From Croceivirga sp. (GTDB lineage: Bacteria; Bacteroidota; Bacteroidia; Flavobacteriales; Flavobacteriaceae), in NCBI GenBank assembly GCA_028281025.1, contig JANQKR010000013.1, forward strand, positions 558,001-622,000: DNA of 64,000 nt. The letters run 5' to 3'. Numbering within the stretch: the first letter of the stretch is position 1; each line of letters begins with the position of its first letter. This document shows positions 1 to 64,000 of this stretch, piece by piece. Made by a program: the position numbers and the translations under genes. The notes under the pieces were generated by a model that saw only the letters and a program-made list of their open reading frames with translations, was not told where the DNA came from and did not search any database.

Positions 1-356
1 TACGGTATTTGAAACAACCACTGTTTTTTCCTTTCAATTGTACGGCGCAATTTTGTTCGAAATCCAGGATAATGTTGCACTTGGAGGTTTTTGGGTATTG
101 CGGAAGTCCCTGTTTGTTTTTTGGTTTAAAAATATATACGCCATGCTCCTTTTGTACAGCTATGGTAGGGAAGGTTAACCACCATCCCATACTACATAAT
201 CCAGATTTTGGGTGGGTTGACTACGAACAAGTAGGTAACAAGAACACTTTTCCACAAAGCGTAAAGAACCAAAAATGTAGCAGGAAAACAGAAGGTCATT
301 TTTCCATACAGCCATTTGATTGCCACAAAGACGAGCAGTATTATAAAAGAACTACA
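1..356. other. left-edge non-coding stretch
   Basis: The left edge of the window carries no recognisable gene on either strand. The frame of the CPBP gene is open through most of it, but the translation resembles no protein family. No hairpin terminator or convincing TAnnTTTG element was found here. Confidence 0.4.
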
Positions 357-1142
357 ATGAGGGAACCGTTTAAGATTTACAATTATTTTTTAATGATATG
401 CTACCTGTCCATTCCTTTTTATGTAATAGGTTTTTGGGGCAGTGCTTTGTTTCCCGTGGATTTACCGATTAGCGCCCTAATGGTAGTTTGCCCTGCACTT
501 GCCCTATGGGGTTATCATTCCTATTCGAAGTTAAAGGAAATCATATTAAAGTCCCTTGCCTTTACAACCGGAAAGATGGCTGGATATGTTTTGGCCTTCC
601 TGACCATGCCCATTGCATTGACCTTCACATTTTTAGTAATGTCCCATGTAGGTATAGAACTACCTCCCTTTCAGGTATCCCTATGGGATATTATGATTTT
701 AGTGCCACTTTTTTTTGTGGGTTCCTTCTTGGAGGAAATAGGTTGGACGGGATACGCAACCAAAAGTTTACTACGAAAAAAGGGTGTTTTATATACAGGT
801 GTCAGTATCGGTGTTTTATGGGGAGTATGGCACATCATACCCTACCTCCAAATGGGAAAGGACCCTTCCTGGATTTTCTGGCAATGCTTTGGGTCAGTGC
901 TTAAAAGAATAGTCATGGTTTGGATATACGCAAAGTATGGAAGAAACCTGTTTATGATTGTGGTATTCCATGCCTTTATTAATATTTCGGTCTTTGTTTT
1001 CCCATCCATGGGCTCGCACTATGACCCTTACTACTTCAGCCTGGTATTCCTTGTAATGATGGGATTGGGCCTAATTTATGTTTACCTGTCCAATTGGAAG
1101 CGCTCCATTCAAGGGAAAGACTTCCCCAAAAAGACTTTTTGA
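357..1142 (+). CDS. CPBP family intramembrane metalloprotease
   Basis: A 262-residue polytopic membrane protein of the CPBP (CAAX protease/bacteriocin-processing, ABI) family. The family signature is present in order: EEIGWTGY with the paired glutamates near residues 126-127, WH near 158-159 (GVWHIIPY), and FHAFIN near 204-209, which together form the membrane metal site. Six to eight hydrophobic segments surround them. The frame stays open upstream to position 9, but that extension is basic, cysteine-rich and unlike the family, so the ATG at 357 is chosen. Family members cleave prenylated or peptide substrates in the membrane; the substrate here is unknown. Confidence 0.85.
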   Translation: MREPFKIYNYFLMICYLSIPFYVIGFWGSALFPVDLPISALMVVCPALALWGYHSYSKLKEIILKSLAFTTGKMAGYVLAFLTMPIALTFTFLVMSHVGIELPPFQVSLWDIMILVPLFFVGSFLEEIGWTGYATKSLLRKKGVLYTGVSIGVLWGVWHIIPYLQMGKDPSWIFWQCFGSVLKRIVMVWIYAKYGRNLFMIVVFHAFINISVFVFPSMGSHYDPYYFSLVFLVMMGLGLIYVYLSNWKRSIQGKDFPKKTF

Positions 1143-1176
1143 ACAAATCATCTTCAATCAAAATCCATGTCACATC

Positions 1177-2361
1177 ATGAAAATTGCTAAAATTCTCATT
1201 GTTTCCGTAGTTGTTTGGCAAGCCTCACAAGCTCAGGACTCGACTGCGGGAAGGAAATACGATTTGCTTCCCGTTATAACATACGCTGTAGAATCTGCCC
1301 TTAATCTTGGGGCGATTGGATTCAAATATTTTGACTTAAGTAAGGAAAACAAGAACATTCCTGTCTCATTCTTGAACGTAGCCGCTATTTATACGACGCG
1401 AAACCAGTTGTTTCTTGAGTCGGGCTATCAATTTTTCCTGTCCAATGCCGATCGACTCAACGGTCGGTTTTACTATTTCAATGCGCCTGATAGAAATTAC
1501 GGCCTTGGAAATGATCCAAATCTTAGAATTCTCGAAAATGACACACAAGAAATCCTAAATTATTTAAATGTCGATGTCACGAGGATTGGATTTATCGCGA
1601 ACTATCAAAAAAAGATAGCCGGGAAACTCTTTTTGGGGCCATCCGTGAAAATTGAAAACGTCATAAAATATGATACCATACCAAATTCCTTTGAAGTCCT
1701 TGAAGGTGCCCAAAAGATCGATCGTCTCCAAAATCGAACTGAAGGCAGGAGAGTGGGCGTTGGGTTTACGGTTACCCATGATACCCGAGATCAAGTGATA
1801 AACCCGAGGACAGGTCATTTTTTTGAATCATCCTTTTTACTCAATTCAAAAATTTTCGCCAGCGATTTTGAATATGTGGCCATACGAACGGAATTCATTA
1901 AATACCTGAACCCATTTAAAAACCACACCCTGGCATTCCGGATAATCCAAGATTGGAAATACCCAAATGGGAATGGCAGAAATGTTCCACTCTATGGACT
2001 TTCCCGTCCAAATGGAAGGGGATATTTTCAAGGAACGTTCCAAGACCAACATTCCCAACAAATGGATATGGAGTATCGCTTACCCTTTTGGAGGGATACG
2101 AATATGGAGTATCCCAGATTCCATTTTTGGAAGGGCCTGGGGGCAGTTTTTTTTGTTAGTGGCCAACAGGCCTATGGAGAAACAGGGCCGTACCGTGTTT
2201 CAAACACCAATTTGGCCTTGGGAACGGGTTTAAGGGTTCTTTTTAACAAGAAGAATCGAATGAACCTTAGGGTCGATTTTGCCTATGGTTTACTGGAGAA
2301 CGGTAATGGGATCGATGGTCGTCAGACCACATTTTCATTTAATCTGTCGGAAGCATTTTGA
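1177..2361 (+). CDS. Omp85/BamA-like outer-membrane beta-barrel protein
   Basis: A 394-residue exported protein with a signal peptide ending near SQAQ (residue ~19). The body is rich in alternating aromatic strands and carries the surface-antigen (D15/Omp85) barrel hallmarks: VTHDTRDQVINPRTGHFFE in the middle and a GRGY motif (NGRGYFQGTF) in the third quarter, followed by EYRLPFW. The last strand ends in phenylalanine (NLSEAF), as barrel proteins do. No POTRA domains are present, so it is a short barrel-only member rather than BamA itself. The ATG at 1177 is chosen because it opens the signal peptide; the longer frame from 1078 overlaps the upstream gene. Confidence 0.8.
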   Translation: MKIAKILIVSVVVWQASQAQDSTAGRKYDLLPVITYAVESALNLGAIGFKYFDLSKENKNIPVSFLNVAAIYTTRNQLFLESGYQFFLSNADRLNGRFYYFNAPDRNYGLGNDPNLRILENDTQEILNYLNVDVTRIGFIANYQKKIAGKLFLGPSVKIENVIKYDTIPNSFEVLEGAQKIDRLQNRTEGRRVGVGFTVTHDTRDQVINPRTGHFFESSFLLNSKIFASDFEYVAIRTEFIKYLNPFKNHTLAFRIIQDWKYPNGNGRNVPLYGLSRPNGRGYFQGTFQDQHSQQMDMEYRLPFWRDTNMEYPRFHFWKGLGAVFFVSGQQAYGETGPYRVSNTNLALGTGLRVLFNKKNRMNLRVDFAYGLLENGNGIDGRQTTFSFNLSEAF

Positions 2362-2362
2362 G

Positions 2363-4108
2363 ATGATATTGATTAAGAACGGCCTATTTTTTTCAGGGGA
2401 TTTGAATGACAAGGCCACGCGAAAAAATATTGTGATCAACAAGGATGGAAAGATTGGGAAAATAGCGTCAGCTGAAATTTCAACAAGCCCTGATTTTAGG
2501 ATCATAGATGCAAAAGACAAGTGGGTAGTTCCGGGCTTTATAGATTGCCATACACATTATGATGCAGAAGTGATCGTATCACCGGGGTTGAAAGAATCTG
2601 CCCGCCACGGAATTACAACCGTAATCCTTGGGAGTTGTTCGGTATCTGCCGTTTACAATACCCCGGAGGATACTTCGGATTGTTTTGCCCGAGTGGAAGC
2701 GGTACCAAGGGAAATCATCCTGCCCATATTACGAAAAAACAAGACCTGGGAGACCGCAACGGAATGGAAATCCTACATTAATGGGCTCCCTCTTGGGATC
2801 AATGTTGGTTCCTTTATCGGGCATTCGGATATCCGAATGAAAGCCATGGGAATCAGCAGGGCCTTAAAGGAGGGTGAAAGGGCAACGGCAAAGGAGAAAA
2901 GTGTAATGAACCATATGTTGAATGAGGCCTTGGATGCTGGGTTCTTTGGACTTTCCACCATGGACAGTCCATGGGACAAAATGGATGGAGACCGTTATTG
3001 GTCCCATAAAACCCCTTCCTTTTATGCTTCTTGGAAAGAAAGAAAAGGATTGCTGGCCATTCTTAGAAAGCGTGGAGCGATTTTGCAGGGAACTCCAAAT
3101 GTGGTCACCAGGATAAATGCAATTCAATATATGATGGCAAGTACGGGATGGTTCAGAAAACCATTGAAAACTTCAATGCTTGCAATGATGGATTTGATAG
3201 GTGACCGGTATGTCCTCCCCCTGACCAGCCTTACCTCAAGATTCACCAATGGTATTGGAAGGGGGGATTTTAGGATGCAGTCCCTCCCCTGTCCATTTAC
3301 CGTTTATTATGATGGCATTGAATCCGTTATGTTCGAAGAATTTCCCAGCGGTGAAGCATTAAGGCACCTGGCCAAGGAGCTTGATCTGCGCAATGAATTG
3401 ATACGGGACAAAGCCTTTAGGGAAAGGTTTAAGACAGAAATGAGAAGAAAGTTTGCGCCAAAAATTTGGCATAAGGATTTGAGCCGCTCAATAATCCTAA
3501 GCGCACCTGACAAAAAAATAATTGGTCAAGATTTTTTCGGACTGGCCGTACAACGAAAAGAACATCCGGTGGATACTTTTTTGGACTTGATTTTGCACTA
3601 TGATAAGAACATCCAATGGACAACCACCATCGCCAATGATAGAAAGGAAAAATACCGACATATGTATAACTTTCCCTATAATCTGATCGGGTTTTCGGAT
3701 GCGGGAGCCCACTTGAATAATATGGCGTTCTACAATTTCCCGTTACAAATGATTCAAGTCGTTAAGGAGTCCATTGAAAGGGGAAATCCAATCATGCGAA
3801 TGGAAAAATGTATCTGGCGACTTACCAAGGAATTGGCAGATTGGTTTGGGATGGAAAGGGGATTTTTAGCTGAAGGAAGAATAGCCGATATCGCTATTCT
3901 TGATCCAAAGAAGTTCGATAGTGTTTCCGAGAATGTACACTCGGATGTTATCAAGGATTTCAATAATTATAAAAGACTGGTCAATAGGAATTGTGGAACG
4001 GTTTCACAGGTAATTGTCAAAGGGGAAATTATATTTGATGGGGGGAAATTTGTTAGGGGCTATGGAAAGAAAAAGAAGTTTGGACGCTTCATTGAAAAAT
4101 CAAAATGA
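2363..4108 (+). CDS. N-acyl-D-amino-acid deacylase-type amidohydrolase
   Basis: A 581-residue metal-dependent hydrolase of the amidohydrolase superfamily, D-aminoacylase/dihydroorotase type. It starts with the typical small beta-sandwich (ILIKNGLFF..., PGFID) leading into the metal motif DCHTHYDA (His63, His65). Further family features are GHSDIR, the late FSDAGAH aspartate motif, and a C-terminal GRIADIAILDP return to the beta-sandwich. The ATG at 2363 follows the preceding stop by one base, so this gene is probably cotranscribed with the barrel gene. Substrate is inferred from family only: N-acylated D-amino acids or a related cyclic amide. Confidence 0.8.
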   Translation: MILIKNGLFFSGDLNDKATRKNIVINKDGKIGKIASAEISTSPDFRIIDAKDKWVVPGFIDCHTHYDAEVIVSPGLKESARHGITTVILGSCSVSAVYNTPEDTSDCFARVEAVPREIILPILRKNKTWETATEWKSYINGLPLGINVGSFIGHSDIRMKAMGISRALKEGERATAKEKSVMNHMLNEALDAGFFGLSTMDSPWDKMDGDRYWSHKTPSFYASWKERKGLLAILRKRGAILQGTPNVVTRINAIQYMMASTGWFRKPLKTSMLAMMDLIGDRYVLPLTSLTSRFTNGIGRGDFRMQSLPCPFTVYYDGIESVMFEEFPSGEALRHLAKELDLRNELIRDKAFRERFKTEMRRKFAPKIWHKDLSRSIILSAPDKKIIGQDFFGLAVQRKEHPVDTFLDLILHYDKNIQWTTTIANDRKEKYRHMYNFPYNLIGFSDAGAHLNNMAFYNFPLQMIQVVKESIERGNPIMRMEKCIWRLTKELADWFGMERGFLAEGRIADIAILDPKKFDSVSENVHSDVIKDFNNYKRLVNRNCGTVSQVIVKGEIIFDGGKFVRGYGKKKKFGRFIEKSK

Positions 4109-4205
4109 GACGGAATTATACGAATTGGATGGTAAGACGTGGACTGGAACCAGCTATTGGTATTCAAATTCATCTAAGCTACCACCATTTAAAACACAGC
4201 GAAAA

Positions 4206-4793
4206 ATGACAAAAAAGATGTACTGGTTCAATGAGCCTGATACCTGGGAAACCATGGGCAATTCGTCATTGGCCATGAGGGTTACCCCTAAAACGGATTA
4301 TTGGAGACAAACGCATTACGGATTTACCATTGATGATGGCCCCTTTTATTATGTAATGATGGGCGGGGAGTTTGAGGCACAGGTCAAAATCTCCGGGGAA
4401 TTCAAAAACCAATACGATCAAATGGGATTAATGATCAGAAAGAATAAGAAAAGATGGATCAAAAGTGGCGCTGAACTTGTAGACGGAAAAGTACATTTGA
4501 GTACGGTCTCCACCAATAAATTTAGTGACTGGAGTCTGGTTGAACTGGAAAAAGCACCTAAGGCCATTTGGTTAAAGGCGATCAGAAGGTTGGATAGTCT
4601 AAAATTGTACCATTCATTGGATGGAAAGAATTTTAAGATGGGAAGACTGGCCCACTTTCCCAACAATAGCCCGGTTATGGTTGGAATAATGGCGGCAAGT
4701 CCCGATGGGGATGGGTTCAACGCTGTTTTTGAAGATTTTGTTGTGAAGCAACTTCCCGATCAAAAACGAATGGACTGGTCAAACAATTCCTAA
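4206..4793 (+). CDS. DUF1349 family protein (concanavalin-like fold)
   Basis: A 195-residue protein of the DUF1349 family, which adopts a concanavalin A-like lectin/glucanase sandwich. The start MYWFNEPDTWE, the PKTDYWRQTHYGF segment, GEFEAQVKISGEF and the QMGLMIR strand are typical. The frame is open back to 4014, overlapping the amidohydrolase, but homologues begin right at the (M)xWFNEP motif, so ATG 4206 is preferred (ATG 4218 is also possible). No signal peptide, so likely cytoplasmic. It probably forms one transcription unit with the amidohydrolase; ligand and activity are unknown. Confidence 0.75.
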   Translation: MTKKMYWFNEPDTWETMGNSSLAMRVTPKTDYWRQTHYGFTIDDGPFYYVMMGGEFEAQVKISGEFKNQYDQMGLMIRKNKKRWIKSGAELVDGKVHLSTVSTNKFSDWSLVELEKAPKAIWLKAIRRLDSLKLYHSLDGKNFKMGRLAHFPNNSPVMVGIMAASPDGDGFNAVFEDFVVKQLPDQKRMDWSNNS

Positions 4794-4923
4794 ACCTCCC
4801 GTAATCATAAGACAATTGAATTCCTGGAGTTCAAAGAAAGAAGATTCCATGAAAGGATGTTGTTTAACGTTGATGGGGAATGATCAAAGGTGATAACGAA
4901 TGAAAGCATTTTAAGATACTATA

Positions 4924-5385
4924 ATGGGACAAAAGGAAATCGAAATAAAAGAGCTTAAACCTGGCGATGTAAAAGATTTTATGGCATCGTTGCAACTTTT
5001 TAAGGAGGTGTTCGATATGAAAGACTTTTCACCTCCAAGCACATCGTATGTTCAAAAATTACTTGAACAACAAGATTTTCATGTTTTTGTCGCCATTGGA
5101 AACGGAAAAATTGTTGGGGCTTTAACATCATATGTATTAAAACAGTATTACGCTGAAAGACCACTTGCCTATATATTTGATTTGGCAGTGTCCAAGGATA
5201 TGCAAAGACGTGGGATTGGAACCTTATTGATTGAAGGAGCCATTCGGTTTTTTAAAGAAAAAGGATTTGATGAGGTCTTTGTTCAGGCGGATCAAGCGGA
5301 ACAATATGCCGTTGATTTTTATCGCTCAACAAAACCCACGGAGGAGGAAAAAGTAATCCATTTTTACTATCGTTTACACCAATAG
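4924..5385 (+). CDS. GNAT acetyltransferase, AAC(3)-I-like
   Basis: A 153-residue GNAT-fold N-acetyltransferase resembling the aminoglycoside 3-N-acetyltransferase AAC(3)-I family. The shared features, in order, are VGALTSYVL, YIFDLAVS, the acetyl-CoA loop QRRGIGT (residues 94-100), VFVQAD, and a terminal EEEKVIHF. These follow the order and spacing of AAC(3)-Ia as I remember it, which is more specific than the generic GNAT pattern. In an environmental flavobacterium the natural substrate need not be an antibiotic. It stands alone between the DUF1349 gene and the convergent AraC gene. Confidence 0.8.
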   Translation: MGQKEIEIKELKPGDVKDFMASLQLFKEVFDMKDFSPPSTSYVQKLLEQQDFHVFVAIGNGKIVGALTSYVLKQYYAERPLAYIFDLAVSKDMQRRGIGTLLIEGAIRFFKEKGFDEVFVQADQAEQYAVDFYRSTKPTEEEKVIHFYYRLHQ

Positions 5386-5433
5386 CAAAAATCCGACATT
5401 TACCCATGCAAAAAGAGGTTTGCCGATGTAGGC

Positions 5434-6615
5434 TTAGGGTGTAGGTATTTTTGAGCTGTTTTTTCGAAATTCTCCAGGGGAACACCCCAATTTTTTCTTG
5501 AACGCATAGTACAAAGCCGATCTGGAATTGAACCCGGATTCCATGCCAACACCTTCAATGGAAAGCCTATTTTCCGTATCATTTTCAATAAGCTCCCTTG
5601 CTTTTTGAATTCTAAAGTCATTTACCCATTCATTGAAGTTTTTTCCAAAGGTTCGATTTAGGGAATCGGAAATTTTTCTCGGAGACATATGTATGGCTTC
5701 GGCAAAGGAATATAAGGTCAAATCCTTCTTTAGGAAAAATTCATTCTCCACCATCAACGCCTCAATATTATCCGGGCTTAGCTGTGGTTTTTGGATGTTT
5801 TTGGAAAGTTGCCCAACGTCCAAATTTTTAGTCCCCAAAATGCTTTTGGGAAGTTTATCGAACAAGTTGGGATGCAAATAGGCCTGATAACTTAGATAAT
5901 ACAGAAAAACTGCGATAAGACAAAATAGCGGGACATCAAAAATAGCTGCATATTTAGGAACAAAAACTACGGTGAACAACGCTATTCCCCAAAGCAGAAT
6001 TACCGGGACAAGAAAGTAAATGAAATTCATCAACCAATTCATCTGGAGCAAGCTAAAATCCGAAAATTCGTTTCGCACCAATTTTTTGAATTGCCTAATC
6101 TCCCATGCTGCAATGGAAAAGGTGTACACCGTGACAAGGAATCCAAGTGATTTAACCCCAAAATGGGCCCAGTAAACCGTTTCTACTCCTAACATTTTGG
6201 TGATGGAGGAATCTTTGAAAAAGAACAGGTACATATTGACAAAGGTAGCCGCGCCAATAACTGTTGCCAGGGAATAATGAATACTTAGGAAATTTCGATA
6301 ACTATGGGTATTCCCAAGTTTTTCAAGAACAAAATGAAAAAAAAGAATAGGGATGAAGATAACCACATCCGGAAGGGAAAAATATTCATCAATATCATAG
6401 CTGCCAATAGTATGGTAAGGCCAAATCGCAGTTATGGCTTCTAGAATTATGGCCAATAAAAATAAACCCAGCAACTTGTTCGCAAAAATTCTATTCTTTT
6501 TTGAAAACATATATAGAATTGCCAGGAAAAGACCATGTAACAAAGCCGCCCATACAATGAAGAATACTATAGAACCCATTGTTAACAAGTAACTTACGAT
6601 AAAGATAGTAATCAA
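5434..6615 (-). CDS. membrane-anchored AraC-family transcriptional regulator
   Basis: A 393-residue regulator with two parts. The first ~230 residues hold about seven hydrophobic helices, a sensor layout common in Bacteroidota. The C-terminal ~100 residues form an AraC/XylS double helix-turn-helix: LYSFAEAIHMSPRKISDSLNR, then the second helix pair ending ESGFNSRSALYYAFKKKLGCSPGEFR, a clear AraC signature. Output is DNA binding in response to a membrane or periplasmic signal; target genes cannot be read from the sequence. An ATG twelve codons in (6579) is an alternative start. Confidence 0.85.
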   Translation of the reverse strand: MITIFIVSYLLTMGSIVFFIVWAALLHGLFLAILYMFSKKNRIFANKLLGLFLLAIILEAITAIWPYHTIGSYDIDEYFSLPDVVIFIPILFFHFVLEKLGNTHSYRNFLSIHYSLATVIGAATFVNMYLFFFKDSSITKMLGVETVYWAHFGVKSLGFLVTVYTFSIAAWEIRQFKKLVRNEFSDFSLLQMNWLMNFIYFLVPVILLWGIALFTVVFVPKYAAIFDVPLFCLIAVFLYYLSYQAYLHPNLFDKLPKSILGTKNLDVGQLSKNIQKPQLSPDNIEALMVENEFFLKKDLTLYSFAEAIHMSPRKISDSLNRTFGKNFNEWVNDFRIQKARELIENDTENRLSIEGVGMESGFNSRSALYYAFKKKLGCSPGEFRKNSSKIPTP

Positions 6616-6716
6616 ATTTATGTTGTCAACACCATTCTGTTATGTGCTTCAATACAGGGCTGTTTTGTATTTGAATGCTGCCCATCGGAAAGGCATGCTC
6701 TAGTACTGTCCCAAAC

Positions 6717-6746
6717 AAAAAGGCCCCATTTTTTGGAGCCTTTTTT
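6717..6746 (-). terminator. intrinsic terminator of nrdB-nrdA
   Basis: The hairpin arms AAAAAGGCCCCA and TGGAGCCTTTTT pair with a single mismatch around a short T loop. Runs of A and T on the two sides make it usable in both directions. It lies about 70 bp past the nrdA stop codon and ahead of the AraC gene start, so its natural client is the nrd operon. Confidence 0.65.
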
Positions 6747-6815
6747 GATTCTGCCATAGGGTGTTGCTACATAAAAAACAAATCAACCGGGTGTAGGGTG
6801 GGTCAATGTTGTTGG

Positions 6816-8606
6816 TTACGCCTCACAACTGGCACATTCCTTTTTCTGTTTAAATTTCTGTGCGGCATTCATACTGTGCTGGTAGTACAGGGATTTTAGG
6901 CCCAACTTCCAGGCAGTGACATGAATTTTATTGACATCCTTTGTTGGCATATCCGGATGCACTATAATGTTTACGGACTGCCCCTGATCAATATGGTTCT
7001 GCCTATTGGCCGCTTGGTATACAATGTCCAATTGGTCTATTTCGGAATAGGTTTTGAAGACCGCTTTTTCATCATCCGTCAAGAATTCCAAGTGTTGGAC
7101 GGAGCCATCACGGTCGCGAATGCTTTTCCAAACTTCCGGGGTGTTCATGCCTTTTTCTTCCAACAGATCCATTAAATATTGGTTTTTAATGGTCACTTTT
7201 ATTTTGGCAATGTCCTTTACATAAATGTTGGACCAAATCGGCTCAATGCCTTGTGAAACCTGCCCTAAAATAAAAGCGGACGATGTGGTGGGCGCAATGG
7301 CATTCAACGTAGCGTTACGCCTTCCGTAGCCTTTAAGCACCTTTGGTTCACCAAAACGTTCCGCCAACTCTTGGGATGCTTTGTAGGAACGGTCCTTCAT
7401 GGCCTTGAAGATCTCACTGTTCAAATCGTAGGCCTCTTGGCTGTTAAAGGCCAACATTTTGGATTGTAAAAGCGAATGCCATCCCAAGGCCCCCAAGCCC
7501 AAAGCCCTGTTTTCTTTAGCAAAATTATAGGCCCTTTCCATGAATAAAAAGGTTTGGCGATCGTCCCTATCCGAGGAATCCCGATAGGCATCCAACTTTT
7601 CGATAAATTCAGTGATTACCGCATCCAGGAAGAACACCATGGTTTCCACTGCATCCGTGTTTTTCCATTTGTCATAGTGTAAGAGGTTGATGCTGGAAAG
7701 TACACAAACAAAGGACCAATTGTCATTGGATGGTAACATGATCTCCGTACAAAGGTTACTTGCGTAAATACGGTGCTGCTTTTCCTGATATACGTCCACG
7801 GAACCATTGTTGGCATTGTCCGAGAAGAAAACATAGGGATAGCCCATTTCTCCCCTGCGCTGCAATACCTTGGCCCATACGGTACGTTTTTCCACATCCC
7901 CATCCACCATTTCCTGCATCCATTGGTTGCCAACGGTGACTCCGTGGGTCAATTGTTGAATGGGATTTCCTTCGGTACCTATTTCCAAAAACTCCATGAT
8001 GTCCGGATGATCAATAGGTAAATAGGGGGAGAAACGCCCCCTACGCACGGAACCCTGACTGACCACATCCACCATGGACTCGAACAATTGCATAATATGC
8101 ACTGCTCCGGATGCCTCACCATTATTTTTAACGGGGGCACCCCGATGACGGATCTTTCCAAAATAACCGGAAGTACCACCGCCCAATTTGGACATCATGC
8201 CCACCTCCGATTGGGTGTAAAGGATATTGCCCATGTCATCATCAATATGGGAACCGAAACAGCTAATGGGAAGCCCACGTTCCTTTCCAAAATTGGACCA
8301 TACGGGGGACGCCAAGGAAAAGAAACCTTCGGACATATAGTTGTAAAATTTGTCCGAATAGCCTGGAATCTGCAAAATTTGTTCCGCACGATCGGCAATT
8401 TCCCGGATACGGCCTTCCGGCGAAATCCCTTCAGTGAGATAACCAGAGGCCAAAAACTGTCGGCTATAGTCATTGAGCCATTGGAACCCTTCGGTGTCCT
8501 TTTCCGGTTTTAGATTGGACAAGGCCTCTTTTCTGGCATTGACCAAGGTTTGGGTGGTATTCCCTTTTGTGAGTTCGGCGTGTTGTGTATGGGTGCTTTT
8601 TTCCAT
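6816..8606 (-). CDS. nrdA: class I ribonucleotide reductase catalytic subunit NrdA (no ATP-cone)
   Basis: A 596-residue catalytic subunit reducing ribonucleoside diphosphates. Visible active-site elements are Cys116 (PISCFGSH), the finger loop NLCTE (Asn284, Cys286, Glu288), the redox partner Cys301 (CVLSSINL), and the C-terminal disulfide shuttle Cys591/Cys594 (CASC). The N-terminus goes directly into the reductase fold: the ~90-residue ATP-cone that usually controls overall activity is absent. This matches the short NrdA subclass of flavobacteria in which the cone moved to NrdB. It lies 3 bp downstream of nrdB in the same operon. Confidence 0.95.
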   Translation of the reverse strand: MEKSTHTQHAELTKGNTTQTLVNARKEALSNLKPEKDTEGFQWLNDYSRQFLASGYLTEGISPEGRIREIADRAEQILQIPGYSDKFYNYMSEGFFSLASPVWSNFGKERGLPISCFGSHIDDDMGNILYTQSEVGMMSKLGGGTSGYFGKIRHRGAPVKNNGEASGAVHIMQLFESMVDVVSQGSVRRGRFSPYLPIDHPDIMEFLEIGTEGNPIQQLTHGVTVGNQWMQEMVDGDVEKRTVWAKVLQRRGEMGYPYVFFSDNANNGSVDVYQEKQHRIYASNLCTEIMLPSNDNWSFVCVLSSINLLHYDKWKNTDAVETMVFFLDAVITEFIEKLDAYRDSSDRDDRQTFLFMERAYNFAKENRALGLGALGWHSLLQSKMLAFNSQEAYDLNSEIFKAMKDRSYKASQELAERFGEPKVLKGYGRRNATLNAIAPTTSSAFILGQVSQGIEPIWSNIYVKDIAKIKVTIKNQYLMDLLEEKGMNTPEVWKSIRDRDGSVQHLEFLTDDEKAVFKTYSEIDQLDIVYQAANRQNHIDQGQSVNIIVHPDMPTKDVNKIHVTAWKLGLKSLYYQHSMNAAQKFKQKKECASCEA

Positions 8607-8609
8607 GGG

Positions 8610-9884
8610 CTAAAAAAGATCGTCGCTGGTTATACTTTGTGTTCTTTTGCTATAATTAATGGATCGTTTCACGAAGAAATCCCCGTGTTTTGTTCCTATA
8701 ATTTCGTCATCAAACCATTCGGTCTGGGCCAATAGGCCTGGGTCTACCTCAAAAACCTTGGCTATTCCAATACTTTCCAGGGAATTGTTGAAACGGTTTT
8801 TAATGAATTCGTTTACGACGGCCTTGGGTAGGAAATCAATCTCCCCAGCCTCAAAAATCCAGTCCACAATTCGGCTTTCGGCAAGGAAGGCATCTTCGCA
8901 TAACTGCTGGATCATAGCATGGTAGGCTTCATCGAACCATTCCGGATGCTCTTTTTTAATGATGTTGATCACGTCAATTCCAAAATCCCCATGTATCTGC
9001 TCCTCTTTGGAAGTGGCCTCCACAACATTGGAGATGCCCTTTAGCATGTTCTTATGCTTGTTAAATGCCATAATGATCAAAAACTGGGAAAAGAGGGAAA
9101 CGTGTTCTATGAACAGGGAGAACAGCAAAATGGATTCGGCATACTCCTTATTGTCCTCGCTTTTTGCATTTTTCAATGCGGTTTCCAGGTACTGGACCCG
9201 TTTCATGATAACGGGCTTTTTCTTTAAGGTTTCAAACTCACGGTTCAACCCCAAAATTTCCAGAAGATGGGAATAGGCATCATGGTGCCTCACTTCGCTT
9301 TCGGCAAAGGTAGCCCCCACGGAACCAATTTCTGGTTTGGGCATACGGTGGTAGATATCGCCCCAAAATGTCTTGACGGCCACTTCAATTTGCGAGATGG
9401 CCAACATGGTGTTCTTTATGGCGCTTCGTTCCACGCTCGTCAGTCGGGACTTGAAATCCTGAATATCACTGGTGAAATTGAACTCGGTATGTATCCAATA
9501 CGAATGGCGGATGGCAGGGACGTATTCATACAACTCAGGGTATTCGTAAGGCTTTAGGTTGATGCGTTTTTCAAAAATGTTGGACTTCCTGCTTTGGGCC
9601 TGCTGGTTTCGATAAATGATATAGGCTTTGGCCACATCCTGAAATTCACTGAGCATCAATTTTTGCTCAACGATATCCTGTACTTCCTCTACGGTGGGAA
9701 CGTAATCCGTAACTTGGGCCTTACGTTCGATCAATGCAGCATATACCTGCTCTGCAATGGTCTGGGCATCGCCCATTTCGCCATGATTAACGGCGGTCAT
9801 GGCCTTCAAAACCGCGTTGGTGATTTTGAAAAGCTCAAAGGGTTTGGTACTAAAATCCCTTTTAGTAATGTGGGTAATTTCCAT
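8610..9884 (-). CDS. nrdB: ribonucleotide reductase radical subunit NrdB with N-terminal ATP-cone
   Basis: A 424-residue radical-generating subunit. Residues ~1-92 are an ATP-cone (KRDFSTKPFELFKI..., PTVEEVQDIVE, VAKAYIIYR), normally found on NrdA. The ferritin-like domain follows, with ligands Glu197 and His200 in FAESEVRHHDAY and a tyrosine, Tyr204, at the position of the E. coli radical Tyr122. In Leeuwenhoekiella blandensis, a flavobacterium, this arrangement was shown to switch the enzyme off by dATP-driven tetramerisation of NrdB, with evidence for a Mn(III)Mn(IV) centre. The same behaviour is inferred here. Confidence 0.95.
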   Translation of the reverse strand: MEITHITKRDFSTKPFELFKITNAVLKAMTAVNHGEMGDAQTIAEQVYAALIERKAQVTDYVPTVEEVQDIVEQKLMLSEFQDVAKAYIIYRNQQAQSRKSNIFEKRINLKPYEYPELYEYVPAIRHSYWIHTEFNFTSDIQDFKSRLTSVERSAIKNTMLAISQIEVAVKTFWGDIYHRMPKPEIGSVGATFAESEVRHHDAYSHLLEILGLNREFETLKKKPVIMKRVQYLETALKNAKSEDNKEYAESILLFSLFIEHVSLFSQFLIIMAFNKHKNMLKGISNVVEATSKEEQIHGDFGIDVINIIKKEHPEWFDEAYHAMIQQLCEDAFLAESRIVDWIFEAGEIDFLPKAVVNEFIKNRFNNSLESIGIAKVFEVDPGLLAQTEWFDDEIIGTKHGDFFVKRSINYSKRTQSITSDDLF

Positions 9885-10286
9885 AAAGTGTCTGAATAAA
9901 ATTGGAACCGTCGTAAAAACAGCGAAGTAAAATTCACATTTTCTTCACATTGATTTTACATTATCGAATTTTGATTCTCAACAATGTTATCAACAGCGGT
10001 GTTCTTCCTATCCCAGGAAGCTTTTTTATAATTGAATAATAAAATGTAAGTAATTGATAATAAATAAGTTAGTGTTGTTTAATTACTCACCCCGCTAGAA
10101 CGGACCATGAATTTCCATACTTCTTTTTAAGTGTAAAGCTATTAGGTCGGGGCTTGGATTCCGATGTCAATTTTAACCTTAAGAATTGAGGAATTAACGC
10201 CCCTATGATTCAATTTTCCACTTGGTAAGACGTAAAAATTGGCGGGTGGATGATGAAGGGTATTTTCCTTGGAAAATTTAAATTTT
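9885..10286. other. nrd upstream intergenic region
   Basis: About 400 bp without a gene between nrdB and the stop of the glycerate kinase gene. Both are read on the minus strand, so it must hold the nrdB promoter and the end of the kinase transcript. Apart from the phased repeats it has an AT-rich tract (10020-10080) and one DnaA-box-like nonamer TTATCAACA (9987-9995, one mismatch to TTATCCACA). No small ORF or strong hairpin was seen. Confidence 0.4.
9933..9962 (-). promoter_or_regulatory. three phased direct repeats upstream of nrdB
   Basis: The octamer TTCACATT occurs at 9933 and 9944 and as TTTACATT at 9955, an exact 11-bp period. Read towards nrdB the repeats are AATGTAAA, AATGTGAA, AATGTGAA, starting about 49 bp upstream of the start codon. 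One-helical-turn spacing suggests a cooperative regulator on one DNA face. No clear TAnnTTTG element is seen between the array and the gene. Confidence 0.45.
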
Positions 10287-11429
10287 TCAGTAGAGGGACA
10301 TGTCCTTCTTTAAAATTTTGCAAAAGTTGAAGGTAGCGATGACCAGATTTTCATAACTCGAACCCATGGCCTCCTCCAATGTCTGAAAATTCCGAAGTAT
10401 GGAGGTGGCATAGGTAATCCCCAAGGTCTCTTGTTCCGCAATGGAAAGATCGATAATGCCACAAATCGCGGCAACATCCGTTCGTTGTTTCGTCGCCGAT
10501 TCCAATACACCGGCAATGGTTTTTCCCGAAAGGGTTTGACTGTCCAATTTGCCTTCCCCGGTAATGATCCAATTGGCATCCCTAATAACGGCGTCAAAAT
10601 CCGCAATTTCCTTTATAAAGCCTATTCCCGAAATCAATGAGGCATTCAAAAAGGCCATGGCACCCCCACCCAGGCCGCCGGCAGCTCCCGACCCGGGAAT
10701 ATGTTGAACGTCCAACCCAAAATGGTTTTTTATGGCTGTGGAAAATGTCCGTAGGCCCCTATCCAAAAAAACGACTTCTTCCGCTGTTGCGCCTTTTTGC
10801 GGACCATAAACGTATGCCGCACCGTTGGGCCCGTAAAAAGGATTGTCCACATCACAGGCAACCCTCACTTTGGCCTGCGATAACCCCTTATGAAGGGTGT
10901 CGGATACAATATGTTTTACTTTTTCCAGGTTCCCGCCAATAGGATTGATCGTATTTCCGCTATGGTCCAGAAATCGATACCCCAGGGCATGGGCCATCCC
11001 CATACCGCCATCGTTGGTCGCGCTACCGCCAATGCCCAAAACGATTTCATGGGCACCCCTGTCCAAAGCATCCACAATAAGTTGACCGGTACCAAGGGAA
11101 GTGGTATCCATGCAATTGAGTTCCGAACGTTTTAACAATCGATGCCCCGATGCTTCCGACATCTCAATAAAGGCAATTTTGCGTCTTTTGGAGAAGAGGT
11201 AGGTGGCCTCAATATCCCGAAACAAGGGATCCTTGACCTGCACTTTGATTTCATGGGCATTGAGGTAATCCTTCACGACTTCCATGGTGCCATCACCGCC
11301 ATCTGCCAGCGGTTTCTTGATGATTACGGCCGTTGGGAATACTTTGCGGATTCCTTCCTCAGCCGCTTCACAGAACTCAAGTCCCGTCAAAGAGCCCTTA
11401 AACTTATCGGGTGCAAGTACAAACTTCAT
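10287..11429 (-). CDS. glycerate kinase
   Basis: A 380-residue glycerate kinase of the GarK/GlxK type, phosphorylating D-glycerate with ATP to 2-phosphoglycerate. The family start APDKFKGSLT, the PLADGGDGTMEV motif, the glycine-rich IVLGIGGSATNDGGMGMA loop, GSGAAGGLGGG and the near-terminal ITGEGKLDSQTLSGK are all intact. Length is normal for the family. It is a single-gene unit; no glyoxylate genes sit beside it. Confidence 0.93.
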   Translation of the reverse strand: MKFVLAPDKFKGSLTGLEFCEAAEEGIRKVFPTAVIIKKPLADGGDGTMEVVKDYLNAHEIKVQVKDPLFRDIEATYLFSKRRKIAFIEMSEASGHRLLKRSELNCMDTTSLGTGQLIVDALDRGAHEIVLGIGGSATNDGGMGMAHALGYRFLDHSGNTINPIGGNLEKVKHIVSDTLHKGLSQAKVRVACDVDNPFYGPNGAAYVYGPQKGATAEEVVFLDRGLRTFSTAIKNHFGLDVQHIPGSGAAGGLGGGAMAFLNASLISGIGFIKEIADFDAVIRDANWIITGEGKLDSQTLSGKTIAGVLESATKQRTDVAAICGIIDLSIAEQETLGITYATSILRNFQTLEEAMGSSYENLVIATFNFCKILKKDMSLY

Positions 11430-11483
11430 TGGCTAAATTAGTCATCAAGTAAGGTAGCCAAAAAAACACAAATCGAACAAAAA

Positions 11484-11511
11484 AAATCCCGGCCGCAAAA
11501 GGCCGGGATTT
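11484..11511 (-). terminator. intrinsic terminator of the SDR gene
   Basis: A perfect 11-bp stem, AAATCCCGGCC and GGCCGGGATTT, encloses a GCAAAA loop. On the minus strand it is followed by an uninterrupted T run and lies 10 bp past the SDR stop codon, a textbook rho-independent terminator. Confidence 0.9.
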
Positions 11512-11520
11512 CATATGGGC

Positions 11521-12300
11521 TTAATTTACTTCCTGCATTTGCCTTATTTGTTTTAGGAGCACTTTTTTGGGGGTAAAGGGAATCATTTTCATCATTACTT
11601 TTTGTGAAGTGGTAAGCCCGGAAACCACATCAAGTTTACCTTGTATCATTCCGTTGTACCCATCTTCCGCAACACTTCTTGCGCTTACCGTTTTTTCAAA
11701 TAGATTGGTCTTGTCCATGCCGGAGGTTTTGGCAAATTCGGTTTCGGTGGCTCCGGGCATGAGGTTTGTGACGGTAATTTTAGTGTCATGCAGCTCTTCC
11801 GCAATGGCGTTACTGAAGAAGGTAACATAGGCCTTCGTAGCAAAATAAACCGCCTGTAACGGGCCGGGCATAAAACTGGCCGTGGAAGAGGTGTTCAATA
11901 TTTTACCGTCATTTCTTTTGACCATGTCCGGCAAAAAGAACCGGGTCAATGCCGTTAAGGCCGTAATGTTCAGATTGATCATACTTAAGTCCTGTTCCCA
12001 TGGACGTTCATGGAATTTGCCATGGCCCCCGAATCCAGCATTGTTGATGAGGTAATCAATTTGAATCCCAGCAGCCTTGACTTCGTCATAGATCAGCTTG
12101 GCGGCATGGGGATCGGTCAAATCCCTGGCCATGATTTTCACCTGAACCGAATGCTTTTCCTCCAGTTCCGACTTTAAGGCCTCAAGTTTATCCTTGCTTC
12201 TGGCAATCAAGACCAAATCCCCGCCCTTTTCTGCGTGGATTTTTGCGAGTTCCTTACCAATTCCACTCGACGCTCCTGTGATTAATGCTACTTTTTTCAT
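11521..12300 (-). CDS. SDR-family oxidoreductase under TetR control
   Basis: A 259-residue classical short-chain dehydrogenase/reductase. It shows the dinucleotide motif TGASSGIG (residues ~8-15), NNAG, a catalytic serine in LNTSSTASF, and the YFATK tyrosine/lysine pair, followed by LMPGATETEF. The sequence resembles DltE/YqjQ-type acyl or keto reductases; the substrate is not evident. It is downstream of the TetR gene on the same strand, and the same operator motif sits 6 bp before its start codon, so it is most likely the direct target of that repressor. Confidence 0.88.
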   Translation of the reverse strand: MKKVALITGASSGIGKELAKIHAEKGGDLVLIARSKDKLEALKSELEEKHSVQVKIMARDLTDPHAAKLIYDEVKAAGIQIDYLINNAGFGGHGKFHERPWEQDLSMINLNITALTALTRFFLPDMVKRNDGKILNTSSTASFMPGPLQAVYFATKAYVTFFSNAIAEELHDTKITVTNLMPGATETEFAKTSGMDKTNLFEKTVSARSVAEDGYNGMIQGKLDVVSGLTTSQKVMMKMIPFTPKKVLLKQIRQMQEVN

Positions 12301-12305
12301 AATGT

Positions 12306-12319
12306 GTGAGTACTTACTT
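12306..12319 (-). promoter_or_regulatory. predicted TetR operator before the SDR gene
   Basis: GTGAGTACTTACTT begins 6 bp upstream of the SDR start codon. It matches the site before the TetR gene at 12 of 14 positions, and both approximate the palindrome AAGTGAGTACTCACTT. Position over the start region implies repression by blocking the promoter or early transcript. Confidence 0.65.
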
Positions 12320-12340
12320 ATAATTGTTTTAAAAATTTTT

Positions 12341-12862
12341 TTAGAGGTTATATTTTTTAAGCAAAAAGCCTTTTAAAGGTGCTTGGCTGTCCAATCCTTC
12401 CTTGATGATGCCCCCGGCAATCCCTTCGAGTAAATGGTTCAGTAGTTCTGCTTCTTTTTTTGGTTCGTCATAACCCAGTTGTTCAAAGGCCCATTGGAGT
12501 TTGTCAATAAAGGGCTGCATTTTTTCACGGCCGGAAATCTCCAACTCCCATTTTAATTTAAACTGTAGTTTCCAAAAATGGTATTCACTTTTTTTGACCT
12601 CAAAAGGCAGGGTAATGGTTTTCCAAAGTACCTGCTTGGGGTCTTGTTCCGCAATAATATGCGCATATAAGGCGGCTGCCTTTTCAAAGGCCTGAACCAA
12701 AATGGCATCCAAAAGCCCCTGTTTGTTCTTGTAATGCCTAAATATCAACCCCTCGGAAACACCGGCGTGTTTTGCTATTTTGTTTGTAGGTACCGCGTTA
12801 TAGCCCTCCGTTGCAAACAACTCAAGTGCCGAACTAAGAATTTTTTCCTGCTTCTCCGTCAT
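12341..12862 (-). CDS. TetR-family transcriptional repressor
   Basis: A 173-residue TetR/AcrR regulator. The N-terminal helix-turn-helix is clear: ILSSALELFATEGYNAVPTNKIAKHAGVSEGLIFRHYKNKQGLLDA contains the typical TNKIAKHAGVSEGLIFRHY recognition part. The C-terminal ligand domain is diverged, as usual. A palindromic site 5 bp before its own start and a near-identical site before the downstream SDR gene indicate autorepression plus control of that gene. The inducer is unknown but is probably a small hydrophobic compound or the SDR substrate. Confidence 0.9.
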   Translation of the reverse strand: MTEKQEKILSSALELFATEGYNAVPTNKIAKHAGVSEGLIFRHYKNKQGLLDAILVQAFEKAAALYAHIIAEQDPKQVLWKTITLPFEVKKSEYHFWKLQFKLKWELEISGREKMQPFIDKLQWAFEQLGYDEPKKEAELLNHLLEGIAGGIIKEGLDSQAPLKGFLLKKYNL

Positions 12863-12866
12863 AAAA

Positions 12867-12880
12867 GTGAGTAATCACTT
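12867..12880 (-). promoter_or_regulatory. predicted TetR autoregulatory operator
   Basis: GTGAGTAATCACTT, with AAGTGA/TCACTT arms extending to 12865, sits 5 bp ahead of the TetR start codon. Only two positions differ from the SDR-gene site. The repeat of one palindrome at two linked promoters is the main evidence. Confidence 0.65.
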
Positions 12881-12930
12881 GCAAAAATAGGTTTTTTGCC
12901 CAATTCCCAACGTATTTTAAGGAAAGATTA

Positions 12931-14310
12931 TCACAAAAGATGTTTTATGCGCTTTGTGATGCGATCGGAAAGTTTGTAGGGAGGATAACGCATGGGCAAA
13001 TCCAATAAAAAAGGTTTTTTGACGATGGCCTTTTTATGGGAAAAAAGGTAGAAGGAATGCTCCCCATGATATCCACCAAAACCCGAATTACCCACACCGC
13101 CAAAAGGCATTCTTTTATTGGCAATATGAATGACACAATCATTAATGCCCCCACCGCCAAAGGCATAGTTGCCCAGCAGATGGTCCTGGAACTTCTTCCG
13201 TTTGGAAAACACATAAAGTGCCAGGGGTTTCCCGTATCTTTTAATGAAGCCCTCCAAATCCTGTAGGGTGGTATAGGTATAAATGGGGAGTACGGGGCCA
13301 AAGATTTCATCCTGCATGAGTTCGGAGTCCAGGGCAGGGCTATCCACCAATGTTGGGGCAATATAGCGGTCCTTATCATTGTATTCCCCTCCCCAGATTA
13401 CATTTTCATCCGTGAGCATTTTCTTTAATCGGTCATATTGCTTCTTGGTGGCAATTCTGGCCAAATGGGGTGAGGATTGCACATCCTCGCCATAAAACCG
13501 TTGCACCGATTTTTTAATGGCGGTGATCAGTTCCTCCTTTACCGAATGGTGTACCAATAGGTAATCCGGTGCCAAACAGGTCTGGCCTGCATTGAGTAAT
13601 TTCCCCCATGTAATACGCCTTGCAGCAACGGCTATGGACGCACTATCATCCACAATACAGGGATTTTTGCCACCCAGTTCCAAAGTCACGGGCGTGAGCT
13701 GTTCCGCGGCGCTCTTGTACACTATCTTTCCAACACGGGTACTTCCCGTAAAGAAGATGTAATCCCATTTAAGGGACAATAATTCCTGTGAGGCTTCCGC
13801 ATCGCCTTCCACTACGGTGACGTGTCCCGGTTCAAAAGTTTCTGCAATGATTTCCAAAAGGATCTTGGACGTGGCCGGACTTAATTCGGACGGTTTCAAA
13901 ACCACGGTATTCCCTGCGGCAACCGCACCCACCAGTGGAGAAATGGCCAACATAAAAGGATAGTTCCAAGGGGAAATGACCAGAAGGGTTCCAAAGGGCT
14001 CATATTGGATCCAATCTTTGGATGGAAAACTACTCAAACTGCCCGATACCCTTTTGGGCCTGGCCCAAAACGATACATTGTTCAATATGTATTGCAGTTC
14101 CGAGAGTACGAACTGGGTTTCTGAAACCAAACCCTCAAATTTTGGTTTCTTAAAGTCGGCATAAAGTGCATCACATATGGCATCTTCCTTTTGTGCGATC
14201 ACTCGCTTTAGTTTTTTTAAGGCTTTTTTCCGATAGCTGATATCCTTGCTTTTTCCACTGGAAAAAAAAGACCGTTGCTGTGCGTACAATTCAGAAATTG
14301 GGGAAGGCAT
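12931..14310 (-). CDS. aldehyde dehydrogenase (class 3 / coniferyl-aldehyde type)
   Basis: A 459-residue NAD(P)-dependent aldehyde dehydrogenase oxidising aldehydes to acids. It shows the cofactor-site ISPWNYPF and KPSELSPAT motifs, FFTGSTRVGK, the catalytic glutamate in TLELGGKNPCIV, the nucleophilic cysteine in NAGQTCLAPDYLL, and the late EIFGPVLPIY. The short length and hydrophobic C-terminus fit the fatty/aromatic class 3 group. It is divergent from the Crp/Fnr gene, with 62 bp between the start codons, so the two may share control. Confidence 0.92.
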   Translation of the reverse strand: MPSPISELYAQQRSFFSSGKSKDISYRKKALKKLKRVIAQKEDAICDALYADFKKPKFEGLVSETQFVLSELQYILNNVSFWARPKRVSGSLSSFPSKDWIQYEPFGTLLVISPWNYPFMLAISPLVGAVAAGNTVVLKPSELSPATSKILLEIIAETFEPGHVTVVEGDAEASQELLSLKWDYIFFTGSTRVGKIVYKSAAEQLTPVTLELGGKNPCIVDDSASIAVAARRITWGKLLNAGQTCLAPDYLLVHHSVKEELITAIKKSVQRFYGEDVQSSPHLARIATKKQYDRLKKMLTDENVIWGGEYNDKDRYIAPTLVDSPALDSELMQDEIFGPVLPIYTYTTLQDLEGFIKRYGKPLALYVFSKRKKFQDHLLGNYAFGGGGINDCVIHIANKRMPFGGVGNSGFGGYHGEHSFYLFSHKKAIVKKPFLLDLPMRYPPYKLSDRITKRIKHLL

Positions 14311-14356
14311 AAAAGGTGGATTAAAAAGAAGTATAGGTATAAATATAAAGGGAATT

Positions 14357-14372
14357 CCCCTATTTTTAGGGG
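14357..14372 (+). promoter_or_regulatory. palindrome abutting the Crp/Fnr start codon
   Basis: CCCCTA and TAGGGG form a perfect inverted repeat around TTTT, ending at the base before the ATG. It also overlaps a GGGAATTCCC palindrome just upstream (14351-14360). It could be an operator for this divergent intergenic region or an RNA hairpin limiting translation of the regulator. Confidence 0.4.
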
Positions 14373-15005
14373 ATGGAATTGGATTTAAAATCGAGTTTTG
14401 AAAATATCTTTGAGCCCCAGTTGTTAAAGGAAATTGAGGCGCTTGGCATCTATAGGGAATTCCAGGAAGGGGAAAAGATCATGGAAATTGGGGAATACAT
14501 CAAGGGAATGCCGCTTTTGATTTCCGGTGTCATTAAGATTTTGCGGGAAGATGAGGATGGGGATGAACTCTTGCTCTATTATTTGGAGCGGGGGGACACC
14601 TGTAGTATGACCATGGCCTGTTGTTTGGGGGATACCCAAAGTGAAATACGGGCCATAGCGGAAACCGATGTTTCCCTGATCATAGTCCCGGTCCGGAAAA
14701 TGGAGGAATGGATTTCACAATACCGTTCCTGGCGTAATTTTGTCTTTGAAAGCTACCACAACCGACTGAATGAAATGTTATCCACCATAGATAGCATTGC
14801 CTTTATGAATATGGACCAAAGACTTATCGAATATTTAAAGGAAAAAGCCCGTATCAATCAATCCAAAACCATTCAGAATACCCATCAGGAAATTGCATAC
14901 GACCTGCACAGTGCCCGTGTGGTCATTTCACGGCTATTAAAGAAATTGGAACACCTGGGTAAAATTCGATTGCATCGAAATTCGATTGAAATCCTGGATT
15001 TGTAA
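14373..15005 (+). CDS. Crp/Fnr-family transcriptional regulator, candidate controller of the sulfur island
   Basis: A 210-residue regulator with an N-terminal cyclic-nucleotide-binding-like barrel (~20-120), a dimer helix and a winged helix. The recognition helix region is QEIAYDLHSARVVISRLLKKLE: relative to E. coli CRP the arginines at 180 and 185 are kept and Glu181 is replaced by Val. The barrel carries a cysteine cluster, CSMTMACCLGD, where cAMP-binding residues would be expected, suggesting thiol, sulfane-sulfur or metal sensing rather than cAMP. It lies 4.4 kb before a set of promoters with Crp/Fnr-like palindromes; control of them is inference. Confidence 0.85.
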   Translation: MELDLKSSFENIFEPQLLKEIEALGIYREFQEGEKIMEIGEYIKGMPLLISGVIKILREDEDGDELLLYYLERGDTCSMTMACCLGDTQSEIRAIAETDVSLIIVPVRKMEEWISQYRSWRNFVFESYHNRLNEMLSTIDSIAFMNMDQRLIEYLKEKARINQSKTIQNTHQEIAYDLHSARVVISRLLKKLEHLGKIRLHRNSIEILDL

Positions 15006-15380
15006 GCGTGGACGGTTAAAACTTTGGTTCCTGATACGCCGAAAAAAGATCAAAGGGGGACAACCAAATATCGGCTTTTGTTTTTTCCTATCCGTCGTCA
15101 AATAAAATGTCAGGCTTCCTGTCTTTGGAAATACATTTCAATTCAGCAATATAGATTACGTCCGCCTCAGACCCGCGGATTTGATGAAGGTCCTTTAACC
15201 TGGTTTTTTCCTGTCAGTTGAAAAGGATTCCATAGATGCTCAAAACTTTTTCATTGGTATATCCATAGCAACCAGGAACAAACTTGAACGAAGATGAACG
15301 GTCAATACGCCTAAAAACGTAGCTGATCACCGTACATTGGGATGTCATAAATCGATTCAATCAAAAAAAAGGGGTTTGAT
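15006..15380. other. intergenic region with no recognised gene
   Basis: About 375 bp between the Crp/Fnr gene and the next lipoprotein. A 65-codon open frame at 15024-15221 looks like no protein. No strong hairpin, tRNA or Crp-type palindrome was found. Confidence 0.4.
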
Positions 15381-16745
15381 ATGAAAAACAGTCTTTGCAA
15401 CCTGCTTATCCTTCTTGTGGGCATTCCAATGGTATCCTGTGTACAGGAAGACAAAAAGACCAGTACGGTCCAGGATTTTGCTTTTACGGAAAACAACTGG
15501 AACATTGAAAATACGGACGGTTCAACGGATACCATAAAAATCATGGAACATCAGGGAAGGCAGGCCCTATTGTTGGAACCCAATCAAAAGGCCTATTTAA
15601 AAGGCCATACCTTCAGAAACTTCCAACTGGAATTCCATTGCAACGGCCAAGTTCCGGGACTGGGTTTTAGGATTCAGGACAAAAAAAACTATGAGTACCT
15701 CTACCTAAGGATGATGATGAGTGGAAAAAAGGATGCGTTGCAATATATTCCCATTTACAATGGAAGCTTGCCTTGGCAACTCTATAATTATCCCAAATAT
15801 GAGGGGAATGCCGTATTTCCAAGAAAGGAAGTGGCCACTTTGCCGCTTTCCCTGGAGGAAGAGCTGATTCAGGGAAAGGCGGGGAAAACGCTTTTAAAGG
15901 CTTTGGAGGAGAAAGGGATTTTGTTTTCCGAGGAATCGTTCATTGATCTTCCCAACGAAACCATGTCCTATATTTATGATCCGCAGCGTAATGAAGCGCT
16001 ACTTTTCGAAAAACGAAAAGATGCCATTGTGTTCATGGATATCCGTACCTGGATTCCTACCAAAGTGGTGGTCATTGAGGATAAAATGTCGGTTTATGTT
16101 GGGGATATGGACACCCCAACTTTTGTTGTCGATAATTTAAAGCGTGATTCCAAAGAAGGGGGAATAAGTTTGTTCAGCACTTTTGGCCAGGTATACTTTA
16201 GTGATGTCTCCATTCGGGAAATTGAGGCGTCCGATGTATCGAAACAACAGCACACCCAAAAGGGAATTCCTTCCAACTATTTGACCAAGTGGCAAATGTC
16301 TGGAATGTTTGTCAAGGACACGCTGAATGTCATGGCACAAGTGGATTCCCTTCTTAAGTCCAGGGACAGCTTCAAAACCGTAAAGGCAGATACGGATGGG
16401 CTTCTCAACATTAGTCGCTTTTACGATGATATGGACAAAACGGTTGTGCTCACGTGTAGCCTTCGATCGGATTCCGATCAGGAGGTTACCCTGAATTTTG
16501 ATTACGCGGATCACTTGGTGATCGTATTGAACTCCAAGGTCCTGTTCGATGGGGGAATGAATTTTCGGCCACCTCCAGAAAAGGGTACGGAAGGAAGGGT
16601 GTTCGTGGATGATGAACAAACCGTATTGAATTTACGCAAAGGGCCCAATGAATTGACCTTTGTGCTGTCTGCGGATAACCGCCAGAAATACAATTGGGGC
16701 TGTATTGCCAAACTGGTGCATTTGGACGGGATTTCATTGGAATGA
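15381..16745 (+). CDS. large lipoprotein with concanavalin-like domain
   Basis: A 454-residue predicted lipoprotein: signal peptide with lipobox VSC near residue 20, then a mature part. Residues ~40-270 contain strands such as FRNFQLEFHC, GLGFRIQD and GGISLFSTFGQVYFSDVSI, the pattern of a LamG/DUF1080-like sandwich. The C-terminal third (FDYADHLVIVLNSKVLFDGG, LNLRKGPNELTFVLSAD) looks like a jelly-roll carbohydrate-binding or sensor domain. No catalytic motif is recognisable. Its stop overlaps the start of the serine hydrolase gene (ATGA), so the two are translationally coupled. Confidence 0.65.
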   Translation: MKNSLCNLLILLVGIPMVSCVQEDKKTSTVQDFAFTENNWNIENTDGSTDTIKIMEHQGRQALLLEPNQKAYLKGHTFRNFQLEFHCNGQVPGLGFRIQDKKNYEYLYLRMMMSGKKDALQYIPIYNGSLPWQLYNYPKYEGNAVFPRKEVATLPLSLEEELIQGKAGKTLLKALEEKGILFSEESFIDLPNETMSYIYDPQRNEALLFEKRKDAIVFMDIRTWIPTKVVVIEDKMSVYVGDMDTPTFVVDNLKRDSKEGGISLFSTFGQVYFSDVSIREIEASDVSKQQHTQKGIPSNYLTKWQMSGMFVKDTLNVMAQVDSLLKSRDSFKTVKADTDGLLNISRFYDDMDKTVVLTCSLRSDSDQEVTLNFDYADHLVIVLNSKVLFDGGMNFRPPPEKGTEGRVFVDDEQTVLNLRKGPNELTFVLSADNRQKYNWGCIAKLVHLDGISLE

Positions 16746-17881
16746 GTAGTGGTATGGATCTAGCCTCCCTTCAAAAAATAAGGAAGTATTGTGCCCTCTT
16801 ACTGGGGATTTGGCTTGTTGGTTGTGTGGATGGAGGAACCAAAGCCTCCCAGGACAAACCAAAAGGGCCCACGGTATCGGCAAAGCAAATGGAATTGGTC
16901 CAGGAGACCCTTCGGACCTTTCCCGAGGGGACCGAGTTTTCCCTAGGGTTTCTCCATGGTGGGAAAACACACTATTTTGGGGCAAGGTTGGTCCATGGCC
17001 ATAGCAAAGAGGTTGCCAATAGCGATCATCTTTTTGAAATCGGTTCCATCACCAAGGTTTTTACTTCAACACTCCTTACCTCCCTGGTGCTGGAAGGTCA
17101 GGTCAGGTTGGAAGATCCCATCCAAAAGCACATAGGTTTTACGCTGGGGACAGCACAGGAAATCACCTTCGAGCAACTGGCGAACCACACCTCTGGACTA
17201 CCGCGGATGCCTTCCAATCTGGACCTATTTGAAGATCCGGACAATCCGTACAAGGCGTACGACGATCAAAAAATGAAAGCATACCTGGTCAATGACGTTG
17301 CGTTGAACCATCCACCGGGGACACAATATGAATATTCAAATCTTGGGGCCGGACTTCTAGGGTTTCTGGTCGCCGAACTATCCGGTTCCCCTTATGACGA
17401 ATTTGTTCGGAACAAGGTTTTTTCTGAATACGAAATGTTGAACTCTACGACCGATCGTACCAAAATTAGGGGCAAACTTGTACCGGGATTGGATCCCGAT
17501 GGAAAGAAAACATCCAATTGGGATTTTGATGCCCTGGCAGGTGCTGGTGCCGTTTTTTCTTCCGTTGTGGACTTGGCAAAATTTGGAAATGCCCAGTTCG
17601 ATTCCACAGACACAAAACTTGCGATGACCCAGCGACCTAGCTTCATCCCCAACAATGAGTTCAAAGTTGGCCTGGGATGGCATATTTTGAATCAGGAAGA
17701 TGGCAAGGAACTGCTTTGGCATAACGGCGGTACCGGGGGGTATTCATCTTCGATGGCATTGGATGTCCAGGGCAAACAAGGAATCATTGTCCTGTCCAAT
17801 GTTTCCGCTTTCCACCCTTTTAGGAATAGTGTAGATCAGCTTTGCCTTTCCCTAATGGAAACCCTGGAGAAGATGGACTAA
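16742..17881 (+). CDS. beta-lactamase-family serine hydrolase (lipoprotein)
   Basis: A 379-residue class C beta-lactamase/DD-peptidase-fold hydrolase. It has a lipoprotein signal (LLLGIWLVGC), the SxxK nucleophile in EIGSITKVF, the tyrosine motif YSN (YEYSNLGAG), and HNGGTGG in place of KTG. Members act as esterases, peptidases or transpeptidase-like enzymes in the periplasm; antibiotic hydrolysis is not implied. The ATG at 16742 overlaps the upstream lipoprotein stop by four bases, which fixes the start and points to a shared pathway with that lipoprotein. Confidence 0.85.
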   Translation: MSSGMDLASLQKIRKYCALLLGIWLVGCVDGGTKASQDKPKGPTVSAKQMELVQETLRTFPEGTEFSLGFLHGGKTHYFGARLVHGHSKEVANSDHLFEIGSITKVFTSTLLTSLVLEGQVRLEDPIQKHIGFTLGTAQEITFEQLANHTSGLPRMPSNLDLFEDPDNPYKAYDDQKMKAYLVNDVALNHPPGTQYEYSNLGAGLLGFLVAELSGSPYDEFVRNKVFSEYEMLNSTTDRTKIRGKLVPGLDPDGKKTSNWDFDALAGAGAVFSSVVDLAKFGNAQFDSTDTKLAMTQRPSFIPNNEFKVGLGWHILNQEDGKELLWHNGGTGGYSSSMALDVQGKQGIIVLSNVSAFHPFRNSVDQLCLSLMETLEKMD

Positions 17882-17925
17882 CAAACGGTAAACAAGGGTT
17901 GTCATTCATTGCTACTTTTCGTTAA

Positions 17926-18081
17926 CTTGAAGCCTTTAAACCATCAAAACGGCTTATTCATTGGTGGAATGAGCCTGTGGAAAAGCGTCTTCCTCCCGCA
18001 ATCCGGGATTGCCCGTCGGAGATACACGAAATTATGGTCGAGACCATTACAGGGCATTTAAAAAGTGAAGATTTGTACTAA
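17926..18081 (+). pseudogene. remnant C-terminus of a lost gene, coupled to the methyltransferase
   Basis: An open 51-codon stretch without its own start encodes a protein-like tail, including RLIHWWNEPVEKRLPPAI and EIHEIMVETITGHLK, and ends in a stop that overlaps an ATG (TAATG at 18079-18083). The composition is protein-like rather than random. I do not recognise the family. It seems to be the end of a gene that once preceded the methyltransferase. Confidence 0.35.
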
Positions 18082-18124
18082 TGGAAACGAATAATGCGAA
18101 TTCTTTTAGGGAGAATTATAAAAA

Positions 18125-18967
18125 ATGATAGTAACCGAAATAGTTTCGTTGGCCAAGAAACCGATCCTTTACAAAAAAGGGACTTCTTTCATGTGGACTG
18201 ACCCACATATTTCAAAACAATTACTTCAGATTCATCTAAATCCGGATATTGACCTTGCAAGCCGTAAAAAATCAACGATAGAAAAAACAGTCAAATGGAT
18301 CTTGGAAACCCAGGGCGAGGATAAAAAACTAAGCATTTTGGATTTAGGTTGCGGACCAGGCCTGTACACGGAACTTTTTGCAAAGAGTGGGCATAAAGTA
18401 ACGGGAATCGATATTTCGCAAACTTCGATCGACTATGCCACTAAATCGGCAAAAGAAAAAGGATTGGGCATTGACTATCAGAATGCAAGTTATTTGGATG
18501 TTGATTTCGGACAAGAAAAATTTGAATTGATTTTGCTCATTTACACGGATTTAGGTGTTTTATTACCCATTGAGCGGGAAAAACTATTAGCCAAAATTTT
18601 TAAGGCACTAAAGAAAGGTGGAGTTTTCATTTTTGACGTTTTGAAGGATAGTGGATTGAAGGATAAACTATCACCCAAAACCTGGGAAGCAAGCCATGCC
18701 GGTTTTTGGAAGGAAACACCGTACCTGGCTTTGTCGGAATCGTTCCTGTACGAAAAGGAAAAAGTAATTCTGTTTCAGCATACCATAATTGATAACAATG
18801 GAAAGATTGAGAACTACCGCTTTTGGACACATTTCTTCTCTCCAAATGATTTGTCCGTAATGCTGAAACAGCAGAATTTTAGAAACATTGAATTCCGTCA
18901 AGATATCTTGCCCGAAAGTGATTTATGGAATGGAGACAATGTGATTTTCGTAAGATGTGAGAAGTAA
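18125..18967 (+). CDS. class I SAM-dependent methyltransferase
   Basis: A 280-residue methyltransferase with the Rossmann motif I LDLGCGPGLYTELFA (residues ~73-87), the acidic motif VTGIDISQTSIDYA, and a later ILLIYTDLGVL segment. A second open frame, from ATG 18081, encodes METNNANSFRENYKK, a convincing N-terminus that runs into the present start after an A6 tract; one additional A would fuse the two. The real protein may therefore start at 18081 with a one-base deletion or sequencing error. Substrate unknown. Confidence 0.8.
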   Translation: MIVTEIVSLAKKPILYKKGTSFMWTDPHISKQLLQIHLNPDIDLASRKKSTIEKTVKWILETQGEDKKLSILDLGCGPGLYTELFAKSGHKVTGIDISQTSIDYATKSAKEKGLGIDYQNASYLDVDFGQEKFELILLIYTDLGVLLPIEREKLLAKIFKALKKGGVFIFDVLKDSGLKDKLSPKTWEASHAGFWKETPYLALSESFLYEKEKVILFQHTIIDNNGKIENYRFWTHFFSPNDLSVMLKQQNFRNIEFRQDILPESDLWNGDNVIFVRCEK

Positions 18968-19400
18968 CAAAATAAGGAAAAACTCCCTGTAGCTATGGCC
19001 AAAATCCATCCCCGGGACTTGGGATGAAATTATGGCTTGGACCATCGCGCAACAATTAAAAAAAGGGGAAGAATGAAAAATATACTTTTTCATTTTGCTA
19101 TTTATGGCTTCCAATTCGATTATGCTTCTCACAACAGGTTCTTCTTTATTGGGAACACTGACAACTTGGATTGGAAGGATTCCTTAGCCTTCAACATATA
19201 TCAGGGAGTCAGGAATTGTAAAGGGCAATTAAAAAAGTTAATACAATTCTCTCTGGACTACTTAAAGTTGTAATGGTGTTGGCATTTTTTTGTGGGGCAA
19301 AGCTATATTTAGAGGCATTAAAAGCTTCGTTTTTGTAGCAACCCTTCTACCTACATAAAGCATATAGTCCAAATTATTGGATAACCTATTTTAGGCCTAT
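18968..19400. other. intergenic region before the SulP promoter
   Basis: Besides the remnant above, a 66-codon frame from ATG 19073 to 19273 exists, but its translation is not convincing as a protein and it is not called. The rest is AT-rich, with no clear hairpin terminator, and leads into the operator at 19401. Confidence 0.35.
18993..19076 (+). pseudogene. short remnant resembling the one upstream of the methyltransferase
   Basis: A 27-codon open fragment ending IPGTWDEIMAWTIAQQLKKG plus two glutamates and a stop. It shares the pattern EIMxxTIxxxLK with the fragment at 17926-18081, so both may be tails of the same gene family, left by duplication and decay around the methyltransferase gene. 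There is no start codon. The family is not recognised. Confidence 0.25.
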
Positions 19401-19444
19401 GTTATCCAGGTTACCGACCCATCGGTAAAAGGTGGTTACCTTTG
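19401..19444 (+). promoter_or_regulatory. Crp/Fnr-type activated promoter of the SulP gene
   Basis: The imperfect palindrome GTTATCCAGGTTAC (19401-19414) is centred 29.5 bp before a perfect -7 element, TACCTTTG (19437-19444). There is no TTTG at -33, as expected when an activator replaces that contact. The predicted transcript starts at about the gene's ATG (19450), so the mRNA may be leaderless. Confidence 0.75.
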
Positions 19445-19449
19445 TGGCC

Positions 19450-21174
19450 ATGTTAAAACGGTATTTCCCAATATTGGAGTGGTTGCCCAATTACAAGAGG
19501 GCATACCTTTCCGGGGATATTTCAGCGGGGATAACAGTAGGTGTCATGTTGATACCGCAGGGAATGGCCTATGCCCTTATTGCCGGCCTGCCCCCGGTAT
19601 ACGGGTTGTACGCTGCCCTGGTCCCCAACCTACTTTACGCCTTTACGGGCTCCAGTAGAAAACTGGCCGTTGGCCCAGTAGCCTTGGATTCCTTGATCGT
19701 GGCCTCAAGTTTGGCAGCCATGAAACTGGCGAATATGGAGGATTATATTGCCATGGCCCTTTTTTTGGCATTGTTGGTCGGGGTTTTGCAACTGTTCATG
19801 GGATTCTTCCGAATGGGTTTTTTGGCCAACTTTCTTTCCAGGCCCGTGGTCAATGGATTTACTTCGGCAGCGGCACTGGTCATTGCCGTGAGCCAATTAA
19901 AATACCTCTTTGGTCTGGAACTGGAAACCATAGGCACTTTTTCTACTTTTAGAGCGGTACTCCAAAACCTGGGGCAAACCAATTTTTATGACCTTTCCAT
20001 TGGAATTGGGGCCATTCTGGTCATTTGGGTCTTAAAAAAACTGAACCGTAAGCTTCCGGCTGCCATGTTGGTGGTCATCCTCTCCATTATTGGCATCTAT
20101 TTTTTTATGGTAAACGAAACCGATGTCCATATTCTGGGTACTGTCCCCCAGGGATTGCCGGTCTTTGTACTCCCAAAGTTTACAATGTCACAGTTGGTCA
20201 TAGCCCTCCCCACGGCCTTGGCTTTGGCTTTTATCGCTTTTGCAGAGGCCATGACCATTGCCAAAGCGGTTGAGCAACAATCCAATGACCAACATACGGA
20301 GCCAAACCAGGAATTGAGGGCGTTGGGTTTCTCCAATCTCATAGGTTCCTTTTTTCAATCCTTTCCGACCAATGCTGGCTTGTCACGAACCGCAGTGAAT
20401 GTGGAAGAAGGGGCCCAAACAGGTTTCGCTTCAATTATAAGTGCCACCATAGTTGGAGCAACATTGCTCTTTTTGACCCCGTTTTTTTACTATTTGCCCA
20501 AGTCCGTTTTGGGAGCCATTATTTTGGTAGCGGTCTACAGCCTTATTGACATGCAATACCCGAGACAATTGCTCAAACAACAAAAGGATGAATTTGTTTT
20601 GTTCCTAATTACCTTTTTCACCACACTTCTAATTGGAATATCCGAAGGCATCATTTTTGGGGTATTGTTCTCCTTGGTCCTGTTGGTGTATAGAATCTCC
20701 AAACCCCATATTGCGGTTCTTGGAAAAATAAAGGGGATGGAGTATTTTAAGAATATAAATCGTTTTAGTGAAGAGGTGGAAGTTCATGATGCGGTCCTAA
20801 TGATACGTTTTGATGCCCAATTGTTTTTTGCCAATGTGCAGTATTTCAAAACTGCCCTGTTAAAGGAAGTGGATAAAAAGGGTGAAGCCCTAAAATATGT
20901 CATTCTCAATGCCGAACCTGTAAATTACTTGGACGATACCGCGGCTAAGCAATTACAGACCTTGATCGTACAGTTGCGTGATAGGGGTATTGTCTTTAAA
21001 CTGGCCGGGGCCATTGGTCCCCTACGTGACATTCTTAAAAAAAGTGGATTGGTGGAGGTAATAGGCCAGGACAATATCTATGTGAGAACGGCAGAGGCCT
21101 ATGCGGATAGTTTGGAAAAAGTGGAGCGTACCGCCATTCAGGAAAAAGTTTCACTCCAACACAAAGAATTGTAA
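19450..21174 (+). CDS. SulP-family sulfate/anion permease with STAS domain
   Basis: A 574-residue SLC26/SulP transporter. The N-terminal GDISAGITVGVMLIPQGMAYALIAGLPP signature region, the VGPVALDSL segment and ~12 membrane helices are followed by a cytoplasmic STAS domain (~440-560; VILNAEPVNYLDDTA). ATG 19450 is chosen over the GTG at 19432 because the -7 element (19437-19444) lies downstream of that GTG. Likely role: sulfate or related anion movement, linked here to the sulfite-to-sulfate pathway of the island; the direction of transport cannot be read from sequence. Confidence 0.92.
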   Translation: MLKRYFPILEWLPNYKRAYLSGDISAGITVGVMLIPQGMAYALIAGLPPVYGLYAALVPNLLYAFTGSSRKLAVGPVALDSLIVASSLAAMKLANMEDYIAMALFLALLVGVLQLFMGFFRMGFLANFLSRPVVNGFTSAAALVIAVSQLKYLFGLELETIGTFSTFRAVLQNLGQTNFYDLSIGIGAILVIWVLKKLNRKLPAAMLVVILSIIGIYFFMVNETDVHILGTVPQGLPVFVLPKFTMSQLVIALPTALALAFIAFAEAMTIAKAVEQQSNDQHTEPNQELRALGFSNLIGSFFQSFPTNAGLSRTAVNVEEGAQTGFASIISATIVGATLLFLTPFFYYLPKSVLGAIILVAVYSLIDMQYPRQLLKQQKDEFVLFLITFFTTLLIGISEGIIFGVLFSLVLLVYRISKPHIAVLGKIKGMEYFKNINRFSEEVEVHDAVLMIRFDAQLFFANVQYFKTALLKEVDKKGEALKYVILNAEPVNYLDDTAAKQLQTLIVQLRDRGIVFKLAGAIGPLRDILKKSGLVEVIGQDNIYVRTAEAYADSLEKVERTAIQEKVSLQHKEL

Positions 21175-21178
21175 TTAT

Positions 21179-21222
21179 GTGACAAAAGTTACCACCTTTT
21201 TAAGGTGTTACCCCTAATTTTG
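21179..21222 (+). promoter_or_regulatory. Crp/Fnr-type activated promoter of the persulfide dioxygenase operon
   Basis: GTGACAAAAGTTAC (21179-21192) keeps the GTnAC-N4-GTTAC core and is centred exactly 29.5 bp upstream of the -7 element TAATTTTG (21215-21222). Although the palindrome is the weakest of the set, the identical spacing argues it is functional. The CACCTT/AAGGTG inverted repeat between them (21193-21207) is an additional structure. Confidence 0.65.
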
Positions 21223-21240
21223 AATTAAATTTTTAGCGAG

Positions 21241-22650
21241 ATGAACATAGAACAGATATACACCGGATGCTTGGCTCAAGGGGCCTATTATATTGAAAGT
21301 GAGGGAGAGGTGGCCATTATAGACCCCCTTCGTGAGGTACAACCGTATCTTGAGCGTGCAAAACGGGATAAGGCTAAGATCAAATACATTTTTGAAACCC
21401 ACTTTCATGCCGATTTTGTGAGTGGCCATGTAACCCTTTCCAGGGAAACCGGGGCCCCAATAGTATATGGTCCCAGCGCCAAACCCTCCTTTGAGGCCAT
21501 TATTGCAGAAGATGGTCAGGCGTTTCCCTTGGGGAAGCTTACGATCATAGCGTTGCACACCCCGGGGCATACTATGGAAAGCACTACCTATTTGTTGCGG
21601 GATGAAAACGGAAAAGATCATGCCATTTTTAGTGGGGATACCCTTTTCCTGGGCGATGTGGGACGACCTGATCTGGCACAAAAAGCAGCCAATATGACCC
21701 AAGAAGAACTGGCCGCCACCTTATACGATAGCCTTAGGACCAAGATCATGCCCCTGGCAGATGATGTCATTGTATATCCTGCGCACGGTGCGGGTTCTGC
21801 CTGTGGCAAAAATATGATGAAGGAAACGGTGGATACGTTGGGGAACCAGAAGCAAATGAACTATGCCCTACGGGCCGATATGACCAAGGAAGAGTTTGTG
21901 AAGGAGGTTACAGACGGATTATTGCCCCCTCCCCAATACTTCCCCTTGAACGTTAAAATGAACAAGGAAGGATATGATGATATTGAAGACGTTATCGAAC
22001 GCGGAGCCGTTGGGCTGCCCCCGGAAGCTTTTGAAACCGCGGCCAATGAGACCGGAGCAGTGGTATTGGACGTTCGTCACCAAAGTGATTTTGCCAAAGC
22101 ACATATCCCCAGATCCATTTTTATTGGTTTGGGCGGGAGCTTTGCCCCTTGGGTGGGCGCTTTGATTGCCGATGTAAAACAACCTATTTTGTTGATTACC
22201 CCCGAAGGTAAGGAAGAAGAAACCATAACCCGACTCTCCAGGGTTGGTTTTGATGGTACCATAGGGTTTTTAAAAGGGGGTCTGGAGGCTTGGATAGCTG
22301 CCGGTAAGGATACGGATAGCGTAACAAGCATGGATGCAGAAACCTTTAAGGCCCATGTTGAGGCAAAGGCACCCATCTTTGACGTTAGAAAGGAAACGGA
22401 ATACAATGCGGAACACTTGGTAGATGCCCACTTAACGCCCCTCGATTTTTTAAATGACCACCTGGCGGCGTTTCCAGCAAAGGACACCTTCTACGTGCAC
22501 TGTGCCGGAGGCTACCGAAGTATGATAGCGGCCTCCATCCTAAAAAGTCGTGGTATCCATAATTTGGTGGATGTTGCGGGAGGATTTGGAGCCATTAAAA
22601 AAGCGGGAATCAAAACTACCGACTTTGTTTGTCCAACAACTTCAAATTGA
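21241..22650 (+). CDS. persulfide dioxygenase (ETHE1-like) fused to two rhodanese domains
   Basis: A 469-residue fusion. Residues 1-~240 are a metallo-beta-lactamase fold with THFHADFVSGH (His54, His56, Asp58), His110 and Asp133; His54, His110 and Asp133 match the mononuclear iron ligands of ETHE1-type persulfide dioxygenases, which turn glutathione persulfide plus O2 into sulfite. Two rhodanese domains follow (~265-360 and ~370-465). The first lacks a loop cysteine (LLITPEGKEE), so is probably structural; the second has an intact CAGGYRS loop. It is the central sulfur-oxidising enzyme of the island and heads an operon with the HMA and rhodanese genes. Confidence 0.9.
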   Translation: MNIEQIYTGCLAQGAYYIESEGEVAIIDPLREVQPYLERAKRDKAKIKYIFETHFHADFVSGHVTLSRETGAPIVYGPSAKPSFEAIIAEDGQAFPLGKLTIIALHTPGHTMESTTYLLRDENGKDHAIFSGDTLFLGDVGRPDLAQKAANMTQEELAATLYDSLRTKIMPLADDVIVYPAHGAGSACGKNMMKETVDTLGNQKQMNYALRADMTKEEFVKEVTDGLLPPPQYFPLNVKMNKEGYDDIEDVIERGAVGLPPEAFETAANETGAVVLDVRHQSDFAKAHIPRSIFIGLGGSFAPWVGALIADVKQPILLITPEGKEEETITRLSRVGFDGTIGFLKGGLEAWIAAGKDTDSVTSMDAETFKAHVEAKAPIFDVRKETEYNAEHLVDAHLTPLDFLNDHLAAFPAKDTFYVHCAGGYRSMIAASILKSRGIHNLVDVAGGFGAIKKAGIKTTDFVCPTTSN

Positions 22651-22654
22651 TACT

Positions 22655-22927
22655 ATGAAAACTACAATTGCCATTCAAAATTTAAAGTGCGGTGGTTGTG
22701 CTGCCACTATTAAAAACAAAGTAAGTGAACTTGAAGGGGTGGATACCGTTGAAGTCGATGAATTGGAAGGCGCGGTAAGTGTTGAGTATGCCCCCGAAAA
22801 TGTACTTTTGGGCATAAAACAAAAGCTGGCGGCTCTGGGCTATCCCGAGGTGGATAGCGAAAATGGGCTGCTTACCAAAGCAAAGTCTTTTGTGAGCTGC
22901 GCCACCGGTCGACTATCAAAATCATGA
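22655..22927 (+). CDS. heavy-metal-associated (HMA) domain protein
   Basis: A 90-residue soluble protein with the ferredoxin-like HMA fold: metal or sulfur-binding motif KCGGCAATI (Cys13, Cys16), and GVDTVEVDELEGAVSVEYA typical of copper chaperones. An extra C-terminal tail adds a third cysteine (FVSCATG). It starts 4 bp after the dioxygenase stop and overlaps the next rhodanese start (ATGA), so it is tightly coupled to sulfur genes rather than copper genes. It may buffer copper made toxic with sulfide, or carry persulfide; both are inference. Confidence 0.85.
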   Translation: MKTTIAIQNLKCGGCAATIKNKVSELEGVDTVEVDELEGAVSVEYAPENVLLGIKQKLAALGYPEVDSENGLLTKAKSFVSCATGRLSKS

Positions 22928-23295
22928 AGCATTACTTGCTTTGTTGCCTGTTCTTAGGTTTAATTCTTTCCTGTAAAGAGGAAACGCCTGCAAAGATCAC
23001 TATTGTGGACAAGACCTTTTTTCAGAAAGAGGTTCTTGGGAAAGAGGTACAATTGGTGGATGTGCGTACCCAGGAGGAGTACGAATCCGGGCATATCGAT
23101 GATGCCCTTAACTTTAACATTATTGATAAAAAAACCTTTTTGGACCAGATAGAAGGCCTGGACAAAGAAGAACCGGTGTACCTGTATTGCAGAATGGGAG
23201 GGCGTAGCAATAGGGCTGCGGAATTGATGAAAGAAAAAGGATTTACCCAAATATTTGATTATTCGGGCGGTTATAATGATTGGATGGGGAGGTAA
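22924..23295 (+). CDS. rhodanese-domain lipoprotein
   Basis: A 123-residue single-domain sulfurtransferase with a lipoprotein signal (LGLILSC), placing it in the periplasm or on a membrane. The rhodanese fold is complete: VDVRTQEEYESGHIDDALNFN and the active loop CRMGGRS, with the persulfide-forming cysteine. It is the third gene of the dioxygenase operon and overlaps the HMA gene by four bases. It probably handles sulfane sulfur outside the cytoplasm. Confidence 0.88.
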   Translation: MKHYLLCCLFLGLILSCKEETPAKITIVDKTFFQKEVLGKEVQLVDVRTQEEYESGHIDDALNFNIIDKKTFLDQIEGLDKEEPVYLYCRMGGRSNRAAELMKEKGFTQIFDYSGGYNDWMGR

Positions 23296-23413
23296 TGGAG
23301 TGGTTCCAGTGGACCAAGCCAACATACGGGGATTCCAGGTATTCCCATACAACCCTGCAAAGGCACGGGCTTTCAATTAATTGCTTTTCACAAAGAAAAA
23401 CTTTCCGGACAAT

Positions 23414-23457
23414 GTAACCCAGGTTACTGTGGCAAACGCCCTCCTGAACTATTTTTA
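23414..23457 (+). promoter_or_regulatory. Crp/Fnr-type activated promoter of the rhodanese-cytochrome-thioredoxin genes
   Basis: A perfect palindrome, GTAACCCAGGTTAC (23414-23427), is centred 29.5 bp before the -7-like TATTTTTA (23450-23457), and 50 bp before the rhodanese start codon. This is the best half-site match in the window and defines the consensus GTAACC-NN-GGTTAC. Confidence 0.8.
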
Positions 23458-23476
23458 GACCAAAATACAAGGTAAC

Positions 23477-23821
23477 ATGTCCATATTCAATAGGCTATTC
23501 GGCAAGGAAGGGATTTCAGATAAGGTCAAGGTCCTATCAAAAGCGGATTATGCACAAGCCATAAATGGAGGTAATGTGCAACTGGTAGACGTTAGAACGG
23601 CAAGGGAATTCCGCTCCGGCCATATAAAAGGGGCCAAAAACATCGACTTTTTTAGTTTGGGCAGCTTTAACGCATCGTTTGAAAAAATGGATAAGAACAA
23701 AGCGGTTTATCTCTATTGCCAATCCGGTAACCGTAGCCAAAAAGCGGCAAAACGATTGGTTAAAATGGGTTTTGAAACTGTCATTGATCTTTCCGGGGGA
23801 TACGGTGCCTGGTTGCGGTAG
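23477..23821 (+). CDS. single-domain cytoplasmic rhodanese
   Basis: A 114-residue rhodanese without a signal peptide. It shows VDVRTAREFRSGHIKGAKNIDFF and the active loop CQSGNRSQKA. It has its own Crp/Fnr-type promoter, separate from the dioxygenase operon. Likely function is persulfide relay in the cytoplasm, feeding the dioxygenase or accepting sulfur from imported thiosulfate. The cytochrome c/DUF3365 gene follows after 9 bp. Confidence 0.9.
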   Translation: MSIFNRLFGKEGISDKVKVLSKADYAQAINGGNVQLVDVRTAREFRSGHIKGAKNIDFFSLGSFNASFEKMDKNKAVYLYCQSGNRSQKAAKRLVKMGFETVIDLSGGYGAWLR

Positions 23822-23830
23822 TGTAAAACC

Positions 23831-24850
23831 ATGATTCCAATGGCGAGACCATCCCTTCTCCTGATGACCATTTTACTGTTGTCCCTCTCCTGTAAAAATC
23901 AAAGAGGGGACAATACGGACATTCCCGATAGTATTGAATATACATTTTCACCAACGGACTACGGTGAGGGCAAAAAGCTCATGGCGCAACAATGTTACCT
24001 ATGCCATAGTCCAACAGCGTCCCAAAAAGAGGGCAGGGTAGGGCCTCCCATGATAGCGATCAAGGCCCATTACCAACAACACTTTACCAATAGGCAAATG
24101 TTCCTGGATTCCTTTGTCCAATTTGTAATGGACCCAAAGGCATCCAATGCCAAATTAAAAGGCGCGGTACGAAGGTTTGGATTGATGCCGAAACAGATAT
24201 TTCAAAGGGACGAAGTTGAAAAGATGGCTGCCTATCTCCATGATTACCAAATTGAGGAACCCGATTGGTTTGAAGCACATTGGGCCTCCCATGGTTTTGA
24301 GCCGTATACGAACAGGGAGCAAAAGAAATGGATTGGGGAGGAGGATAAGGGCTATGCCGAAATTGGGCTGTCCTATGCCTTGGGCACAAAAAAGGTGCTG
24401 GGGGCCAACCTCATGGGGGCATTACAAGAAAAGGGGCCGGTTGAAGCCGTTACATTTTGCAATGAAAGGGCCTATCCCCTTACCGATAGTATGTCCGTAG
24501 TTTTTAATGCCAAGATCAAACGGGTGACCGATAGACCACGTAACCCGAGCAATACTGCCAATGAAAGGGAGTTGAAACATATGAAAACGTTTCAAACCCT
24601 GGTCCTCAACAATGAAAAGCTTGTGCCCGTTGTAGAGGATTTGGAGGAAAAGGTACAGTTTTATTATCCCATAGTCACCAATGACCTATGTTTGAAATGC
24701 CATGGAAACCCCAAAACGGATGTATCTTTGGAGGTACGGAACCTCTTACAGGAAAAGTATCCCAATGATAAGGCCTTGGGCTATGGTATCAATGAGGTTA
24801 GGGGAATTTGGAGCATAACTTTTGATAAACGGGAAAATGTCGAGTTTTAA
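23831..24850 (+). CDS. c-type cytochrome lipoprotein with DUF3365 domain
   Basis: A 339-residue exported protein: lipobox LLSLSC, a first cytochrome c-like domain with CYLCH (residues ~56-60), then a DUF3365/Tll0287-like sensor domain containing a second haem motif, CLKCH, and ending [11 protein letters not shown], the typical end of that domain. DUF3365 proteins are haem-based redox sensors or electron carriers. Lying between a rhodanese and a thioredoxin, it may take electrons from, or report on, periplasmic sulfur oxidation; this is inferred from context. The thioredoxin start lies 14 bp inside its 3' end. Confidence 0.8.
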
Positions 24851-25124
24851 GGAAATCATCACAGGGGACAAACCGGTCCTAATCGATTTTTATGCCACGT
24901 GGTGTGGCCCATGTCAAACCATGATGCCCATTTTGGAACAGGTCAAGGACCAAGTGGGGGATGCGGCAAAGGTCATTAAGATAGATGTGGATAAAAACCA
25001 GGCTTTGGCGCAAAAATATCAGGTGCGCGGCGTACCCACCTTAATGGTCTTTAAAAATGGGGAATTGGTGTGGCGGCAATCCGGCGTAGTGCAGGCCAAT
25101 CAGTTGGTAGGGTTGCTAACTTGA
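24837..25124 (+). CDS. thioredoxin
   Basis: A 95-residue thioredoxin with the WCGPC active site ([14 protein letters not shown]) and the cis-proline loop [11 protein letters not shown] 24837 is inside the end of the cytochrome gene, overlapping by 14 bp, which indicates translational coupling. As the last gene of the rhodanese unit it most likely reduces rhodanese or protein persulfides, releasing sulfide, in the sulfur pathway. Confidence 0.9.
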
Positions 25125-25220
25125 GGATATAGCCAACTTTACTGATATGCTCTAAAAAGGCATCCTTCGTACCTATAGATTGCCTAGGTTTTCTTGCAAT
25201 CGCTGAGTACGTTACCGAGC

Positions 25221-26285
25221 CTAATACGTATTTCGATTTTTCCTTTTTTTGAATTCCTTGACCATTTTTCCAAAATCCTTGTCTTTTTTTCGTTTCTCGG
25301 CCACCGTCAATTCAAAGTGTTCTTTTTCCCGCTCCATTTTTAGGTAATTTTCATAGGACGATCGATCAATTTCCCCATGGGAAAGCGCTTCCAAAACTGC
25401 GCAATCAATTTCATTGGTATGCGTGCAATCCGAAAATTTACATTGTGCGGACAACTCAATGATGGCATCGAAGGTCATATCCAGTCCGTCCGGAGCATCT
25501 GTAATACCCACCTCGCGCATTCCAGGGTTGTCAATTAAAATTCCCTTTTCCGTAACGATCAATTCCCGGTGTGTAGTGGTATGTTTTCCCCTATTAATAC
25601 GTGCGCTAATTGCTGTAGTGGCCATGACCTCCATCCCAATCAGATTATTGATGAGTGTGGATTTTCCTACCCCCGAGGATCCCAAAAGACAATAGGTTTT
25701 TCCTTTTGTTAGGTACGTTTTTAGGCTTTCAATGCCGTGCTGTGATTCATTGCTCAAGGGAATTACCGGGACCCGTTGTGTTCTTTTTTGAAGTGTGCCG
25801 ACCAATTCCGTTAGTTGGGGGTCGTCTATAAGATCGGTTTTGGTGAGGATAATAAGGGGTTCTACTTTGGCCGCATTACAAATGGTCAGGTACCGTTCGA
25901 TTCGGTTAAGGTTGAAATCCCGATCGACCGCCTGTAAAATAAGGGCATGGTCAATATTGGTGGCAATAATCTGTTTCTCTCCCTGTTTCCCTACAGCTTG
26001 GCGTTCAATACTGGTCTTTCTTGGTAATACGGAATGAATGAGTACTTTATTTTCATCATACTCAGAAATGACTACCCAATCACCCACTGCCGGAAAATCT
26101 GCCCTGCTGCTGGCGGAAAAACGCAAATTTCCAATGATTTCACCTTCGTATTCATTTTCAGTATTCTTAACCACATACCGTTCCTTATGTTCGGATATCA
26201 CCCGTCCTATTCCAAATGCATCCAAACCATGTTCCTTTCGGTAATTCTCCAGTGCTACGGTATATCCCAAATCTTCAAGGGTCAT
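25221..26285 (-). CDS. rsgA: ribosome small-subunit-dependent GTPase RsgA
   Basis: A 354-residue circularly permuted GTPase that helps mature the 30S subunit. An N-terminal OB-fold is followed by the G motifs in permuted order: LTKTDL (G4) precedes GSSGVGKST (G1) and DNPGMRE (G3). A zinc-binding C-terminal segment CKFSDCTHTNEIDC closes the domain. The frame extends upstream to 26417, but family N-termini fit the ATG ending at 26285 (MTLEDLGY). The longer N-terminal segment before the OB-fold is typical of the second, YloQ-like RsgA type. It is unrelated to the flanking sulfur genes. Confidence 0.9.
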   Translation of the reverse strand: MTLEDLGYTVALENYRKEHGLDAFGIGRVISEHKERYVVKNTENEYEGEIIGNLRFSASSRADFPAVGDWVVISEYDENKVLIHSVLPRKTSIERQAVGKQGEKQIIATNIDHALILQAVDRDFNLNRIERYLTICNAAKVEPLIILTKTDLIDDPQLTELVGTLQKRTQRVPVIPLSNESQHGIESLKTYLTKGKTYCLLGSSGVGKSTLINNLIGMEVMATTAISARINRGKHTTTHRELIVTEKGILIDNPGMREVGITDAPDGLDMTFDAIIELSAQCKFSDCTHTNEIDCAVLEALSHGEIDRSSYENYLKMEREKEHFELTVAEKRKKDKDFGKMVKEFKKRKNRNTY

Positions 26286-26518
26286 TTTTAAATTTTCAGG
26301 TAAACTTTGGACTTTTGCTTTACTACAGGCAGCGGGAAGGGCCACGCTTAGAGCAGCCCTGGGCGCTGTTTGTCCAAACGAAGTTACAAAAGAATCAAGG
26401 GAGCATATGGGTCGCATCCCCGAAAAGACAACCCAATTAAAGAAATCAAATGAAGGGATACAGCCCCAATGCTCGGTTCCATACTATCGTATTTTGGAAT
26501 ATGGCCGTGCGCCGGGTT

Positions 26519-28237
26519 TTAAAATACCATTGCCGGCAGTATATGGTCCCTTAGTATTTCCCGTGGTTGATTGCCTTTCCGATTTCGAAAATTTCCAGAG
26601 GTGATGACGACCACGGCTTCCAATTCGGGAATAATAAAAATAAATTGCCCCCCGGCCCCCCTGGCTTCCACAGCTTCAATGGCTTTGTTATCGACGGTAT
26701 ACGTATCATGCCACCACTGGTATCCATAGGCGTTTTTGTCCCTTACATCTTCTAGTTGCACATGTTTTTCAAATGATTCTTCCACCCAATTTTCAGGAAT
26801 GATCTGTACGCCCTTCCATTTCCCCTTGTTGAGATAGAGTTGCCCAAATTTGAGCATGTCCCTTGGGGTAATGAGCATTCCACCACCAAAATAGGGAGAG
26901 GACTTTGTGTCATCGGTCTGATTGATATAGTTGGTAATGCCCAAAGGGGCAAACAGTTTTTCATCCATATAGCGTTCCATAGGTTTTTGCAGGCGTTGGC
27001 GCAAACACACCCCCAATAAAAAAGGATTTGCAGAGCCATAATCGGCATAAGTTCCGGGTTCGTGTACCATTGGCGCTTCCAAAACCGTTTTTAGCCAACT
27101 GTTGGAATTATTGGGATCTTGGTAATAGTCTTCAGAGGCCAGATTATTTACGTCCAATCCGGAACTCATCGTCAATAAGTCCTTGATTCGTATGTTGGAT
27201 TTCAAGGAATTTTTTGTGTATTGATATGCTTCGGGGACAAAGTCGTACAGTTTTTCGTCAACACTTTTTATAAGGCCATCATTGAGGGCAATACCTATCA
27301 CCGCAGATGAAATACTCTTTGATGCCGAGCGCTGATCATGGGGAATACGGGCATTAAAACCATCAAAATAGGTTTCAAATACCAGTTTTCCTTCCTTGGC
27401 AATGAGAATACTATGGGTATTTACGAGTTTTTTGGAATTGACGTTATCGATCAATTCCTGCAGTCTAGTTTTGTTAATGGCATGGTCATTGCCATCTGCT
27501 ACGGCCCATCCATCGCCCAACTGTGGGGGTTTGTTGGTGGTCTGGGTTTGATCGGTGGCATCGGTCCTATATTCCCAATCCTCTTCCGAGTATTGTAGGG
27601 TGGTCTTGGTAATAAGGGCATCGACCAAATACATCTCCAACCCAATGGCATTTTTGGAGAATAGGGCACGAAAATTAAAACCTGTGTTGTCGTCACTGAA
27701 AAAGAGGGTGTCCCCTTTCTTTTCAAATCCACTGGCCCAGGTTCCCCTAAACCGTTGATCGCCAAAAAACGGATAGGCGACAAGTCCGGAACCATTGGTT
27801 TTTTCAACATAGAGCAGTATATCATTGGATATAAGGCCATCATCAAACATAAACGGATTCCAACGCCCTTCATAGGTGTTGTGTTCCACCTGTTTTAGGC
27901 TCATACGGTAAAGAAACCTTCCAGATTTGATAAAACCGGTAAGTTCTTGTCCATTTTTCATGGGGTACAGCTCAAAGTGGAGCTGATCATCAATGGAAAA
28001 CTGGACATGATCATCGTACATCGATTTCACCTCCCTGTCCATAATGGTTTTGGTATTGGCAATGATCAGGTGATAGCGGTTGGAGGTTATATTTTCCAGG
28101 GTAACCTTAAAATTGAAACCCTGTCTGTCCGGTAAAGTCCCTATCCAGTTTCCGTCATAGTCCTGTGGACTTTGCTGTCCGCAGCCCAACAAAGTGAAAA
28201 ATGATAGGAGTATTGCAAAGATGGTGTATTTGAACAT
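26519..28237 (-). CDS. beta-lactamase-family serine hydrolase lipoprotein
   Basis: A 572-residue lipoprotein (FFTLLGC) with a C-terminal beta-lactamase-fold domain. Residues ~20-240 form an unassigned N-terminal beta-rich region (GNWIGTLPDRQGFNF, YEGRWNPFMF). The catalytic part has the SxxK in RSASKSISS, the tyrosine motif in YADYGSANPF, a YGYQWWHD segment common to this EstB/6-aminohexanoate-hydrolase-like group, and GAGGQFIFIIP. Probably a periplasmic esterase or peptidase. Its terminator and promoter are not obvious. Confidence 0.85.
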   Translation of the reverse strand: MFKYTIFAILLSFFTLLGCGQQSPQDYDGNWIGTLPDRQGFNFKVTLENITSNRYHLIIANTKTIMDREVKSMYDDHVQFSIDDQLHFELYPMKNGQELTGFIKSGRFLYRMSLKQVEHNTYEGRWNPFMFDDGLISNDILLYVEKTNGSGLVAYPFFGDQRFRGTWASGFEKKGDTLFFSDDNTGFNFRALFSKNAIGLEMYLVDALITKTTLQYSEEDWEYRTDATDQTQTTNKPPQLGDGWAVADGNDHAINKTRLQELIDNVNSKKLVNTHSILIAKEGKLVFETYFDGFNARIPHDQRSASKSISSAVIGIALNDGLIKSVDEKLYDFVPEAYQYTKNSLKSNIRIKDLLTMSSGLDVNNLASEDYYQDPNNSNSWLKTVLEAPMVHEPGTYADYGSANPFLLGVCLRQRLQKPMERYMDEKLFAPLGITNYINQTDDTKSSPYFGGGMLITPRDMLKFGQLYLNKGKWKGVQIIPENWVEESFEKHVQLEDVRDKNAYGYQWWHDTYTVDNKAIEAVEARGAGGQFIFIIPELEAVVVITSGNFRNRKGNQPREILRDHILPAMVF

Positions 28238-28620
28238 ATCGAACTTATTTAAACTTTTTCAAATGGCTAAAAAATTGTCTTTCTGTACCCATTTTTCGTC
28301 TTTTTTTCCTTCCGTAGCCCAGCTACCTGCCCACCATGCGGAAAGGCAGGCGGGTGCAACTTAAAAAAGCCTTCAACTGGGTACAAAATCCTTGATTTTC
28401 GCGTCATTCCAAAAAGTTCAAATGAGTTCGTATTAAAATATTTGAACACAAATCTACAGAGCAGGTTTTTTTAAAAATTGTACCAGATTAACATGGCGTT
28501 TTTTTTAAAATTGCTGTAGTCCCCTGAATTTATTGTGAAATGGGAATTGCCCGTACAATTACATTGACCTTGGTACAACAGGCTTGTTTGGCGGATAATG
28601 GAAGCGTTAAATTGGAAGGG
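28238..28620. other. intergenic region with a REP-like hairpin
   Basis: About 380 bp without genes between two minus-strand genes. It contains a short REP-like inverted repeat, CCTGCC at 28326-28331 and GGCAGG at 28345-28350, in a locally GC-rich patch, and is otherwise AT-rich. No promoter for the serine hydrolase could be assigned. Confidence 0.4.
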
Positions 28621-29496
28621 TCATGATGTCCCTTTTTTAAATCCGTGCACCAACTGCCCCCAAAACCCTTTGGGCATCCGTTCATCACCCTTATAACCCA
28701 ATGGAATGGTCCCACTGTCCTCAGGGATATGATAGGTTTTAAAGAGATAATCCCATAGGCTCAGGCTAATCCCAAAATTCACCCCATATTTTCCTTCGGG
28801 CAGCACATAGGAATGATGGTAGAGGTGCATGACAGGGTTGTTAAAAATATATTTCAAAGGGCCATAGGTCAGTTTAATATTGGCATGGTTCAGGTGCCCA
28901 ATGGCAATGGCCACAAAATGGACAATATAGGCCTGTTCGGGCTCAAATCCTCCCAAAAGCATTACCCCAAATGTTTTTAACGGTTTGTAAAGGATGTTTT
29001 CCATCCAATGGTAACGTAGGTGGGCCGCAAATCCCATTTCCTTTACACTGTGGTGCACCTGATGGAACCGCCACAGCAATGGAAACTTATGGAGGGCAAT
29101 GTGGGTGAGCCACTGTACAAAATCCAGCAGTACAAAAAAGACCAAAAGTTGTATCCCCATGGGCCAGGAACCGATGCTCAAAAGCGCCAGGCTTTGTGCG
29201 GTAATCCCCAATTGCCCAAAGCCTACTTCCAATATATTGTAAACCCCTTGTATAACGATGGCGAAGACAAAAAAGTTGAAGAACATATAAAATCCGTCAA
29301 GCCAAAAGTCCTTTCGAAAGATGGACTGTTCCTTTCGCCAGGGGAAGACCATTTCCAATAACCAGACCACCAGGGAAATGGCGACCAACCCCCAAAAGTA
29401 ATTTTTGTACCACGGCACTTGAAACAAAATGGATTTCCAGGTATAATTTACCGTACCGTTAAAACCGTTTAAAAATGCTTCCCAATAGACTTCCAT
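28621..29496 (-). CDS. sterol desaturase/fatty-acid-hydroxylase family membrane protein
   Basis: A 291-residue integral membrane di-iron oxygenase-like protein. The histidine boxes are present: HIALH, FHQVHH, HLNHANI and MHLYHH, embedded among four or more hydrophobic helices. Family members hydroxylate or desaturate lipids. It is the last gene of the sulfite dehydrogenase unit (2 bp after the cytochrome gene), so it is cotranscribed with sulfite oxidation; the reason is not clear. Substrate unknown. Confidence 0.85.
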   Translation of the reverse strand: MEVYWEAFLNGFNGTVNYTWKSILFQVPWYKNYFWGLVAISLVVWLLEMVFPWRKEQSIFRKDFWLDGFYMFFNFFVFAIVIQGVYNILEVGFGQLGITAQSLALLSIGSWPMGIQLLVFFVLLDFVQWLTHIALHKFPLLWRFHQVHHSVKEMGFAAHLRYHWMENILYKPLKTFGVMLLGGFEPEQAYIVHFVAIAIGHLNHANIKLTYGPLKYIFNNPVMHLYHHSYVLPEGKYGVNFGISLSLWDYLFKTYHIPEDSGTIPLGYKGDERMPKGFWGQLVHGFKKGTS

Positions 29497-29498
29497 AG

Positions 29499-29957
29499 TT
29501 ATTCCAATTCATACCAATCCACATTGGTGAGGTTTTGCCTTCGACCTTTACGCTCGGGGCCATAGTTTTTGGTCAAATACGCCACTATCTTCCCATGGTT
29601 GGCTCCCAAATCCCATAGGTTTTGTGTTTCCTGCATCCAGGTAATGGTAGCTTCCCAGCCTTCTTTGCTCATTCGGTTTTGCGTTACCAATTTGGCCGAA
29701 TGGCATTGGGTGCAATTTTGAATAACACCCGATACCCCTTCGTCATTGATAAATCCCGATTGTGCAATGGTTTGGGCATCCAAGGGTACCGTTTCGGATT
29801 CATCCACAGGCAAGACTTCATAGACCTCTCTAGATTTTAAGGCGTCCGGATGGTTCTTCAGATAAAAAATCCCTATAAATACCATTACCAACAAAAGCCC
29901 AAAGACCGTGAGTAACCTGCCCAACGATGTAATCTGTTTCCGGAAGTTTTCCTGCAT
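29499..29957 (-). CDS. membrane-anchored c-type cytochrome (sulfite dehydrogenase partner)
   Basis: A 152-residue protein with one N-terminal membrane anchor (residues ~13-33) and a single haem motif CTQCH (~83-87). The rest is a small cytochrome c domain with possible distal ligand in SKEGWEATITWMQ. It lies 1 bp downstream of the molybdenum enzyme gene, the arrangement of SorAB and SoxCD sulfite dehydrogenases, so it is most likely the electron acceptor of that enzyme in the periplasm. Confidence 0.85.
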   Translation of the reverse strand: MQENFRKQITSLGRLLTVFGLLLVMVFIGIFYLKNHPDALKSREVYEVLPVDESETVPLDAQTIAQSGFINDEGVSGVIQNCTQCHSAKLVTQNRMSKEGWEATITWMQETQNLWDLGANHGKIVAYLTKNYGPERKGRRQNLTNVDWYELE

Positions 29958-29958
29958 C

Positions 29959-31188
29959 TTAAACTACTTTTAGGGCAATACGGTGGCAGGCGTTGTTCAA
30001 ATAGCCCTTTGGGTTCCATCCGGGCAACACCATGGGCTGGCTTTTTCCTGTGCTGTCCGTGGCCTTGGCCCAAATTTCATAATACCCCTTTTTAGGGAAA
30101 TTTACCTGTGCCCTAAAATGCTGCCAAGCCAATCGGTTTACGGGCTTTTCCAGGGTACACCCATGCCAGGTACTTCCAAAATCAATGGAGTAGTGAACCT
30201 GGAAAACTTCCAGCTCCCCAGCCCAGGCATGTCCGTTAATGACCAGGCTCTTCCCTTTTTTAAGAAGTGCCCCGCTCTTTGGATAGGTAATTAAGGACTT
30301 TACGGGCATGGATTCAATAATGCACATATTTTCGTCCGTCACTTCACTGCCGGGAGCAACGCTTTCACAAGGGACCCGATAAGAGGCACCTCCCATTTTG
30401 GCGCCATCATGTACCTGGTTTCGGATACTGATGCGTTGTATCCATTTTCCGGAAGCGGAAGCTGGCCAACCACCACAGACCAAACGTAGGGGGTAACCAT
30501 GTGCCAGGGGAATATCCTTTCCATTCATCTGAAAAGCCAGAAGGGTTTCCTCTTGCATGGCCTTTGAAATGGGCACTCCACGGGAAATGGGCTCTTTTTT
30601 GGGGTCGCCACTCAAATGGGTATCCGCCGCATGGTAACCAATGTATACGGCCTCGGATTTTATACCCACATCCTGGAGTAGATCACGTAACCGAATCCCT
30701 GTCCAGTTGGCACAGGAAACTGCACCTATGGTCCATTGGTTCCCTTTGGCAGGGGGATCGAACTCGCTTCTGCCATTGCCTCCGCACTCCAAGGTCAGTT
30801 GATAGGTGTGTTGGGGAAATTTTGTCTTTAAATCCGCCAGCGAATACACTTTTTTCCGTTCTGCGGCTTCACCATCAATGGTTAATGTCCAATTGTCGGC
30901 ATCTATCCGTTCTGGTAGTATCCCATTGTTTCGGATAAACATGTACCTGTTTGGGGTAATGGCATCGTTCAGAAGATGGGCCTTGGCCTCAATATTCCAG
31001 GGACGGTCGTTCAAAACCGTCATTTCCCTATCCTTATCGAACAGTGAAAAAGGGTCTGGGTCCTGAAGCGCCAAGGGAACGTAATTTTTGGGAATGGTAC
31101 CGGCAAAGGCAACCGGGGTGCCAATTACACTGGCAATTCCCGCCATTGTCAAGCTTTTGGAGAAATCCCTTCTGTCCATACCTTGCAA
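29959..31188 (-). CDS. sulfite dehydrogenase, molybdenum subunit (SorA/SoxC type)
   Basis: A 409-residue sulfite-oxidase-family molybdopterin enzyme. The N-terminus MDRRDFSKSLTMAG carries a Tat-like RRDFSK motif, so it is exported folded. The Mo-ligand cysteine is in LTLECGGNGRSEF, and a SoxC-like dimerisation domain follows (KSGALLKKGKSLVINGHAWAG, VHYSIDFGSTW). It oxidises sulfite to sulfate and passes electrons to the cytochrome encoded next. The start at 31188 is taken; Met4 (31179) is also possible. Its promoter carries the island's Crp/Fnr-type operator. It needs Mo cofactor, made with moaE/moaC near 50 kb. Confidence 0.9.
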   Translation of the reverse strand: MQGMDRRDFSKSLTMAGIASVIGTPVAFAGTIPKNYVPLALQDPDPFSLFDKDREMTVLNDRPWNIEAKAHLLNDAITPNRYMFIRNNGILPERIDADNWTLTIDGEAAERKKVYSLADLKTKFPQHTYQLTLECGGNGRSEFDPPAKGNQWTIGAVSCANWTGIRLRDLLQDVGIKSEAVYIGYHAADTHLSGDPKKEPISRGVPISKAMQEETLLAFQMNGKDIPLAHGYPLRLVCGGWPASASGKWIQRISIRNQVHDGAKMGGASYRVPCESVAPGSEVTDENMCIIESMPVKSLITYPKSGALLKKGKSLVINGHAWAGELEVFQVHYSIDFGSTWHGCTLEKPVNRLAWQHFRAQVNFPKKGYYEIWAKATDSTGKSQPMVLPGWNPKGYLNNACHRIALKVV

Positions 31189-31197
31189 GATTCAATT

Positions 31198-31241
31198 TAA
31201 AACTAAGATAAAAAATGTGGTCGTTGTGTAACCGAGGTTAC
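31198..31241 (-). promoter_or_regulatory. Crp/Fnr-type activated promoter of the sulfite dehydrogenase operon
   Basis: A perfect palindrome, GTAACCGAGGTTAC (31228-31241), is centred 29.5 bp from the first base of the minus-strand -7 element TAGTTTTA (31205 to 31198). The predicted start site is a few bases before the ATG at 31188. Spacing is identical to the other sulfur promoters. Confidence 0.8.
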
Positions 31242-31272
31242 CAAAAGTAAGATGGAAGTACGGTTATATTTG
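31228..31272 (+). promoter_or_regulatory. divergent Crp/Fnr-type promoter of the small membrane protein genes
   Basis: The same palindrome faces a plus-strand -7 element, TATATTTG (31265-31272), with a centre-to-element distance of 30.5 bp, one base more than the others. The predicted transcript starts at or next to ATG 31276. One operator therefore seems to serve two divergent promoters. Confidence 0.6.
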
Positions 31273-31275
31273 AAG

Positions 31276-31374
31276 ATGAAACTGAAGAAATGGCAAAAAC
31301 TTATCATGGTCTGCCTTATCTGTGCTGGCATGGTGACCGTAGCGGTTTTGTTCATTGAACGTTTAAATATATAG
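31276..31374 (+). CDS. 32-residue single-pass membrane protein
   Basis: A short ORF that begins at the predicted transcript start of the divergent sulfur promoter. It encodes a basic N-terminus (MKLKKWQK) and one hydrophobic helix, MVCLICAGMVTVAVLFI, with two cysteines. Its stop is 2 bp before the DUF2892 gene, consistent with an operon. No family is recognised. Position and membrane-helix design make it likely real. Confidence 0.6.
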   Translation: MKLKKWQKLIMVCLICAGMVTVAVLFIERLNI

Positions 31375-31376
31375 CT

Positions 31377-31583
31377 ATGAGAAAAAATATGGGTGGATTG
31401 GATCGTATCGTGAGATTGGTTATTGCTGCCATAGTGGGCACCTTATATGTTACAGGGGTGGTGCAGGGTACTTTGGGGTATGTGCTTTTGGCCTTGGCCG
31501 GTATTTTTGTGCTCACCTCCTTTATAAGCTTTTGTCCGTTGTACGCCCTTGTAGGGCTCAGTACGTGCCGAAGAAAGAATTAG
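31377..31583 (+). CDS. DUF2892 (YgaP-transmembrane-like) membrane protein
   Basis: A 68-residue protein of the DUF2892 family: MGGLDRIVRLVIAA, two membrane helices, and the conserved FCPLYALVGLSTC tail with two cysteines. This domain is the membrane part of YgaP rhodaneses and often accompanies sulfur-relay genes. It is expressed with the small membrane protein from the divergent sulfur promoter and is closed by a strong terminator. Function probably involves sulfur or persulfide handling at the membrane. Confidence 0.88.
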   Translation: MRKNMGGLDRIVRLVIAAIVGTLYVTGVVQGTLGYVLLALAGIFVLTSFISFCPLYALVGLSTCRRKN

Positions 31584-31600
31584 TTTTTTGGTTGAATGTA

Positions 31601-31635
31601 AAAAGCCATTCCGTTGGTATCGGGATGGCTTTTTT
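31601..31635 (+). terminator. intrinsic terminator after the DUF2892 gene
   Basis: A 13-bp stem with one mismatch, AAAAGCCATTCCG and CGGGATGGCTTTT, around TTGGTAT, followed by further T residues, lies 17 bp past the stop codon. Confidence 0.85.
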
Positions 31636-31712
31636 ATGGGGGTTTGGGGCAAAATTGAGATTTATCATGTTTTGGCGATCATACTGATTTTAAATTTGGC
31701 GAACTAAACCAA

Positions 31713-31847
31713 ATGACTATGGGTGAACTTCTTACATTACCGTTGGTTTCCTGGGATAACGGTATTTTGATGATTGGTGTTTTTGCGCTGGTCGTTGTGT
31801 TATTGATTGCAGCTGTTTTTATGTTAATGAACAGCGGTAAGAAATAG
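31713..31847 (+). CDS. 44-residue single-pass membrane protein
   Basis: A small ORF, MTMGELLTLPLVSWDNG followed by one long hydrophobic helix and a basic tail MNSGKK. Similar tiny proteins (LPLxSWDxGIxMIGVFALV) are, as I recall, common in flavobacteria, without known function. It lies between the DUF2892 terminator and the TolC promoter with no neighbour on an operon spacing. Confidence 0.6.
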   Translation: MTMGELLTLPLVSWDNGILMIGVFALVVVLLIAAVFMLMNSGKK

Positions 31848-32009
31848 TTTTTTACCGGTCACAGCCGTATTCCTTATGCCGGTCTTTTGTTGGATTTTTG
31901 GTTTCCGACAAATGGCCCACTTTTGTATTGCCATTAGGGGACTATCTTTCATTCAGCTTCTTCACACCCCAACACTTTTCTTAGCTCTTTTTAAGGACTT
32001 TTAATCAAG

Positions 32010-32053
32010 GTAACCAATGTTACTGTGCCGGCCACAGGGTCAACGTAGCTTTG
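32010..32053 (+). promoter_or_regulatory. Crp/Fnr-type activated promoter of the export/thiosulfate-uptake operon
   Basis: GTAACCAATGTTAC (32010-32023) is centred 29.5 bp before a perfect -7 element TAGCTTTG (32046-32053). The site overlaps the ATG at 32017, ruling that out as the TolC start; ATG 32071 lies downstream of the predicted start site. Confidence 0.8.
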
Positions 32054-32070
32054 GACTCAAATTCAAAACG

Positions 32071-33384
32071 ATGACGATTAGACTTTGGGTTGGTACATTG
32101 ATTCTATGTGGGGGGGTCCTGCCCCTTAAAGCACAACAGCTCAAACCCATTACGCTGAATGAGGTATTGATGAAAGTGCAGGAATCCAATACGGATATTA
32201 GGATATCGGAATTTGAACTTACCGAAGCGCAAGGGGACTTTACCATGGGTAATGCCATCTTTCTGCCCACTATTTCGATTTCCCATACCGGTATGGCAAC
32301 GACCAATCCCCTAATGGCCTTTGGCACAAAACTGAACCAAGAAATCCTTACGGCTGCGGATTTTAATCCGGATTTGCTTAACGACCCGGATCAGATAGAG
32401 AACTACGCGACTACTATTGTCATAGAACAACCCCTGATCAATATGGATGGCCTTTTTCAGCGAAAGGCCGCCAAATCTACCATGGAAGCAAGGGAGCAAC
32501 AGGTTTACAGAACCAAGGATTATCTGGCGTTTGAAGCAACCCGTGCATTCATGCAACTACAGTTGGCCCATAAGCGTGTTGAAGTTCTTGAAAAAGCGGT
32601 CAAAGCGGCCCTGGCCAATGAAGCTATGGTTGCCGATCGTTTTGGGGAAGGTCTGTTGCAAAAGGCGGATTTGTTGCAGGCCAAGGTAAGGACCACGGGG
32701 ATGGAGAACCAATTGATTTCTGCGCAAAGCAACTTGAGCAATGCTTCCGACTATCTTGCTTTTTTGATGGATGAGGATGTAGGGGGGGACTATATTCCCA
32801 CCAAGGAATTGGAACTGGCGGAATACGTTATGGTGGATACTGACCGTGCCCTTGAGGATCGCCCCGATGTAAAGGCCCTGGAGTTGGTTTCAAAAGCATA
32901 TCGTTCGACCTACAAAGCGGATAAAATGGCCTTTTTGCCGCGGTTAAATGCATTTGGCTCCTATCAACTCTTCGATGATGATCTTTTTCAGGCCAATTCC
33001 CAAGGCTACACCTTTGGTGCGAGTTTGAGCTGGGACGCGTTTCAAGGAGCCAAACGCTTTGCCAAAATCAAAAAAAGTCGGGCCACCTATGAAAAGGCAC
33101 AAGTGGCCTATGAACACTATCGCTCAAAGAGCGAACTGGAACTGCAAAAAGCAGGGAGAATGCTACTTGACGCGAAAAATCGTGCATCCACCTCTGCCTT
33201 AACACTGGAACAGTCCGCGGAAACCTTACACATACGTTCCAATCGATTTAAGGAGGGCCTTGAAAGCACCTCGGAACTTTTAAGGGCAGAGGCGCAATAC
33301 GCCGAGAAGGAACTGGACCATTACAATGCGATTTATGAATACAATTACGCTGTGGCGTACCATAATTTTTTAACCAAAAGATAA
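32071..33384 (+). CDS. TolC-family outer-membrane efflux protein
   Basis: A 437-residue outer-membrane channel. A signal peptide (MTIRLWVGTLILCGGVLPLKAQ) precedes two OEP repeats, seen as long heptad-rich helices (AREQQVYRTKDYLAFEATRA..., KAQVAYEHYRSKSELELQKA). The start is set at 32071 because the promoter lies over the upstream in-frame ATG. It would form the exit duct of the RND system encoded next. The head position in the Crp/Fnr-controlled operon ties export to sulfur stress. Confidence 0.9.
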   Translation: MTIRLWVGTLILCGGVLPLKAQQLKPITLNEVLMKVQESNTDIRISEFELTEAQGDFTMGNAIFLPTISISHTGMATTNPLMAFGTKLNQEILTAADFNPDLLNDPDQIENYATTIVIEQPLINMDGLFQRKAAKSTMEAREQQVYRTKDYLAFEATRAFMQLQLAHKRVEVLEKAVKAALANEAMVADRFGEGLLQKADLLQAKVRTTGMENQLISAQSNLSNASDYLAFLMDEDVGGDYIPTKELELAEYVMVDTDRALEDRPDVKALELVSKAYRSTYKADKMAFLPRLNAFGSYQLFDDDLFQANSQGYTFGASLSWDAFQGAKRFAKIKKSRATYEKAQVAYEHYRSKSELELQKAGRMLLDAKNRASTSALTLEQSAETLHIRSNRFKEGLESTSELLRAEAQYAEKELDHYNAIYEYNYAVAYHNFLTKR

Positions 33385-33385
33385 A

Positions 33386-34477
33386 ATGACACAAAAGATT
33401 TCAATATACGGTTCCAAAAGATGGCTGTTCCCACTGATGGCAAGTCTTTTTATAATGGCTTGTGGAGACGTAAAGGAACGGGATGCTCATCAGAAGGATA
33501 GGATATCGGTCACTGTAGCTACGGTAGGTATGGGAATGGAGGAGTACCTAACCGTGGGTAGTGGGCAGGTCACTGCAGTGAACAGTACCACTTTGAGCAC
33601 CCGTATGATGGGGCATGTGGAGCGTACTCCCGTAAAAGTTGGGGAAGCGGTGGACAAGGGCGATTTGTTGGTGGTAATCAACAATAGGGACCTCAGGGCC
33701 AGAAAAGCCCAGGCGACTGCGAGTGTTATGGAGGCCCAAGCTTCCTTTACCAATGCCAAAAAGGATCATGAACGCTATGTAAACCTTTTTGAAAAGAACA
33801 GTGCCTCGCAAAAAGAACTTGAGGATATGAGCACCCGCTATGAAAGGGCCAAGGCGAGATTGGCAGCAACACAGGAACTGGGCAAAGAGGTTGAGGCCCA
33901 ATTTGCCTATGCAAACGTTCGGGCGCCATTTAAAGGTGTAGTGACCAACACTTTTGTAGATGTGGGGACAATGGCCAATCCTGGTGCCCCTTTGATCTCG
34001 ATGGAAGCACCAGGGGCGTATGAAGTGACGGCCAGAATTCCTGAAAATAAGATCAGCGGTATTGCAGTGGGTATGAAAGCCAAGGTCACCATTAAGGTTT
34101 TGGACACCGTACTCATTGGGGAATTGACTGAACTCAGTACTTCAGCAACCAGGACCGGCGGGCAATATTTGGCTACCGTTGAGCTTCCGGACACCCCTTC
34201 TTCGGTGCGGTCCGGGATGTACGCCGCCGTGGCCTTTCCTGCAACAGGTGTCACCCCAAAAACGGTTGTCGTGCCCAAAGAAGCACTGGTGGAACAAGGA
34301 CAGCTCACGGGAATATATACCATAGGGCAGAACAATACAGCCATTCTACGTTGGCTGCGTTTGGGGGAAACTTTGGACAATGGCGTGGAGGTATTGTCCG
34401 GATTGTCAGAAGGGGAAACTTATATCACGGCCTCCCAGGGAAAATTGTTCAATGGCGCAAAGGTCAGTACGCAATAA
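33386..34477 (+). CDS. RND periplasmic adaptor (membrane fusion) lipoprotein
   Basis: A 363-residue HlyD/AcrA-like adaptor with lipobox FIMAC near residue 26. A lipoyl half (GHVERTPVKVGEAVDKGDLLVVI), a coiled-coil hairpin (~105-155), the second lipoyl half (ANVRAPFKGVVTN) and beta-barrel domains follow in the standard order. It starts 1 bp after the TolC stop. It bridges the RND pump and TolC channel. Confidence 0.92.
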   Translation: MTQKISIYGSKRWLFPLMASLFIMACGDVKERDAHQKDRISVTVATVGMGMEEYLTVGSGQVTAVNSTTLSTRMMGHVERTPVKVGEAVDKGDLLVVINNRDLRARKAQATASVMEAQASFTNAKKDHERYVNLFEKNSASQKELEDMSTRYERAKARLAATQELGKEVEAQFAYANVRAPFKGVVTNTFVDVGTMANPGAPLISMEAPGAYEVTARIPENKISGIAVGMKAKVTIKVLDTVLIGELTELSTSATRTGGQYLATVELPDTPSSVRSGMYAAVAFPATGVTPKTVVVPKEALVEQGQLTGIYTIGQNNTAILRWLRLGETLDNGVEVLSGLSEGETYITASQGKLFNGAKVSTQ

Positions 34478-34487
34478 AGACGAATAA

Positions 34488-37400
34488 ATGAAAGAAGGTC
34501 TAGCAGGAAAGATTGCCAAAGGATTTATGACATCGAGACTTACGGTGCTCTTGATGGTCGTATTCATGGTCATCGGGATTTACAGTTCATTTTTGATTCC
34601 AAGGGAGGAGGAACCTCAGATTGATGTCCCCATGGCAGATATTTTTGTGGGCTATCCCGGGGCAAATCCAACTGAAGTGGAGTCACGTATCACCAAGCCG
34701 CTTGAGAAAATCATTTCGAATATCAAGGGAGTTGAATACGTGTATTCCACTTCCATGAAAGAAGCGGGCATGGTTATCGTACAGTTCTATGTTGGGGAGG
34801 ATATTGAGCGGTCGTTGGTGAGACTGTACGATGAGATCAACAAGCATATGGACCAAATGCCCCAGGGAGTCACCATGCCTTTGGTCAAGACCAGGGCCAT
34901 TGATGATGTCCCCATGCTTTCATTGACCTTGTGGAGCGAAACCTATGATGACTATCAATTGGGTCAAATTTCAAATGAGCTGCTCAACGAAATTGAAAAG
35001 GTGAACGATGTAGCCATTACCAAAAAGATAGGGGGTAGAGATCGGCAGCTGCGTGTAGTTTTGGATAAAGAAAGAATGGCCGGGAGCGGACTTGACTTTT
35101 TAAGAATTGCCGAAGTCATAAAAGCGAACAATGTACAAATGGGAGCAGGGGATTTTTATGCCAATGATACGGAGTTTCATGTAACAAGCGGAACGTTTTT
35201 GTCCTCAAAGGAAGATGTTGAAAACCTCGTTGTGGGTACATTGGAAAGCCAGCCCATATATCTCAAACAGGTGGCAGAGGTCATTGATGGGCCGCAGTTG
35301 GCCAACACCTATGTTTCCTTTGGATACGGTGGTGCCAGTGGGAAGACCAGCGCGTTTCCTTCCGAATACCCCGCCGTTACCTTGTCCATTGCAAAGCGAA
35401 AGGGAGCGGACGCCATGAAAATTGCCGATAGGGTACTGCAGAAGGTGGAACACCTTAAAAGAACCCTATTGCCCAATGAAGTTCATGTGGCAGTCACTCG
35501 AAATTATGGGGAAACGGCTTCACAAAAAGTATCTGAACTATTGCTGCACCTAATTGGTGCCATCATTGCCGTAACCTTTGTGGTTATGTTGGCCATGGGC
35601 TGGCGCGGGGGTCTGGTGGTATTTTTGTCCGTACCCATCACCTTTGCCCTCACACTGCTCAGCTACTATATGTTGGAGTATACGTTGAACCGCATCACCC
35701 TTTTTGCATTGGTCTTTGTAACCGGTATTGTGGTGGATGATTCCATCATCATAGCCGAGAACATGCACCGTCATTTTAAAATGAAGCGATTGCCGTTCAA
35801 AGATGCCGCCCTTTTTGCCATAAATGAGGTGGGCAACCCAACTATTTTGGCCACGTTTACGGTCATTGCTTCGGTATTGCCAATGGCTTTTGTTTCGGGC
35901 TTAATGGGGCCGTATATGTCGCCAATGCCCATTGGGGCCTCAATTGCCATGCTGTTGTCCCTTTTTGTGGCCTTGACCATCACGCCTTATCTCGGTTATC
36001 TGTTTTTACGGGAAAAAGACAGGAAGAAAAGTGAAAAGACGACGGTAGAAATTCAGGATTCCGTTATCTTCAAAACCTACGCGCGGTTCCAACGCCCATT
36101 AATCGAAAACCGAAAAAAAAGATGGTTGTTCATCGGGGTTACCGTTATATTGCTTTTGGGTTCGGTAGGGTTGTTCTTCACCAAATCCGTAGCGGTAAAA
36201 ATGCTTCCATTCGATAACAAGAACGAATTTCAGGTCATTATTGATATGCCGGAAGGGACAACACTGGAGCGGACGGCGGTGGTGACCAAGGAAATTGCTT
36301 CCTATTTGGCCTCAAGGCCCGAGGTGGTGGATTATCAGGCCTATGTGGGGACTTCCGCGCCCATTACCTTTAATGGTTTGGTACGGCATTACGATTTGCG
36401 CGGAGGGAGCAATATGGCCGATATTCAGGTAAACCTTGTGGATAAACACGATCGAAATGTACAAAGCCATGATATCGCCAAAATGTTACGGCACCGGATA
36501 CAGGAAATTGGGGCTTCCTATAAGGCCAATGTAAAAGTGGTCGAGGTGCCGCCGGGACCCCCTGTGCTCTCTACCATAGTGGCCGAAATCTACGGTCCCG
36601 ATTATGAAAAGCAGATCGCTTTGGCCGATGGGGTGAAGACCATTCTTGAAAATACCGCTGATGTGGTGGATGTGGACTGGATGGTCGAAGCGGACCAAAA
36701 GCAATATGATTTTGTGGTAGATAAAGAGAAGGCGTTACGCTATGGGGTCAACACGGCCCAAATTGTACATACCTTGAATATGGCCATGGCCGAACGTCCC
36801 GTAACCTATCTGTACCAAACAAATGCCTTTGATCATATTGGAATTGTATTGACGTTGAGTGAGAACGACCGCTCGGGATTGGATAATCTAAAACAAATAC
36901 GTGTGGTCTCCAAAGATGGACAAACGCTTCCCATTGGGGATTTGGTCACTATTACAGAAACCACCAAGGACAAAAGCATCTATCGCAAGAACCAAAAAAG
37001 AGTGGTCTATGTCACCTCCGATATGGCAGGGGATTTGGAAAGCCCCGTTTATGCCATTTTAGGGATGACCGATAAACTAAGGGATTTGGAACTCCCCAAA
37101 GGATATGGGATAAACGAATTGTATATGTCCCAACCCGAGCATGAAGATGATTTTACCATAAAATGGGATGGGGAATGGCAGATTACGCTTGAGGTGTTCC
37201 GTGATTTGGGAATTGCCTTTTTAGGGGTAATCGTCATCATCTATATGTTGATTGTGGGGTGGTTCCAAAATTTTAGGGCACCATTGGTTATGATGGTGGC
37301 GATACCCCTATCGTTAATAGGGATAGTCCTGGGCCATTGGATTCTGGGCGCTTTTTTCACGGCAACCTCATTTATTGGTATGATAGCCTTGGCGGGAATC

Positions 37401-37682
37401 ATGGTAAGGAATTCGGTCTTACTTATTGATTTTGTCAATCTGCGAACACAGGAAGGGGTTCCTTTAAAACAAGCGGTAATTGAAGCTGGAGCAGTCAGGA
37501 CAACGCCCATTCTACTAACGGCCGGAACGGTGGTCATCGGGGCCTTTGTGATTTTGTTCGACCCCATATTTCAGGGCTTGGCGATTTCTTTGATGGGGGG
37601 TACCATTGCCTCTACCGTGTTGACCTTGTTGGTGGTGCCCCTGGTCTACTATATGATGGAACGTAAAAATGAAACAAAATGA
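34488..37682 (+). CDS. RND-family efflux transporter (inner-membrane pump)
   Basis: A 1064-residue 12-helix RND pump with two large periplasmic loops. The family N-terminus (MTSRLTVLLMVVFMVIGIYS), the EPQIDVPMADIFVGYPGA segment, and the fourth-helix proton-relay aspartates in FVTGIVVDDSIIIAENMHRH are present, as is a second-half AGIMVRNSVLLIDFVN. It groups with putative metal or hydrophobic-compound pumps by length, but substrate motifs are unclear. In this operon, with thiosulfate transporters and under sulfur control, a sulfur-compound or metal substrate is plausible, but unproven. Confidence 0.93.
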   Translation: MKEGLAGKIAKGFMTSRLTVLLMVVFMVIGIYSSFLIPREEEPQIDVPMADIFVGYPGANPTEVESRITKPLEKIISNIKGVEYVYSTSMKEAGMVIVQFYVGEDIERSLVRLYDEINKHMDQMPQGVTMPLVKTRAIDDVPMLSLTLWSETYDDYQLGQISNELLNEIEKVNDVAITKKIGGRDRQLRVVLDKERMAGSGLDFLRIAEVIKANNVQMGAGDFYANDTEFHVTSGTFLSSKEDVENLVVGTLESQPIYLKQVAEVIDGPQLANTYVSFGYGGASGKTSAFPSEYPAVTLSIAKRKGADAMKIADRVLQKVEHLKRTLLPNEVHVAVTRNYGETASQKVSELLLHLIGAIIAVTFVVMLAMGWRGGLVVFLSVPITFALTLLSYYMLEYTLNRITLFALVFVTGIVVDDSIIIAENMHRHFKMKRLPFKDAALFAINEVGNPTILATFTVIASVLPMAFVSGLMGPYMSPMPIGASIAMLLSLFVALTITPYLGYLFLREKDRKKSEKTTVEIQDSVIFKTYARFQRPLIENRKKRWLFIGVTVILLLGSVGLFFTKSVAVKMLPFDNKNEFQVIIDMPEGTTLERTAVVTKEIASYLASRPEVVDYQAYVGTSAPITFNGLVRHYDLRGGSNMADIQVNLVDKHDRNVQSHDIAKMLRHRIQEIGASYKANVKVVEVPPGPPVLSTIVAEIYGPDYEKQIALADGVKTILENTADVVDVDWMVEADQKQYDFVVDKEKALRYGVNTAQIVHTLNMAMAERPVTYLYQTNAFDHIGIVLTLSENDRSGLDNLKQIRVVSKDGQTLPIGDLVTITETTKDKSIYRKNQKRVVYVTSDMAGDLESPVYAILGMTDKLRDLELPKGYGINELYMSQPEHEDDFTIKWDGEWQITLEVFRDLGIAFLGVIVIIYMLIVGWFQNFRAPLVMMVAIPLSLIGIVLGHWILGAFFTATSFIGMIALAGIMVRNSVLLIDFVNLRTQEGVPLKQAVIEAGAVRTTPILLTAGTVVIGAFVILFDPIFQGLAISLMGGTIASTVLTLLVVPLVYYMMERKNETK

Positions 37683-37864
37683 AAAATAGGATTGTAAGGG
37701 CCGTAGCGGGGAGCTTTGTACTCATCAGCTTGCTATTGGCGGTGTATGTGAATATAAATTGGTTATGGTTTACTGCCTTTGTGGGTGCCAATTTATTGCA
37801 GTCGTCCATTACCAAATGGTGCTTAATGGAAGATATTTTAAGGAAATTGGGCGTAAAGGACTAG
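37679..37864 (+). CDS. DUF2892 membrane protein, second copy
   Basis: A 61-residue DUF2892 protein: MKNRIVRAVAGSFVLISLLLA, second helix WLWFTAFVGANLLQSSITKWC, and a conserved cysteine in KWCLMEDILRKLG. Its start overlaps the RND stop by four bases (ATGA), showing coupling. The SITKWCxMExILRKLGxK ending is the commoner flavobacterial form; the copy at 31377 is the variant. Confidence 0.88.
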   Translation: MKNRIVRAVAGSFVLISLLLAVYVNINWLWFTAFVGANLLQSSITKWCLMEDILRKLGVKD

Positions 37865-37958
37865 TTTTTGTCCCATTTGTCAGGTATGGGGCCAATGGCC
37901 GGGGTCAAGGGATATGTTTCTTAGGGTTATTTGTGCATTTTTGTAAAAAATACGAGTA

Positions 37959-38516
37959 ATGGAAGCAATATACAACCCTTGGCCCTGGTATGTTTCTGGG
38001 CCTTTGATTGCATTGACCATGGCAATTTTGATTTTATTGGGCAAACGGTTTGGTATGTCTTCAAACCTGGAGACCTTTTGCTCGATGGGAGGCGCCGGGA
38101 AATTTGTGGATTATTTTAAGGTGGACACAAAACCCCGAAGGTGGAATCTGATGGTAGTCCTTGGGACGGTCATTGGAGGTTTCATTGGCGCCAATGTGCT
38201 ATCCCCGCAAGATCAAGTGGCCATAAACAAGAAAAGCGTCGAGACTTTGAAAACATTTGGTTTTGATAGTGCCGGGGAAGCCTATTTACCTACGGAGTTG
38301 TTCTCGGCCCAATCCCTATCGGACCCCAAAATATGGGCGATTTTACTTGTTGGGGGCTTTCTGGTAGGTTTTGGCGCCCGATACGCGGGTGGCTGCACAT
38401 CCGGTCACGCCATTTCTGGATTAAGCAATCTACAGATTCCTTCGTTGATTGCCGTCATTGGTTTTTTTGTAGGTGGACTGGTCATGGTCCATATGGTGTT
38501 CCCTTTAATTTTTTAG
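37959..38516 (+). CDS. YeeE/YedE thiosulfate-transporter protein, first half
   Basis: A 185-residue membrane protein of the YeeE/YedE (TsuA-like, DUF395) family. The hallmark cysteine motif is in GARYAGGCTSGHAISG, within about five hydrophobic helices. In single-chain TsuA, conserved cysteines line the thiosulfate path; here the transporter is split into two genes 4 bp apart. It probably imports thiosulfate or related sulfur. It closes the Crp/Fnr-controlled operon with its partner. Confidence 0.88.
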   Translation: MEAIYNPWPWYVSGPLIALTMAILILLGKRFGMSSNLETFCSMGGAGKFVDYFKVDTKPRRWNLMVVLGTVIGGFIGANVLSPQDQVAINKKSVETLKTFGFDSAGEAYLPTELFSAQSLSDPKIWAILLVGGFLVGFGARYAGGCTSGHAISGLSNLQIPSLIAVIGFFVGGLVMVHMVFPLIF

Positions 38517-38520
38517 TGCT

Positions 38521-38934
38521 ATGCGAAGTATTAGCTATGTGTTGGTCGGCGTTTTTTTTGGAATAGTGCTGTTTAAATCGGAAGCTGCCTCCTGGTTTCG
38601 GATATATGAGATGTTTCAGTTTGATAGTTTTCATATGTATGGCATTATGGGTTCTGCCCTGATATTGGGTGCGTTGTTCACCCAATGGGTCAAAAAATCG
38701 GGAACAAAATCGTTTTTTGGCGAGAAAATCAGCATTGTGCCCAAGGAAAAAGGGTATGTCCGTTATGCCATTGGAGGTATTCTTTTTGGCTTGGGATGGG
38801 CATTGGCGGGAGCTTGTCCAGGACCCATGTACGTATTGGTGGGAGCGGGGTACTGGCCCATTCTTATTGTACTGGGAAGTGCTGTGTTTGGGGCCTTTTG
38901 CTATGGCCTGTTGCGGAGGAAATTACCGCATTGA
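38521..38934 (+). CDS. YeeE/YedE (DUF6691) thiosulfate-transporter protein, second half
   Basis: A 137-residue membrane protein complementary to the preceding one. It has four hydrophobic helices and the second cysteine motif, LAGACPGPMYVLVGAG, which matches the C-terminal half of TsuA-type transporters. The gene starts 4 bp after its partner. The two chains together presumably form one thiosulfate or sulfane-sulfur uptake channel. Confidence 0.88.
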   Translation: MRSISYVLVGVFFGIVLFKSEAASWFRIYEMFQFDSFHMYGIMGSALILGALFTQWVKKSGTKSFFGEKISIVPKEKGYVRYAIGGILFGLGWALAGACPGPMYVLVGAGYWPILIVLGSAVFGAFCYGLLRRKLPH

Positions 38935-38975
38935 CCAATTCTGTTGTAGTTTTATAGCAGTAAAAGGCGTACGTT

Positions 38976-39380
38976 ATTAAGAATTCCTACTCCATTTGTA
39001 TTATTGAGGACGATATGGTTTCCCAGTTTGCCTCACGTTATTGCTTGGAACAATTTGCCCGGGAGACCTTTGTTATTTCCACCTTTGATTCTGCAGAAGT
39101 GGCTTTGGACGCTTTTGGAAAAAACATAACGGAAGGAAGTCCATTGCCCAAACTTATCTTTCTGGATTTGGGTTTGGATGAAATGGATGGTTGGGGGTTT
39201 ATTGAGGCATTACAGAAGTTAGTGGGTGCCCGCACTATGCCGGAAATCTATATTCTATCTGCATTTGGCAAGGCCAAGGACCGTGAATTGGCCCAAAAAC
39301 ACCCTCATGTCTTGGGGTATATCGATAAACCTTTGACCCGTAATCGACTGGAAAAGATCTTTGAAGCGGGTCAAGTCTGA
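38976..39380 (+). CDS. response-regulator receiver protein with apparent ATT start
   Basis: A receiver-only CheY-like protein. The phosphorylatable aspartate is in LIFLDLGLDEMDGWGF and the conserved lysine in GYIDKPL. The first in-frame ATG (39015) would remove strand 1 and the acidic pair. In-frame upstream codons encode KNSYSICIIEDD, exactly the missing strand, and between them and the stop at 38961 there is no ATG, GTG or TTG; ATT at 38976 is the only good candidate. With it the protein is 134 residues. A partner kinase is not in sight. Confidence 0.65.
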   Translation: MKNSYSICIIEDDMVSQFASRYCLEQFARETFVISTFDSAEVALDAFGKNITEGSPLPKLIFLDLGLDEMDGWGFIEALQKLVGARTMPEIYILSAFGKAKDRELAQKHPHVLGYIDKPLTRNRLEKIFEAGQV

Positions 39381-39549
39381 TTTTTGCTAAAGCTGTAATG
39401 TTTAAGAGTTTAGGGCTTATTTGGCCTTATGAATGCACTTCTTTGAACACCATTGTTAAACTCCTCATAAAAACGGATGTTGGTGTCTGCTCCATTTTAA
39501 AAATCCAAAAATGTTTAAGATATTTACAATATCATTAAACAAAATTGAT

Positions 39550-39771
39550 ATGGATTTATTGATGAAAGCAGACGAATTTGAAAAGATGAAGATGAGTCAT
39601 ATGTCTACCAGCGATAGGGTAAAAGCATCAAGGCATGCCAAAGAATTGGTTTTGGCCATCAATGAAATTTATAAAAAGACCAAAGATTCCAAACTAATGG
39701 ATGCCATGAAGCGCATTACCGAGAAAAAGAAAAAGATAGACAAGCGGTTAAAGGGAAGGCTTACCGTCTAA
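39550..39771 (+). CDS. small basic, helical hypothetical protein
   Basis: A 73-residue lysine-rich protein starting MDLLMKADEFEKMKMSHMSTSDRV, with an amphipathic helical region (ELVLAINEIYKKTKD, MKRITEKKKKIDKRL). An in-frame ATG at 39511 would add 13 residues. No known family is recognised; the charge suggests binding to nucleic acid or a partner protein. A structured RNA candidate begins 5 bp past its stop. Confidence 0.5.
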   Translation: MDLLMKADEFEKMKMSHMSTSDRVKASRHAKELVLAINEIYKKTKDSKLMDAMKRITEKKKKIDKRLKGRLTV

Positions 39772-39776
39772 ATGTT

Positions 39777-39886
39777 AGGGTGCCGCTAGGCCAATGGATT
39801 TTGGGAACTAAATTGCTATGAATAACGTTTTCGGTTATACATTGTGTTTCTATTGGTTGAACTACACATGCGGCACCCTTTTTTAT
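39777..39886 (+). ncRNA. candidate structured RNA or long-loop terminator
   Basis: A perfect 10-bp closing helix, AGGGTGCCGC (39777-39786) with GCGGCACCCT (39870-39879), encloses ~83 nt and is followed at once by a T7 run. Inside, CCAAT/ATTGG and ATAAC/GTTAT can pair as nested stems. That is more structure than a terminator needs. No protein frame spans it. It may be a small RNA processed from, or started near, the end of the preceding gene. Confidence 0.35.
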
Positions 39887-39921
39887 TTCATTGCCCCTAA
39901 GATTATCGGGATGGGGTAGTA

Positions 39922-40323
39922 TCACTCCACCACTTTTTCCCAAACGAGTTCCGAGGAAAGTCGAAAACTGGAAACAAAGTCAAAAGAGCACTCGTTGGGC
40001 TTCAAAATGGACAAAAAATGGGAACCTCCCTTTCCTTTGTATAGATAGTAGGTCTTGCCCACTATAGGCTTAAAATTATAATCTGCGCCATAGACCAATC
40101 GATTGTATTCATAGCGCTCCTGCAGGGCGAGGTACTTATTCCGCAACTCCTCAAATTCGGCTGCAATGGAATCATTTACCGATTTAATGCCCCTGGTTTT
40201 CCAGGGGCCAAGATTTTCGATCTTAATTGCCGGGGCTCCAAGGTTTGTACCATATTCCTTTAAACGTGCGTCGTAAGAATTGGTTTCCGTGTTGAATACA
40301 ATGTTATCCGGTTTTTTGGCCAT
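39922..40323 (-). CDS. DUF2452 protein
   Basis: A 133-residue cytoplasmic protein of the DUF2452 family: PDNIVFNTETNSYDA, GAPAIKIENLGPWK, and GKTYYLYKGKGGSHFLSILKPNEC are the conserved stretches. Function is unknown. It follows the glutathione peroxidase gene by 25 bp on the same strand and is likely cotranscribed with it and folE. Confidence 0.8.
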   Translation of the reverse strand: MAKKPDNIVFNTETNSYDARLKEYGTNLGAPAIKIENLGPWKTRGIKSVNDSIAAEFEELRNKYLALQERYEYNRLVYGADYNFKPIVGKTYYLYKGKGGSHFLSILKPNECSFDFVSSFRLSSELVWEKVVE

Positions 40324-40348
40324 TTCAAAATACTTGGTGATGGATAAA

Positions 40349-40888
40349 CTAAATGAAGTTTTTGGTAATCCTTTTACTTAAGGGTGAGGTTGTCGAATAA
40401 TAATACGCAATAAGGTTGCCCGATGGACCGACCAAGTATTTCTGAAAATTCCACCGTACGGTACTGTTTGATTTTCCATTGAATTGCCTTTGGGTCAACC
40501 ATTGGTACAATTCGTGTTGATGGGCGCCTTTTACATTGGCCTTTTCGGTCAAAACAAAAGTAACCCCATAGTTGAGTTCACAGAAGGCCTTGATCTCAGA
40601 TGCTGCACCTGGTTCCTGGGATGCGAATTGATTGCACGGCACACCTATGACCACTAACCTATCCTTGTATTCACTGAATAGCTTTTCCAAATCTTTGTAC
40701 TGTGGGGTAAACCCACACTTACTGGCAACATTGACAATCAAAAGGAATTTGCCCTTGTATTTTGAAAAATCCAGATCACTGCCATCCAAGCGTTTCATTT
40801 GAATGGAATAAATTGATTTTTCAGGCCCATTGGCTTCACCTCGCCTATTTCTGAACGCTTTATTGCTGAAGGAATCCAGTAGTTTCAA
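40349..40888 (-). CDS. glutathione peroxidase family protein
   Basis: A 179-residue thiol peroxidase of the glutathione peroxidase family. The peroxidatic cysteine is in VNVASKCGFTPQY, with Gln in GVPCNQFASQEP and Trp/Asn in VRWNFQKYLV completing the catalytic tetrad. A second cysteine in the NQF loop suggests use of thioredoxin rather than glutathione. It is 6 bp downstream of folE, in the same operon. Confidence 0.92.
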   Translation of the reverse strand: MKLLDSFSNKAFRNRRGEANGPEKSIYSIQMKRLDGSDLDFSKYKGKFLLIVNVASKCGFTPQYKDLEKLFSEYKDRLVVIGVPCNQFASQEPGAASEIKAFCELNYGVTFVLTEKANVKGAHQHELYQWLTQRQFNGKSNSTVRWNFQKYLVGPSGNLIAYYYSTTSPLSKRITKNFI

Positions 40889-40894
40889 AACAAA

Positions 40895-41605
40895 TCAGTT
40901 ATTGATGTAATTGTAGAGTTCCTGGATCTTTTCAGGACGATTGAATTGACCCCCGTAAAAAGAGGTTACGGTAGCCGAAGTGTCGTCTTTTATACCTCTG
41001 GAAGAGACACATAAATGTTTGGCATCAATGATAACAGCAACATCCTCCGTGTTCAGGATGGTTTGAAGTTCAATGGCAATTTGATTGGTCAACCGTTCCT
41101 GCACTTGGGGCCTTTTGGCAAAATATTGTACAATGCGGTTCAGCTTTGAAAGGCCTATGACCTTTCCGGAAGAAATGTAGGCAACATGAGCTTTTCCAAT
41201 TATGGGAACAAAATGGTGTTCACAATTGGAATAAAATGTAATGTCCTTTTCGACCAGCATTTGATTGTAATGGTACTTGTTTTCAAAGAGGGCCACTTTT
41301 GGTTTGTTATCTGGATTTAGGCCGGAGAATATTTCATCGATAAACATCTTGGCAACCCGTTTTGGGGTACCCTTTAAGGAATCATCACTGAGATCAAGGC
41401 CCATTACGTCCATTATTTCCCCGAATAAGATCGCGATCATTTCCTTTTTCTTCGCGTCCGATAGGTCAAACGCCCCTTTTTTCAAAGGGGTTTCAATGCC
41501 CGTATATAAATGGTCGTCCCCAATTTCTTCATGCGTCAATTGTTCTAGTATGGTAGTGGAGTTCAAAACTTCATGAAGAACTGCTTCTTGGTTTTTCATT
41601 GTCAT
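40895..41605 (-). CDS. folE: GTP cyclohydrolase I
   Basis: A 236-residue FolE converting GTP to dihydroneopterin triphosphate for tetrahydrofolate. Zinc and catalytic motifs are present: FYSNCEHHFVPI, GLSKLNRIVQYFAKRPQVQERL, and KHLCVSSRGI. An ATG two codons further in (41599) is an alternative start. It heads a gene set with the peroxidase and DUF2452 genes. Confidence 0.95.
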   Translation of the reverse strand: MTMKNQEAVLHEVLNSTTILEQLTHEEIGDDHLYTGIETPLKKGAFDLSDAKKKEMIAILFGEIMDVMGLDLSDDSLKGTPKRVAKMFIDEIFSGLNPDNKPKVALFENKYHYNQMLVEKDITFYSNCEHHFVPIIGKAHVAYISSGKVIGLSKLNRIVQYFAKRPQVQERLTNQIAIELQTILNTEDVAVIIDAKHLCVSSRGIKDDTSATVTSFYGGQFNRPEKIQELYNYINN

Positions 41606-41780
41606 AAATTTATTTTGAAATTGTATTTGGGCTTGGACAAGCTTCGCCCCTGTGATTTTGGGTAAATCTATTCAATATGTTTAATAAATTCTGTTAAAGT
41701 TTAAACAAAATTGACAAATCAATTTTTGAGCGGGTCTGCAGGACGTATTTTAGCCCTATTACATTTGTTGAGCAAAGGGA

Positions 41781-43058
41781 ATGGAAAAATCAGATTACAA
41801 AATCCATATTGTTGGCGCTGGGGTCAGTGGCCTCATTGCTGCCTTGGTCCTGGAGGAAAAAGGCTATAGCCCCATAATTATCGAGGCTACGAATCGTATA
41901 GGGGGGCGGGTAAAAACCGATGTTGTGGATGGGGTCCCCCTGGACCATGGTTTCCAGGTTATGCTTACGGCCTATCCCATGGTCAATACCTATCTTGATC
42001 TAAAAGCGCTGGAGCTTTGTTATTTTCAGTCCGGGGCAACCATTTATACCAAAGAAGGTATAACTAAAATTGGTGACCCCCTGCGCAATCCGTCCCTATT
42101 GTTTCCAACCCTTTGGAGTTCCATAGCTACCTTTGGGGACAAAATCAAAATTTTTAAGTTACGGCAAGAACTCAAAAGGAAATCCACTGCCCAGATTTTT
42201 GAAACCCCAGAGCAAAGTACGCGGTCCTATCTTAAAGGACGGGGATTTAGTGAAACTGTCATACACCAGTTTTTTGTTCCTTTTTTCAGTGGTATTTTTC
42301 TGGAAAACGATCTTCAAACATCAAGCCGAATGTTTGAGTTTGTCTATAAGATGTTCGGTGAGGGTTTGGCAGCGATTCCCCGCCAAGGTATTGGAGCGAT
42401 CCCAGAACAGCTCAGATCTAAGCTGAAAAGGACCAGGTTTCTATTGGATACCGAAGTTTTTGAAGTAAAGGACGACCACATTCTTTTGAAGGATGGAACC
42501 AAACTGGACACTCACTTTACCATTATTGCCACGGATGCCAGTGCCATGGTTTCCAATTTACGGAAACAGGAGGTGCAATGGAAGCATTGTGATACGTTCT
42601 ATTTTGAAGTTCCCAGAATGAAATCCAGGGCAAAATTAATTGGATTGGCGGCCGATGGGGATGCCCTTATCAACACCATAGTATCGCTGTCCAACCTATT
42701 TGAGCTATCCAACAAAAAGGACATACTGTCCGTTACCGTGGTAAAGCAGCATCCCTGGTCTGTGGAAGATTTGGGGACAAAGGTTTCGGAAGAACTCAAA
42801 AAGATTTTGGGAATTGAAGCCCCCCAACTGTTAAGGCACTATGCAATCCCAAAGGCGTTGCCGGAAATTTCAAACCTGAAAAATGATTTGGAACCGGAAG
42901 AGACCCGTTTGACCACAAGAATTTTTCTAGCTGGGGATACCTTGCTCAATGGTTCGCTAAATGCCGCCATGAAAGCCGGGGAACAAGCGGCTTACGGTGT
43001 TGTAAACCTGTTGGAGGACAGCCCGGATTTAGCACAGTTTACCACGGAATACCTTTAA
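41781..43058 (+). CDS. FAD-dependent amine-oxidase/phytoene-desaturase-like protein
   Basis: A 425-residue flavoprotein. The N-terminal dinucleotide fold IHIVGAGVSGLIAALVLEEKG with RIGGRVKTD is the FAD-binding amine oxidase/protoporphyrinogen oxidase/carotene desaturase signature; the C-terminal FLAGDTLLNGSLNAAMKAGEQAA closes the FAD site. The DHGFQVMLTAYP motif is shared with plastid-type desaturase-like homologues. Substrate unknown; there are no carotenoid genes nearby. Divergent from folE with a ~175 bp gap. Confidence 0.85.
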   Translation: MEKSDYKIHIVGAGVSGLIAALVLEEKGYSPIIIEATNRIGGRVKTDVVDGVPLDHGFQVMLTAYPMVNTYLDLKALELCYFQSGATIYTKEGITKIGDPLRNPSLLFPTLWSSIATFGDKIKIFKLRQELKRKSTAQIFETPEQSTRSYLKGRGFSETVIHQFFVPFFSGIFLENDLQTSSRMFEFVYKMFGEGLAAIPRQGIGAIPEQLRSKLKRTRFLLDTEVFEVKDDHILLKDGTKLDTHFTIIATDASAMVSNLRKQEVQWKHCDTFYFEVPRMKSRAKLIGLAADGDALINTIVSLSNLFELSNKKDILSVTVVKQHPWSVEDLGTKVSEELKKILGIEAPQLLRHYAIPKALPEISNLKNDLEPEETRLTTRIFLAGDTLLNGSLNAAMKAGEQAAYGVVNLLEDSPDLAQFTTEYL

Positions 43059-43393
43059 ATTGAAGGGAATGATTCCATAGGAAATCAATATGATCATTGC
43101 TTGGGAAGCGTCATTTCGACCAGGCGGAAGGTGAACCACAATTCAAAAACTTCGCTTTTCAAATGCGCTGCATTTGTTGCGCGTCTACTTCGTAGCCCCG
43201 GGAAGCATCGACCTACTAATTCTCAAAACCCTTGGAAAACAAGGCTATAGGTAATAAAACACACAGCTTTTTCCCATTCATTCATGGAATCTTAAACTTC
43301 ATGGCCCCGATTCTTATGTTCATTATATAGTGATTTTTAATCGTCACCGATCCCATGACTTTTGTCGTGAAAATTATTAAAACGTAAAACAAA
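43059..43393. other. intergenic region carrying the repeat copy
   Basis: About 335 bp without a gene. Apart from the repeat, it contains AT-rich sequence leading to the LA_2272-type gene. A TCAC/GTGA pair near 43343-43370 is the only other inverted motif seen. No clear -7 element was assigned. Confidence 0.35.
43109..43209 (+). repeat. dispersed copy of the tRNA-Arg tail repeat
   Basis: About 60 bp (43150-43209) are identical to the tandem repeats at 47.6-47.9 kb, including the two hairpins and the CTTCGTAGCCCCGGG stretch that copies the tRNA-Arg 3' end; the preceding 40 bp (CGTCATTTCGACC...) are also related. Orientation is the same. It could be a dispersed REP-like element or the outer flank of an inserted segment. 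Confidence 0.75.
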
Positions 43394-44368
43394 ATGGGAT
43401 TACATAAGAAATTAAAAGGGATGCTAATAGTTATTCTATTATCGGGATGGAGTGTTTTAACGAATGCTCAGGACAACGCAGAAAGTAAAAAATCACAAAT
43501 CACATTTATCTATCCATTGGGCACCAACGGAGTAAATTCCGCAGACTATACCAATAATGTCTCGTTTAATGTGCTAATGGGACTTAATGGTGGGGTGAAT
43601 GGATTTGAATTTGGGGGCTTGGTTAATTACAACAAAGGAAATGTAAGGGGATTTCAATTTGGAGGATTGGCCAATATAAATACGGGAAGCACCCGGGGAA
43701 TTCAAATTTCAGGGATTGCCAATATGGCCAATCAAAACTCCAAAGGATTTCAGATGGGATTGACCAATATTGTCAAAGGAGGGTACAAAGGGCTGCAACT
43801 TGGACTTTTCAATTATACCAAAAGACTCAATGGCGTACAGTTTGGACTGATCAATGTTTCGGATTCCATTTCCAGTGGAACACCAATTGGATTGATCAAC
43901 ATTGCAAAAAATGGGTACTATGCCCTGGAATTGTCCGGTGGAGAAACACTGTTTGCAAATACAAGTTTCAAATTTGGCGTAAGGGAATTCTATACCATGA
44001 TCAAAACTGGCTATTCCCGATTTCAGGGGGAAAATGTTTATAGCGTCGGTTTGGGCTTCGGATCGTTGTTTTCGTTTGCCAAAAGGCACGGAATTTCATT
44101 GGAGTTGAGCGGCAATAACATTCTTTACAATGGTACCTGGGATGGTTTAAATATTTTGGGCAAACTTGATTTTAACTTTCAGTATTCCCTGAACGATAAA
44201 TTTAAAATAGTTGCCGGACCATCCTTTAATACCTATGTCACGGATCAGGAAGTTGATGGAAAATTCGGAACTTTAAACATACCGTATACCATTTTCGAAG
44301 ATATTGACGATGATCGATCGATAAGCGCCTGGATCGGTTTTAATCTTGGTGTTGCGCTGGAACTTTAA
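43394..44368 (+). CDS. exported LA_2272-type surface-repeat protein
   Basis: A 324-residue secreted or outer-membrane protein with a signal peptide ending near TNAQ. Residues ~55-180 hold six to seven ~22-residue repeats of the form GxQxGGLxNxxxGxxRG (GFEFGGLVN, GFQFGGLAN, GIQISGIAN, GFQMGLTN, GLQLGLFN, GVQFGLIN), as in LA_2272-type surface repeats. The C-terminal half looks like a barrel or sandwich ending IGFNLGVALEL. It is 23 bp before a LytS/LytTR pair, probably its regulators or partners. Confidence 0.75.
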   Translation: MGLHKKLKGMLIVILLSGWSVLTNAQDNAESKKSQITFIYPLGTNGVNSADYTNNVSFNVLMGLNGGVNGFEFGGLVNYNKGNVRGFQFGGLANINTGSTRGIQISGIANMANQNSKGFQMGLTNIVKGGYKGLQLGLFNYTKRLNGVQFGLINVSDSISSGTPIGLINIAKNGYYALELSGGETLFANTSFKFGVREFYTMIKTGYSRFQGENVYSVGLGFGSLFSFAKRHGISLELSGNNILYNGTWDGLNILGKLDFNFQYSLNDKFKIVAGPSFNTYVTDQEVDGKFGTLNIPYTIFEDIDDDRSISAWIGFNLGVALEL

Positions 44369-44391
44369 TTTTGAATATGCTGCACAGTTAA

Positions 44392-45432
44392 ATGAAGAAC
44401 TTCATGAAATCGAATAAAACAATGATATGGGTGACCTCGATTATAGGAGTTGCGCTCTACTTTCTACTGTTGTTATATTTTCGGTTTTTACTGGTGGAGG
44501 ATGAAACAAGTTTTTTTCCAAAACTGGTGCAGGAGTTCTTCTTTAATTTACCTGTACTGCTGGTCAACATTTTTCTTATTTTCATAGTTGTAAGGTTGTT
44601 TAACCGCCTCTTTGCCGCAAAGATTTACCTAAGGCTTTTATTGGAAATCGTTTCAATATTTTTCATTACGTCCGTACTGGTCTTTGCAACTGGGGTATTG
44701 ATAGAGCTTACGCAAAACATCAATGAGTTTGAGCTGAAGGAGCATATAAACATCTTTGGGGACACTTTTGTAATGGCACTGCTCATTGGCGTATTCACCC
44801 TTACCATTCTTGAGACACATTTTCAAATAAGGGTAAGCAATGAAAAGGAAATTGAGAATGAGCGACTCAATCAGGAGAATCTTAGCTTAAAGTACATACA
44901 GCTTAAGAACCAGATCAATCCTCATTTTTTATTCAATAGCTTGAGCATTCTATCGGCCTTGGTCAAATCAAATCAGGATAATGCGCAATTGTTCATTCAG
45001 AATCTTTCGGAGATTTATCGCTATGTGCTTTTTCAGGACCAAAAAGACCTGGTTCCATTGAAAGAGGAGCTTGAATTCATAAAAAGTTTTATTGAAATAC
45101 TACGATTTAGATATGATGAAGGACTGCAGGTTCATTTTAATATCAATGATGGGGCGCAGAGTAAAAAAATAATTCCAATGACGCTTCAATTGTTAATTGA
45201 AAATGCGGTCAAGCATAATATAGTTGATGAAAATTGCCCCCTGGAGGTTGATATAAAATCAATGGGAAATGAGCTTATTGTGAGCAACAAGCTGAACAAA
45301 AAAATTGTTATCTCCAAAGGAAATAAAATAGGGTTGACTATGATCAGAAAGAGATATAGGGTTGTAAATGGTTCGGAGATTATGGTCACTAATGAAAATG
45401 ACAGATTTACCGTAAAAATTCCCCTACTATGA
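44392..45432 (+). CDS. LytS/YehU-type sensor histidine kinase
   Basis: A 346-residue membrane sensor kinase with four N-terminal helices (~10-145) and a His_kinase domain. The phosphoacceptor motif is QINPHFLFNSLSILSAL, and the ATPase part shows PMTLQLLIENAVKHN and a reduced glycine box GNKIGLTMIRKR. Its stop overlaps the next gene (ATGA), forming a two-component pair with the LytTR regulator. The signal is unknown. Confidence 0.92.
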   Translation: MKNFMKSNKTMIWVTSIIGVALYFLLLLYFRFLLVEDETSFFPKLVQEFFFNLPVLLVNIFLIFIVVRLFNRLFAAKIYLRLLLEIVSIFFITSVLVFATGVLIELTQNINEFELKEHINIFGDTFVMALLIGVFTLTILETHFQIRVSNEKEIENERLNQENLSLKYIQLKNQINPHFLFNSLSILSALVKSNQDNAQLFIQNLSEIYRYVLFQDQKDLVPLKEELEFIKSFIEILRFRYDEGLQVHFNINDGAQSKKIIPMTLQLLIENAVKHNIVDENCPLEVDIKSMGNELIVSNKLNKKIVISKGNKIGLTMIRKRYRVVNGSEIMVTNENDRFTVKIPLL

Positions 45433-46178
45433 AAGTACTGATAATAGAGGACGAAAGACTTTCAAGGAATCATTTAAAAACGGAGTTGAACAAATATTTC
45501 CCGGATATCTCCGTGATTGGCGAAACTGCTTCCGTAAAAGCATCAATTGAATGGTTAAAGAAAAACAAAGTTGATTTAATATTTATGGATGTTCAATTGT
45601 CGGACGGCTTATCATTTGAGATTTTTAAACATGTTTCAATTGAAGCTCCAATTATTTTCACCACGGCCTATGACAAATATGCCATTCAGGCATTTCAGGA
45701 AAATTCAATTGGATATTTGTTGAAACCTATTTCCAGGATCAAGTTGAAAAATGCCATGGATAAATATAAAAATTTGTTCACCCAGGAAAAGCTCAACGTT
45801 GATCTGCGGGAATTGGTTTCCTATTACCAAAAGAACAGTTATAGGCAACGCATTTCCATACAAATAGGTGATAGGATTAGTTTTATCAACATCAATGAAG
45901 TTGCCTATTTTTTATCGGAAGAGACCGCAACTTTTGCGGTGCTCAAAAATGGAAAGCGTAAAATAATTGACCATAGCCTATCTGATCTGGAACAGGAAAT
46001 AAATCAAGATGTCTTTTTTCGCATAACAAGAAATTGTATCGTCAATATTGAGTCCATTGAGTCCGTTCATCGCTATTTCAATAGTCGTTTAAAAGTTAAT
46101 TTAAAACCAACTTTTAATGGGGAATTGGTTATCAGTCGAGTAAGGTCGATTGCGTTTAAAAATTGGCTCGACAAATAA
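45429..46178 (+). CDS. LytTR-family response regulator
   Basis: A 249-residue response regulator: receiver domain with phospho-aspartate in DLIFMDVQLSDGLSF, Thr in IIFTTAYDKYAIQAF and Lys in GYLLKPIS, followed by a C-terminal LytTR DNA-binding domain (~140-249; VAYFLSEETATFAVLKNGKR, FFRITRNCIVNIESIES). It is cotranscribed and translationally coupled with the kinase. The upstream repeat-protein gene is the obvious candidate target. Confidence 0.93.
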   Translation: MKVLIIEDERLSRNHLKTELNKYFPDISVIGETASVKASIEWLKKNKVDLIFMDVQLSDGLSFEIFKHVSIEAPIIFTTAYDKYAIQAFQENSIGYLLKPISRIKLKNAMDKYKNLFTQEKLNVDLRELVSYYQKNSYRQRISIQIGDRISFININEVAYFLSEETATFAVLKNGKRKIIDHSLSDLEQEINQDVFFRITRNCIVNIESIESVHRYFNSRLKVNLKPTFNGELVISRVRSIAFKNWLDK

Positions 46179-46190
46179 TGTGAAATAGCA

Positions 46191-46505
46191 GTGCTTTACG
46201 GCATGATCCATCCTAACGATGCGGCTACCATGACCGTTCGTTCGGTATTCATTATTGCGCTGGACAAAAAGGTAAAACTGATGTTGACCTATCCCGCTTC
46301 AACGGGAAGAAATTTTGAGGAATTGTTGAGGGTCATCGATTCATTACAGCTTACACAATACGAGTCATTGGCCACGCCGGCAAATTGGAAAAATGGCGAG
46401 GATTGCGTGGTTCTTCCTTCCATCAGCAATGATGAGGCAGAACAACTCTTTCCCAAAGGTTTTGAAGAAGTGAAGCCGTATTTGCGATGGACACCCCAAC
46501 CTTAA
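46191..46505 (+). pseudogene. truncated 1-Cys peroxiredoxin (Prx6-type), N-terminal half missing
   Basis: This frame encodes only the C-terminal ~104 residues of a Prx6-like peroxiredoxin: YGMIHPNDAATMTVRSVFII, LTYPASTGRNFEELLRVIDSLQL, ANWKNGEDCVVLPSIS, and PYLRWTPQP at the end. The N-terminal thioredoxin-fold part with the peroxidatic cysteine (PVCTTE-type) is absent; the frame begins with GTG right after the LytTR stop. It cannot be an active peroxidase, so it is called a remnant, apparently cut at an insertion junction. Confidence 0.85.
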
Positions 46506-46538
46506 ATTATAAGGACACCCATAAACCAATAAATAATA

Positions 46539-46562
46539 AGGGCAAGACCCGCGTCTTGCCCT
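46539..46562. other. perfect hairpin between peroxiredoxin remnant and NTF2-like gene
   Basis: AGGGCAAGAC and GTCTTGCCCT pair perfectly around CCGC. There is no T run on the plus strand (ATCAAAAC follows), so it is not a standard intrinsic terminator. It ends 17 bp before the next start codon and could be an RNA-processing or translation-control hairpin. Confidence 0.5.
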
Positions 46563-46579
46563 ATCAAAACGAGTATGAA

Positions 46580-47014
46580 ATGAAAAAAATACCAATTCTA
46601 TTTTTATTACTAACGATATCATCTTTCGCACAGACCAAACAAGATCGACATGATGAAATCGCAAGGGGTCTGTCAGAAAAGTATCGGATTTCGGTTATCA
46701 CGGAAGACACGTTGTCGTTATCGAACATGTTACATCCAAAAGTGGTTTTTTCCCCTCCCACGGGCCCAACCCTGAACGGTTTCGAAAGAGTGGATAGGGT
46801 CATAAAATCATTTCTTTCCAAAAATGACGTCACCTCGTGGGAAGTGGAAATTTTGGAGATCTGGAAAAAGGGCGATATGATATTTGAATTTGGGGAATTT
46901 GAAATTAGGGAAAATGCCACGGATACGGTGAGAAGGAAATATGTAAACATCTGGGAGTTGTACCAAAATGAACATAAACTACTATACAGGGGATGGTCAC
47001 CCACAGGCGGATAG
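46580..47014 (+). CDS. exported SnoaL/NTF2-like (DUF4440-like) protein
   Basis: A 144-residue protein with a signal peptide (MKKIPILFLLLTISSFAQ) and a small alpha+beta domain resembling the SnoaL/NTF2 fold: HPKVVFSPPTGPTLNGFERVDRVIKSFL and VEILEIWKKGDMIFEFGEFEIRE. The ATG at 46580 starts the signal peptide; the longer frame from 46487 overlaps the remnant. Function unknown; probably periplasmic. Confidence 0.65.
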   Translation: MKKIPILFLLLTISSFAQTKQDRHDEIARGLSEKYRISVITEDTLSLSNMLHPKVVFSPPTGPTLNGFERVDRVIKSFLSKNDVTSWEVEILEIWKKGDMIFEFGEFEIRENATDTVRRKYVNIWELYQNEHKLLYRGWSPTGG

Positions 47015-47050
47015 TATCTCCTTATAACTATAAAAAAACAGAGTCAAAAA

Positions 47051-47569
47051 ATGGAAGATTTTAAGTTTGATACCAAACGGCTCCAGCTACTCCCATTTTT
47101 ATTGGAAGACAGCGAAGAGTTCCTACTCTTGAACAATGACCCCTATGTACGGAAATTCCTTTGGGATGACAAGGGTATTGATGCCATGACAGCCGATGAT
47201 ATTATGGACCAAAACACAAGACATTTTGAAGAAAATCAATATGGTCTTTGGAAAATATGTTTAAAAAACAGGAAGAAGACCATTGGTTACGTTGGGTTAT
47301 GGTACTTCTTTAATGAACCGCAGCCACAATTGATCTATGCGTTGTTGGAGCCCTTTACCAAAAAAGGGTATGCCACTGAGGCAAGTCGCTCAATTATAGG
47401 GTACGCTTTTAAAGAGCTTGGTTTTGAATACTTGATGGCAGCGACCGATGAACCCCATTTGGACTCACAACGGGTGGCACAAAGATTGGGGATGTCATTC
47501 GTTGAAAAACGAATGGAAGACAACAAGCCGACCCTGTTCTATAAAATTGAAAAAACCGAAACACTCTAA
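47051..47569 (+). CDS. RimJ/RimL-like GNAT acetyltransferase
   Basis: A 172-residue GNAT protein of the RimJ/RimL type: FDTKRLQLLPFLLED start, ALLEPFTKKGYATEASRSIIGYAF acetyl-CoA region and the FVEKRMEDNKP end. These enzymes acetylate N-termini of proteins or small amines. Translation starts 36 bp past the previous stop. Immediately downstream are the tRNA-tail repeats. Confidence 0.85.
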   Translation: MEDFKFDTKRLQLLPFLLEDSEEFLLLNNDPYVRKFLWDDKGIDAMTADDIMDQNTRHFEENQYGLWKICLKNRKKTIGYVGLWYFFNEPQPQLIYALLEPFTKKGYATEASRSIIGYAFKELGFEYLMAATDEPHLDSQRVAQRLGMSFVEKRMEDNKPTLFYKIEKTETL

Positions 47570-47603
47570 ATCGTATTGATTTTTGCGTGGGGCAACTCAA
47601 TTT

Positions 47604-47880
47604 CAATGCAAACCTTGATTCAAAAGCTTCGCTTTTCAAATGCGCTGCATTTGTTGCGTGTCTACTTCGTAGCCCCGGGAAGCATCATTTCGACCGGGCT
47701 CAATGCAAACCTCGATTCAAAAGCTTCGCTTTTCAAATGCGCTGCATTTGTTGCGCGTCTACTTCGTAGCCCCGGGAAGCATCATTTCGACCGGGCTCAA
47801 TGTGAACTTCGATTCAAAAGCTTCGCTTTTCAAATGCGCTGCATTTGTTGCGCGTCTACTTCGTAGCCCCGGCAAGAATC
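47604..47880 (+). repeat. three tandem 97-bp repeats copying the tRNA-Arg 3' end
   Basis: Units start at 47604, 47701 and 47798 (period 97 bp), nearly identical. Each has two hairpins, AAAAGC-TTC-GCTTTT and CAAATGC-GCT-GCATTTG, then the stretch TTGCGYGTCTACTTCGTAGCCCCGG. The third unit runs into the tRNA-Arg gene, where CTTCGTAGCCCCGG is its real 3' end. The downstream side of the tRNA has thus been duplicated with the tRNA tail, like the rtT repeats of E. coli tyrT. ORFs called within are artefacts. Confidence 0.9.
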
Positions 47881-47935
47881 GAACTTGCATCTAAAGTTTA
47901 GGAAACTTCTATTCTATCCATTGAACTACGGGGCC
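47864..47935 (-). tRNA. tRNA-Arg (anticodon CCU)
   Basis: A complete cloverleaf on the minus strand. The acceptor stem is GGCCCCG paired with CGGGGCT (one G-U), D-stem GTTC/GAAT (last pair weak), anticodon stem GAAGT/ACTTT with loop TTCCTAA giving anticodon CCU, T-arm GCAAG-TTCGATT-CTTGC, and discriminator A. CCA is not encoded. It reads AGG codons. Its 3' end is the sequence repeated in the adjacent tandem array. Confidence 0.92.
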
Positions 47936-48084
47936 AAAGGGATGCCAAAAATAGTGTTTTTTGATGTATCTAAAAATGTAGTTTTAACTATTCTTAACCA
48001 CTCTTAAACACTGCGAACAGAAATTAAAAATAGGTTAGCTGAAGAAAGTGATTTTGTAAAACTTTTGATTGGATTTGACAAATC
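47936..48084. other. tRNA upstream region
   Basis: About 150 AT-rich bp between the tRNA-Arg gene and the large lipoprotein stop. On the minus strand it must carry the tRNA promoter. No hairpin terminator was recognised. Confidence 0.3.
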
Positions 48085-49662
48085 TTATCTCTCTAGAGGG
48101 AAGCTTACGCTCACCCTATCTCCCGCTTCTCTCCCTAGAGGAGTAAAGAAAGGGCCATTGGGATAATCAAACTGGTTTTCGTATCGGGTTAGTGATAAGG
48201 TCATCTCACCTGAATTGTCTATGGCGTTTCTGCTTAAACCCTGGGCGTTCAAATACTCCATAATCTCGGTTGGAATTTCCAACTTGTCAAAAGGATTTTC
48301 TATCGATTCCCGATACCTGTTTTTATAGGTTCTTTTAAAGATCAAATCCTTCCCTTCACGGGATTCTGTGATTTTCAAATCGAGTTCCAAGAAATCGTAT
48401 CCTCCATTTGTGGCGATACTATTTTCTATTTTTTGGACAGATAGCGGCGGAATCGTAACCTCGGTCAAATCTTTTGTCAAATATCTAACTATTCTGCCAT
48501 CCGTTAAGTGAAGGTCGAGACCTCTCTCTAGAACAGGATATTCGCTCAGATTGGGGTATTGAAACAAAAAGCCTGATTCTTGGGTAAGCCTACCATAGAA
48601 AAACAGCAACCTAAAGTTTCCTCGTCGATAGTTTTCATTGCTGGAATACCCTAAGAGCCAAGTAGTGAATTTTTCCACAAGTTCAGGTAAACCTACGGTA
48701 ACAATATCATCTTCACTCACCGTTGAAAGCTCCTCAAATCTTAACGTCCGATCCGTGAAGTCTTCAATAAAAAGGTAACGGTAGTCCTCAAATAGTTTCT
48801 CGCTTGATTGATCTAAATAATATAAAAAAATATCGTTAGTGAGTTCTTGATTATAGTCCAAAGTAAGGGTGTAAGAAGAACTGTAGCTCTCGGAAGACCG
48901 GCTTCCAATATTATAATCAGTTGCAAGCGTTGAAAAAAGTAATGGAAAGGAGTAGCCCTCAACTGTTATATCGAATTGGGCGTTCTTAGTGTTGTTGTAT
49001 GGTTCCAGGTCAAGCTCGTTTCGGACTTCTTCATCCGTTAGCCGTATTGTGCCAGGTTTCACACCTCCGGTTGACATTGCTAAATGAAAAAAATCTTCCA
49101 ATCCGCCTTTATCAATATAATATTCGGTCGCAATGATATCTTGTTCCTCAAATCCGTCAGGGGCATAGAAAATGCGGTCATCATCGGTCACCATCTTTTT
49201 ATGGGCAATGAGCTCTCCAGTACTTTCCAAATTCAGTGCCACATAGAAATCTATGGATTCACTCGAACGTCCTAAAAGATTTTGAAATAGTAGCTTTTTC
49301 AGTTCAAACACATGGGTTTTCACGTTTTCGTTATTTGCCTCATCAGTAGCGGTAATCGTTAAGGTGGTTTGGCCATTTGGAAAATCAAAGGGATTTAAGG
49401 TGTAGGTAAACTGTTTTTCGGAACTGGTCATGACCTCTTCATCGTTGATCTTTACCACGGTATTCACAAGATTTGAGGCATCTTGAACGGAGATTTGAAG
49501 GGTACTGCGTACCTCTACTTCCTCACCAATACCTTGAAAGGTAATGTTGGGTGGCGTTGTATCCAGTTCTTCTATAATCTGGTTTGGCGAATCTTCATTT
49601 TCCGAGTCGCACCCCAATAGGATTAAAAAAAGGAAGGTCGGTAAGAGGAGTTTTTTGATCAT
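48085..49662 (-). CDS. large lipoprotein with N-terminal Ig-like domain
   Basis: A 525-residue lipoprotein: MIKKLLLPTFLFLILLGC signal, an acidic linker, and an Ig-like/Big domain (~35-120; DTTPPNITFQGIGEEVEV, NPFDFPNGQTTLTITATDEANN). The remaining ~400 residues are beta-rich with no recognised domain. The TTPP-Ig design is typical of flavobacterial surface lipoproteins. AT-richer sequence and position next to a tRNA gene suggest possible acquisition. Function unknown. Confidence 0.65.
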   Translation of the reverse strand: MIKKLLLPTFLFLILLGCDSENEDSPNQIIEELDTTPPNITFQGIGEEVEVRSTLQISVQDASNLVNTVVKINDEEVMTSSEKQFTYTLNPFDFPNGQTTLTITATDEANNENVKTHVFELKKLLFQNLLGRSSESIDFYVALNLESTGELIAHKKMVTDDDRIFYAPDGFEEQDIIATEYYIDKGGLEDFFHLAMSTGGVKPGTIRLTDEEVRNELDLEPYNNTKNAQFDITVEGYSFPLLFSTLATDYNIGSRSSESYSSSYTLTLDYNQELTNDIFLYYLDQSSEKLFEDYRYLFIEDFTDRTLRFEELSTVSEDDIVTVGLPELVEKFTTWLLGYSSNENYRRGNFRLLFFYGRLTQESGFLFQYPNLSEYPVLERGLDLHLTDGRIVRYLTKDLTEVTIPPLSVQKIENSIATNGGYDFLELDLKITESREGKDLIFKRTYKNRYRESIENPFDKLEIPTEIMEYLNAQGLSRNAIDNSGEMTLSLTRYENQFDYPNGPFFTPLGREAGDRVSVSFPLER

Positions 49663-49839
49663 AGCAAATTAGTAAACGGAAACAGTATTTTGTGCTTCAT
49701 CCCAAAATTCCATAACCGCTAAATAAGTAAAAGGGCCCCTATTTTAATATGATAAAAATCAGGGGTGTCCCAGAAATAGAAATCTGGCCCTGTCAAAAGT
49801 GTCTTTTAGTTTGCTACCTTAGCGAAAAGTGTTGTGATC

Positions 49840-50280
49840 ATGGAAAGGAAAATCAAAAACGTTTTTGTCCAAGGGGCCATAACTCCTGAGTTTATTGCCA
49901 ATTCCATTGCCAAACATCAATCCAAAACAACCATTGGGGCACATGATATTTTCCTGGGCCAGGTAAGGGCCGATAAAATTGATGGTAAAACAGTGGGTGC
50001 AATCGACTATACCGCCTATGAATCCATGGCCAATGAAAAGTTTCATGAGATTCGGGAGGCCACTTTTAAAAGGTTTGAATTGACCTGTATGCATATTTAT
50101 CACAGCTTGGGAAAGGTGGCCGTTGGGGAAATCTGCTTATTTGTATTTGTGTCCTCCCCACATCGGAAGGAAGTGTTTGACGCACTGCACCACGTGGTAG
50201 AGGAAATCAAAAAGGAAGTTCCGGTTTTTGGTAAGGAGTTGTTTGAGGATGATTCCTATCAGTGGAAGGTAAATACCTGA
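49840..50280 (+). CDS. moaE: molybdopterin synthase catalytic subunit MoaE
   Basis: A 146-residue MoaE, the large subunit of molybdopterin synthase that transfers sulfur from MoaD to precursor Z. Conserved segments are GAHDIFLGQVRAD, AIDYTAYESMANEK, IYHSLGKVAVGEICLFVFVSSPHRKEVFDA and a late PVFGKELFEDDSYQWK. ATG 49840 is preferred to the GTG at 49834. moaC follows 2 bp after the stop. The product is needed for the sulfite dehydrogenase in the sulfur island. Confidence 0.93.
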   Translation: MERKIKNVFVQGAITPEFIANSIAKHQSKTTIGAHDIFLGQVRADKIDGKTVGAIDYTAYESMANEKFHEIREATFKRFELTCMHIYHSLGKVAVGEICLFVFVSSPHRKEVFDALHHVVEEIKKEVPVFGKELFEDDSYQWKVNT

Positions 50281-50282
50281 TC

Positions 50283-50711
50283 ATGGTCGACATCACTCAA
50301 AAACAAAACACGCACAGAACTGCAGTCGCCCAGGCCATTGTAAAGGTGGGATCCCTGGAAACCGTAAGGGCCATTGAAGAAAAAAGGGTGCCCAAGGGCG
50401 ATGTGTTTGCCATGAGTCGGGCAGCTGGCTTTTTAGGCCTGAAAAAGACTCCCGAACTATTGCCGGACTGTCACCCATTGCCCATAGAATATGCCGGTAT
50501 TGCGTATGAAATTGACGGGCTCAACATTGTGGTCAAGGTCACCGTGAAGACATTTTACAAAACAGGAGTGGAAGTGGAGGCCATGCATGGGGCAAGTGTT
50601 GTTGCCCTTAATATGTACGATATGCTAAAACCCATTGACAAGGCCATTGAAATACAGCAGATCAAACTTGTATTAAAAACAGGCGGAAAATCCGATATAA
50701 AGAGCGAATAG
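50283..50711 (+). CDS. moaC: cyclic pyranopterin monophosphate synthase MoaC
   Basis: A 142-residue MoaC, which with MoaA forms cPMP in Mo-cofactor synthesis. Motifs: MVDITQKQNTHRTAVAQA, KGDVFAMSRAAGFLGLKKT, LLPDCHPLPIEY, and GVEVEAMHGASVVALNMYDMLKP with the active-site MxGxS-like region. The start follows the moaE stop closely, so the two form an operon. moaA, moaD and moeA are not in the window. Confidence 0.93.
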   Translation: MVDITQKQNTHRTAVAQAIVKVGSLETVRAIEEKRVPKGDVFAMSRAAGFLGLKKTPELLPDCHPLPIEYAGIAYEIDGLNIVVKVTVKTFYKTGVEVEAMHGASVVALNMYDMLKPIDKAIEIQQIKLVLKTGGKSDIKSE

Positions 50712-50776
50712 CGGTTTTTCAAAATGAAGATCAGTGGGATTTTTTCTTAACTTTAAATATAAATCAACCATAAAAA

Positions 50777-51085
50777 TTGAAGAATCTAAAACGGGTCATC
50801 GTCGATTTTAAAAAGCTTACGCCAGAAGTACTGAAGCTTCTTGTTGAGGAATATCCAGATGGTTATGGGGATGACGATATCATTTCGTTCAAGAATGCTG
50901 CCGGTGAAAAAGTGGAATGTGTTGAGGTGCTCACCCTGGACACCAAATACCTGATCAAAATCAGTTCAAAGTTGGAACGTACCATGGCCAACTATGATGA
51001 GGATAACTATGCCGATTTTGATTCTGATGATCCCGAAGCGGTCATCGATCCCGATATGATGCCCCCCAAGGATGAAGAGGAATAG
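50777..51085 (+). CDS. conserved small acidic protein with TTG start
   Basis: A 102-residue cytoplasmic protein starting at TTG (KNLKRVIVDFKKL). It has a compact N-terminal domain (TPEVLKLLVEEYPDGYGDDDIISFKNAAGEKVE) and a very acidic C-terminus rich in D/E (DEDNYADFDSDDPEAV). Homologues occur widely in flavobacteria, sometimes mislabelled as DNA primase; no function is established. TTG is taken because the conserved N-terminus begins directly there. Confidence 0.7.
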   Translation: MKNLKRVIVDFKKLTPEVLKLLVEEYPDGYGDDDIISFKNAAGEKVECVEVLTLDTKYLIKISSKLERTMANYDEDNYADFDSDDPEAVIDPDMMPPKDEEE

Positions 51086-51370
51086 CACAGGTCCTGAGCA
51101 TCTTAAAATCGAATGGGAAAGACTTGGACTTTCGTACAGAACTTAGAGGGTTTTCTCCAAATCAAACTCGGATTCGCACGTCCAACCCAAAAGTTAAATG
51201 CCAGTAAATGAGGGAAATAAGCTCTTTTTCCAAAATGAAAGCGACCGAATTGTTAAAAAAATGCAAATGGGTAAGTGAAATCGTACAAATGCGTTAATCT
51301 TATACTAATCCTTCAATTTTTACGCAACGCTATCGTTCTAAGGTTATCCTAACCATGTAAATGAGAATAA
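51086..51370. other. intergenic region after the TTG-start gene
   Basis: About 285 bp with no recognised gene, strong hairpin or tRNA; AT-rich towards the small membrane ORF. Confidence 0.3.
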
Positions 51371-51502
51371 ATGTTCATGAAGGCAGAGAACAAAAATACC
51401 AAGGGGTATTTGCAAAGAGCGATAGTTTTTTACCTGATCCTTTTGGCCGGTACAGTTTATTTTTTGATAAAACTGGGCGCAAAGATTTTTGAAAATATGT
51501 AA
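51371..51502 (+). CDS. 43-residue single-pass membrane protein
   Basis: A small ORF encoding a basic N-terminus (MFMKAENKNTKGYLQRA) and one hydrophobic helix (IVFYLILLAGTVYFLIKLGAKI). The charge pattern is that of a genuine small membrane protein. An ATG two codons in is also possible. It converges on the threonine-dehydrogenase-like gene with 10 bp between. No family recognised. Confidence 0.5.
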   Translation: MFMKAENKNTKGYLQRAIVFYLILLAGTVYFLIKLGAKIFENM

Positions 51503-51512
51503 TACGTGGGTA

Positions 51513-52454
51513 TTACTTTTTCAGGTTTTCCAGCATTTCCGATGTAATTCGATTTAGATCGAACGTAGGCTTCCATCCCCAGTCCTCCCTTGCCATGGAG
51601 TCATCAATGGATGATGGCCACGAGTCGGCAATTTGCTGTCTGAAATCCGGTTCATAATTGATTTCAAAATCGGGAATATGGTTTTTAATGCTTTGTGCTA
51701 TTTCGAATGGTGTAAAACTAATGGCATCCAAGTTATAGGAAGAGCGTACCGTAAGATCATCGGCTTTGGCATCCATTAAAGAGATGGTGGCACGGATGGC
51801 ATCGTCCATATACATCATGGGCAGTTTGGTCCCTTCGGACAAAAAACAGCTATAGGTTTTTTCTTCCAATGCTTTATGGTAGATTTCCACGGCATAATCC
51901 GTAGTGCCCCCACCAGGTAACGTCTTCCAACTGATAAGTCCCGGATAACGAAGACTTCGTACATCCACCCCAAACTTTTTATAGTAGTATTCACACCACC
52001 GCTCACCGGATTGCTTGCTAATTCCATAAACCGTGCTCGGTTCCATTAAGGTATGCTGTGGAGTGTGTTCCTTAGGGGTATTGGGTCCAAAAATCGCAAT
52101 ACTGGAAGGCCAGAATATCTTATCTATTTTCTTGTCCTTTCCCAGGTTCAGGACATTGAACAAGGAGTTCATGTTCAAGTTCCAGGCCCTCATGGGAAAC
52201 TTTTCCGCCGTAGCGCTGAGCATGGCGGCCATAAGATATACTTCCTGGATTTCATAGTGCATGACCACATCTTCAATGGCCTCGTAATTGGTGGCGTCCA
52301 AAAGCTCAAATGGACCTGATTCCATTAAGGCACCACTTCCTTCCCGAATATCACTGGCCACAACCACATCATTACCATATTTTTGTCTTAGTACCATGGT
52401 AAGCTCCGTACCGATCTGTCCGCAGGCACCCAGGATTAAAATAGATTTGTCCAT
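51513..52454 (-). CDS. L-threonine 3-dehydrogenase-like SDR (extended type)
   Basis: A 313-residue extended short-chain dehydrogenase with the Rossmann motif ILGACGQIGTEL and catalytic YGISK (Tyr, Lys). The segments LNMNSLFNVLNLGKD, IFWPSSIAIFGPNTP, TLMEPSTVYGISKQSGERW, SLRYPGLISWKTLPGGGTTDYAVEIYHKAL and LPMMYMDDAI are diagnostic of the short-chain L-threonine dehydrogenase, which oxidises L-threonine to 2-amino-3-ketobutyrate. No kbl ligase gene is adjacent. Confidence 0.88.
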   Translation of the reverse strand: MDKSILILGACGQIGTELTMVLRQKYGNDVVVASDIREGSGALMESGPFELLDATNYEAIEDVVMHYEIQEVYLMAAMLSATAEKFPMRAWNLNMNSLFNVLNLGKDKKIDKIFWPSSIAIFGPNTPKEHTPQHTLMEPSTVYGISKQSGERWCEYYYKKFGVDVRSLRYPGLISWKTLPGGGTTDYAVEIYHKALEEKTYSCFLSEGTKLPMMYMDDAIRATISLMDAKADDLTVRSSYNLDAISFTPFEIAQSIKNHIPDFEINYEPDFRQQIADSWPSSIDDSMAREDWGWKPTFDLNRITSEMLENLKK

Positions 52455-52521
52455 TCCATTTTGTCATTAAATCATTGTGAAAGTAAAGATAGCTTTTCCC
52501 AAGAATTTGTACTTTGGCAAT

Positions 52522-53019
52522 ATGGGGAAACACATTGTTTGGCTATGGGTATGCGTAACTTTTTTTGCTTGCAGAAACCAAAAAGAAGGGGAAGTTGCCA
52601 CGGTTGAAGCACCGGAATCATTTTCGTTTCAAAATCTGCCCCAGGATGCCACACTTGATGAAGAAGTGGCCACTTTGGTGGCCGACTGGCAGGAATTTAA
52701 GGCAATGGAAACCAGCTATGCCATCCTAAAACGTGCAACCAATACCGAAGACCTTATGTTGGCCGTAGACGATTTGATCGAAAGGGAAAAGACCTTGGCC
52801 GAAGCCGGTTATCCGGAATTGTTTGATAAGCTTCAAATAAAAAGCAGACAGCAGGTCTTCCGTACCTTTCTCTATAAGGTGAAGGGAAATCTCAAGGATA
52901 GAAGGGATGTGTACAAATCCATGGAAGAGATGATGTTGGCCTATAATGCCTACAAAAACCAATTCAACAATATTATAAGCAATACCCTTGATCCGAAATT
53001 GATATTGAATGGGGAATAA
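52522..53019 (+). CDS. putative lipoprotein of unknown function
   Basis: A 165-residue lipoprotein: signal MGKHIVWLWVCVTFFAC, acidic linker, and a helical region with charged repeats (LVADWQEFKAMETSYAILKRA, FRTFLYKVKGNLKDRRDVY). ATG 52522 is chosen because it starts the signal peptide. The end overlaps the next gene by 11 bp. Family not recognised. Confidence 0.6.
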   Translation: MGKHIVWLWVCVTFFACRNQKEGEVATVEAPESFSFQNLPQDATLDEEVATLVADWQEFKAMETSYAILKRATNTEDLMLAVDDLIEREKTLAEAGYPELFDKLQIKSRQQVFRTFLYKVKGNLKDRRDVYKSMEEMMLAYNAYKNQFNNIISNTLDPKLILNGE

Positions 53020-53524
53020 TGTAATCCTGGCCTATCTTTTGTCCGTTGGGTCCCTGCTTTCTGCCCAGGAAAGTGAGAAAGCGACCATTGGCCGTGTTTT
53101 GGACAACTGGCACCTTGCCGCTTCAAATGCCGACTTTGAAGGATATTTTTCCCTCATGACGGATAATGGTGTGTTTTTGGGAACGGATGCCATGGAAAAC
53201 TGGCAAAACCAGGAATTCAAGGATTTTTCCAAACCGTATTTCGACCGGGGCAGAGCATGGAGTTTTACCGCGGTGGAACGCAATATATACCTGGATGATA
53301 ACAGGCAATTCGCTTGGTTCGATGAATTACTGGACACCCAAATGAAGCTTTGCAGGGGATCTGGAGTATTGAGAAAGGTGGATGGCAACTGGAAAATTGC
53401 CCATTATGTCCTTTCCATAGCCGTACCCAACGAAAATGTTAAGGCATTGGTACAATTAAAAAAGCAGAAGGACAGCCTTCTGCTTATTGATCTAAAAAGG
53501 AAATCCGTTCCAAAAGGAAATTAA
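53009..53524 (+). CDS. exported SnoaL-like (DUF4440-like) protein
   Basis: A 171-residue exported protein with signal MGNNVILAYLLSVGSLLSAQ and an NTF2/SnoaL-like domain (VLDNWHLAASNADFEGYFSLMTDNGVFLGTDAMENW, GVLRKVDGNWKIAHYVLSIAV). It overlaps the upstream lipoprotein gene, suggesting coupling. Members bind small molecules or act as isomerases/hydratases. Its stop overlaps that of the convergent TPR gene by four bases. Confidence 0.75.
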   Translation: MGNNVILAYLLSVGSLLSAQESEKATIGRVLDNWHLAASNADFEGYFSLMTDNGVFLGTDAMENWQNQEFKDFSKPYFDRGRAWSFTAVERNIYLDDNRQFAWFDELLDTQMKLCRGSGVLRKVDGNWKIAHYVLSIAVPNENVKALVQLKKQKDSLLLIDLKRKSVPKGN

Positions 53525-54216
53525 TTTCCGGTATCCCCTTCGGTTTTGCGCTTTTCCAACGCCTGTTTGCTCAAACTGGCAAGGTTAAAATTGGAATCCA
53601 AATCCAACGCCTTGTCCATAAAGGCAATGGCTTCATCAACCTTGCTTTTGTCCCCATTAAAGATTACCAGTCCCTTTAAGTGATAAAAAGCGGCCTTTAA
53701 AGGTACTTCATAGGGTTGCTGGCGCTCATAAAAGGCATGCTTCATGTTCAAGGTAGAATTTGCAATACCATATTCAATGTCTTTCGAAGCACTTTCCATT
53801 TCACCGATTTGGATTTTCAAATCGGCCAATTCATAGGCGATGTAAGGGTCGGCTTTCCTGTCATAGAGCACCTGAAATTGTTCTATGGCCCTTTTGGGTT
53901 GATTTAAAGCTTTTAAGGATACGGCCTTTACTTGTACGGCCAGATTGGAATCCGATTCATTTTTTTCAATCCCAATGGTGTTCAAGGCCTGCAAATGCTG
54001 GTTACCGTTCATATACACATAAGCCAAGGTATCCTTTCTTTCCTGGGATGGGGCTATGACGTTTAAATGGGTTAGGGCGTTGATGACCCCATTGACATCG
54101 CCCTGCTTTCTCATCTCCAGGTAATACTTTTCAAAATGGCCCTTTAAATCGGCATTGCTTTGTGAAAAAAGGGATGCCGAGGCCAATAACACGGTGATAA
54201 AAAACAATTTTTTCAT
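53521..54216 (-). CDS. exported TPR-repeat protein
   Basis: A 231-residue protein with signal MKKLFFITVLLASASLFSQ and several TPR-like helices (LAVQVKAVSLKALNQPKRAIEQFQVLYD, EIGEMESASKDIEYGIANS, VDEAIAFMDKALDLDSNFNLASLSKQALEKRK). Probably periplasmic protein-interaction scaffold. No operon partner on its strand. Confidence 0.75.
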   Translation of the reverse strand: MKKLFFITVLLASASLFSQSNADLKGHFEKYYLEMRKQGDVNGVINALTHLNVIAPSQERKDTLAYVYMNGNQHLQALNTIGIEKNESDSNLAVQVKAVSLKALNQPKRAIEQFQVLYDRKADPYIAYELADLKIQIGEMESASKDIEYGIANSTLNMKHAFYERQQPYEVPLKAAFYHLKGLVIFNGDKSKVDEAIAFMDKALDLDSNFNLASLSKQALEKRKTEGDTGN

Positions 54217-54295
54217 CCTTTTAATGCTTTAGTGCGGCAAAACTAAAAAAATAAACCAAAGCAGGCTGTTAAAGATTTGGAAAGTACCCAAACAA

Positions 54296-54321
54296 AAAAA
54301 GATGCCCAAAGCATCTTTTTC
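54296..54321 (-). terminator. bidirectional-type terminator
   Basis: AAAAAGATGC (54296-54305) and GCATCTTTTT (54311-54320) form a 10-bp stem with a 5-nt loop, with A and T runs on both sides. It lies 25 bp past the stop of the minus-strand gene ending at 54345. Confidence 0.8.
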
Positions 54322-54344
54322 AGTAGCGATTTTTGGTTTTAAGG

Positions 54345-54719
54345 TCAAACGGCAAGATGCACCGTTTCTTTGCTGGATAAATCCTTGATCAGTTTAGCAT
54401 AAAAAGCAATGCTCTTGGTATCCCCTTCCAGACACGATTTTAAAAAATCCCTAAGATTTTTGAAAAAAAGGTTCGTGGGTAAGACCACAAGGTCCATGTT
54501 TACCGTTTTGGGATCATAACCACTTTCATCCATCACCACATTCATATTTACCCTACTGCGATGGTAATCAATAGTAACATCCACGGCATTGTAGTGCTTT
54601 TTAATAATGGCTTCATGAAACAACTTGATTTTTGGGGTCATTTCCCTTTTTGAACTACTGCGAGCGATCAGACTTTCCATTTCCATCAAAATCCTCGATT
54701 TTACATTAAAAGTTTCCAT
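54345..54719 (-). CDS. conserved hypothetical protein
   Basis: A 124-residue cytoplasmic protein, METFNVKSRILMEMESLIARS, then a charged mid-part with VDVTIDYHRSRVNMNV and VVLPTNLFFKNLRDFLKSCLEGDTKSIAFYAKLIKDL. An upstream in-frame Met (54755) would add 12 residues. Not recognised; all-helical C-terminus. Confidence 0.55.
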   Translation of the reverse strand: METFNVKSRILMEMESLIARSSSKREMTPKIKLFHEAIIKKHYNAVDVTIDYHRSRVNMNVVMDESGYDPKTVNMDLVVLPTNLFFKNLRDFLKSCLEGDTKSIAFYAKLIKDLSSKETVHLAV

Positions 54720-54839
54720 AACTATACATTTTTGATGTGTTGTAAAACTATGCATTTCGTCGTTAAGCCTTTTAAATCAATACTTTAATTAACAGCAACA
54801 CAGGACTTTTGTTGTGAAACACTTTTTAGTTGTGGTGTA

Positions 54840-55646
54840 TCAAGAAGAAATGGATGTGGTCAGAATGTGCTTTTTAACATAAAAATTTCTAAAAATCACC
54901 TTCTTCCTGTTGACTTTTGCAGTGCCCTGTGTGTAGTTGGGGGGTGGGACCCTCCTTTTTTTTGCCTCTACAGTGTAATATTCCGCTTTGGTTGGGTGAT
55001 AGGGATAGACCCCATTGAACATCTGGTTCCAGTATCCATTTTTTAGTATCGTTCGTATCATATGGATACAATCGTTTTTATGGATTAAATTGATGAGTTC
55101 CGCTCCGTTGGTTAAGGTTCTCCCGGAAAGCTGGGTTATGGGATGCCGGTCTTCCCCAATAAGGCCCCCAAATCGAATGATAGTGGTTGAAAACCGCGTT
55201 TCGTTTAAAAACAATCGTTCGGCTTCCAAAAGCTGTTTTCCGGACTTTGTCACGGGTCGTGGAACGGTATCTTCCGTTATTTCACCCTCCACGTCACCAT
55301 ATACCGACGTACTGCTCACAAAAAGGATATGGTGTATTGGGAAACCTTTGATGTTTTCCAAGAGTAGCTGCATTTTGGCTATGTAATCACTTGAGGGGTC
55401 CTTACGCAAATTGGGAGGTACGTTAATGACCAAAACATCCAGATCGGTCAGGAATTCCCCTATCTTTCCATCCACCGAACCTTCAGTAAGGTGGAGAGGG
55501 TAAGCCAAGATGCCCTTTTGGTTCAAGGAATCCAATTTGTCGGTAGATGTCGTGGAACCTTTTACCTGATAGCCTTCCTTAAGAAGGCTCACGCCTAAAG
55601 AAGTGCCCAGCCAACCACAGCCAAGTATTCCGATGGTCTTATTCAA
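54840..55646 (-). CDS. YeeZ-like NAD(P)-binding epimerase-family protein
   Basis: A 268-residue Rossmann-fold protein: ILGCGWLGTSLGVSLLKEGYQVKGST and LDVLVINVPPNLRKDPSSDY, SSTSVYGDVEG, IIRFGGLIGEDRHP. These features match YeeZ/YlbE-type NAD-dependent epimerase/dehydratase-like proteins with unknown substrates. It overlaps the M28 peptidase gene upstream by 8 bp and is cotranscribed with it. Confidence 0.82.
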   Translation of the reverse strand: MNKTIGILGCGWLGTSLGVSLLKEGYQVKGSTTSTDKLDSLNQKGILAYPLHLTEGSVDGKIGEFLTDLDVLVINVPPNLRKDPSSDYIAKMQLLLENIKGFPIHHILFVSSTSVYGDVEGEITEDTVPRPVTKSGKQLLEAERLFLNETRFSTTIIRFGGLIGEDRHPITQLSGRTLTNGAELINLIHKNDCIHMIRTILKNGYWNQMFNGVYPYHPTKAEYYTVEAKKRRVPPPNYTQGTAKVNRKKVIFRNFYVKKHILTTSISS

Positions 55647-57918
55647 ACTTCATTTTTTTGATGACCAAAATAGCATCATTCAGGACAAAAGGCATGGGAA
55701 TACTGCTTTTGGGGCGCTCGGGAACAGTGAATAAGGGGTTGATCAGTAAATCATTTGAAGCCTCATAAAAAGAAAGTTCAAGTGTTTTGTCCTTCGGAAT
55801 GGTCAAATCAATTTCCGTATAGGCATTGTCGCTGATAAAATGCGTGACCAGTTTGCCATTTCTACGATGTTGTAAGTAATATTCGGAAAGGGAAACTCCG
55901 TTCACGGCACAATTATGGATTGCAATGTCATTGGTAAATACCTCCAATCGATTGACCGCACGCTTTGGTGTAACGCAAACCGTCAATTGCCTTTTATCCG
56001 CAAGCACGGTATCCTTGGTAACCAAAATTTCCGGTAGTCCAATATTCTTTTTTTGTGCTTGGGCCGTATGCTTAAAACGGGTATTGTATTTACTGCTCAG
56101 TGTATTCAGGTCTTTTGTCTGCCGGTCTTCCCCGGTTTTTAGGAACTGGGCGTTCCAATCGATCAATACCTCGTCATAGGAAGCCCATTGGGCTTCATCA
56201 GTATCCGCATGGTATACATAGAGCAAGCTGCTTGGTTTTGGACGTTCCTCGGAAAAGGAAGCATTTAAATGTGCCCTAATCCCATAAACGGCAAACAGTA
56301 ATAGGGCCAATATGCCCAGGGTCGTATACTTTTTTATCCTTCCAAATAGGGGAAGGGTCAAAAAGAACAGCAAAGAGGTCAAAACGGTGGCCGCAACCAT
56401 CATTTTGAGGCCCAGACCAACCGGAAACATTTGGATAAAGGGGGAATGCATAAAAACAGCGGGTAGGCAAAGGAACAATAGTAATAGTGGATTGGGTTTT
56501 TCCTGGTTGATGAATACCAATAATGCCGCCAGTAAACCAAAGACCGGAACAATGAAAAAACTGGCCCCTTTTAGGTACACTGCAACCAATCCGCATATCA
56601 AAAGCCAGATGACTATTGGAGCGACCAGTAAATTGGCCAATTTTATTTTTTTGAACCTTTTGTATACAAAAAAGCATACGGCTATGGCGAATAGGCTCAT
56701 TTCCATGATGTATAGATGGCCGTTATAGGTAAAGCCATGTAAAATGTCCTTATACCACGGATACCACCATTTTAAAATAGGCCAGGTGTAATATCCTGCC
56801 AATCCGTTGATGACCAGGATGAGCACTACCGGTAAAAATCCAATAAGGATGCTTTTTACTTCCAGTTCCCCTTTTCTAAACCCGAGTATCAGTAGCAGAA
56901 CAAATAAAATACAGGCCAAGCCAAACATGGGCCATATCCACTCGAAGGGATAGGAGATAAATTTAAAAACGGGGCTATTGAAATATACGAGGTCACTAAG
57001 GCTTTTAAGGTCCGTTAAATCCGTACCGGCAAAGTGTTCCATTAAGGGCATTAAGTAACTGGCTTGATGGATCAATGAATTGCGATCCAATCTTTCGTGG
57101 ATATCCAGTGCAGTATGGTAGTCATAGTGATCATCGATAAAGGCGAAATTGAACCCCTCAATATCCCCATCTTCTCGAAATACCGTTAGATCCGTGTCAT
57201 TGGGAAGCATTTTGTAGATGCTATAGGCCAAAGAGTTTGCCACCGGAAACTTTGGATTGGCCGCCGAAAATTCCTTGATCAGCGTACTATTGCCCCTATT
57301 GGTTTCAATAAGCATATAGCTGGGGCCACCACTTCCACGGGCTTCAAAATTCAGTACGAGCCCTATGTTTTTTGCCCAAGGGTGTTGATGTACAAAAAGC
57401 TCGGCCCCATTAAGTCCCAATTCCTCCGCGTCGCTTATGAGGACAATGATATCATTCTTTGGGGACTTCCCACTCGCCAACAAGGCCCGTACCCCTTCCA
57501 AAATGGTGGCGACCCCACTTGCCGCGTCACTTGCACCGTAGGAAGAATGGTGGGCACTATCATAATGGGAGAGCAATAGGAGCGCCTTTCCTTTGGAAGT
57601 TCCTTTTATCTTGGCCATAATGTTGGTCGCCTTGCAGAGATTGCCCCAATCCCCAGCGATAAATCCTTCTTGGGTGCTCACCTGCAACCCCATTCTTTTA
57701 AGCTCGGAGACCACATAGTTCATGGCATTGGTATGCCCCGGAAACCCAACGGCATGTTGTGTAAGGGAGAGCGTTTTAACGTGTTTCAATGCATTGTCCA
57801 ATTGAAAGTCCCATTGCTCCAAATCCGCATCGGCCACCGTATTGGGCATAAGGGAACGATAACTCCAATAGACGGCAAAAAGGAGGAGAAAAAAGGCAAC
57901 GATCTTTGAAAAGTTCAT
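55639..57918 (-). CDS. M28-family membrane metallopeptidase
   Basis: A 759-residue protein with an N-terminal membrane anchor, an M28 aminopeptidase domain (~75-310) and a C-terminal part with about eight to nine membrane helices (~335-560), then a periplasmic beta domain. Zinc ligands: HYDSAHHSSYGASDAASG, SDAEELGLNGAELF (catalytic Glu pair), NFEARGSGGPS and DDHYDYHTALD. The design resembles ER metallopeptidase 1-like bacterial proteins. It likely trims peptides at the cell envelope. Confidence 0.9.
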   Translation of the reverse strand: MNFSKIVAFFLLLFAVYWSYRSLMPNTVADADLEQWDFQLDNALKHVKTLSLTQHAVGFPGHTNAMNYVVSELKRMGLQVSTQEGFIAGDWGNLCKATNIMAKIKGTSKGKALLLLSHYDSAHHSSYGASDAASGVATILEGVRALLASGKSPKNDIIVLISDAEELGLNGAELFVHQHPWAKNIGLVLNFEARGSGGPSYMLIETNRGNSTLIKEFSAANPKFPVANSLAYSIYKMLPNDTDLTVFREDGDIEGFNFAFIDDHYDYHTALDIHERLDRNSLIHQASYLMPLMEHFAGTDLTDLKSLSDLVYFNSPVFKFISYPFEWIWPMFGLACILFVLLLILGFRKGELEVKSILIGFLPVVLILVINGLAGYYTWPILKWWYPWYKDILHGFTYNGHLYIMEMSLFAIAVCFFVYKRFKKIKLANLLVAPIVIWLLICGLVAVYLKGASFFIVPVFGLLAALLVFINQEKPNPLLLLFLCLPAVFMHSPFIQMFPVGLGLKMMVAATVLTSLLFFLTLPLFGRIKKYTTLGILALLLFAVYGIRAHLNASFSEERPKPSSLLYVYHADTDEAQWASYDEVLIDWNAQFLKTGEDRQTKDLNTLSSKYNTRFKHTAQAQKKNIGLPEILVTKDTVLADKRQLTVCVTPKRAVNRLEVFTNDIAIHNCAVNGVSLSEYYLQHRRNGKLVTHFISDNAYTEIDLTIPKDKTLELSFYEASNDLLINPLFTVPERPKSSIPMPFVLNDAILVIKKMKFE

Positions 57919-58041
57919 GTTGGTCTTGGTTACGTATTAAAAATAGGAAATATTAACAGCTTCTCAGGTTTCGGCACTAAAATTTAGATTCTTCGCAAGA
58001 AAATCACTAACTTTAATAGTTAACCAATAAAATACACTAAC

Positions 58042-58512
58042 ATGGGAATCAAGAGTTTTCAAGGGGCGCGGGCTAAGGTGGATAGTAAAAAGGATTCCGG
58101 GGGACCTATTTTGGTTTCCGACTATATGACCAAAAAATTAGTGACTTTTTCTCCAAAGCAATCCGTTCTGGAAGTCATGGAGGCCTTTGCCAAGTATAAA
58201 ATTTCCGGAGGTCCGGTCATGGACGATAGCGGGTTTCTTGTCGGGATTATTTCTGAAGCGGACTGCATGAAGCAAATCTCTGAAAGCAGGTACTTTAATC
58301 AACCTATTTTGGACAAGAGTGTGGAACGTTTTATGACCAAGAACGTGGAGACCATCCCCCACGATATGAGCATATTTGATGCTGCCGGGGTTTTTGACAG
58401 GCATAACCGAAGACGGTTGCCCGTAATGAAGGATGGGATACTGGTGGGCCAGATCAGTAGAAAGGACATTGTTGTTGCCGCATTGAAGTTAAGTGGGGCC
58501 AATTGGAAATAA
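58042..58512 (+). CDS. CBS-domain-pair protein
   Basis: A 156-residue protein with two CBS motifs: VSDYMTKKLVTFSPKQSVLEVMEAFAKYKISGGPVMDDSGFLVGIIS and SVERFMTKNVETIPHDMSIFDAAGVFDRHNRRRLPVMKDGILVGQISRKDI. Such stand-alone pairs bind adenine nucleotides and regulate partners. It is convergent with the small zinc-ribbon gene with 2 bp between stops. Confidence 0.92.
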   Translation: MGIKSFQGARAKVDSKKDSGGPILVSDYMTKKLVTFSPKQSVLEVMEAFAKYKISGGPVMDDSGFLVGIISEADCMKQISESRYFNQPILDKSVERFMTKNVETIPHDMSIFDAAGVFDRHNRRRLPVMKDGILVGQISRKDIVVAALKLSGANWK

Positions 58513-58514
58513 GC

Positions 58515-58862
58515 CTATTCCCGCTTCACGATCATATAAAAATCATTGTCCAAAGGAAGGTACCCCAGATCATAGACAAAGAAATACGTAGTGCCCTTCT
58601 TGGTGGTATACAGATTGGTAAGGTATTCAAAATCGAATCCCTTATCCAATAAACGGGTTTTGGTGGTCCTTGTTTTTCCATCTTTGAGTTCAAAACTGTC
58701 CAATATCCGGTAGTTTTTTCGCAATCGGTTGTTGATATTGCGAACCAAGTTTTTACTATCCTTATTGAGCTTGTTATTGTAGGCATTGCGACAGTAGTCC
58801 GAACAGAACTTTTTATCTGCCCTTCCTCGGATTTCGATACCACATTCGATGCATTTTTTCAT
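58515..58862 (-). CDS. zinc-ribbon hypothetical protein
   Basis: A 115-residue protein with an N-terminal zinc-ribbon, KKCIECGIEIRGRADKKFCSDYCRNAYNN (four cysteines in CxxC...CxxxC spacing), followed by a basic helix and a beta-rich C-terminus (YFFVYDLGYLPLDNDFYMIVK). Such ribbons are common in nucleic-acid-associated small proteins. It is 3 bp downstream of the next gene on this strand. Function unknown. Confidence 0.75.
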   Translation of the reverse strand: MKKCIECGIEIRGRADKKFCSDYCRNAYNNKLNKDSKNLVRNINNRLRKNYRILDSFELKDGKTRTTKTRLLDKGFDFEYLTNLYTTKKGTTYFFVYDLGYLPLDNDFYMIVKRE

Positions 58863-58865
58863 GTG

Positions 58866-59357
58866 CTACTGCCTGTTGTAATTAAAAACCATCTCAGTGG
58901 CTGTGCCATCTTCATTGCCCATTAGGCCGTAAATGGCAATTTTTTGGGGACTGATGTTTTCAAAGGTGAATCCATCAAAATAGACCCGATTGCCTTCAGC
59001 TTTTATGAACTTGAATTGTTGCACTTCATCTCTGGCTTCCCAGCCGTGTAGATTGGCATCAAAGTGTTTTAGCTCAAAAACAAGGCTGTTGCCCACTTCA
59101 CGAATGTGACCTATTTCGTAAAAGTTTACCTTGTCATCAATAAGGTGTCTAAAAACAAACATCATACTCCCTCCAATATCCGGACTCCATATTTCCTCTG
59201 TGACACCTCCAAATGCGGTACCGGTCCAATGTCCTTCCATAAATTCCACAAGCGCAATAGTGGCGGCGGGCGAAGTATCCCCTGGTTCCATTTGTAGTGT
59301 GTTTTGCGCAAGTAACACCTGTAATGGCGCCAATAGAAAGAGGGCAAGGCGTCTCAT
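58866..59357 (-). CDS. exported DUF6265-like protein
   Basis: A 163-residue protein with signal MRRLALFLLAPLQVLLAQ and a lipocalin-like region: FMEGHWTGTAFGGVTEEIWSPDIGGSMMFVFRH, FYEIGHIREVGNSLVFELKHF, and EMVFNYNRQ at the end. The EGxWxG...EEIWSP...GSMM pattern is the DUF6265 signature. It may bind a small hydrophobic ligand; function unknown. Confidence 0.75.
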   Translation of the reverse strand: MRRLALFLLAPLQVLLAQNTLQMEPGDTSPAATIALVEFMEGHWTGTAFGGVTEEIWSPDIGGSMMFVFRHLIDDKVNFYEIGHIREVGNSLVFELKHFDANLHGWEARDEVQQFKFIKAEGNRVYFDGFTFENISPQKIAIYGLMGNEDGTATEMVFNYNRQ

Positions 59358-59373
59358 AGTGGTTTATTGGAGG

Positions 59374-59943
59374 TTAGTTGACTACAATATCGTATTTTTT
59401 GAGGAGACCAATGAGTCCCTCTTGGCTGAACCTTGCTTTTTTGATCGTGTTTTTGTTGGGGTCAATGGCATAATTGAATGCCGAAACAAAGTTTGCCCTT
59501 TCCAGATGGGTTCCTTCAAAAACGGCGTCCTTAAAATCGCATTCGGCAAAATTGCACTTGGATAGTACGCTTGCCGTAAAATCTACCTTGTGCATTCGGC
59601 AATCCAGGAAATGGGTCCCCGAAATATCCATTTCGTAAAAGGAGGCCAAGGTGAGGTTACATCCCTTGAACCCAAGATCCAATAGTAAAGGGTCACCCGT
59701 TTCAAAATGTACGCCCACCAATTTGCATCCTTCAAACCTTACGTCATTGAATTGGGTATGTGCCACGTTGGTATTGGTCAAATCACAGTTTACAAACTGG
59801 CACTCCACAAAATTCTGGTTGTCCAAAAGACCATCCTGGAACTGGCAGTTTTCAAAAACACAGTTTTCATAGTCCCCTTTGGGAAGGCGTTTTTCCCTAA
59901 AATCTTCTGTAACGTATTTCCGGTCGGCAAAAAAGGCCCTCAT
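59374..59943 (-). CDS. pentapeptide-repeat protein (Qnr-like fold)
   Basis: A 189-residue right-handed quadrilateral beta-helix protein: pentapeptides such as [55 protein letters not shown] run through most of the chain, with an interrupting [10 protein letters not shown] loop. The end [24 protein letters not shown] resembles the C-terminal helix of Qnr proteins that mediates dimerisation. DNA mimicry and gyrase protection are possible but not shown. Overlaps the upstream VPS10-like gene by 4 bp. Confidence 0.85.
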
Positions 59944-62900
59944 TCATCTCCGCTCATAAGTATGGCAGGGAGGTTCAATGATTTGAACAATTCATTATAC
60001 TCCCGCATCTCCGTCCCAACAATACTGTTTTTTTCGTTCTTATACGTATCCCATGCCGCCAATAAATCCCGTAACCGTTCTTTGGCCCCCAGGGTCACCT
60101 TGGGTTCGGAAACATCAACAAAGCCCTTTAAATGCATAAAATCTGCATTGAGCTGATTGTGGAAATTGATGACATCCTGAAAGGTTTTCTGTTTGGGTTG
60201 AATTAAATGTTCCTCCCAAATGGTAATGCGTTTTAGCAGACTATCACCTTTGGTTATAAGTGTTTCCGCTGCAGTATTGTTTTTCAACAGTTTCTTGTAT
60301 GACTTCAATTGGTTTTTGGCCGAACGCATTTGATTGACGGCTTTATGCATTGCCCTTAGCGTATTTTCAATCTGATCAAGAATCGCTTGCTGGTCAGCAT
60401 ACTCCGTTGCCGAAGCCTCAATTTTAGGATTTGCCAAAACCGTTGCCGTAGTCGCCACCGTTTCCCCTTCCAAACTTAATTTTAGGGTATAGTTGCCGGG
60501 GGCAACCCTGGAACCCTGGTAGTTCCCAAACACAAATACCTTGTTGATGGCTGGAATGGCCTCCTTCCTAAAATCCCAAGTAAACCTATTATATCCCTTT
60601 TTACTGGGGAGTATCTGTGGTTTGGGCGGCCCACCGGGCCAAGATTTGAAATCCTTTGGTTTTTGATTGGTATAGGTACGGATTACTTTCCCGTTTTGGA
60701 ATACTTCGAGTTTTAGGACAATTGAATCCAGTTTTTTGGGCAGGTAATAATCAATGGCAACGCCTGATTTTGGATTTTGTCCCAAACCTGGGACCGGTTT
60801 GTCCTGACTGCCACCAAAAATGCGATAGCTGGGTTTGGGCTGTACCACTTTCAGCTTTTCAGCAGTATCAAAACTGTTTTGGATTGCTCCCAGATCATCC
60901 AAGATCCAAAAGGAGCGTCCTGCGGTGGCAACCACCATGTCGTTGTCCTGTATGGCAATGTCATTGATGGGAACAACGGGAAGGTTTAATTGGAACCTTT
61001 GCCAGTTTTGTCCATCATCCATTGAAATATAGAGCCCGGTTTCCGTTCCGGCATAAAGCAATCCCTTTTTCTTTGGGTCCTCCCTGACCACACGTACAAA
61101 GGTGTGCTTATCCGTTAGGCCATTCACGATCTTTGTCCAGGTCTGTCCATAGTCCGTTGTTTTGAAAACATAGGGTTTTAAATCCATGGATTTATAACGC
61201 ATTATGGCAGTGTAGGCCGTAGCGGGATCATGGGGGGATATTTCAATGCTATTGATAATTCCGTCCCCAATATTTGGTGGGGTAATATTTGTCCAGTTGG
61301 CGCCTCCATCCCGGGTAATGTGCATCAAACCATCATCGCTGCCGGTATAGAGGACCCCTTTTTCATGTGGGGATTCCACCAAGTACATTAAGGTATTATA
61401 GTTTTCACCACCAGCGGCCTCATTGGTATAGGGTCCACCACCTGGACCCTGTTTTTCCTTTTGGTTGCGGGTCAGGTCCGGACTGATTGCCTCCCAACCA
61501 TGACCTCCATCCTCGGTTTTGAACACCACATTGCCTGCATGGTAAATGGTGTTTCGATCATGGGGGGAACTTATAATGGGCGCATTCCAATTGTATCGGT
61601 ATTTGAAATCCTTGGGAACCTTGCCCAAGCCCAATTCCGGATAGGCTTTAATGGGTTTTCCCTCCCGGGAGGCCTTTATCCATTTTTCAATGATACCTTG
61701 ATAACAACCTCCATAAACCACTTCGGGATTATCAGGGTCAAATGCCAAATAGGCACTTTCACAGCCGGCTACGGAATACCAGTCCTTCCAGTCAATTCCC
61801 GCATCATTGGTGCGACTGGCAATGGCAATGGCCGAATTATCCTGTTGGCCGCCATATACATTGTAGGGCACCAGGTTATCGGTAATGACCCTATAGAATT
61901 GGGAAGTGGCCTGATTTTGCTGGGTACTCCAACTTTTTCCACCATTGTTGGAAACGTTTGCACCCCCATCATTGGAATTCACCATTTTCGTATTGTCATG
62001 GGGATGTATCCATAAGTGGTGGTTGTCCCCATGGGGCGTTGGTAGGGGGGTAAAGGTTTTGCCCCCATCAATGGATTTGGTCACAGGGGCATTTAGTACG
62101 TATACCACATTTTCATCCTGTGGATCGGCAAAAATCTCCATATAGTACCAGGAACGGGCAATATTGATACGGTCCTTATTGACCTGCTTCCATTTTTTAC
62201 CGGTATCGTCGCTTCGGTATACCCCGCCTTCGGTACCTTCTGCCTCAATTACGGCGAATACGAGTTCTGGATTGGCCCTTGAGACCGAAATTCCAGCCTT
62301 GCCAAATTCTTTGGGGAGGCCTTCCTTAAGCTGTTTCCATGTGGTTCCCCCGTCGGTGGATTTGTAGATTCCCGAGGAACGCCCACCGGATTCCATTTTC
62401 CAAGGATAACGCCGGTGCTGCCACATGGCGGCATAAAGATGCAATGGGTTGTTCATATCCATGGATAGGGAAGAGGCCCCGGTATTTTCATCTACAAAAA
62501 GGACCCGCTCCCAGGTTACTCCCCCATTACGAGATCGATAGACCCCACGTTCCTGGGATGGACCATATTGTGCGCCCTGTGCGGCAACAAATAGGATGTC
62601 CGGATTGGTGGGATGGACGATCACATCGGAGATGTGTCGGGTTTCATCCAAACCAATGTGTTTCCATGTTTTTCCCGCATCAGTGGATTTATAGACCCCA
62701 TCCCCCATGGAGGTCATGACGCCCCGGGCAGCGTGTTCGCCCATTCCCACCACAACAGTATTGGGATTGCTTTCTGAAACGGCCATGGCACCGACCGTCC
62801 CCGTTTTTAACTGCCCATCCGAAATGTTTTTCCAGGTAATACCATCATCCACGGTTTTCCAGATTCCACCTCCGGTGGTACCCATATAGTAGGTCATGGG

Positions 62901-63092
62901 TTGTCCAACAACACCGGAAGATGCTACGCTCCTTCCCCCCCTAAAGGGACCAATATTGCGCCATTTAAGACCAGTGTACATGGAATCGTTCAAAACAATG
63001 GTCGGGACGGTTGCCTTCCTTTTCCTTTTTTGGGCACTCAACAAAAAAGGCATAAGGAAAAGGACAACAAAGAACAGTTTTAGGAATTTCAT
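59940..63092 (-). CDS. secreted VPS10/BNR-repeat exoprotein (glycosyl-hydrolase-like)
   Basis: A 1050-residue exported protein. Signal [21 protein letters not shown], then a sortilin/VPS10-type beta-propeller with multiple BNR-like Asp-box motifs (ThxDGGx[51 protein letters not shown]). A C-terminal beta/helical region follows (~800-1050; [16 protein letters not shown]). ATG ending at 63092 is chosen over 63122 since it opens the signal peptide. Similar giant proteins in flavobacteria are annotated as glycosyl hydrolases without shown activity. Confidence 0.88.
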
Positions 63093-63166
63093 ACGGTTGG
63101 ATTTTAATGGAGTAAGATACAAAAGAGCTATTACAATTTTAAAATAATGTTAAAGTCAATTTTTTA

Positions 63167-63217
63167 TTTGGAACGTTCGTTCCGTTATTGATATGTTTGT
63201 ATTGGAACAATCGTTCT
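63167..63217 (+). promoter_or_regulatory. promoter with two TetR-type operators before the SDR gene
   Basis: A -33 TTTG (63167-63170) and a perfect -7 element TATGTTTG (63192-63199) are 21 bp apart. The palindrome GGAACGTTCGTTCC (63170-63183) lies between them and a second, GGAACAATCGTTCT (63204-63217), covers the start site. Twin copies of a TetR-type operator over core promoter elements imply tight repression; the repressor gene is not in the window. Confidence 0.7.
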
Positions 63218-63249
63218 AAAATAGAATAGTAATTAAAAAATCATATCAA

Positions 63250-63999
63250 ATGAAAAAATTGGAAAACAAAGTAGCCATTATCACCGGTGCGACCAGTGGA
63301 ATGGGATTGCAAACGGCCAAGCGTTTTTTGGAAGAAGGTGCAAAGGTAGTATTGACCGGAAGGAGTCAGGAAAAATTGGACGCCCTGAAATCCGAACTGT
63401 CCGGGGAGTATCTTTTGGTGAAGGCGGAAGCCTCGAGCATATTGGACAGTGAAGCTTTGATAACCCAAACGGTGGAAACCTTTGGTAAAATAGATGTCCT
63501 CTTTCTAAATGCCGGGATCTTTAGATTGGAGACCATTGATGGGTTGACCCCTGATATTTTTGATGAGGTCCATAATATCAATGTACGGGGGCCGCTATTT
63601 ACCGTAAAGGCGGCCAATGCCCATTTAAATGAGGGGGCCAGTATCATTTTCAATACCTCTGTGGTGAATATCAAAGGCTTTGCCGGGATGGCGGCCTACG
63701 CCTCAAGTAAGGCGGCATTGCGCTCCCTTACGAGGACATTGGCGGCAGAATTTGGTCCAAAAGGGATTCGGGTCAATGCCATAGCGCCGGGACCGATTGA
63801 TACCCCCATTTACGGGAAGCACAATGTGCCCCAGGAGAATATCGATGCCATGGCAGCCAACTTCCCTTCCTTGGTGAGTTTGGGAAGATTCGGTCATTCC
63901 GATGAAGTGGCGACCACCGCGCTGTTTCTGGCCTCTTCGGATAGCAGCTATATTACCGGAGCCGAAATTCCGGTGGATGGTGGCTTTGCACAGGTGTAG
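63250..63999 (+). CDS. SDR-family oxidoreductase
   Basis: A 249-residue classical short-chain dehydrogenase, complete (TAG at 63997-63999). Motifs: ITGATSGMG nucleotide loop, LNAG, IIFNTSVVNIKG serine, YASSK catalytic Tyr/Lys, NAIAPGPIDTPIY and the terminal GAEIPVDGGFAQV. It ends the window one base from the edge. Regulation by a TetR-type repressor is predicted from its promoter. Substrate unknown. Confidence 0.92.
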   Translation: MKKLENKVAIITGATSGMGLQTAKRFLEEGAKVVLTGRSQEKLDALKSELSGEYLLVKAEASSILDSEALITQTVETFGKIDVLFLNAGIFRLETIDGLTPDIFDEVHNINVRGPLFTVKAANAHLNEGASIIFNTSVVNIKGFAGMAAYASSKAALRSLTRTLAAEFGPKGIRVNAIAPGPIDTPIYGKHNVPQENIDAMAANFPSLVSLGRFGHSDEVATTALFLASSDSSYITGAEIPVDGGFAQV

Positions 64000-64000
64000 T

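Follow-up and report, generated by a model that had tools for sequence, protein, structure and literature searches.

A Crp/Fnr-type operator at near-fixed promoter distance appears to unite reactive-sulfur genes in marine flavobacteria

In marine flavobacteria, members of a group abundant in the sea, one DNA-binding protein placed at a near-fixed distance from its promoters appears, on sequence grounds, to switch on genes for reactive-sulfur detoxification and transport. The explanation that best accounts for the whole, and that is considered highly probable, would have class II activators of the Crp/Fnr family, forming a flavobacterial clade and represented by the protein encoded from position 14373 of the window (the whole 64,000-nucleotide stretch of Croceivirga sp. 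DNA that was analysed), act on GTAAC-N4-GTTAC ahead of these genes.

The operator set itself is real. The window holds five GTnAYnnnnGTTAC sites (19401, 21179, 23414, 31228 and 32010; Table 1), and its eight strand-matches compare with 0.58 expected; none of 100 shuffles reaches eight. An earlier note had described six promoters sharing this motif; the six promoters hold, but they draw on five sites rather than six separate operators, the 31228 palindrome being used both ways. The reported spacing of 29.5 bp from the operator centre to the T of TAnnTTTR, equivalent to N22, was borne out for the elements at 19437, 21215, 23450, 32046 and, on the minus strand, 31205, as was the wider spacing by 1 bp (N23) between the 31228 palindrome and the sixth element at 31265. 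This geometry would place the operator centre near -41.5, the class II position. The sulP ATG follows its -7 element by only 5 nt, and the transcript is probably leaderless.

Table 1. Regulator, operators, -7 elements and genes of the sulfur island, in window coordinates
Feature	Position	Strand	Basis or remark
Crp/Fnr-family regulator, 210 aa	14373..15005	+	cNMP_binding fold + HTH_Crp_2; orthologues in relatives flanked by operator
Operator GTTATCCAGGTTAC, sulP	19401..19414	+	motif search, window and genome
-7 element TACCTTTG	19437..19444	+	N22 after 19401 operator
SulP-family transporter with STAS domain	19450..21174	+	domain and family profile searches
Operator GTGACAAAAGTTAC, PDO operon	21179..21192	+	motif search, window and genome
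-7 element TAATTTTG	21215..21222	+	N22 from 21179 operator
Persulfide dioxygenase-type MBL + rhodanese fusion	21241..22650	+	profile searches; nearest PDB 3tp9, 3r2u
HMA-domain small protein	22655..22927	+	domain search
Rhodanese-domain protein	22924..23295	+	domain search
Operator, perfect palindrome GTAACCCAGGTTAC	23414..23427	.	motif search, window and genome
-7 element TATTTTTA	23450..23457	+	N22 from 23414 operator
Rhodanese	23477..23821	+	domain search
c-type cytochrome with Tll0287-like domain	23831..24850	+	domain search
Thioredoxin	24837..25124	+	profile search
Protein of the fatty-acid hydroxylase family, downstream of SorAB	28621..29496	-	
SorB-like cytochrome subunit	29499..29957	-	weak match, under cut-off
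SorA-type Mo sulfite dehydrogenase	29959..31179	-	profile searches
-7 element TAGTTTTA for sorA	31198..31205	-	N22 from 31228 operator
Operator GTAACCGAGGTTAC, common to divergent promoters	31228..31241	.	palindrome, motif search
-7 element TATATTTG	31265..31272	+	N23 from 31228 operator
Membrane-like microprotein, 32 aa, CxxC	31276..31374	+	starts 3 nt past -7 element 31265..31272
YgaP-like_TM (DUF2892) membrane protein	31377..31583	+	profile search
Operator, palindrome GTAACCAATGTTAC	32010..32023	.	motif search, window and genome
-7 element TAGCTTTG	32046..32053	+	N22 from 32010 operator
TolC-family outer membrane channel	32071..33384	+	profile searches
Membrane fusion protein	33386..34477	+	profile searches
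RND permease (AcrB family)	34488..37682	+	profile searches
YeeE/YedE-type Sulf_transp protein	37959..38516	+	profile searches; no operator of its own
Second YeeE half (Sulf_transp / DUF6691)	38521..38934	+	profile search

The island was overstated as complete, since no sulfide:quinone oxidoreductase was found among the island proteins scanned and the window motif search located no operator specific to the YeeE genes at 37959 and 38521. Four of the window queries, from the minus strand, ended in a stop and differed over a short stretch at the 5' end, which left the matches used unaffected.

A genome-wide count had been proposed as the result that could overturn the motif and its spacing; in the 5.1-Mb genome the 14-mer-N22-TAnnTTTR combination occurs six times, five of them inside the window, and the reversed control not at all. 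The sixth site (C28:62828), which is found again in relatives, lies upstream of a gene for a DUF983 protein, while a two-mismatch search of the same genome returned seven additional matches against nine in the control, hence no excess. The suggested search of relatives likewise found the spacer fixed and the operator accompanied by recurring sulfur families: across 60 related genomes, 77 of 114 matches fall at N22, with 9 at 21, 5 at 23 and 2 at 20, against a mean of 0.8 at the 27 spacers outside 20-23, and the promoter is present in 26 of the 46 genera sampled. A small excess was also seen at an N9 spacer (six matches in five genomes).

Enrichment is also evident in 80 named loci (1.52 Mb), the best 80 of 579 confirmed, which were selected solely by their encoding a relative of the 14373 protein and which overlap the related-genome set (L176 and L178 against G004:C59 and G003:C1), so that a few sites are counted twice. 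GTAAC-N4-GTTAC occurs 211 times in these loci, against a mean of 1.3 and a maximum of 12 for 59 permuted half-sites; GTAAC ranks top among all 1024 half-sites, 171 -7 elements lie at N22 from palindromes, and 72 of the 80 loci contain at least one palindrome. Downstream of operators, 16 recurring families, each defined by one representative or a window homologue, take in 255 of 277 ORFs, 11 of 288 sites having been dropped because no ORF of at least 50 aa followed (5/108 in the genome set; 6/180 in the named loci); leader lengths are approximate because start codons were assigned with a simple rule. Genes recurring there encode persulfide dioxygenase, TauE, rhodaneses, SulP, an SQR-like protein, SorA, cytochrome bd, peroxiredoxin, DUF983 and the regulator itself, and relatives of the fatty-acid hydroxylase lie directly 3' of an operator in 11 named loci. 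The functional coherence ascribed to the window targets is thus upheld in relatives by the recurrence of persulfide dioxygenase, rhodaneses, SulP and SorA. We know of no sulfur role for TolC-RND, DUF983 or the fatty-acid hydroxylase.

The 14373 protein scores above the profile cut-offs for PF00027 (41.4 bits) and PF13545 (32.7 bits), which places it in the Crp/Fnr superfamily, and its recognition helix reads SARVVISRLL. Its dimer would bind GTAAC-N4-GTTAC through GTA/TAC contacts as in NtcA, made by a helix with Arg-Val at the place of CRP's Arg-Glu; from 22 nt upstream of TAnnTTTR, the bound operator would substitute for the missing -33 element. Oxidation, trans-sulfuration and movement of reactive sulfur would be turned on by way of persulfide dioxygenase, rhodaneses, SulP, SorA and YgaP-TM and, in relatives, TauE, the SQR-like enzyme, cytochrome bd, peroxiredoxin and the regulator itself. 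At residue 181 the 14373 protein has Val; of 191 relatives, 138 share it and the other 53 have Glu; the order-level loci used in the helix comparison (L256-L335) were hand-picked from about 131 matches. Palindrome enumeration for the Arg-Glu paralogues yielded no half-site motif that stood out.

As for the signal, sulfane sulfur (persulfide or polysulfide) reacting with Cys77 and Cys83/84, at CRP's cAMP site, has close to an even chance of being correct. The protein's cysteines are C77, C83 and C84: C77 is kept in 191/191 relatives and C83 in 146/191, including 119 of the 138 Arg-Val proteins. Because C77 is invariant also in the 53 Arg-Glu paralogues, where C83 is often missing, and C83 is missing from 19/138 Arg-Val proteins, the cysteines may have another purpose. 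In the alignment, the Glu of GELGL in CRP, which contacts cAMP, stands as an insertion outside the family profile. The widest proposal, that a Crp/Fnr-fold activator senses reactive sulfur directly, its cAMP pocket rebuilt as a Cys77-Cys83/84 persulfide switch, and that one protein with one -41.5 operator runs the Flavobacteriaceae sulfide/persulfide response, from dioxygenase and sulfite dehydrogenase through a bd-type oxidase and an RND pump to a leaderless CxxC microprotein, is tentative and somewhat short of an even chance. Heme-thiolate Crp proteins such as CooA exist, and with the same regulator and operator Cys77 could instead ligate heme or Fe-S and NO, CO, O2 or redox be sensed, the sulfur genes then belonging, with cytochrome bd, to a response to respiratory poisons. 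This is rather unlikely: cytochrome bd subunit I is an operator target in six loci and the invariance of C77 even in paralogues often without C83 would suit it, but the majority of target families concern sulfane sulfur or sulfite, the alignment of relatives contains no conserved histidine near C77, and the NO-linked hcp (Prismane) has no match in 58 of the 60 genomes searched, this one included, and a match in the other two. In favour of the main reading, pdo transcripts rose with NaHS in one sediment study, with Bacteroidota among the phyla named (PMC12345210).

We infer that the 14373 protein binds the operator and activates rather than represses. The promoters had been described as having no TTTG at -33; TTG is missing there from all six operator-to-(-7) spacers of the window promoters, and at each place tested it occurs in 0-3% of 276 unique sites. 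The operator could instead serve mainly for repression that reactive sulfur lifts, in the manner of CstR or BigR, and BigR, a persulfide-responsive repressor, does control a yeeE/yedE/pdo2 operon (PMC7315123). Such a role is nevertheless improbable here, as 22 nt separate the end of the operator from the downstream -7 element, so that the two do not overlap, a fixed class II spacing is a requirement of an activator, and the promoters look activator-dependent because they have no -33 TTG.

The coupling of this presumed activator to the operator is strong in comparisons between genomes, although these genomes share kinship and Fisher tests of co-occurrence overstate independence. In an order-level set of 146 genomes, 26 have the strict promoter, and each of these also has a regulator match at E<=1e-25 (26/96 with such a match against 0/50 without, many of the latter being reduced, at about 0.6 Mb); at E<=2e-74 the proportions are 22/30 and 4/116, and in genus g47 they are 4/4 with a close regulator and 1/13. 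The N22 promoter is missing from 8/30 order-set genomes with a close match and from 6/38 genomes whose regulator scores well (>=205 bits), and is present in 4/22 without such a regulator, of which G041 has no regulator match at all. Among Arg-Val relatives, a perfect palindrome lies within 3 kb in 11/12 with a profile score above 250 and in 1/16 below it; low-scoring Arg-Val relatives being mostly without a nearby site, the operator cannot be predicted from the recognition helix by itself. The thresholds of 2e-74, 205 bits and 250 were chosen after the tables were seen. That another Crp/Fnr protein binds the operator, which 14373 merely adjoins, is very improbable: 14373 sits 4.4 kb from the nearest operator (19401), the motif search found none at its own gene in this genome, and several genomes have paralogues, but a palindrome lies <=250 bp from the orthologue in 52 of the 80 named loci (permuted half-sites, at most 1/80) and upstream of it as its operator in 11 (two from the same genome), operator presence tracks regulator presence, and the other three proteins of the genome that exceed the HTH_Crp_2 cut-off all have Glu at the specificity position (aligned by eye). 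Chance or a non-regulatory repeat, for which the 50 occurrences of the bare relaxed 14-mer on both strands of the genome might speak (reversed control word, 416), is ruled out by the window, genome, spacer and half-site counts, given the enrichment, the spread over genera and the exact distance kept from the -7 elements. On the earlier claim that one operator class controls the island, spacer, enrichment, targets and co-occurrence point the same way; the control itself is what we infer from them.

With near-exact operator spacing in more than half the genera sampled, much of the regulon should be readable from sequence, and the operator would link DUF983, the RND pump, the fatty-acid hydroxylase and the microprotein to sulfur stress. 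In one sediment study, Bacteroidota count among the principal carriers of type III persulfide dioxygenase (PMC12345210). The persulfide regulators found described in the sources available (CstR, SqrR/BigR, FisR and YgaV) belong to other protein families, and the present system would offer a clear test case for the Crp fold as a persulfide sensor.

The regulons of CstR, SqrR/BigR and FisR share similar target genes with the one proposed here (pdo, rhodanese, yeeE, sqr). CstR is a CsoR-like repressor, BigR an ArsR-type repressor and FisR a sigma-54 activator, none of them Crp/Fnr proteins. No description of a Crp/Fnr sulfur regulon in Bacteroidota was found among the matches listed from the open-licence literature searched, where papers that write 'Crp/Fnr' with a slash may have been missed. 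With FNR, DNR and CRP the system shares the fold and would share the class II position, and the 5-4-5 geometry is that of FNR; in contrast to FNR, the half-site is GTAAC instead of TTGAT, and the N-terminal Fe-S Cys cluster is missing, the 14373 protein having no cysteine N-terminal to C77. Membership of CRP is rejected by PRK11753 (50.8 bits; cut-off 266), and that of NtcA by TIGR03697 (NCBIfam; 43.5 bits; cut-off 244.95). NtcA, also of the Crp family and with Arg-Val in its recognition helix by alignment, binds GTAN8TAC near -41.5, with a -10 box at canonical sites (PMC3898017); GTAACN4GTTAC is a subset of that core, but its inner half-site bases AC/GT are fixed, and its targets are sulfur genes, whereas NtcA serves nitrogen genes and responds to 2-oxoglutarate. 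A precedent for the motif is HcpR2, a Crp/Fnr-family regulator of Bacteroides, Clostridium and Thermotogales, whose consensus GTAACnnnnGTTAC (Rodionov 2005, PMC1274295; source genomes including Bacteroides) is matched by the operator described here. Membership of HcpR2 is ruled out by Val instead of Pro at residue 181 and by the absence of hcp, the mark of the HcpR2 regulon, from this genome. The earlier statement that no described flavobacterial regulon has this motif thus fails for the motif, which HcpR2 and NtcA precede, and stands, within the literature searched, for the regulon: the operator motif is already known, whereas the recognition helix and target genes differ from those of HcpR2.

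The relaxed operator GTnAYnnnnGTTAC occurs in the window (G000:C37:558001-622000) as eight strand-matches against 0.58 expected, a number reached in none of 100 shuffles. Four operators have a plus-strand -7 element, TAnnTTTR, exactly 22 nt downstream (N22), while the palindrome at 31228 has a minus-strand -7 element, that of the Mo sulfite dehydrogenase gene sorA, at 22 nt and a plus-strand one at 23 nt; it thus faces -7 elements both ways, giving five operators and six promoters. The six promoters with a common motif described in the earlier note therefore stand, but on only five operators, and the fixed spacing it reported holds, with N22 at five promoters and N23 at the plus-strand promoter of 31228. 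Across the 5.1 Mb host genome, the 14-mer with N22 and TAnnTTTR has six matches, five of them within the window, and none when the pattern is read backwards; the sixth lies upstream of a DUF983 gene (G000:C28:62828). The original observation is confirmed.

Operators (matches to GTnAYnnnnGTTAC) and other features of the window, with families of the 277 ORFs found downstream of N22 sites
Feature	Window position (strand)	Downstream ORFs
Operator	19401	
Operator	21179	
Operator	23414	
Operator	31228	
Operator	32010	
Microprotein	31276-31374 (+)	
Persulfide dioxygenase-rhodanese		53
TauE/SafE		39
DUF983		25
Rhodanese		23
TolC (of TolC-MFP-RND)	32071-37682 (whole pump)	20
YgaP-like TM		14
SulP		13
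SQR/FCSD-like oxidoreductase		12
Regulator itself		11
Fatty-acid hydroxylase	28621-29496 (-)	11
AhpC-type peroxiredoxin		10
SorA		8
Cytochrome bd subunit I		6
Thioredoxin_9		4
DUF302		3
Cytochromes related to window 23831		3
Others, including a pair of DsrE-like proteins		22

The same architecture recurs among relatives. Without a preset distance, GTAACN4GTTAC-N{8,38}-TAnnTTTR gave 114 matches in 60 related genomes: 77 at N22 (31 genomes), nine at N21, five at N23, two at N20, and a mean of 0.8 at the other 27 spacers, the highest being six at N9. These six N9 palindromes (G000:C9:11041, G004:C11:11182 and others in G014, G029 and G024) may be chance or coding-sequence matches. The relaxed operator with an N22 promoter is present in 36 of the 60 genomes, representing 26 of 46 genera. 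As an independent test, 80 named loci (the best 80 of 579; 1.52 Mb) were chosen only by encoding a relative of the Crp/Fnr-type protein at window 14373 (210 aa). Here GTAACN4GTTAC occurs 211 times, whereas the 59 other half-site orderings average 1.3 (maximum 12), and GTAAC ranks first among all 1024 possible half-sites; 171 -7 elements lie at N22, on at least one side of 165 of the 211 palindromes and on both sides of six. A perfect palindrome is present in 72 of the 80 loci, and within 250 bp of the regulator in 52, compared with at most one for permuted half-sites.

Operator and regulator also co-occur. At E<=0.001, 49 of the 60 genomes encode relatives of the 14373 protein, many adjoining an operator, and 38 genomes do so at >=205 bits; the N22 promoter is present in 32 of these 38 versus 4 of the 22 others, one of the four (G041) having no regulator match at all. 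In G019, one of the six genomes missing the N22 promoter, a perfect palindrome directly adjoins the regulator with spacer N21. Among 146 genomes of the order, the strict promoter occurs in 26 of the 96 with a regulator match at E<=1e-25 and in none of the 50 without; with closer matches (E<=2e-74, a threshold picked after the table was seen) the figures are 22 of 30 versus 4 of 116. Within one genus, g47, four of four genomes with a close orthologue have the promoter versus 1 of 13 with a distant match only. Four close orthologues in genomes without an N22 promoter (L266, L267, L269, L270) still have perfect palindromes beside the regulator, with, as judged by eye, a degenerate -7 element at N22.

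Residues R182, V183, S186 and R187 of the recognition helix are invariant in 26 orthologues, and the specificity positions of 191 relatives (187 distinct) are Arg-Val in 138 and Arg-Glu in 53, a label that switches only twice on a quick tree. Among 77 hand-picked order-level regulators, a perfect palindrome lies within 3 kb of 12 of 28 Arg-Val proteins versus 4 of 49 Arg-Glu proteins, one of the four being encoded at the same locus as an Arg-Val regulator. An operator is nearby in 11 of 12 Arg-Val proteins scoring >250 and only 1 of 16 more distant ones; this counts against the proposed pairing of regulator and operator, the helix by itself being no predictor of the site. The Arg-Glu paralogous group, in which Cys77 never varies, is widespread within the order (L256-L258, L272 and others); an operator of its own was sought in the order-level loci and not found.

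The target survey covered 288 N22 sites, 108 from 35 other genomes of the 60-genome set and 180 from the named loci; 277 of the sites are followed by an ORF of >=50 aa, and families were named through one representative each or a window homologue. The named loci, centred on the regulator, are biased toward genes adjacent to it; when only the genome-wide set is counted, 92 of 103 downstream ORFs belong to these families. The persulfide dioxygenase-rhodanese of the window best matches the MBL-rhodanese structures 3tp9 and 3r2u, and its SorA comes closest to the SorA-family sulfite dehydrogenases, scoring under the equivalog cut-off. Operator-linked DUF983 genes (G000:C28:62828; L179, L181, L182, L186 and L193 near 9534) lie just upstream of the regulator gene in several named loci. 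The fatty-acid hydroxylase, a weak OlsE match, sits behind sorAB in the window; in 11 named loci (L179, L181, L186 and others) it comes immediately after an operator, a hint that membrane lipids are altered during sulfur stress.

By convention the T of TAnnTTTR is taken near -12; with the operator locked 22 nt upstream, its centre would fall near -41.5, where class II activators bind and from where the regulator would act on promoters without a -33 TTG, a motif found at 0-3% at each place tested in 276 unique sites. The sulP start codon lies 4-7 nt past the -7 element in six of 13 cases, two from the same genome, and 5 nt past it in the window (19437-19450); genomes with this short distance are G004, G005, G028, G036 and G050. 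The Croceivirga regulator gene starts 4 nt past its own. This suggests a leaderless sulP mRNA conserved across these genomes, and leaderless genes weakly favour the class II placement. Upstream of the YgaP-like gene, an ORF beginning 3 nt past the -7 element encodes a 32-aa, membrane-like CxxC microprotein (K-KWQKL--VC-IC); 12 distinct operator-linked sequences from the window's genome and relatives, one a nested shorter reading, show differences by codon position of 261/159/402, suggesting coding constraint.

All 191 relatives have Cys77, and 119 of the 138 Arg-Val proteins have Cys83, in the loop that forms the cAMP-binding cassette in CRP; the nearest solved structure, 3dv8, has cysteine at both places. 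In sediment, pdo transcripts rise with NaHS, Bacteroidota being among the phyla named (PMC12345210). Persulfidation of a Crp-like protein is described in Acinetobacter, and glutathione acts on both Vfr and PrfA (PMC7315123). The target set and the pdo response point to reactive sulfur as the signal, which the regulator might sense through its conserved cysteines; heme or Fe-S sensing is a less likely alternative.

Taken together, these comparisons support a predicted sulfur regulon of Crp/Fnr type that many Flavobacteriaceae share, whose promoter layout is predictable and whose sensor is putative, an interpretation that survives with corrections, among them the five operators and a motif already known. 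The earlier note knew of no described flavobacterial regulon with this motif: no description of such a sulfur regulon was found in the literature searched, although phrase searching may miss "Crp/Fnr", and a term search of a review on H2S and reactive sulfur in bacterial physiology gave no "FNR" and "Crp" in two reference titles only (PMC9774590). The regulon appears new as far as searched. The motif itself is not, GTAACnnnnGTTAC having been published as that of HcpR2 (PMC1274295). Identity with HcpR2 is rejected: HcpR2 has Pro at the key position where the 14373 protein has Val, and no hcp was found in the window's genome. The closest working parallel is NtcA, a Crp-family protein that shares the Arg-Val helix and whose sites are GTAN8TAC at -41.5 with a -10 box (PMC3898017), like the operator placement predicted here.
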